A DNA stretch of 22,984 nucleotides from a virus, in IMG/VR virus record IMGVR_UViG_3300020057_000158, positions 1-22,984 of that record; one strand, given 5' to 3'. The notes beneath the pieces were generated by a model that worked only from the letters and a program-made list of their open reading frames with translations, did not search any database and had not been told where the DNA came from. Positions 1-22,984 of this stretch are shown one piece after another. Positions within the stretch are counted from its first letter, which is position 1. Each line of letters starts with the position of its first letter. Both the position numbers and the translations under genes were made by a program.

Positions 1-53
1 CTCGATTACTCGTCGTTTCGCTTGAGCCAGCTAGTACGTTATTATCCGCAAAA
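1..53. other. Window edge, nothing recognised
   Basis: I see no convincing gene, RNA or regulatory site here. Short open frames run through it on both strands but are too short to judge at the edge of the window. Confidence 0.4.
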
Positions 54-68
54 CCTCATCTTATGAGG
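54..68 (-). terminator. Weak candidate intrinsic terminator after the 47-aa ORF
   Basis: On the minus strand this reads CCTCAT-AAG-ATGAGG followed by TTTT, a 6-bp perfect stem with a 3-nt loop and a short U-tract. The TAA stop of the preceding small ORF overlaps the hairpin. The short stem and tract make it weak. It gives slight support to the small ORF being its own unit. Confidence 0.3.
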
Positions 69-204
69 AAACGTCGGCTGCTGTGTCTAACGGTAAAGTA
101 AGGGCTTTTTCTTCCCATAGGGGTAATCCACCTTTTAAATTCTTGTACTGAGTGCTTGTCTGTTCTATTGTTTTAATTTGATTGAAAATGTTTATCTGTT
201 CCAT
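61..204 (-). CDS. Possible small hypothetical protein (47 aa)
   Basis: An open frame of 47 codons starts at ATG 204 and ends with TAA at 61. It begins MEQINIFNQIKTIEQ and ends DTAADVSS; it is soluble and looks helical in its first half, with no signal peptide or membrane segment. I do not recognise it. The ATG sits directly after the U-tract of the strong terminator at 205-240 and has no Shine-Dalgarno sequence, so it would need read-through or another promoter. A small palindrome with a TTTT tail overlaps its stop. The composition looks protein-like, but chance is a real alternative. Confidence 0.35.
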   Translation of the reverse strand: MEQINIFNQIKTIEQTSTQYKNLKGGLPLWEEKALTLPLDTAADVSS

Positions 205-240
205 AAAAAAAACACCCCCCCGAATTAGCGGAGAGGTGTT
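205..240 (-). terminator. Strong intrinsic terminator ending the structural region
   Basis: On the minus strand a 12-bp stem (arms at 240-229 and 222-211, ten canonical pairs and two G-U pairs) closes a 6-nt loop and runs straight into T residues; the run of Ts at 212-205 is eight long. This is a textbook Rho-independent terminator for minus-strand transcription. It lies after the last appendage gene and after promoter P1, so it can end both the long late transcript and the short P1 transcript. Confidence 0.9.
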
Positions 241-284
241 CTTTAGAAATTTCTTAATTAAGAAACCTTAGCTAATTCTAAGAC
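205..284 (-). ncRNA. Predicted ~80-nt phage small RNA from promoter P1
   Basis: The P1 promoter predicts a start near 284 and the terminator at 205-240 predicts the end, giving an RNA of about 80 nt. It would consist of three consecutive hairpins: CTTAG/CTAAG (282-267, 6-nt loop), the perfect palindrome TTTCTTAATTAAGAAA (265-250), and the 12-bp terminator hairpin followed by the U-tract. GAATTAGC in hairpin 1 (278-271) is fully complementary to the terminator loop region GCTAATTC (229-222), so the two could pair alternatively or kiss. No start codon stands at the position where the other promoters have one. I match it to no known RNA family; the alternative is a plain end-of-operon terminator region. 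Confidence 0.5.
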
Positions 285-290
285 TAACTA

Positions 291-320
291 AGTTTATAAA
301 AATGGTCTCAGGGTTTGCAA
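291..320 (-). promoter_or_regulatory. Promoter P1 of the TTGCAAACCC family
   Basis: Minus-strand TTGCAAACCCT (320-310) is followed at the standard 18-nt spacing from TTGCAA by TAAACT (296-291), fitting the TAnnnT -10 seen at all eight copies. The predicted start is near 284. Unlike six of the others, no ATG follows at 25-26 nt; hairpins and a terminator do. Like P7, it has T rather than C as the eleventh base. Confidence 0.7.
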
Positions 321-345
321 CCATCAAATATAGCTAGGCAGGTGC

Positions 346-993
346 CTAAATGAAGCATGAGTAGGAGAGGTCGCCGCCTGTTGCATCAGGTGCAGGGGAA
401 AAAGAAGCTGCAATTACATTGATAGAGTCTGCAGCTCCCCTTGTAAAACTTATCGTGTTCGAGCCTGCTGATAGAGCCGTATTACTATCGCCAATCCTAC
501 AATTTATTCCTTCTGTTCCCCTTGAGGTAAGTCCTGTTCCTGCAACTGGAATAGCATTTATGGCCTGTCCGAAAGCAACTATCCAAGAGCCTGCTGCTAC
601 CACTGTTACTGCTACCGATTGTTCTGTTGTGCTCGCAGTAGTACCCTTATTTGAAGCATCTGGTTGTCCTGTTTGTTTCGCTCCCGTGTAAGATGCCGCA
701 TCGGTTCTAATGTTATGACTTGCGTTTGCACTGACAACTATATTGTTTGCACCTGAGGCGGGATTTACTAACATAAACAAGTATGCAAACCGTGTTGCGG
801 CACTTGCCATCTGTTGCTTATCAACCTGCGTCATTGATACCCCATTATATGTAGCTCCCGTTATAACATCTCCTGAAGCATCAGTACCTACTCCAACATA
901 CAAAATACGATCAGAACCCGTACAAGTATGCGCCCATGTTGAAGATGTTGCATTTGTGTTTGCGACTGATACTGCGTCAAAAGCTATTGGCAT
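346..993 (-). CDS. Probable tail fibre / appendage protein (215 aa)
   Basis: A Ser/Thr/Ala/Gly-rich, all-beta-looking protein starting MPIAFDAVSVANTNATSSTW, with no signal peptide. Its pattern (GSDRILYVGVGT near residue 26, ATYNGVSMT near 47, ending in a short tail SYSCFI) resembles small immunoglobulin- or lectin-like appendage proteins common in environmental phages; that is an impression, not a database match. It is the last gene of the P2 unit: its ATG follows the stop of the upstream fibre gene by only 3 nt and has no clear Shine-Dalgarno sequence, so translation is probably coupled. Its stop is 25 nt before P1. Likely virion surface or receptor-binding role. Confidence 0.8.
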   Translation of the reverse strand: MPIAFDAVSVANTNATSSTWAHTCTGSDRILYVGVGTDASGDVITGATYNGVSMTQVDKQQMASAATRFAYLFMLVNPASGANNIVVSANASHNIRTDAASYTGAKQTGQPDASNKGTTASTTEQSVAVTVVAAGSWIVAFGQAINAIPVAGTGLTSRGTEGINCRIGDSNTALSAGSNTISFTRGAADSINVIAASFSPAPDATGGDLSYSCFI

Positions 994-996
994 AAG

Positions 997-1854
997 TTAA
1001 ATCGAGCGAAATTGTACAGTTGCGTCTATCTTGTTACCCAATTGATCCACATCTACTGAAAAGACATCGCCCGCAATGAAGGTTCGAGTGTTTAATGAAG
1101 CCGTTGAGGCATAGGTGCCACCACCTAGAATTGATAGGCGTGTACCTGCTACGAATATAGAGGAAGCGTTCCTATTAATATCTATTAATACTGAAGCTCC
1201 TGAGACTGGTCCTGACAATACAACTGAAGCCCACTGTATAAAACCTGCATTGGGCATAGATAAGGGCTTACCGACCCCTACAGTGGCCAAGGACTGTACT
1301 CCAGCGATCTGCCAGGCGGGGTTAAGAGTGTTGATAATTACTGAGGCGCCTGAAGCAAATAATCCGGTGGTTATTCCCACTGTCTGAAGTGAAGCCACCG
1401 AGGCTACAACCAGACCCTTTGTGTTGGTAAGCTGAAGTGAGGCCAGTGACCATCCCACTATGTCTAATGATCTCATTAAACCTAGGGAGGGTAGTGAAGC
1501 GTGCTGTCCTAAATCTGAGTGCTCCGTAGTAAATACACCATACTTATCATTCTCATCCCCTACGTTTGGAGTGAATTCTACTATCGCTCCAACTGCATGA
1601 ATCTGGTCTGTTCCATCAGAACTACTTAAGCCAGTTATATTAGCTCCATTAACGTTTGTAAAGTATTTATATTCCCTCTTAGTAGCTGTAACACCCCCAG
1701 AGGTATCAATCCTGTCAATCACAAGATAGCCAGGCGCTCTAACTACGCCAGCAACTGTTTGATTAACCGTAAGAGATGAAGCACCAGCGCTGATTTGTGC
1801 ATCGAGCGTGTATTGACGGTTGTTTTGTGTTGGAACGCGTGGATATGTAGGCAT
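997..1854 (-). CDS. Tail fibre / receptor-binding-type protein (285 aa)
   Basis: The N-terminal ~100 residues (starting MPTYPRVPTQNNRQYTLDAQ) resemble a compact virion-anchoring beta domain. Residues ~125-200 contain loose Ser-Leu-Ala-Ser repeats, and the C-terminal ~85 residues (GFIQWASVVLSGPVSGASVLIDINRN..., ending DVFSVDVDQLGNKIDATVQF) look like a beta-sandwich found at the tips of many phage fibres. It is the first gene downstream of P2. Its ATG is 26 nt past the TTGCAAACCCC element with no Shine-Dalgarno sequence, so a leaderless mRNA is predicted. It was probably the direct neighbour of the nozzle gene before the HNH gene arrived. The function is inferred from composition and position. 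Confidence 0.85.
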   Translation of the reverse strand: MPTYPRVPTQNNRQYTLDAQISAGASSLTVNQTVAGVVRAPGYLVIDRIDTSGGVTATKREYKYFTNVNGANITGLSSSDGTDQIHAVGAIVEFTPNVGDENDKYGVFTTEHSDLGQHASLPSLGLMRSLDIVGWSLASLQLTNTKGLVVASVASLQTVGITTGLFASGASVIINTLNPAWQIAGVQSLATVGVGKPLSMPNAGFIQWASVVLSGPVSGASVLIDINRNASSIFVAGTRLSILGGGTYASTASLNTRTFIAGDVFSVDVDQLGNKIDATVQFRSI

Positions 1855-1866
1855 TTGTGGTATAAT
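1855..1866 (+). promoter_or_regulatory. Possible extended -10 for the HNH gene
   Basis: On the plus strand TTGTGGTATAAT carries a perfect TATAAT (1861-1866) preceded by TG at the extended -10 position. I see no good -35 at normal spacing. It lies ~36 nt before the HNH start, so it could drive that gene, but the same bases are the -10 region of P2 on the other strand. Confidence 0.35.
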
Positions 1867-1891
1867 ATATAGAGTTAAGGGGGGTTTGCAA
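1862..1891 (-). promoter_or_regulatory. Promoter P2, drives the two fibre genes
   Basis: Minus-strand TTGCAAACCCC (1891-1881, in a run of six C) is followed 18 nt after TTGCAA by TATTAT (1867-1862). The ATG of the fibre gene at 1854 lies 26 nt past the element, with no Shine-Dalgarno sequence between. The plus-strand HNH gene begins 10 nt beyond the -35-like end. Confidence 0.85.
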
Positions 1892-1901
1892 TCAAATAGG
1901 A

Positions 1902-2324
1902 ATGCTTCATAAAAATTGTCTTCAATGTAAAAAATTATTCTACTTCAGGAATGGAGGAGCAAAGAGAACTGAACGTACAAAATTTTGCTCAAAACCCTGC
2001 CTTTATAAATATTTGTCAGAAACTGAAAAGGGTGAAGGAAATAGAATGTGGAAAGGTGGATCATATGGATGGAAGAAATATGGTAGCGACTTTCGAGGAG
2101 CAAAGAAGGCTGTTATTAAGAAGTATGGCAAAAAATGTTTTGAATGCAAATCAGAAATAGATGTAGAAATTCATCACATCAATAAGATTTCAAAAGATAA
2201 TAAAATTGAAAACTTAATACCATTATGTAGCGATCACCATTATGCTGAACACATGGATGATTTAATTCAGAGGGGTAAGCTCAATAATTTCGTTAGACCC
2301 GATAAGGCATTAATATCACTATAA
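1902..2324 (+). CDS. HNH homing-type endonuclease (140 aa)
   Basis: The only convincing plus-strand gene. An N-terminal zinc-finger-like part has C6-x2-C9 and C29-x3-C33. The C-terminal HNH nuclease has C79-x2-C82, HHIN at 91-94, N104 and C109-x2-HH (112-113), the usual metal-binding and catalytic layout of phage HNH enzymes. It likely cuts DNA and acts as a selfish mobile gene. It is inserted between the nozzle and fibre genes: its stop is 1 nt from the convergent nozzle stop, and its ATG is 10 nt outside P2. Its A-rich, Lys-rich coding differs from its neighbours, in keeping with independent origin. An AGGA sits almost on the ATG, so the ribosome site is poor. Confidence 0.92.
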   Translation: MLHKNCLQCKKLFYFRNGGAKRTERTKFCSKPCLYKYLSETEKGEGNRMWKGGSYGWKKYGSDFRGAKKAVIKKYGKKCFECKSEIDVEIHHINKISKDNKIENLIPLCSDHHYAEHMDDLIQRGKLNNFVRPDKALISL

Positions 2325-2325
2325 C

Positions 2326-4302
2326 TCAGACTTTCACAGAAGCTGGCAAGCTTTGATCTCCAAGTCCTTGGGCGGTCATTTTTACACCCAACCATTCAAA
2401 ATTTGTATTTGCGGCTGTACTCTGAACCTCTACCTGTACAACTCGGCAGTTTCGATATATTTGAGCGTACCTGACAAGTTCCTCGCCGGTTAGTGTAACT
2501 GTAGCGTCAGAGCTTCCATAAGGCTGTGATCCCCATTGATCTGCGCCCCATCCGCCTGAACCTAAAGCTGAAGTGATATTAAATGATTTAGTAGTGACTG
2601 TGTTTCCATTTCTGTCTTCAATACGAAGATTAATGGTCACATCTCCCCTGACATTCCTAAATAGGACATAGAATAGCTTTAAAACCTTAAAGATTGACCA
2701 GTCGCCCATGTCCTCTTTTTTACTTCTTAAAGTTTTAGCCACCGCTGTACCGCTATCTGAAATATATGAAGATGAAAATTCTCTAATATAAGGTCCAGTG
2801 TCGGACCCTGCAAGCCATTTCTCGGAACCCCCTTCGTCCTGGTGTCTAAACCATTTAGTTATTCCCCACGGAGTTTTCCACGGCCCCATGAACGCACCAC
2901 GCTCTCTGTCATAACAAACAGTTTCTTTTAGCCTTGGGAATGACAATAGATATTTATTATCTAAATATCCAGAGGAAGCTGTTTTAAAATCCTCGTTTGA
3001 GAGGTTCTGAACATAACTCCTTATCCTAGCAGATAACTCATTTGTCCTAATCTGATTTAGATAATTTGGCTCTTGTCCTACCGTATAAAGACCTTTTTTC
3101 CCAAAATAGAAGGTATCATTTTCCACAGCAACTATAGTGTCAGCTGACGAACACCCATTTGAACTCGTTAATAGCTGAGCCTGTGGGTCAAGTATGGAGA
3201 AATTGCCAAGAGATATGGTATCAAGAACAATCCTGTGGACTGCATTACCCTTCATGACTAAAATACCCGATCTAGGCAATGCGGAACCACCCGTTACCAT
3301 GCCCTGATTGCCAGCAATTCCCAAACCCGTTATATCATCTCCGTCATTAGGTGAAACCAATACATATCCCCCGCCATCTATCGCAGTAAATCTATCGTGA
3401 TATGGGAAGCGACCAGATATTAAGACCTTCGAGGGCTCTCCGTCCAAACCAGCAAGTACTAGTCTGTCATCAAACTTTAATCTAAACCTAGCACGAGGAC
3501 CAGTGGTTGTATCTGAAGTTGGTACAAAGATGGTATTTGATTGAGGAGTACCTAAATCAACGTACTGTGGGGTCACAGATTGCCCTACAGAGGCTATATA
3601 TGTCTCATCCCCTGGGAAACCCCTATAAACATTATATCCAGTGACTGAAGCACCTGCAATTGATACCTGATTCCAAGTGACTCTAACAGCTGTTTGGGTT
3701 AAGTCTAGTGGTAAGGATGCGAGAGTCCTAAACACCGAGGGCAGTGTTTCACCCGTAGCTGATGTAGCTGTGATTTGCCATGAATAACTTTGAAATCCAG
3801 AAGCAGCACTAAGTTGAGCAAGGGATGTATTAGTAGGAACTGAAAGGCCAGTATAGGGAAGTAGCTGAGAGCCATCAAACTTGATAAAGTTAGTTGAAGC
3901 TCCATTAATATATCCACTGTTACCCAATTGGCTGAAAAAGTATGATTGGCCTGAAGCGAATGAAGCACCGGGTATAATCGAAAAAGAAGCTCCTGACTTT
4001 TTAGTTAGATAGCCTGAGTCAGTTATGGCCAATAAGCAATTAACAGAAGTAAGAGAGTTATAATAAGCGTCTAATAGCCTTATTTTCCCAGCCTCACCAG
4101 CCAGATTATATATCTCACTACCCCATCTACCTGTCGGAGTGCCCTTTCCAATAAGCATGGAATTATCTGCTTGGGCTAGCTCATTCTCCCTGAGCTCAGT
4201 AGGCTTAAAGATTGCATTCCAACCACCATTGAAACTTTCCCACTTAATCTCTATATCTCTTTGAGGCTTGTAATTAGGAATATTTCTCCTTGATAGGCTC
4301 AT
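2326..4302 (-). CDS. Tail nozzle / tail tube-like protein (658 aa)
   Basis: A large beta-rich protein placed directly after the adaptor gene, the order of adaptor and nozzle in podoviruses (T7 gp11-gp12, P22 gp4-gp10). The N-terminus (IKWESFNGGWNAIFKPTELRENE) fits the opening of such proteins. Residues ~170-255 look like a fibronectin-III/immunoglobulin insert (SYSWQITATSATGE ... VTGYNVYRG). The rest has propeller-like blades (DDRLVLAGL, YFGKKGLYTVG, DNKYLLSFPR, GPWKTPWGITKWF). A clear AGGAG lies 7 nt before ATG 4302, so it is translated as an internal gene of the P3 unit. Its role would be to form the DNA channel at the tail tip. Family assignment rests on order, length and blade pattern. 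Confidence 0.85.
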   Translation of the reverse strand: MSLSRRNIPNYKPQRDIEIKWESFNGGWNAIFKPTELRENELAQADNSMLIGKGTPTGRWGSEIYNLAGEAGKIRLLDAYYNSLTSVNCLLAITDSGYLTKKSGASFSIIPGASFASGQSYFFSQLGNSGYINGASTNFIKFDGSQLLPYTGLSVPTNTSLAQLSAASGFQSYSWQITATSATGETLPSVFRTLASLPLDLTQTAVRVTWNQVSIAGASVTGYNVYRGFPGDETYIASVGQSVTPQYVDLGTPQSNTIFVPTSDTTTGPRARFRLKFDDRLVLAGLDGEPSKVLISGRFPYHDRFTAIDGGGYVLVSPNDGDDITGLGIAGNQGMVTGGSALPRSGILVMKGNAVHRIVLDTISLGNFSILDPQAQLLTSSNGCSSADTIVAVENDTFYFGKKGLYTVGQEPNYLNQIRTNELSARIRSYVQNLSNEDFKTASSGYLDNKYLLSFPRLKETVCYDRERGAFMGPWKTPWGITKWFRHQDEGGSEKWLAGSDTGPYIREFSSSYISDSGTAVAKTLRSKKEDMGDWSIFKVLKLFYVLFRNVRGDVTINLRIEDRNGNTVTTKSFNITSALGSGGWGADQWGSQPYGSSDATVTLTGEELVRYAQIYRNCRVVQVEVQSTAANTNFEWLGVKMTAQGLGDQSLPASVKV

Positions 4303-4303
4303 G

Positions 4304-4954
4304 TTATTCTCCTATTCTCCAGCCATTTCTCGAATATACGTCTGGTGTGCGATTATTCTGTGCGCCAGTAAATACTGACTCGTCTTCAATCATGTTTGAA
4401 AGTAGATCATCTGACTCACCCTTAACTATTGGGAACCTGCCATCTGATCGGGATTGCAGAATATATGCGATAGTGCGCTTAGCTAGGAACTCACCGCTCG
4501 GGCATACTGATATGTCTTGAAGAGTAGCTAATGAACTAGGGGTAGACTGGTATTGATATACTAAGCTCATCCCAGAGGCCATACCTGGATTAAAGTCTAT
4601 AAATAGACCTGACGAGTTGTTGCCACCTACGGTCACATACTTATCCGATGACACTCTTTTATATTGATCATCAGGATCTATCTCCATATATTCCGTGTTG
4701 GGACTTACTGATTTATCATATACAGGGCTCATAAGTCTCTTAAAATTAGCAGGTAGAGCTGTGGAAGTACCAGAAAGTGTGAATGTTAGTGCAGACTGAC
4801 TCCTTAACTGTTTCCACTCATATGCCTCAGCCCACTCAACTAGAGCCTGATTGATTAGATTGACACGCACTGTTAGTTCTGTGTCCGTAGCTAGGGCAGT
4901 GTCTTGGTCGATAAATGCAGCTACATCATTTAATACGGAATTTAGTGTTGCCAT
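4304..4954 (-). CDS. Head-to-tail adaptor (216 aa)
   Basis: A mostly helical N-terminus (MATLNSVLNDVAAFIDQDTA ... INQALVEWAEAYEWKQLRS, residues 1-52), a beta insertion (~55-140) and a helical C-terminus. This matches the general shape of podovirus adaptors that sit between portal and nozzle. It is first in the P3 unit, with the nozzle gene 1 nt downstream. ATG 4954 lies exactly 25 nt past TTGCAAACCCC and has no Shine-Dalgarno sequence, so a leaderless start is predicted. A different connector family is possible, but the pairing with a nozzle-type protein makes the adaptor role likely. Confidence 0.8.
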   Translation of the reverse strand: MATLNSVLNDVAAFIDQDTALATDTELTVRVNLINQALVEWAEAYEWKQLRSQSALTFTLSGTSTALPANFKRLMSPVYDKSVSPNTEYMEIDPDDQYKRVSSDKYVTVGGNNSSGLFIDFNPGMASGMSLVYQYQSTPSSLATLQDISVCPSGEFLAKRTIAYILQSRSDGRFPIVKGESDDLLSNMIEDESVFTGAQNNRTPDVYSRNGWRIGE

Positions 4955-4960
4955 AATATA

Positions 4961-4990
4961 AGACTATTCGTTCGAAAGTGGGGTTTGCAA
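4961..4990 (-). promoter_or_regulatory. Promoter P3, drives adaptor and nozzle
   Basis: Minus-strand TTGCAAACCCC (4990-4980) starts 2 nt after the stop of the upstream gene. TAGTCT (4966-4961) follows TTGCAA at 18 nt. The stretch ATAGTCTTA around the -10 is shared with P4. The adaptor ATG is 25 nt past the element. Confidence 0.85.
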
Positions 4991-4992
4991 TC

Positions 4993-5223
4993 TTAGGAGA
5001 AGCGGGGACTCCAAAATTTTTGACCATTAAATATAGGCCAGTTGACTTGGGAAGATCCACCACCTGCGGCTGTAAATCCATCATTTGTTACAAAAGGCAA
5101 CCCACGTGAAGGATAGTCCATTGTTTGAGTACTAATTCCCGTTTTTGCAGGTACATCAACAAAAGGCAATCCCCTTGAGGGATAATCCATTTTTACTATA
5201 TCGCTTTGAATAGGAAGTGGCAT
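4993..5223 (-). CDS. Small virion-region protein with a duplicated motif (76 aa)
   Basis: I do not recognise a family. The undecapeptide MDYPSRGLPFV occurs twice (residues ~12-22 and ~35-45), joined by a Thr/Ser-rich linker, and the C-terminus is Gly/aromatic-rich (FTAAGGGSSQVNWPIFNGQKFWSPRFS). The two copies are also similar in DNA, suggesting a recent internal duplication. It starts 3 nt after the beta-helix protein's stop, without a clear ribosome site, and ends 2 nt before P3. Position suggests a tail accessory or decoration peptide made with the spike; this is inference only. Confidence 0.75.
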   Translation of the reverse strand: MPLPIQSDIVKMDYPSRGLPFVDVPAKTGISTQTMDYPSRGLPFVTNDGFTAAGGGSSQVNWPIFNGQKFWSPRFS

Positions 5224-5226
5224 AAT

Positions 5227-7806
5227 TTAAGCCTGCGTGACTGTTATATCGTCTACAAATATATTACCAGCAGTACCATCACAATCAAGATAATATTCCA
5301 CTACTCCCAGCTCGTTTGGCGTTCCAGTTACTGTCAACTCTTCCCATGTAGAAGCTCCAACTGTTAGAGAAGCAGTAACATCAGAGGCTATTCCACCGAT
5401 CATTCCTCCAACTAAAACAAGTCTAGGTGCATTACCGTTATATGAGCCATCTTTTTGCACCCAAGCTTTTATGGTAACAAGAGTAGAAGCATTTACGGCA
5501 GCTTTAAACGTATCCAGGGTTGTTGGTCCAGGCAAAAGTAGCTTTGCATCTACTCTATTTGGAGCTAATTGCCAAGAATAACCCGATGCTGTGTATCTAG
5601 TTGTTTGATTACTAGAGATTATTCCGTATTTATACCAGTTTCTGAATGTAGTAGCGGAAGCATCATGCTTATGTGATCTTATAAATACACCAAGTGCTCC
5701 TAAAGTTGTAGAGGCAACTTCAGTTCCACTGGCTAGTGTAGTATTTATTAAGATAACCTCATATCCCAATCCTGACATTTGTATATCTGCTGTAGTATGA
5801 GTAGTGGTCGTACCAAAATTACAATTAATAAAGACTATCCTGCCAACAGCTGTGTTATTGCCGCGATTATTACTTAGTCCCTGTGTTGTTGAGAATGCTG
5901 AGTCTCCCTGAATACTACAGTTTAAAAAAATTATATTATACTGCAGAAGAATTGCTTGAGTAAACACATCCCCAATATTAGAAGTTTGGTTTCCGAATAA
6001 AGTCCAGCTATCTAATATATAATTAAAAATATTAGTCCCCGCTGTAAAACCAGCTAGATTAAGTCCTGCCGATCCAGCAGGAGCTGTTCTGTATATTGTC
6101 ATAGATCCTATTGTCTGCATAGACAAAGCATTCGAATGAATACCTACCCCAGCATTAGCGCAGGAGTGAACAACATTTCCAGAGATCGTCCCCGTACTTA
6201 CTACATCAGATTCTCGAAAAAAAATGGCATGACTTGATGTTCCTGAACCACTGACCATAGTGTTATTTGTAAAAGTTGATCCAAGATCCAGAATACTTAT
6301 ATTATTACTACCGCTTGGACTAGCAATAGTAATGAAAACATTGTCGCTAATCGTATGCGCACCTGTCGTGGCGGAGATAAGAACCCCCTCCGAAAGAGAT
6401 ATAGCAGTATTCAAATTATAGAAGCAATTATTACTAATAACTATACTTCCAGAGCTAGTAACAAAATAAAGACCTCCGTCCTCAGTATCACGAATTGAAC
6501 AATATTGCATATTAAAACTGCCTGCTGTTGTTGTAGCTATTTCTATACCTCTTTTATTTGTTGCATTATCTCCTATATATCTAAAATCAGCCCAATCAAT
6601 GTCTACGGTTGAGGTTGAAGCACAAAAAACATAAGTCATTATAGTAGAAGTGGCTGATCTAACGCGTACATTTCTAGTAAGTAAAATTACTTCTGCTTGC
6701 GTTGGAGAGGTGCCAGAATGAGCGTTAAGAAGTCCACCCCCAGCTCCTGCAAACCCATCTACTGTTAATTGAGTTGCACTCACGGTAATATTGATCGCTC
6801 CCAGTTCTGATTGAGCTGGAGTTCTAGTGGTTGAAGCAACAGCAATTTGATCATTATCAAGCCATCCCGTATCAGTATTTACATCCAGTAATGTACTATT
6901 AGCAGCCTCATCAACATTTAATTTACAACTAACTACATTTTTCCCTGAAGTTCTTGATAAGCCTTGAATAATACAAGTTCCAAGATTTCGTACTAAAAGC
7001 CCATAATCTCCATCAGCAGCAGGATCAAACTCAAGAACTGCTGAACCGTCTCTTGGAATTGGCGTTGCGACTGTACCGATATTTAGTGTCCCGCCAGAAT
7101 AAACAATAACCGAATTAGATACTTTATAATAATAATTCGTGGCTGATGCAGAACCATAAGTAACAGTTCCCTTACTGCAAATTGCTAAACCTGGAGTGAG
7201 AAGTGAATTAGCAGCAGTCGGAGCAGCCCCAAAGTCTGTCGTGGCAGTGTTATCTAAAGTTACAGTGAAAGAGTTAGAAGTTCCTGCTCCTGTGTATTCG
7301 CCAGCTACAATCAAATCGTCTGTTACTGCTGGAGCTGCTGTAGTGGTAGTTATCAAAGCTCTTGAAATGTTATCAGCAGTTGCATCTCTAAATAGAGAAA
7401 CCATTGAAGCAGAGGAAGTAAGTGCCTCTACATTATAAGCAGTGGCAGCCACAAGGGTAACAGTTGCAGCCAATTTGAAGAATACCCAAGCTCCATTAGC
7501 ATCGGCAGTTGCTGCTACTGGCAAGTCAGCAGTGTTGATAGTAACCAAAGTTCCAGCAACTTCCACTGCCGCCTGAACTAAGCGGACACTCATGGTCCCT
7601 GTAGTTCCTGTTCTCACAGAAAGTTTTACGCCAATATGAGAAATGGTAATAGCTCCAGGTGTGAAAGCAGATGAACGAGTCCCTGAACCAGCAGTAGTTA
7701 AAATTTCACTGCCTGTTTCAGCACCTAAATAAGAAGTTGCATTAACAGTCCCCCACGTTCCTGCTGCAGTAAAATTTCCTGTTGCGATTGATGCTAAAAG
7801 TGCCAT
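5227..7806 (-). CDS. Beta-helix tail spike / appendage protein (859 aa)
   Basis: The N-terminal ~170 residues look like a beta-sandwich (MALLASIATGNFTAAGTWGT...). Residues ~400-660 carry successive short beta strands with Asn-rich turns (ISNNCFYNLNTAISL, ISDNVFITI, FTNNTMVSGSG, ISGNVVHSC), the pattern of a right-handed parallel beta-helix. The last ~115 residues (PNRVDAKLLLPGPTTLDTF ... AGNIFVDDITVTQA) look like a carbohydrate-binding jelly roll. Such architecture is common in phage spikes that bind or cleave surface polysaccharide. I can assign no catalytic residues. The gene overlaps the previous stop (TAATG), with AAGG 9 nt upstream. The long glycan-oriented spike fits the sugar-modifying block upstream, but any link is speculative. 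Confidence 0.85.
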   Translation of the reverse strand: MALLASIATGNFTAAGTWGTVNATSYLGAETGSEILTTAGSGTRSSAFTPGAITISHIGVKLSVRTGTTGTMSVRLVQAAVEVAGTLVTINTADLPVAATADANGAWVFFKLAATVTLVAATAYNVEALTSSASMVSLFRDATADNISRALITTTTAAPAVTDDLIVAGEYTGAGTSNSFTVTLDNTATTDFGAAPTAANSLLTPGLAICSKGTVTYGSASATNYYYKVSNSVIVYSGGTLNIGTVATPIPRDGSAVLEFDPAADGDYGLLVRNLGTCIIQGLSRTSGKNVVSCKLNVDEAANSTLLDVNTDTGWLDNDQIAVASTTRTPAQSELGAINITVSATQLTVDGFAGAGGGLLNAHSGTSPTQAEVILLTRNVRVRSATSTIMTYVFCASTSTVDIDWADFRYIGDNATNKRGIEIATTTAGSFNMQYCSIRDTEDGGLYFVTSSGSIVISNNCFYNLNTAISLSEGVLISATTGAHTISDNVFITIASPSGSNNISILDLGSTFTNNTMVSGSGTSSHAIFFRESDVVSTGTISGNVVHSCANAGVGIHSNALSMQTIGSMTIYRTAPAGSAGLNLAGFTAGTNIFNYILDSWTLFGNQTSNIGDVFTQAILLQYNIIFLNCSIQGDSAFSTTQGLSNNRGNNTAVGRIVFINCNFGTTTTHTTADIQMSGLGYEVILINTTLASGTEVASTTLGALGVFIRSHKHDASATTFRNWYKYGIISSNQTTRYTASGYSWQLAPNRVDAKLLLPGPTTLDTFKAAVNASTLVTIKAWVQKDGSYNGNAPRLVLVGGMIGGIASDVTASLTVGASTWEELTVTGTPNELGVVEYYLDCDGTAGNIFVDDITVTQA

Positions 7807-9172
7807 TATTCAAACCTTACATTTGCTAAAACTGAGAGCGTTGCAGTAGCACCGAGATTGAGCACAAATCCTGTATTGACAGCCTTAGCTCTAAGCCCAG
7901 AATCTCCATTATTCATTACGAATCCCCCAAGGGTTGCAAGAGCGATTGGGGGGAACATTTGTTCCGCACCAGATAGTATGCTTACTATTTGATTACCCTG
8001 TGAGCTGATAAGTAGGTCTTTCAATACCCATCTCTGAGCTGCGGGAGCTACAAAGAGTGTTGCATTTCCACTAGCAGAATAAGTTGTTGCAAAGGAGGTG
8101 TAAGACGAGATAGGTACTGGGGTTACAGTTGCACCTGACTGAATATTAACATTGCCCTGTACTGAGACTAATCCTATGAAGTTGACTCCTGTATTTAATG
8201 ATACAAAAGTTCCACTTGCCAATGAAACTAAACCAAAACTGACAGGCTGAGTAGCGGGGAAATTTGAAACCGTGACGCTTCCTATCTGATTAGGTCCAGG
8301 GAAGAGGGTTGTCATACCAGCTGTAGTATTAATGTTGCCAAAGATTGAAACTGATCCTATATGATTAGCGCTTGGGTTGAGCCCTACTAGCGTGCCTGAT
8401 GCTAATGATACAAGTTGGTTAAATGAGACAGGCTGTGTTGCTTGAAAGAAAGTACCCGTTACGGCCTGTGATCCCGGGAAATTAGATACCGTAACTGAAC
8501 CTATTTGACTAGGCCCAGGGAACAAAGTAGTCATACCTATAGACAGACTATTAGCCATAGTAACAGTGGCTAGACCTATAAAATTTGTACCTGTAGGTAG
8601 CGGTGGAAGGGTCAGGACGTCAACATCTCCTATATTATTAACGCCAGCAGTGATACCCACCGAACCATCAATTGTTAATGATCCTCCATTATCTGTTACA
8701 GGATAAGTTGCAGGGAAGTTGTTGATCGTAGCCGTAGATCTTATCTCAGTTCCACTCGCTAAAGATACTAATCCAAAGCTTACAGGCTGTGTTGCTTGCC
8801 AAAATGTACCATCAACTGTAAGAGAGCCACCATTGTCTCCCACCTGCACAAGGGTTCCACTTGCTAGAGATACAAGCTGATTAAAAGAGACTGCCTGAGT
8901 TGCTGGGAAATTAAGGATTGTAGCAAGGGATCTTACCTCGGTTCCAGAGGCTAGGGAGATATTACCAGAGATATTTACACTTCCCTGTATTGAAGCTAAT
9001 CCAATAAAGTTAGCGCCAGCAGGAAGTGGATACAGCGAGACGGGAGAAATGATCTGTAGGTGTTCTCCTCCTAAAATGTTCGTTGCAAGAGTAGCACCTG
9101 ATCCTGTGGAAATTCTTAGAGCTATGGTTGAGCCCTCCCCAGATTATGACTAGTAAATTTTTTCTGTGTCAT
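7806..9172 (-). CDS. Repetitive beta-solenoid appendage protein, start separated by a -1 frameshift (455 aa if fused)
   Basis: The frame ending at 7806 stays open up to a TAA at 9146-9144 but has no ATG, GTG or TTG until GTG 8849, in mid-repeat. The upstream part clearly belongs: it carries the same units (NFIGLASIQGSVNISGNISLASGT, LNFPATQAVSFNQLVSLASGT). ATG 9172, 26 nt past P4, opens a 16-codon frame (MTQKKFTSHNLGRAQP) that joins it by a -1 slip on the GGGG run at 9140-9137, giving MTQKKFTSHNLG-EGSTIALRIS. Repeats are VSLASGT (five copies), NFPATQPVSF-like and xxIGxVxV units, with a ~100-residue non-repeated C-terminal domain. It is probably a fibre shaft or baseplate-like appendage. A missing G in the assembly would explain the break equally well. 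Confidence 0.8.
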
Positions 9173-9179
9173 ATTAGTA

Positions 9180-9209
9180 AGACTATCTATCAAATAGTGG
9201 GGTTTGCAA
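9180..9209 (-). promoter_or_regulatory. Promoter P4, drives the beta-solenoid and beta-helix genes
   Basis: Minus-strand TTGCAAACCCC (9209-9199) starts 2 nt after the TAA of the upstream gene. TAGTCT (9185-9180) follows TTGCAA at 18 nt. ATG 9172 lies 26 nt past the element, with no Shine-Dalgarno sequence. Confidence 0.85.
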
Positions 9210-9211
9210 GG

Positions 9212-9466
9212 TTAGGTGCCGTCACCGTAGGTAACTCCTGCAAGCCCTATGGGTTGACCTGCCTGTATATTGATCGCAAACACCTGCTGGACCCCATTAA
9301 CGTAATAAAGGATTCCATTTACTCTAAAATAGAGCCTGCCATCAGTACCCACAAATTGAGTCTGAATATCTCCATCTGATCCTGTTTCTGAAGGGATTTC
9401 ACTGTCAGTTCTGACGGGCACACCTACATAATCTAATTGGCCTGTAAAGGGGTTAAACTTTGGCAT
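9212..9466 (-). CDS. Small tail-fibre-associated protein (84 aa)
   Basis: I place the start at ATG 9466 (MPKFNPFTGQLDYVG), since this opening is common among small phage tail-region proteins; a longer frame back to 9514 would overlap the gene before it. The remainder (VGTDGRLYFRVNGILYYVNGVQQ) looks like a small beta domain. The upstream gene's stop is 1 nt away, so translation is probably coupled. It is the last gene of the P5 unit. Function unknown; a virion appendage or assembly part is a guess from context. Confidence 0.75.
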   Translation of the reverse strand: MPKFNPFTGQLDYVGVPVRTDSEIPSETGSDGDIQTQFVGTDGRLYFRVNGILYYVNGVQQVFAINIQAGQPIGLAGVTYGDGT

Positions 9467-9467
9467 T

Positions 9468-9797
9468 TTAAGAGTATAACGCGCTCCCGCGATTATCCCA
9501 TGAGTCAGTTGCAACCTGAACTAATGTAACTCTATTTGAAACATCATAAGTGACTTTCTGGATTACCCAGTTAGTATCGCTCGCAATCTTACCTGACACA
9601 TTAAATCCCACATAGACTGGATTATCATCTGATCTGCCATCGTAATCAATTCTTTTCTGTGAAGAAAAAGCTGGGGGGATAGGCTGTACTACATTTTTAG
9701 CAGCAAAAGTACCAACCCCATAAGGGTGTACGTGCTCTTCAAGGTCTGTAGGGCTTACTCCCTCTAAATCTATTACTTCAGTTATTGTATTAGCCAT
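9468..9797 (-). CDS. Small phage structural protein (109 aa)
   Basis: The N-terminal ~50 residues include an acidic stretch and EEHVHPYG. The C-terminal ~60 residues (RIDYDGRSDDNPVYVGFNVSG ... VIQKVTYDVSNRVTLVQVATDSWDNR) form a beta-rich segment of a kind I recognise from tail-fibre-region proteins, where it often occurs next to an MPKFNPFTG protein. GGAG lies ~11 nt before ATG 9797, inside the 3' end of the preceding gene, which it overlaps by 8 nt. No enzyme motif is visible. Confidence 0.8.
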   Translation of the reverse strand: MANTITEVIDLEGVSPTDLEEHVHPYGVGTFAAKNVVQPIPPAFSSQKRIDYDGRSDDNPVYVGFNVSGKIASDTNWVIQKVTYDVSNRVTLVQVATDSWDNRGSALYS

Positions 9798-10155
9798 TGA
9801 CTGTCATCTCCTTCATCTGCTTATCTATTTTTAATCTCTCCATCTCTAAATAAGCATACTGACTCAAGTGTTGTACGTTGTTGTTGCCTATTGACGGTCC
9901 ACCTACTCTGTTAGCCAGTTGACGCACTTCCCAGATAACATCCTCCCTAGACTTGGCTCCCTTTAACTTTGCCCATTCAACCAATCTTTCCAACTGATCT
10001 GAGTACTTACTTAATTCTTTTAAGTTATCCATACCAAGTGATCTTGCAAGCGATAACTTTTCAAGCTCCCCATCAGCTGGTACATCTAAATTATTGGGCT
10101 CAGGTGGTTTAGCCTCAACTTTTGGCTCAGCCTTAACATCATAGGGGTTGTTCAT
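9790..10155 (-). CDS. Hypothetical helical protein (121 aa)
   Basis: Not recognised. The N-terminal ~30 residues are Pro/Lys/Glu-rich and probably disordered (KAEPKVEAKPPEPNN). The rest is helical and charged (LEKLSLARSLGMDNLKELSKYSDQLERLVEWAKLKG; YLEMERLKIDKQMKEM), likely a coiled coil. It opens the P5 unit: ATG 10155 is exactly 25 nt past TTGCAAACCCC and lacks a Shine-Dalgarno sequence, so a leaderless start is predicted. Position after the sugar block and before the tail genes suggests a virion assembly or chaperone-like part, but nothing in the sequence proves it. Confidence 0.8.
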   Translation of the reverse strand: MNNPYDVKAEPKVEAKPPEPNNLDVPADGELEKLSLARSLGMDNLKELSKYSDQLERLVEWAKLKGAKSREDVIWEVRQLANRVGGPSIGNNNVQHLSQYAYLEMERLKIDKQMKEMTVNG

Positions 10156-10159
10156 GCTT

Positions 10160-10822
10160 TTACTTTAAATAGGAAAGCTTGGGGTTTGCAACGTAAGTCT
10201 GTCTTCTTTTATCATACGCACCATTAAAAGGTGTAAACTCATCCCACCCGGGGAGTCTGCCATGCTCAAGTGAGTAGCTCTTATTAGTCTGATCAAGCTT
10301 GAAGTCCCACCCGCCTATCATATTAAGCCTATCTAAGACATCTAGGCCACATAAGGAGCTATATTTATCTAGGTATTCATCAAACCCTCCTACAGCATAA
10401 AAGGCCTCCTTAGGCCATGCTGAATAGTTTAGCTCTATGTCATTGTAGAAGCATTGATAGAACGTCCCCTGGTCATCTCTCTCTCTTGGATCTTGCCAGG
10501 TCTTAACAGTCCAGGTGTCATCGCTGTACTTATTCCCTACTCCACTAACAATAGTCTTTGGCTCTTGCTGGAAGTGGAACCAGAACTTTTCTAAGCCTTC
10601 AGGATTAAAGAATGTATAGTCCTGCACGGTTACCAAAAGCTCCCCCTTACACTTCTTCAAAAGCCTATTGTAGGCCTTGTATATACCCCAATAGTCTCCT
10701 TCATTCTTTTCAGAGGAAGTATCAACTATCCACTCAAAATCTTTGAATGTCTGTCTTTTGAGAGCCTTCTCAACCAGAGCTAGTCCTTCTGGTCTAATTG
10801 AGGGTGTGATGACCGAAATCAT
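10160..10822 (-). CDS. Glycosyltransferase family 2-like (220 aa)
   Basis: The N-terminus MISVITPSIRPEGLALVEKALKRQTFKDFEWIVDTSS is the typical GT-A nucleotide-sugar-binding opening, followed by LLVTVQDYTFF (residues ~62-72), where QD replaces the usual DxD. A later GGFDEYLDKYSSLCGLDVLDRL segment matches the acceptor-side acidic region of family 2 enzymes. It would transfer a sugar from a nucleotide donor; donor and acceptor are unknown. ATG 10822 overlaps the previous gene's stop (ATGA), so translation is coupled. It is the last gene of the sugar block, and promoter P5 lies in its 3' end. Confidence 0.85.
   Translation of the reverse strand: MISVITPSIRPEGLALVEKALKRQTFKDFEWIVDTSSEKNEGDYWGIYKAYNRLLKKCKGELLVTVQDYTFFNPEGLEKFWFHFQQEPKTIVSGVGNKYSDDTWTVKTWQDPRERDDQGTFYQCFYNDIELNYSAWPKEAFYAVGGFDEYLDKYSSLCGLDVLDRLNMIGGWDFKLDQTNKSYSLEHGRLPGWDEFTPFNGAYDKRRQTYVANPKLSYLK
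10162..10191 (-). promoter_or_regulatory. Promoter P5, embedded in the end of a glycosyltransferase gene
   Basis: Minus-strand TTGCAAACCCC (10191-10181) encodes part of V-A-N-P near the C-terminus of the upstream gene, and TAAAGT (10167-10162) at 18 nt covers its last codons and runs into its stop. The next gene's ATG at 10155 lies 25 nt past the element. Coding and promoter constraint overlap here. Confidence 0.8.
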
Positions 10823-11298
10823 AATTTGTTAGCAATTAATATAATGCTTGACTCATCTCTTAATTCTGTTACTGTGAAGCCTGCCTCTGTTACCCTTTTT
10901 TGTAATATATTGGGTGTAAAACCAGTCTTATGGAAATCCCACTCATCAAGTTGTCCACCGAAGCAATAATATACCGCCTTCTCTTCTTCTCCTGACAATA
11001 CAAGTTGAGCGTGCCACTTAAAATTAGGAACAATTATCTCTAGCTCTCCGCCCTGTTTTAATATCTTACTTAGTTTTCTCAACAAGCGAGGTATCTCCGC
11101 TGTCGGGAAGTGTTCTATTACGTGTGAGGCTCTAACCTTATCACATGACTCTAACTCTACATATAGATCAATGTCTAAAATATCACAGACTATATCAAGC
11201 CCTGGAATATTAGGATCTACATCCTGCTTCAGGTATCCCTCAGGTGAGCTCTCCCCATCCCTAGAGTCTCCAGCGCCTAGATCTATCCACTTAGGCAT
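10819..11298 (-). CDS. Class I SAM-dependent methyltransferase (159 aa)
   Basis: I choose ATG 11298 (MPKWIDLGAGD) because a strong GGGGGAG lies 4 nt upstream; a longer frame from 11328 exists but begins inside the previous gene. DLGAGD (residues 6-11) is the SAM-binding motif I, and SHVIEHF is the typical methyltransferase type 11 motif after the central strand. ILKQGGELEIIVPNF is the post-motif region. These enzymes often methylate sugars or lipids in surface-polysaccharide clusters, which fits the flanking glycosyltransferases; a cap O-methyltransferase is one possibility. The substrate cannot be read from the sequence. Confidence 0.88.
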   Translation of the reverse strand: MPKWIDLGAGDSRDGESSPEGYLKQDVDPNIPGLDIVCDILDIDLYVELESCDKVRASHVIEHFPTAEIPRLLRKLSKILKQGGELEIIVPNFKWHAQLVLSGEEEKAVYYCFGGQLDEWDFHKTGFTPNILQKRVTEAGFTVTELRDESSIILIANKL

Positions 11299-12178
11299 TA
11301 TACTCCCCCCATCTCTTGCGCCTTTCATGGTACCTGTCTAAGCCCTCACCCTTTAAAAAGCCAATGGTTTCCAATAGCTGTCTAACTCTCACATCATATG
11401 TGTGATTCTTTGTATAATTTTCCCTTGCTCGACTCAACATTCTGAGCCTCAATTCATCATCAGAACTAACTCTCTTAACCTTCTCCAACAACTCCTCCTT
11501 TGAATTGTATGCAATGTAGTGGTAGTCTGCTACAGCTGCCCAGTCCATATCATCTTTATTATATTCATGTTTATCAGCAGCCATAACATTTATCGGTCCA
11601 ACCTCAAAAAATCTTGTCTCCATCACGCCCTTATGAGCATCACCAGAGACTTGAAGTATGATCTTGGCAGCAGATAACATTCTTGAGACTGCAGCACCAC
11701 GGGCAACACCATTACTCCTAAACATGTTAATATCTTGCTTCTGTAGCCAATCTAAATACTCGACCCTCTTTAACCTATCCAGATCTTCTCTGCCTACAAA
11801 TCCTAAATCATATTCTATCCTTGTATCCTCATGGTATTTAAAATTTACAGGATCGTTTGCAAAAGGGAAGAAGTATGTTCTATCCTCAGGGTATGGATTA
11901 GGGCTAAGTGTGTATGGTGCCAGGACTATGTCAGAGGTAAACTCTTCAGCTACTTGATAATAACAGGCCTCAATATCCCACCAAGCCGTTATTTTCCCCC
12001 TGGGTCTCTCTGCTTTCGCCTCCGTATTAAAGACTAAGTCAGCTTCACCGGGTTGCAATTCACCGAGCCTGTAAACCTCTACATCATCCCTCCTCCTAAA
12101 GGCATCCTCGATCATGTTGCCACAAGAGATAGGAGTATCGTTGTAGTTATAACAAATTAGTAGCTTTAACTTTTTCAT
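11291..12178 (-). CDS. CgeB-like GT-B glycosyltransferase (295 aa)
   Basis: The N-terminal half is a Rossmann-like domain (KLKLLICYNYNDTPISCGNM ... ITAWWDIEACYY). The C-terminal half carries the signature of the CgeB/Glyco_trans_1_2 group: YDLGFVGRED, SAAKIILQVSGDAHKGVMETRFFEVG, then HYIAYNSKEELLEKVK and RMLSRARENYTKNHTYDVRVRQLL. Such enzymes transfer sugars in spore, capsule or flagellar glycan pathways. It overlaps the upstream epimerase by 32 nt and the downstream methyltransferase by 8 nt. The nucleotide-sugar donor is unknown. Confidence 0.85.
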   Translation of the reverse strand: MKKLKLLICYNYNDTPISCGNMIEDAFRRRDDVEVYRLGELQPGEADLVFNTEAKAERPRGKITAWWDIEACYYQVAEEFTSDIVLAPYTLSPNPYPEDRTYFFPFANDPVNFKYHEDTRIEYDLGFVGREDLDRLKRVEYLDWLQKQDINMFRSNGVARGAAVSRMLSAAKIILQVSGDAHKGVMETRFFEVGPINVMAADKHEYNKDDMDWAAVADYHYIAYNSKEELLEKVKRVSSDDELRLRMLSRARENYTKNHTYDVRVRQLLETIGFLKGEGLDRYHERRKRWGEYNA

Positions 12179-13022
12179 AATATACCACAGTCTTTTCTAG
12201 CCCATCTTCAAATGAAGTGTAATTAAAATCATAGGGTGTCCTAGCTATAACCTGTGAATGAGCACTTTCCCCTGGTCTCATTGGTAGGCTTTCGATATTA
12301 TCCTCTGGCTTATGACATGCTCTCAGTACGGACTTAGCAATGTCAGAAACCGTATACCCCTTACCTGTTCCTGCCTCAAAAGTATTTCCATAGGTAGTCT
12401 CATTTTCTAGCACGTTTAAAAGTATATTTGCAACATCTTTCACGTAAACCATATCCATTTCCTGTTGCCCATCTCCATATATCTGTATCTTTTCATCATT
12501 AAGTGCTCTTGTAATAAATGAAGGTATTATTTTCCTAACAGGATACGCCTTTTGTCTCTCACCATACGCGTTAAGTGCTCTCACTACATTTATCTTTACT
12601 CCATGTTCTTTTGCATACATAACAGCAAATCTCTCTGCTGTAGTTTTAGTTATAGAGTAGCTGTTATTTTCCCACCAGTTGCCAACAGCTATCTGCACAG
12701 CGGGTACTTTCCAAATCCTACATGCTTCAAATACATTTAGAGCTCCTATTATATTTACTTCTACTGAAGGATAGGGATTATTAACTGTCTCCTGTGTTCC
12801 CAGGATGCCCGCTATATTGATTACAGCATCAGCAGAACTTACTGCCTTCTCAACTAGCTCTTTATCTTTTAAATCTCCCAGATAAATCTTATCTGGCTGT
12901 AGAGCTTCAGGACTTATATGCCTAGCCAGGCCATGCGTGATATAGCCTCGTTTTTTAGTCTCCTGGAGTAAGTGCCCTGCTAAGAACCCATAACAACCTG
13001 TAATTAATATTTTTCTTTTCAT
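12147..13022 (-). CDS. NAD-dependent sugar epimerase/dehydratase, extended SDR (291 aa)
   Basis: TGCYGFLAGH (residues 8-17) is the NAD(P)-binding glycine motif of extended short-chain dehydrogenases. Tyr122 and Lys126 in YSITK form the catalytic YxxxK, followed by RALNAYGERQ and the substrate-side KIQIYGDGQQEMDMVYVKDVA motif, typical of UDP- or dTDP-sugar epimerases and dehydratases. It would make or interconvert an activated sugar for the neighbouring transferases. Its ATG overlaps the stop of the upstream gene (ATGA). The exact reaction, for example C4 epimerisation or C4 reduction, cannot be settled by eye. Confidence 0.9.
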   Translation of the reverse strand: MKRKILITGCYGFLAGHLLQETKKRGYITHGLARHISPEALQPDKIYLGDLKDKELVEKAVSSADAVINIAGILGTQETVNNPYPSVEVNIIGALNVFEACRIWKVPAVQIAVGNWWENNSYSITKTTAERFAVMYAKEHGVKINVVRALNAYGERQKAYPVRKIIPSFITRALNDEKIQIYGDGQQEMDMVYVKDVANILLNVLENETTYGNTFEAGTGKGYTVSDIAKSVLRACHKPEDNIESLPMRPGESAHSQVIARTPYDFNYTSFEDGLEKTVVYYEKVKATNLL

Positions 13023-13825
13023 AGTACAGACATGATTCCCTTCTTAAGTTGCTTAGCATAGTAATAGTGATCCCAGATCTCGCACTCTAATAATTCTTGC
13101 AACTTTGGGTTATCCTCTTCAATTTCTACATTTAATCCACAGGCTCTTGCTTCTAAGACAAACCTCTCGCCACCACCGATTAAATCAGCAGGAACATAGG
13201 CCGTGCGTGACCAGTGCATATAATTAACTAGATCAAGAGGGTGTATTTGATCTGATACCATTACATTTCCCTTGACTAATTCCTTGACAATTCCCATTGA
13301 CTCAGCCTCGTTATCAACCTGATAGTCTCCAACCACGAGCTTGTTACCCGTCTTGTCAATCATTCTTTCCCACCTCTTCCAGATCGCAAGCGAGCCCGCC
13401 CCTATATAATCCCATACAATCGGATTAGGAATAGGTGAGGGAGAGAAAATGTCTGTATTTACACCAAAGGCATGAACTATATTCTTATGGAAGGCTATCT
13501 GTGGTCTATACCATTTTGTCTCATAAAACAGCACATCATAGCTATTTGCACCAGCTGGAGGGAAGCCATTGCTACCTATACAGAGACCCTTCTTGTTATT
13601 TGTAGGCCATGACTGGATAATGCTATCAACTCGACTATTGAACCCACCCCAGCCTAGGATAAAGTAATCCTGTAGTCCTTCTGAAGTAATTGCCTCGGTT
13701 GCTATATTACACTTAAGTATCTCAAAGTCCTCTTCTAGTAGATTGAGCGCAGCCCACAGGCCATCCATCCAGTACTCAGGCTTTTTATGTTCGTAAACAA
13801 ATAATAATTTAGGCTTATGGCTCAT
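13019..13825 (-). CDS. GT4-like glycosyltransferase (268 aa)
   Basis: A GT-B-like protein: N-terminal KPKLLFVYEHKKPEYWMDGL, a central segment where a new Rossmann domain begins (PIVWDYIGAGSLAIWKRWERMID, KLVVGDYQ), and C-terminal ADLIGGGERFVLEARACGLNV, resembling the E-x7-E donor-sugar motif of family 4. I place the start at ATG 13825; an in-frame GTG at 13831 is a close alternative. It overlaps the preceding small gene by 11 nt and joins the epimerase gene by an ATGA overlap. It is rather short for the family but appears complete. Confidence 0.8.
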   Translation of the reverse strand: MSHKPKLLFVYEHKKPEYWMDGLWAALNLLEEDFEILKCNIATEAITSEGLQDYFILGWGGFNSRVDSIIQSWPTNNKKGLCIGSNGFPPAGANSYDVLFYETKWYRPQIAFHKNIVHAFGVNTDIFSPSPIPNPIVWDYIGAGSLAIWKRWERMIDKTGNKLVVGDYQVDNEAESMGIVKELVKGNVMVSDQIHPLDLVNYMHWSRTAYVPADLIGGGERFVLEARACGLNVEIEEDNPKLQELLECEIWDHYYYAKQLKKGIMSVL

Positions 13826-13997
13826 ATTCACACGACAGGCAAAATCTATATCTCGATTCTTCCATCTTCTCCTTCGATGAATGTGCTAAGTAGGCATACC
13901 AGGTATGCTTACCAAACGGACAATGAGTAAACTTCCTAATCCTTCTTATCCATAGCCTGATATGCCAATAATAAATTTGACTATGTTTAAAACTCAT
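13815..13997 (-). CDS. Small basic zinc-binding-type protein (60 aa)
   Basis: The pattern HCPFGKHTW at residues ~24-32 and RFCLSCEYEP at the C-terminus gives Cys-x4-His and Cys-x2-Cys, a likely single zinc site, like small phage zinc-ribbon proteins. The N-terminus is basic and aromatic (YYWHIRLWIRRIRK). It is wedged between two glycosyltransferase genes and overlaps both (11 nt each). Function unknown; it may be an accessory to the transferases or simply carried along. Confidence 0.65.
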   Translation of the reverse strand: MSFKHSQIYYWHIRLWIRRIRKFTHCPFGKHTWYAYLAHSSKEKMEESRYRFCLSCEYEP

Positions 13998-14553
13998 TAG
14001 TCCACTCCTTACTTATCAAATCCCACTCGTACCCCTTAGCGAATTCCCTAGCTTTTACCGATTCAGCCTCCCATGCCTTCTCATCCCCCATGTAATTAAA
14101 AAGTTCGCTTAACCAAGCTTCCTGCACCTCATCATCATAGATATCGCCATCAACCTTGCTACCTGCACCCACTGTCTCCTTAAGGGCAAAGCTATTCATT
14201 GTGACTGGTACGAGGCCGTCTGATTGAGAGTCAAGAGCTGTAATACAATTTATTTCTGCAAAATATGTAGGGAACACCCATATTCCACAAGCCTGTCTTA
14301 TTTCCCTTAGTTTGTCCTTGCTTACTCGACCATGATGGGTAATACCTTTCTGCTCCATGAGCTTGTTGAGCTTGTCTTTCCAGGCCATACGCTCAGGATT
14401 GTTAGCATAGCCCTTATCGAATAGATCCCACCCATAGCAAACCTCTAGCGTTGCGTCCGGGAACTTCTCCAAGACCTTAGGCCAGAGCTTGAGAAGGATA
14501 TCCAGATAGCGATCATAAGAAGAACCTCCGAATAGTTTATGATTAAATGCCAT
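13987..14553 (-). CDS. C-terminal half of a GT4 glycosyltransferase (188 aa)
   Basis: It begins in mid-fold: NHKLFGGSSYDRYLDILLKLWPKVLEKFPDATLEVCYGWDLFD is the start of the second Rossmann domain of family 4 enzymes, and GIWVFPTYFAEINCITALDSQSDGLVPVTMNSFALKETV is the donor-sugar-binding region. The first Rossmann domain is the end of the previous gene, which stops (NGI-TAA) just where this one starts in the +1 frame, with an 11-nt overlap. A GAGGG lies 9 nt before the ATG, so it can be translated separately. The two halves may assemble, be joined by +1 slippage, or reflect a sequence error. Confidence 0.8.
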   Translation of the reverse strand: MAFNHKLFGGSSYDRYLDILLKLWPKVLEKFPDATLEVCYGWDLFDKGYANNPERMAWKDKLNKLMEQKGITHHGRVSKDKLREIRQACGIWVFPTYFAEINCITALDSQSDGLVPVTMNSFALKETVGAGSKVDGDIYDDEVQEAWLSELFNYMGDEKAWEAESVKAREFAKGYEWDLISKEWTNEF

Positions 14554-16375
14554 TACTTATAACCCTCACTTTCTCTTCTGGTAGTTTTGGAACCATTGCC
14601 CTATGAAACTTGCTCTTGAAAAAGACCTTGTCTACCTTTTCCATTCTCTTATCTGACCAATCAAGCTGGCTAGCTATATCATGTAAGTCCATAAATAACT
14701 TCTTAGCTTTAATATCTCTATCTAGTAAGTGAGGACTTCTCCAAAGGATTAAAACATTGAAAGTGTCATTCCAGTTAATCTCATAATAAGGTCTGTAGGT
14801 AACCCCATCCATTTCCCCGGCATCCTCCCGTGGGTCGCCAAATACAGTGACTTTATAGCCCGCCTTAGCCCATCTCTTAGCCAACTCTATTACTGCTGTC
14901 TCAGAGCCTCCTATGCCCTTAGAAAGGCTATTGCCTGACCACTGCTCGAAATGCTCAGACCCCCATGAGGCATAGTAAGCTATCTCCTTATCTCCCCAAG
15001 TGCGTGGCTCCTTAATATCATTAGCTATGAAGTGTGCAAATTGTTCCCGCCCCAACTCTAGAGGCAGACTCTCGAGTAAGGCAGGAACCAACTTAGTGTT
15101 TTTGGTGTCTTTCAACCACTTAGCATAATTAAATACGTTCTTGGCGGCCTCATTTAACTCCCTTGCGCTTTTAAGCCCCACAAGTGCGTCATCTTCGGGC
15201 TGATTAACTATTTTTAAGCGAATACCATACCAATAAATAGCGTCATCGAGCTTTCCCTGTCTAATGGCCTGGTTATATTTAAGGCTTGCAGCTAAAAACT
15301 TAATATCAACTGGATTACCTATCGTGGTTCTTGTCTTAGGTTGCTCCATTTTCAATGCAACATCTAGCCAGAAGTCTGACTCCTCCATTAAATTTAGTTC
15401 GGAATATTCTCTAGCAATATATAAGTAGTTCATGTGCTTATTACCAAACTCCTTTGCTGCTTCAAAATAACAGTTACGCGCCTCTTTATGTCTACCGAAG
15501 ATACAATGTATATTACCTAGATACTCCCAGGCATATGATCTCTCTTCAGCCCAACCAGATAATCCGAGGTACTCACCTATTAGCTTTTCAGATATTGCAT
15601 AGTCTTGAGGTGTACGCATGTCATAGTGAGTCTTAGCTAGATAAAATATAGTTCTAGGATCATTCTGCTCCCTTGCTTGCTCCTCAGCTCTTTGGATTTC
15701 AAGTAACTTAATATTTCTCCTCATAGCAGACTCAACTCTGGTGTTATCTGTTAAGTGGGCCCATACCATTTTTCTATCTTCCCCTACGTTCAAATCCCAT
15801 GAGCTATATTTAGGCTCGTACTTATCATCTTTCGAGACTGCTACTTCATGTAATCTTGAGACCCACTTAAACATTCCAGGCTTAAGTAATCGCTCTCTTA
15901 AGTGCTCAATAGCAACGTCAATTATCTGTCCTTTTTCATCTTGCATGACAGAGTACCAGTAAGTCATAAAGACGCTGTCTAGGCCCCTCTCAAAGGCTTG
16001 TAGGGCACACTTAGCGAGCTCTTCTCCATGAATAAGTACATCGTCAACATCAGCCCAAGAATAGTAGTCAAATCCAAGCATTGTATCTGCTAGCTTAAAT
16101 GCTTCATTACGTGCTTCAGCAAATGAGGCAAAGATCCATGTACCGTCTTCTTCTTTATGATAGATCTGAGGATGAGTCTGGGGGGTAGTTCGTACCCATT
16201 TGCCATTATACTTCTCAACCAGAGCTTTGAGCTGTTGAGTCTTGCCACTTGTACCATTAATAACAACTGCCAGTCCTTGGAAATAAGGCATGAATGACTC
16301 AAGCATGCGGGTAGCCATCTTGATTTCTGTATCATCCTTAAAAATAGCTGTAAGTAATAGTTTTGGTTGTTTCAT
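14543..16375 (-). CDS. Multidomain glycosyltransferase: GT2, TPR-like region, GT4 N-terminal domain (610 aa)
   Basis: Residues 1-190 are a GT-A/family 2 domain with SWADVDD (107-112) supplying the DxD metal and sugar-nucleotide site. Residues ~235-430 are helical pairs resembling tetratricopeptide repeats (NDPRTIFYLAKTHYD, YLGNIHCIFGRHKEARNCYFEAAKEF, YLYIAREYSELNLMEESDFWLDVAL). Residues ~460-610 are the first Rossmann domain of a family 4 transferase with GIGGSETAVIELAKRWAKAGYKVTVFG (487-513), ending at ISNGI. The donor-binding half is in the next frame. It would add two sugars through two sites. It overlaps the gene before it (ATGA) and has no good ribosome site of its own. Confidence 0.88.
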   Translation of the reverse strand: MKQPKLLLTAIFKDDTEIKMATRMLESFMPYFQGLAVVINGTSGKTQQLKALVEKYNGKWVRTTPQTHPQIYHKEEDGTWIFASFAEARNEAFKLADTMLGFDYYSWADVDDVLIHGEELAKCALQAFERGLDSVFMTYWYSVMQDEKGQIIDVAIEHLRERLLKPGMFKWVSRLHEVAVSKDDKYEPKYSSWDLNVGEDRKMVWAHLTDNTRVESAMRRNIKLLEIQRAEEQAREQNDPRTIFYLAKTHYDMRTPQDYAISEKLIGEYLGLSGWAEERSYAWEYLGNIHCIFGRHKEARNCYFEAAKEFGNKHMNYLYIAREYSELNLMEESDFWLDVALKMEQPKTRTTIGNPVDIKFLAASLKYNQAIRQGKLDDAIYWYGIRLKIVNQPEDDALVGLKSARELNEAAKNVFNYAKWLKDTKNTKLVPALLESLPLELGREQFAHFIANDIKEPRTWGDKEIAYYASWGSEHFEQWSGNSLSKGIGGSETAVIELAKRWAKAGYKVTVFGDPREDAGEMDGVTYRPYYEINWNDTFNVLILWRSPHLLDRDIKAKKLFMDLHDIASQLDWSDKRMEKVDKVFFKSKFHRAMVPKLPEEKVRVISNGI

Positions 16376-16752
16376 ATTTTAACAGACACCTCGGGTACAA
16401 CTGATATAAATTTGGTTACAAACTTGGTATCCCACTGCTGATTTGGATACACAGCTTTCATAAACATATAAAACTTTTCGGGCACTTCCATTTGATGTTG
16501 AAATTTAAGATCTCCATTTACTTTTACGAATGAGTGATCGTTCTGTTGAGACTTGAGGTAGCTGACTGCTTTATAAAGATCTAGGGCTTTGTCGGGGTAA
16601 GCTTGTAGGAATAATTCAAACAAAAGCCTAACTGCTTTCCAGTCTGCTTCTGACTGCACAGCTCCTGATGAGCTCTTAGCTGTTTCCATTATCCTATCTA
16701 TTCGTTTAGTTAGCGATAGTGGTAATGTTATGTATTCTGTATCGTCTGCCAT
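16372..16752 (-). CDS. Hypothetical protein following the capsid gene (126 aa)
   Basis: Not recognised. It is soluble and probably mixed helical, with an N-terminal helix (LPLSLTKRIDRIMETA), a middle helix (WKAVRLLFELFLQAYPDKALDLYKAVSYLKSQ) and a more beta-like C-terminus (FVTKFISVVPEVSVKI). It follows the capsid gene after a 62-nt gap holding a GC-rich hairpin, and its stop overlaps the start of the large glycosyltransferase. Head completion or a link to the sugar block are both possible; neither is shown. Confidence 0.75.
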   Translation of the reverse strand: MADDTEYITLPLSLTKRIDRIMETAKSSSGAVQSEADWKAVRLLFELFLQAYPDKALDLYKAVSYLKSQQNDHSFVKVNGDLKFQHQMEVPEKFYMFMKAVYPNQQWDTKFVTKFISVVPEVSVKI

Positions 16753-16764
16753 AGTTTGTGGGAA

Positions 16765-16785
16765 GGGGGCCCATTTAGAGCCCCC
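16765..16785 (-). terminator. GC-rich hairpin after the capsid gene, possible attenuator
   Basis: Minus-strand GGGGGC and GCCCCC form a perfect 6-bp all-GC stem with a 9-nt loop, 29 nt after the major capsid stop. The tail is TTCCC rather than a U-run, so full termination is unlikely. Partial termination or protection of the capsid mRNA end would lower expression of the downstream sugar block relative to capsid. Confidence 0.45.
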
Positions 16786-16814
16786 AATCCCTGAGAGAAA
16801 AGAAAGACTAGTTA

Positions 16815-17723
16815 CTAACCGTTTAAGTTGTAACCGAATCTCTTTACACTTGCTCGTTCCGCCCTGGCTTCAAGAGTCATTTCAGTGAGATAGAATCCCC
16901 TGTCATAATCTCCTGTGCTTGGGATTTCACTCCATTTTGGATCTCTTCCTTTTAAGAAGGCCATTTTGAAAGTATCTTCCCTAAGTGCGTAAACGTGAGT
17001 AGTACCTGTTCCATTGATCACATCTCTGTGAGGAATGATTTTTACAGTTCCAGCTGCACCCTCGAAGAAAGATATATTGTTATATATTCTATCTGTTGAT
17101 TGTGCTTGTGCTTGTACTCGAGTAGTAAAGGTCGTGATCTTTCGTTTAATACCCATAGGGCATAGGACTATGTCGGCTTGATTGCCGTCACTAGCTTGAT
17201 CCCATGAATTCTGGAGTATGTCTTCGAGTTCGGTCACTGACATTGAAGTTCCTGAACTTCTAGCTGTAAGATTGGTGGAGATTGCTCCGTTTATTCCAGT
17301 CATACCTCTTGCTGTTCCTGAAGCTCCTGATGCTCTTGTTCCGTTGAGTAGTGCAAATTCCATGTCCGCTTTGAACATAGTCAATGACTTTTTCTTCTGA
17401 TAATCCATTGGATTTCCTGGAAGCCCAACATTGATCGCCTGCTCAGTACCTGAAACTTTAACTTCACGTCTAATTATAGCCGTGATGTTGTTGGATCTGG
17501 TTGGCTGATTGTGGAGTGGTTCACCGATCTCTGCACCTTCTGTTACGAATGTAACTGAAGTTGGTCTACTCTGATTGTCTACTAACCATTCATGAAGTGT
17601 GTTTGTAGCTACAGATTTGCCAAGGTTTGTTACCAAATAATTGGATTCTGCAACAGAAACGTCTCTAAGAACGGATAAAAGATCTTCTCTTCTACTTGTA
17701 TCGTCGTATGAAAATAGTGCCAT
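16815..17723 (-). CDS. Major capsid protein, SU10/DUF5309-like HK97 fold (302 aa)
   Basis: Motifs I associate with the SU10-type/DUF5309 capsid family are present: NTLHEWLVDNQ (~42-52), VTEGAEIGEPLHNQPTRSNNITAIIRREVKVSGTEQAI (E-loop to spine region), MFKADMEFALLNG (~119-131), and a C-terminal TEMTLEARAERASVKRFGYNLNG. About 300 residues is usual for this group. It would form the icosahedral or prolate shell, assembled on the scaffold encoded upstream. AAGGAAGGG lies ~10 nt before ATG 17723, among the strongest ribosome sites in the window. A hairpin sits at the scaffold stop and a GC-rich hairpin after its own stop, suiting high, separately stabilised expression. Confidence 0.92.
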   Translation of the reverse strand: MALFSYDDTSRREDLLSVLRDVSVAESNYLVTNLGKSVATNTLHEWLVDNQSRPTSVTFVTEGAEIGEPLHNQPTRSNNITAIIRREVKVSGTEQAINVGLPGNPMDYQKKKSLTMFKADMEFALLNGTRASGASGTARGMTGINGAISTNLTARSSGTSMSVTELEDILQNSWDQASDGNQADIVLCPMGIKRKITTFTTRVQAQAQSTDRIYNNISFFEGAAGTVKIIPHRDVINGTGTTHVYALREDTFKMAFLKGRDPKWSEIPSTGDYDRGFYLTEMTLEARAERASVKRFGYNLNG

Positions 17724-17760
17724 TAATTAATTCCCTTCCTTTCTACGCTAAGATTTTATT

Positions 17761-17785
17761 CCTAGCGCAGCGTGTGTTCGCTAGG
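17761..17785 (-). other. Hairpin overlapping the scaffold stop codon
   Basis: Minus-strand CCTAGCG and CGCTAGG form a perfect 7-bp stem with an 11-nt loop that includes the scaffold TAG stop. It lies 37 nt before the capsid start and is followed by no U-tract. It may be an mRNA-stability or processing element for capsid mRNA, or chance. Confidence 0.35.
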
Positions 17786-18686
17786 ACTCTGTGGGGAGGA
17801 GTCCAATGCCTCTCATTCTCTCAGTGAGCGCATCATCATCACCCTGACGGGTTCTTTCTCGAAGCTCTGATAGATCTGTGGTTTGTCGGGGTTCTCCGCG
17901 TCCTGTTTCGATTGGCCCTTGCTGTCTTTTTTCCTGACTCTGCTTATACTTCGTAACAGCTTCCTCAGAAACCTTATCCAGATTGACGGGTGAAGCGCTA
18001 CCTTGTGCTTTCGCAACTTGGTCAGCAGCTTCTAATAGAGAAATGGGTTGTCCTTCATAATACTTGACTCTTAAGATCCTGTCTCTTACCAGCTCGAATC
18101 GAACTGAATCAAAATCAGGGCTCTTTGGGTCTAGCCAGGAATGAACCGCATGGGCTTCTCTAACTTGCTGAGATTCCTCAAACCTTTCAAGTCTATCTTC
18201 TACCTTTGCCGCTCTTTCTTCAGCTTTCGCTGCTCTTTGATTGGAAGTAGAGAGCTCTTGATTTAGCCCGTTAATATCAACATTCCCTTCATCATCGACA
18301 AAGCGGGAAGTAATCGAATCAACTTGTTGTTGGTTCAGATTCCCATAAGCGTTTGTATCAACCTGTGGTTGATCCGCCCCTTGTTGTGGTCGGAAAGAGT
18401 CGAATACCGAGCTACCATATTGATTAAGCTGCTCCTTAAGTCTTCTATTTTCCTCGCGGATTTTGTCGAAGTTCTTTTTGGTTCGCTCGCTTGCGTCTTC
18501 TGGTAATTGTTCAACGTCCTCGGTTGCATCCTCGGTGGGCTGAACTTCCTCAGTCTGTTTTTGTTCTGAGCTAGGCACTGGCTCGGGCTGGTTGTCTTCT
18601 ATAACTTCTTCTCCAGCCGTCTCTGTCGAGGTAGCTTCTGCTAGTCTGTCATCCAGAGATTTGCCCTGAACTTGATCGTCGTTCAT
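17781..18686 (-). CDS. Scaffolding protein (301 aa)
   Basis: Very acidic, Gln/Glu/Pro-rich N-terminus (residues ~1-65), then coiled coils (SERTKKNFDKIREENRRLKEQLNQYG, ~66-91; QRAAKAEERAAKVEDRLERFEE, ~148-169), and a charged C-terminus (LSELRERTRQGDDDALTERMRGIG). Acidic, coiled-coil rods of this size directly before the capsid gene are the mark of phage scaffolds, with the C-terminal helix usually touching capsid subunits. ATG 18686 lacks a Shine-Dalgarno sequence; it lies 4 nt after the stop of a 15-codon ORF that starts 25 nt past P6, so its translation may depend on reinitiation. Confidence 0.88.
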   Translation of the reverse strand: MNDDQVQGKSLDDRLAEATSTETAGEEVIEDNQPEPVPSSEQKQTEEVQPTEDATEDVEQLPEDASERTKKNFDKIREENRRLKEQLNQYGSSVFDSFRPQQGADQPQVDTNAYGNLNQQQVDSITSRFVDDEGNVDINGLNQELSTSNQRAAKAEERAAKVEDRLERFEESQQVREAHAVHSWLDPKSPDFDSVRFELVRDRILRVKYYEGQPISLLEAADQVAKAQGSASPVNLDKVSEEAVTKYKQSQEKRQQGPIETGRGEPRQTTDLSELRERTRQGDDDALTERMRGIGLLPTES

Positions 18687-18690
18687 AAGA

Positions 18691-18738
18691 TTAATTAATG
18701 CACCGTTGTTTAGAGTGGTGGAGCATAGCCACTGACAT
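18691..18738 (-). CDS. Possible leaderless 15-codon leader peptide ahead of scaffold
   Basis: ATG 18738 lies exactly 25 nt past the P6 TTGCAAACCCC, the same distance as the start codons of the portal, adaptor and 10155 genes. It opens the frame MSVAMLHHSKQRCIN-stop, with TAA at 18693-18691, 4 nt before the scaffold ATG. The position, rather than the peptide sequence, is the evidence. It may exist to load ribosomes on a leaderless mRNA and pass them to the scaffold gene. No family is recognisable at this length. Confidence 0.5.
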   Translation of the reverse strand: MSVAMLHHSKQRCIN

Positions 18739-18741
18739 ATA

Positions 18742-18757
18742 TTATGCTAGTGCATAA
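18742..18757. promoter_or_regulatory. Inverted repeat over the P6 -10 region, candidate operator
   Basis: TTATGC-TAGT-GCATAA is a perfect 6-bp inverted repeat with a 4-nt centre. It covers the TAGCAT -10 box of P6 (18744-18749). I did not see a similar repeat at the other promoters. A dimeric repressor or activator site is possible; so is chance. Confidence 0.35.
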
Positions 18758-18774
18758 GCAGGGGGGGTTTGCAA
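18744..18774 (-). promoter_or_regulatory. Promoter P6, drives scaffold and capsid
   Basis: Minus-strand TTGCAAACCCC (18774-18764, inside a run of seven C) is followed by TAGCAT (18749-18744) at 19 nt from TTGCAA, one more than at the other seven copies. It lies between the stop of a small gene and the scaffold region and is the last such element before the capsid gene and the sugar block. Confidence 0.82.
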
Positions 18775-18781
18775 ATAGTTA

Positions 18782-18988
18782 TTATTTTGAGGCTAGATAT
18801 TGCGCAATTTGACCAGTTGGATCAATCCAACCCGCGCTACAATGATGACACCCAAACTCTACACCAGACTTCCTATAAAGGTCGTGTGGGTGTTTAACTA
18901 TTTGCAAATCTGAGGTAGTAGTCTCGGCTTCAAACCTTTCTCTATTATCATCAAAATATTCTTGGCTTAATGCGGGTAGTTTACTCAT
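18782..18988 (-). CDS. Small hypothetical protein (68 aa)
   Basis: Not recognised. It begins MSKLPALSQEYFDDNRERFE and contains FGCHHCSAGWIDPTG (Cys-x2-Cys, with two His between) near residues 46-60. The single Cys pair with nearby His could bind one metal ion if the protein dimerises. Its ATG overlaps the stop of the upstream gene (TATGAGTAA), and a GGAA lies close upstream. It sits between portal and scaffold, where small head genes are common. Confidence 0.7.
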   Translation of the reverse strand: MSKLPALSQEYFDDNRERFEAETTTSDLQIVKHPHDLYRKSGVEFGCHHCSAGWIDPTGQIAQYLASK

Positions 18989-19295
18989 ATGCTTCCTTAT
19001 CTTCGTACTTCTTTAAGACAGATTCACTAACTGTTCTTTGGGACTCCATAAACTCCAAGAACTTCTTAATTGCGTTAGTGCCACCCAATGCTTCACAGTA
19101 AGGGAGCAGGAGCTCCTCCTTGGTCTTGAAATCCTTGGGCTGGGGGTATCCCTCCTGCGCCAGGTTGAGGAGGTAAGGCTTGACCAGCTCCGCCCATGCC
19201 TGGTGCCCCTGTAGGTCCACCAAGAGCTTGGCCTGTCGGATCAACTCCAAGTCCTGGTTGTTGTAGCTGTTGAGTTTGGAAGAGTCCTTCTGCAT
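18981..19295 (-). CDS. Small protein overprinted on the portal C-terminus (104 aa)
   Basis: ATG 19295 has a good GGAG 6 nt upstream, and its first ~67 codons overlap the portal gene in another frame (203 nt). The product (MQKDSSKLNSYNNQDLELIRQAKLLVDLQGHQAWAEL ... NAIKKFLEFMESQRTVSESVLKKYED) is charged and helical, more like a folded protein than the Pro/Gly/Gln-rich portal tail it overlaps. It continues 112 nt past the portal stop. Promoter P7 inside the portal gene lies 70 nt upstream. I do not recognise the family; a head-assembly or DNA-packaging accessory is plausible from position. Confidence 0.8.
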   Translation of the reverse strand: MQKDSSKLNSYNNQDLELIRQAKLLVDLQGHQAWAELVKPYLLNLAQEGYPQPKDFKTKEELLLPYCEALGGTNAIKKFLEFMESQRTVSESVLKKYEDKEAYE

Positions 19296-21072
19296 CTTTT
19301 TCTCCAGCGTCAGTCAATATGTTTATCAAAAGTTCTTTGATCTTTAACGTTTCGCCTTGTTGAGATAATAACCCAAGTACGTTAGGGTTTGCAATTATAA
19401 GTTCATAAGCTTTCTGTCTACCCTGTGTCGCTTGTATACCAGCGCCCACTGTCATTGACCTAATATCTGGTATGTAATCATAAACCCCTACCATATCATC
19501 CCTATCAACATACAAGTCTGCTTCTTCGCCCATATCTTTAACATCTAGCTTCGACTTCATTTGATCAGGATCATTACCAGGGAATACAGGATTAGTAGGG
19601 ACTGCCGTATCCCTCATGACCTCGCCTATCATATCTGGGCTTACAGATTCAGGACTTTCTGTAATTGCTGCCTCAATTTCCTGCATTGCTTCATCAGGCA
19701 CTTCCATACCATCTAACTGCATTTGCTGAAGAGCTTGAATATTTGATTTACCAATGATCTTAATAATATGAAATTCTTTCTCTGGATCATCAAATAGATA
19801 CTGCTTATTATTAGATAGCCACATCATCATCACATCTTTTAGGTACTCTCCTAAATACAGTTGATTAGCCTGATCTCTGTTATTCTGTTGACTGACTTGT
19901 TCTTTAACCTCAGTGGCTGTCTTTTGTGTGAAAGTACCCCCCACATTACTTACCCCAAGACTAGAGTCCCCCATAGCTGTATTAAAAGCAGCCTTAAGCG
20001 CTGGGTACATAGCATTGAAATTAGCTAGATTACCTTGTGAGAATTGCATCTCCTGTACGTTATTCAGATTATTCATAATCCACCTAGCACCTGGTCCATA
20101 TTCAATAGTCTCAATACGTGTTCCTGCTGGCACTACCTTCAAAGGTGGACGAATCCTAATGTTTGCCTCATCTATTGCACCTGCTAATAAGGAATTAATA
20201 CCCCTGGCAAGTGGGACAACAGACTCAACCTCACTCTCTCCATAAATATCATCGCCTAATGGATAATATCTAAGCTGTGCAAATGGAATTTTTCCATGCT
20301 CGTAGGGATTCTCACTATCCTTTAGGATAATTGCATATTTGGGACAAAAGACTACCATTCCATCCGGTGTCCATTCGGTTATTACATCGACAACTGGATT
20401 AGACAGGTCATCGCCCGTTCTATCCTCAAGTCCTCTGTTTGCTAATACCTGATCTACGTATTCATTACTCCTAAGCGCCTGCACGCCTTCCTTCATGTGT
20501 CTTTTTAACCTTGATACATCATATTTCTTTGTCTCAAGTTGCTTAATTGTTGAAAACTCCCTATATTGCACCCATTTAGCATTTCTAATATGGGTGGCTG
20601 CTGGATCAATAAAGACATCTCGTACATCGCATGGCTTGAGCTCATTGCAGTTCTTTGAATTATCCCAATAGACATATGCTAGCTTCATGCCAAACAACCT
20701 AGCATCCATGTCACTAAGCGCTGTCTTCTCGAGCATTGAGCCACCCTCATTAGCGTTATCCCACTGATAGTCAAGAATCGCATTGTTAATCTTAGCCTTA
20801 ATCATATCCCCACCCTCTCGTGGCTCTAGTCTCCCCTGGAGCTTTGCATTGATAAGACGGTTATTCTTCTCGAGGATTGCTGTTCTAATCATTGGGTCTG
20901 TAACAACTGACATATAAGGCCAGTTCTTTGGGAGCTTACCCATATAGGCATTAACAATATCATTCCAGCCATTCTTTCGAGTGCGTCTGGTATCCATGTC
21001 TTGCTTGCCCTTGGTGTAGTGGTCTAGGAGCTTATTAAGTTTATCAAGCTCCTGATCTGATTTCTTTGCCAT
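19093..21072 (-). CDS. Portal protein, P22-like (659 aa)
   Basis: The dodecameric channel at the capsid vertex through which terminase packs DNA. The N-terminus is helical (residues 1-60), followed by MSVVTDPMIRTAILEKNNRLINAKLQGR and a core with DVRDVFIDPAATHIRNAKWVQYREF (~153-177), VITEWTPDGMVVFCPK and PFAQLRYYPLGDDIYGESEVESVVPLARGINSLL (~275-308), the wing-to-stem pattern of P22-type portals. Length is close to P22's 725. The last ~60 residues are Gln/Gly/Pro-rich, probably disordered, and overlap another gene. ATG 21072 is 25 nt past P8 with no Shine-Dalgarno sequence, so it is predicted leaderless. Confidence 0.93.
   Translation of the reverse strand: MAKKSDQELDKLNKLLDHYTKGKQDMDTRRTRKNGWNDIVNAYMGKLPKNWPYMSVVTDPMIRTAILEKNNRLINAKLQGRLEPREGGDMIKAKINNAILDYQWDNANEGGSMLEKTALSDMDARLFGMKLAYVYWDNSKNCNELKPCDVRDVFIDPAATHIRNAKWVQYREFSTIKQLETKKYDVSRLKRHMKEGVQALRSNEYVDQVLANRGLEDRTGDDLSNPVVDVITEWTPDGMVVFCPKYAIILKDSENPYEHGKIPFAQLRYYPLGDDIYGESEVESVVPLARGINSLLAGAIDEANIRIRPPLKVVPAGTRIETIEYGPGARWIMNNLNNVQEMQFSQGNLANFNAMYPALKAAFNTAMGDSSLGVSNVGGTFTQKTATEVKEQVSQQNNRDQANQLYLGEYLKDVMMMWLSNNKQYLFDDPEKEFHIIKIIGKSNIQALQQMQLDGMEVPDEAMQEIEAAITESPESVSPDMIGEVMRDTAVPTNPVFPGNDPDQMKSKLDVKDMGEEADLYVDRDDMVGVYDYIPDIRSMTVGAGIQATQGRQKAYELIIANPNVLGLLSQQGETLKIKELLINILTDAGEKDAEGLFQTQQLQQPGLGVDPTGQALGGPTGAPGMGGAGQALPPQPGAGGIPPAQGFQDQGGAPAPLL
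19365..19394 (-). promoter_or_regulatory. Promoter P7, inside the portal gene
   Basis: Minus-strand TTGCAAACCCT (19394-19384), coding for part of I-A-N-P in the portal, is followed at 18 nt by TATTAT (19370-19365). The predicted start is near 19358, giving a ~60-nt leader before ATG 19295, which has its own Shine-Dalgarno sequence. With P1 it is one of two copies lacking an ATG at 25-26 nt. Confidence 0.6.
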
Positions 21073-21078
21073 ATAGAG

Positions 21079-21108
21079 AGGTTATTAGTCTTCGTTAGGG
21101 GTTTGCAA
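21079..21108 (-). promoter_or_regulatory. Promoter P8, drives the portal gene
   Basis: Minus-strand TTGCAAACCCC (21108-21098) begins directly after the TAA of the zinc-ribbon gene. TAACCT (21084-21079) follows TTGCAA at 18 nt. The portal ATG lies 25 nt past the element without a Shine-Dalgarno sequence. Confidence 0.85.
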
Positions 21109-21408
21109 TTAGTCCTCGCCCAATCTACCTCGCAACACTGCGCATCCAGTATTGTAACAATGGAAACATACCCTTATGCGCTCATTCTCAGGCCATTCAA
21201 ACAAGTAGGGAGTTAATTCTATTGGTTGCTCTGTGTTACATGACTGGCAAAACCACCGCTCCCCTGCTACCCCAATAATCCCATACTGATTAATTGCAAC
21301 CTCTTTCATTGCCCCGCCCCACTTACTCCAGCGCCCAGTATGAGACATGGAGACATAATGAGATTTCTCCCAATATCCTTTAGTTATTAATGAGGCAGTT
21401 GATTTCAT
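21109..21408 (-). CDS. Zinc-ribbon protein between terminase and portal (99 aa)
   Basis: RWFCQSCNTEQ (residues ~52-62) and VCFHCYNTGC (~80-89) give two Cys-x2-Cys pairs ~26 residues apart, a classic zinc ribbon. The N-terminal 50 residues (KGYWEKSHYVSMSHTGRWSKWGG) are aromatic and polar. AGGTG lies near ATG 21408, in the terL stop region, so the two genes are cotranslated. Its location between terL and portal suggests a DNA-contacting accessory in packaging, but no function is established. Confidence 0.8.
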   Translation of the reverse strand: MKSTASLITKGYWEKSHYVSMSHTGRWSKWGGAMKEVAINQYGIIGVAGERWFCQSCNTEQPIELTPYLFEWPENERIRVCFHCYNTGCAVLRGRLGED

Positions 21409-21410
21409 AG

Positions 21411-22709
21411 CTACTCACCTATATGCCAGTTATTAAACTTTTGAATTGGTATGTCGGGCATCTTTTCATAACTGACTGCAAAATAAGATAGAGCGTCCAT
21501 CAGATGATCGTTTGCCTTCTCTGGCACATCTGGTTCATTTAAGTCTTGGGCTTGTGTGACGCTCTTCTCTTTCCATCTATAGGTTTCAAACTCCCTAATT
21601 GTATTTGTGCAATTTGAGAATATAAACAGTGATGGCTGTCCCTCCGGCCTTGCCCCCAAAAGGGACACAACATGTCCTGATTTGATCTTGAGCTTTTCTG
21701 CAATCTTTTCGATCTTGAATCTGACCCATGTGCTTGTTGCTGTTCCCATCTCCTTGTTGGCTGGAGTGATATAGATACCTCTTTGTGCGAACTCTTGAAT
21801 CCATTGTGCTCCGCTAGGATCTCCATAAGTTGCCTGTATGGCAAGATTGTCTGAGAGGCTGTTGATGACTCCAGCGTGATAGTCAATCGTTTGCCCCGTC
21901 TCGTAATGCTCCTTAAAGATATACCAGTTTGAGTCATTGTCAACTGCGATAAAGAGGCAAGCGGTGGGGTTTGTACTTCCAAAATCCATGGCTCTATAAA
22001 TACCCCACTCCTTCGGAATATCAAACGGTTCGATGACATGGACTTCCCTTGTAAAATCTTTATAGACGGACCCAGTAAACTTCCTAAAGTCTGCCATATA
22101 TTCCTGATAAAATGTATCTTCTGTAAGTTCTTTTTTTGCATTGTCTATCTCCTCCGCTATAAGATATGGGTTATCATAGCTTGTGAACTTCCACGATTTA
22201 TAAAGCTCAGAAGTGCCCTGTCCCATGTTAAATAGATCATAGAAGTGGTTATAACCCTTGGGAGTAGATATAAAGAGAGCGGGCGCCTGGTAGTCGGTAA
22301 GAGTAGCACGTAATACTTCCGACCATAGCCAATCCCAATTCCGTATACTGGCGATCTCATCGACAACAAGACCCCGCAATTTAACCCCACGAAGTGCGTC
22401 CGGGTTCTCTGCACCCTTAAGCTCAATAATTGATCCATTTTTAAGCGTGATAGATAGTTCAACTTCATTCTTCTTAACAATCCAGTCCGTTTGTTGTAGT
22501 ATTTGTTGCAATCCACGCCAGTGTATCTGCTTCCCCTGTCGGTAGGTCGGTGAAACAATCCAAACAACACCAGCAGGACTATCAAGAGCCCATTTAATTG
22601 CAATAAGCTGAGATAGGACAGACTTCCCCCAACGACGACCAGCACAAATAACCCTAAAACGGCGATCATCTTCATAAACTCTTCTCTGTGCTTCATGTAG
22701 TTTTATCAT
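21411..22709 (-). CDS. terL: Terminase large subunit, packaging ATPase-nuclease (432 aa)
   Basis: Counting from the alternative TTG start at 22715, CAGRRWGKS (24-32) is the Walker A motif, LRGLVVDEIAS (113-123) the Walker B with catalytic Glu120, and ISTPKG (149-154) the coupling motif. The C-terminal RNase H-like nuclease shows MDFGSTNP (Asp244), YGDPSG (Asp299) and NDHLMDALSYF (Asp403, Asp407), the usual acidic set. I prefer ATG 22709 (MIKLHEAQRRVYEDDRRF). The start overlaps the end of the preceding gene by 17 nt. The enzyme cuts concatemers and drives DNA through the portal encoded two genes downstream. All key residues are present. Confidence 0.96.
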   Translation of the reverse strand: MIKLHEAQRRVYEDDRRFRVICAGRRWGKSVLSQLIAIKWALDSPAGVVWIVSPTYRQGKQIHWRGLQQILQQTDWIVKKNEVELSITLKNGSIIELKGAENPDALRGVKLRGLVVDEIASIRNWDWLWSEVLRATLTDYQAPALFISTPKGYNHFYDLFNMGQGTSELYKSWKFTSYDNPYLIAEEIDNAKKELTEDTFYQEYMADFRKFTGSVYKDFTREVHVIEPFDIPKEWGIYRAMDFGSTNPTACLFIAVDNDSNWYIFKEHYETGQTIDYHAGVINSLSDNLAIQATYGDPSGAQWIQEFAQRGIYITPANKEMGTATSTWVRFKIEKIAEKLKIKSGHVVSLLGARPEGQPSLFIFSNCTNTIREFETYRWKEKSVTQAQDLNEPDVPEKANDHLMDALSYFAVSYEKMPDIPIQKFNNWHIGE

Positions 22710-22984
22710 TCTCAATTAACAGGCCCATACTCATATCGCCCTGATTAAGTATATTTACCTGCGTATCCCTCAACCTACCCTTCACTTTATATGCTAACTC
22801 CACTGCCCTTAATTGGGTTGGTGTGTCCTCGACAGTCCTGTCTGGCTCAGTATGACTTGTTACCACCTTGACAGCTTTAAGACCCTTCCTGTGTACCTCA
22901 AGCACTAAATCATCAGGTAGGTACTTCTCCATAAGCTCATGCCACCCTATTGATTGAGTTACCTCACTTGGCTTACTAGCCGAA
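22693..22984 (-). CDS. Terminase small subunit candidate, partial
   Basis: The frame stays open to the window edge with no stop, so the gene most likely starts outside. An internal ATG at 22932 would give 79 residues, but the upstream residues (KPSEVTQSIGWHELMEKYLPDDLVL) read as one continuous protein. The visible part is helical and charged (HRKGLKAVKVVTSHTEPDRT ... PTQLRAVELAYKVKGRLRD). Overlap with terL and this gene order are what suggest the small subunit, which recognises phage DNA and starts packaging. No helix-turn-helix is clear in the visible part, so the name is by context. Confidence 0.7.
   Translation of the reverse strand, partial: SASKPSEVTQSIGWHELMEKYLPDDLVLEVHRKGLKAVKVVTSHTEPDRTVEDTPTQLRAVELAYKVKGRLRDTQVNILNQGDMSMGLLIENDKTT

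Follow-up and report, generated by a model that had tools for sequence, protein, structure and literature searches.

What does a short element that recurs eight times on one strand of a viral genome fragment do, and which factor recognises it? The stretch analysed here (the window) is an IMG/VR record of 22,984 bases, a partial genome. The initial annotation described eight minus-strand copies of TTGCAAACCC and none in the opposite orientation. All eight are present where it placed them, and the plus strand of the window holds no exact copy; the sole one-mismatch copy in the window is CTGCAAACCC, at 6747 on the plus strand. Chance had been put at well under one copy, in agreement with a dinucleotide-shuffle expectation of 0.02; no shuffle reached eight. 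The spacing described also holds, with TAnnnT 18 nt past TTGCAA in seven copies and 19 nt (TAGCAT) in the copy at 18774. By our own estimate, with A and T each at about 0.29 of the bases, the chance of finding TAnnnT at a single fixed spacing in seven of eight copies is about 1e-10.

The downstream box resembles the -10 of sigma-70 promoters, which is TATAAT-like with conserved A2 and T6, as TAnnnT is found in 8/8 window copies. The upstream box is not a sigma-70 -35 (TTGACA at 16-18 nt): TTG is retained and is followed by nnAACC or variants. The distance from the TTG box to TAnnnT is generally 18, and 19 in the relatives G014 and L282.

In six of the eight window copies an ATG lies 5-7 nt past TAnnnT and is not preceded by a Shine-Dalgarno (SD) sequence. 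The ATGs so placed are those of the portal gene (21072), a short frame (18738), a 121-aa gene (10155), a further frame (9172), the tail adaptor gene (4954) and a fibre-like gene of 285 aa (1854). The portal promoter (21079..21108, minus strand, as are all window features described below) consists of TTGCAAACCC, N14 and TAACCT, with 6 nt to the ATG of the portal gene (19093..21072), and relatives have the same arrangement before portal. The distance is also 6 nt from the copy at 10162..10191 to the 121-aa gene (9790..10155) and from that at 4961..4990 to the adaptor gene (4304..4954), where the promoter is kept in relatives. It is 7 nt from 1862..1891 to the fibre-like gene (997..1854) and from 9180..9209 to the ATG at 9172, whose frame shifts ahead of a 347-aa ORF. 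Operon-internal genes of the window, for example those at 13997, 9797 and 4302, carry AGGAG-type SDs. The two other copies lie within the portal ORF (19365..19394), where the next start is that of a 104-aa gene at 19295 with GGAG ahead, and at 291..320, ahead of a short, strongly terminated RNA. In view of these two copies, the proposal that the elements divide the region into logical units holds only roughly. The leaderless layout and the candidate protein discussed below had been left out of the initial annotation.

Leaderless genes of bacteria are marked, according to published work, by a TANNNT some 10-12 nt ahead of the start codon (PMC3160421), and the six window copies and most promoter copies of relatives with an ATG in place share this arrangement, in which no SD is present. 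Among relatives, an SD is found at 1/36 promoter-led conserved genes and at 51/215 other genes (p 0.003). Transcription would thus start at the ATG, and it is likely, with good confidence, that most copies produce leaderless transcripts.

To find relatives, contigs were scanned with the window portal, giving two matches (44-46% identity), and an alignment of the three portals used as query gave 51 loci. A scan with the window capsid protein alone gave no match, and the capsid alignment is too divergent for use as a search query. Scans of viral contigs for the exact window motif returned essentially single-copy chance matches; these were uninformative because the motif is recognisable across phages only once its variable positions are freed. 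In this freed form, TTGnnAA(C/G)nn-N14-TAnnnT, the element is seen on the late strand of about 45 related phage contigs and sits at the same genes, namely portal, scaffold, adaptor and fibres. Upstream of portal most close relatives have TTGATAACC, TTGAAAACCC, TTGCAAACC, TTGTCAACCG or similar, with the same TAnnnT and ATG spacing. In 24 relatives TTGnnAACC occurs 85 times in sense and 24 times in antisense orientation. An ATG lies 36-38 nt from the motif start in 41/85 sense and 1/24 antisense cases (at exactly 36, 37 and 38 nt: 25, 11 and 5 sense; 0, 0 and 1 antisense), and TAnnnT is in place in 30/85 and 1/24, respectively. Sites with the full layout number 82 in sense and 4 in antisense orientation across 26 contigs, and the sixth -10 base, which was unconstrained in this search, is T in 44/59 sites. 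The promoter-led conserved genes are mainly portal (15/20), adaptor (9/11) and the 285-aa family (4/6); among the conserved genes of relatives, the promoter is never at TerL, capsid, nozzle or the zinc protein gene. The literature searched, with most subscription journals outside its scope, yielded no account of such a motif or of this group of phages. The distant relative MW202497 has a gene annotated as 'sigma factor cnrH', which was set aside as its region-4 match is sub-threshold only; several genes of this genome have ordinary TTGACA/TATAAT-like sites and SDs.

The sole relative from a scan of genome contigs, G025 (JAHFMX010000008.1, 43,366 bp), is complete and carries a direct terminal repeat of 120 bp. 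Its six TTGATAACAT-N14-TAnnnT sites are all in sense orientation, lie in the late block and each precede an ATG. The early side of this genome holds a perfect TTGACA-17-TATAAT, at 31855. The initial annotation had named copies scattered without regard to gene starts, and loss in relatives, as patterns that would speak against promoters. In the complete genome, exact copies of TTGATAACAT are all at late gene starts, with none in non-late regions and none antisense, and the element is kept at homologous genes in relatives. Both results support the promoter reading. The promoter family is almost certainly real, and the eight elements of the window are very probably late promoters, judging from sequence and placement. 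The G025 contig was binned in a 1.2-Mb genome with family members of 0.5-1.0 Mb, of which 21/21 lack ribosomal protein L30 and 19/21 keep L16. A small genome with loss of L30 and retention of L16 fits Patescibacteria; binning alone is a weak indication of the host of G025.

The -35 extension differs between phage genomes and is uniform within most of them. The window has TTGCAAACCC at all eight sites, and G007 and G010 have TTGNNAAGT(T/C) at six and seven sites, respectively, with the -10 in place and no antisense copy. Relative to the window, CC is changed to GT in the promoters of these two genomes, and their zinc protein is also divergent. At most G014 sites the spacer is 15, one base more. 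G001 has TTGAAAACCC and TTGAAAAGGC side by side but one zinc protein, which speaks against this protein as the reader. A fixed -35 extension peculiar to each phage genome points to a trans-acting factor, specific to the phage, that should read it, and concerted change at many sites within a genome fits the expected product of co-evolution with such a reader. The suggestion that ACCC(C) forms an extra recognition surface agrees with this pattern, ACC being kept or altered in concert in each genome. Each concerted motif change is a single event, which limits its weight as evidence.

A candidate reader is encoded by the gene adjoining the portal promoter (21109..21408), a 99-aa treble-clef-like zinc protein that may be the late transcription factor. 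Its W, CQxC and CxxC residues are invariant, and a W-S/T-K-Y/W-GG segment is nearly so; G007 and G010 have FTKYGRT or FTKWGRT in place of WSKYGGA. The protein is found in 21/25 of the contigs first compared, and is absent in G004 and G023 (the same virus), G005 and G017. It is the only conserved family that is in all promoter-bearing genomes tested and absent from the three genomes that encode a sigma factor. A scan with the zinc protein only gave 35 loci, 23 of them new, and in these 23 the leaderless promoter layout occurs 21 times in sense and never in antisense orientation, mostly at the gene after the zinc gene. With strict matching, the promoter is found before portal in 30/44 zinc-bearing contigs and 0/4 sigma-type contigs, and many of the 14 strict misses retain a TTGnnAACC-like box at the right position. 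At ATGs of zinc-bearing contigs the layout is seen at 117/15,360 in sense and 15/8,425 in antisense orientation.

Pfam and PHROGs hold no family matching the zinc protein, and no MotA-like Pfam match was found. In a structural model built from 40 homologues (mean pLDDT 79.5), the N-terminal part is rich in beta structure and precedes a zinc finger and two helices. Among solved structures the closest are treble-clef fingers, namely ribosomal L24e, the GATA3 DNA-binding finger (Z 4.0) and FYVE, all of them weak matches (Z <=4.4). The treble-clef-like model allows nucleic-acid binding. The zinc gene lies between terminase and portal in the late region, an odd spot for a late-gene regulator. That the zinc protein is the late promoter factor appears to us about an even call.

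A full sigma factor is encoded by G005, G017 and G023; G004 is a fragment that does not include the sigma region. These sigma-type relatives have no TTGnnAACC before portal; the same genes there have leaderless late promoters of their own, with TTTTTTAGTWRTTANTT-ATG in G017, TTTATTAGTTGTAACTT-ATG in G023 and, in G005, CCAATTAAG close to the ATG. In the portal tree the sigma carriers form one clade beside the window and G003 (support 91/95). Three independent exchanges of zinc protein for sigma factor are ruled out by this single clade, so the anticorrelation of zinc protein and sigma factor counts once and is moderate evidence only.

The copy before scaffold (18744..18774, spacing 19) leads into an RNA leader and not into a leaderless gene, as does the scaffold copy of relatives. 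A mini-ORF considered after this copy was dropped in favour of the leader RNA seen in relatives. In the window the leader (18687..18738) has a hairpin AGTGG/CCACT with an ATGCTC loop and GCAT downstream, and folds poorly alone. Across relatives it comprises an outer stem, with a 3' strand that in many members adjoins or overlaps the SD; a hairpin whose loop is GATGCTC; and, downstream, GAGCA, which pairs with this loop. Hairpin and loop pairing can both be drawn, with differing letters, in 17/17 sequences, a count biased towards structure because the sequences were hand-chosen and the pairs drawn by eye. Independently of this pairing by eye, a permutation test of the outer stems gave 5.7 pairs within sequence and 4.4 across (0/10,000 permutations as high). 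In G019, TGCTGA/TCAGCA replaces TGCTC/GAGCA. An Rfam search of the leader gave sub-threshold noise only. The leader is also found in the sigma-encoding relatives, and thus is independent of promoter type. Downstream of the copy at 291..320, a structured RNA of about 80 nt is predicted (205..284), with three hairpins, a terminator stem at 207-244 and T8 (MFE -29.7 kcal/mol, z -5.0).

The reading that we consider reasonably probable as a whole is that these are late promoters used by host RNA polymerase, with leaderless starts and with the zinc protein as reader. The host primary sigma factor would act on TAnnnT, a -10 of primary-sigma type, and the usual -35 would be replaced by TTGnnAACC. At most copies the +1 would be on the A of the ATG or beside it, giving leaderless mRNAs, and the remaining copies would feed the structured scaffold leader, an SD-led gene or the short terminated RNA. 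With the A of the ATG as +1, TTG would span -36 to -34 and the conserved AACC about -31 to -28. The MotA box of T4 is centred near -30 and replaces the -35 (PMC6755090). From the nearness of these positions it is proposed that the zinc protein, like MotA, activates transcription or appropriates sigma by reading AACC, together with host polymerase and primary sigma; sigma region 4 may still contact TTG.

No phage factor would be needed if the host primary sigma factor alone read these sites as ordinary promoters, TTGnnAACC being a host-specific -35 preference. TTG and TAnnnT do match the sigma-70 type, and leaderless TANNNT genes are common across bacteria (PMC3160421). However, in the complete genome G025, which has a sigma-70 consensus promoter on its early side, the element occurs at late genes only, the -35 extension shifts as a set between phage genomes, and relatives without the element encode a sigma factor of their own, so that this reading is unlikely. 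We give a similarly low probability to an alternative sigma factor, of phage or host, that is missed by Pfam models and reads both boxes, the zinc protein being a structural or packaging protein, as the location of its gene between terminase and portal would allow. Three relatives in one portal clade do pair sigma factors with lineage-specific leaderless late promoters. The -35 elements of ECF sigma factors contain AAC, which AACC resembles, but the -10 is TAnnnT and not of ECF type. Moreover, no Sigma70_r2 match was found in the large motif-bearing contigs G001, G002, G014 and G015, and no other family with the right distribution is conserved in all motif-bearing contigs.

Very improbable is a dispersed DNA or RNA signal other than a promoter, such as packaging, replication or mRNA processing sites. 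The copy inside the portal ORF would suit such a signal, but the spacing to TAnnnT and the distance to the ATG are fixed, the copies are on the late strand only, and other promoter-like elements occupy the same genes in the sigma-encoding relatives.

To our knowledge, late-gene control is known in detail for few model phages only. The phages described here are an uncultivated lineage with a consistent late promoter of leaderless layout, and binning places one member with a genome that is reduced in the way typical of Patescibacteria. The candidate regulator is testable in vitro, and relatives provide a natural exchange of regulator and sigma factor. The genome-specific promoter variants and the matching protein variants amount to a natural specificity experiment.

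Among known systems, T4 middle promoters, which depend on sigma appropriation by MotA/AsiA, have a phage-specific box centred near -30 in place of the -35 together with a -10 of sigma-70 type (PMC6755090), which the AACC described here would parallel if +1 is the ATG and an activator binds it. They differ in box sequence and in serving middle genes, whereas the promoters described here are late and leaderless in layout, with a treble-clef-like zinc protein as candidate factor. The TANNNT leaderless genes of Actinobacteria, Deinococcus-Thermus and others share the -10 directly before the start and the short or absent 5' UTR (PMC3160421), but here a specific -35 extension is added, the set is restricted to late genes of one phage lineage, and a phage factor is apparently needed. 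Phages with a late sigma factor of their own are represented by G005, G017 and G023, in which the same genes have late promoters that are leaderless too but of another sequence; the lineage of the window differs from them in having the zinc protein and no detected sigma factor. The Ogr/Delta proteins of P2 are small zinc-binding phage late activators, Ogr acting from about -55. The candidate is likewise a small zinc-binding protein, but no Ogr/Delta Pfam match was found for the window protein and two homologues at E values up to 5. The general kind of system, phage promoters with a replaced -35, is thus known, and it is plausible that the factor is of a new kind. Tentatively, and at slightly less than an even chance, a treble-clef zinc protein of about 90 residues would define a new class of phage factor that replaces -35 function at leaderless late promoters and that, within the lineage, has been exchanged for sigma factors along with the late promoter sequence.

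Three different sigma factors were found among the related phages, in G017 (L193 contig), G023 (L219 contig) and G005 (locus L180), and in each of these relatives the late genes concerned, which are the same ones, carry a repeated leaderless promoter particular to that genome. Within a single genome, G001 (L164 contig), there are two promoter subclasses, TTGAAAACCC and TTGAAAAGGC, both with the leaderless layout, in which the -10 box lies just before the ATG without a Shine-Dalgarno (SD) sequence. In the window, the leaderless ATG of the promoter copy at 9209 opens a frame of 16 codons that ends in TAG (9122-9172). The long ORF at 7806-8849 is in a different frame, is open upstream and does not have a usual start. 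An indel would account for this mismatch; so would frameshifting in the vicinity of CTGGGGAGGG, and so would initiation at an ATA preceded by GGGGAGG.

Upstream of the scaffold gene, a pseudoknot-like leader RNA is predicted from sequence (18687-18738), and it is conserved in the window, G002, G014, G016, G020, G025 and other relatives. TGCTC in its loop is complementary to GAGCA, a predicted pairing, the outer stem adjoins the SD, and compensatory changes are present among the relatives. The leader matched no family in Rfam. A second predicted RNA, of about 80 nt with three hairpins (205-284, fold z -5.0), lies downstream of the last promoter copy and ends 3' in a long GC-rich stem plus T8. 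The capsid gene is followed by a hairpin, GGGGGCTCTAAATGGGCCCCC, which lies immediately upstream of the start at 16752 and is likely a terminator or processing site.

Genes of glycosyltransferase-like, epimerase and methyltransferase type form a block between the capsid and tail genes (10160-16375), and two of the block's glycosyltransferase families are present in all relatives tested. A lone plus-strand gene (1902-2324) encodes an HNH endonuclease and is divergently oriented to the neighbouring promoter at 1862-1891.

The complete relative G025 (locus L267) was binned with a small genome without ribosomal protein L30. Absence of L30 is a Patescibacteria-like trait, and the bin is a possible clue to the host.
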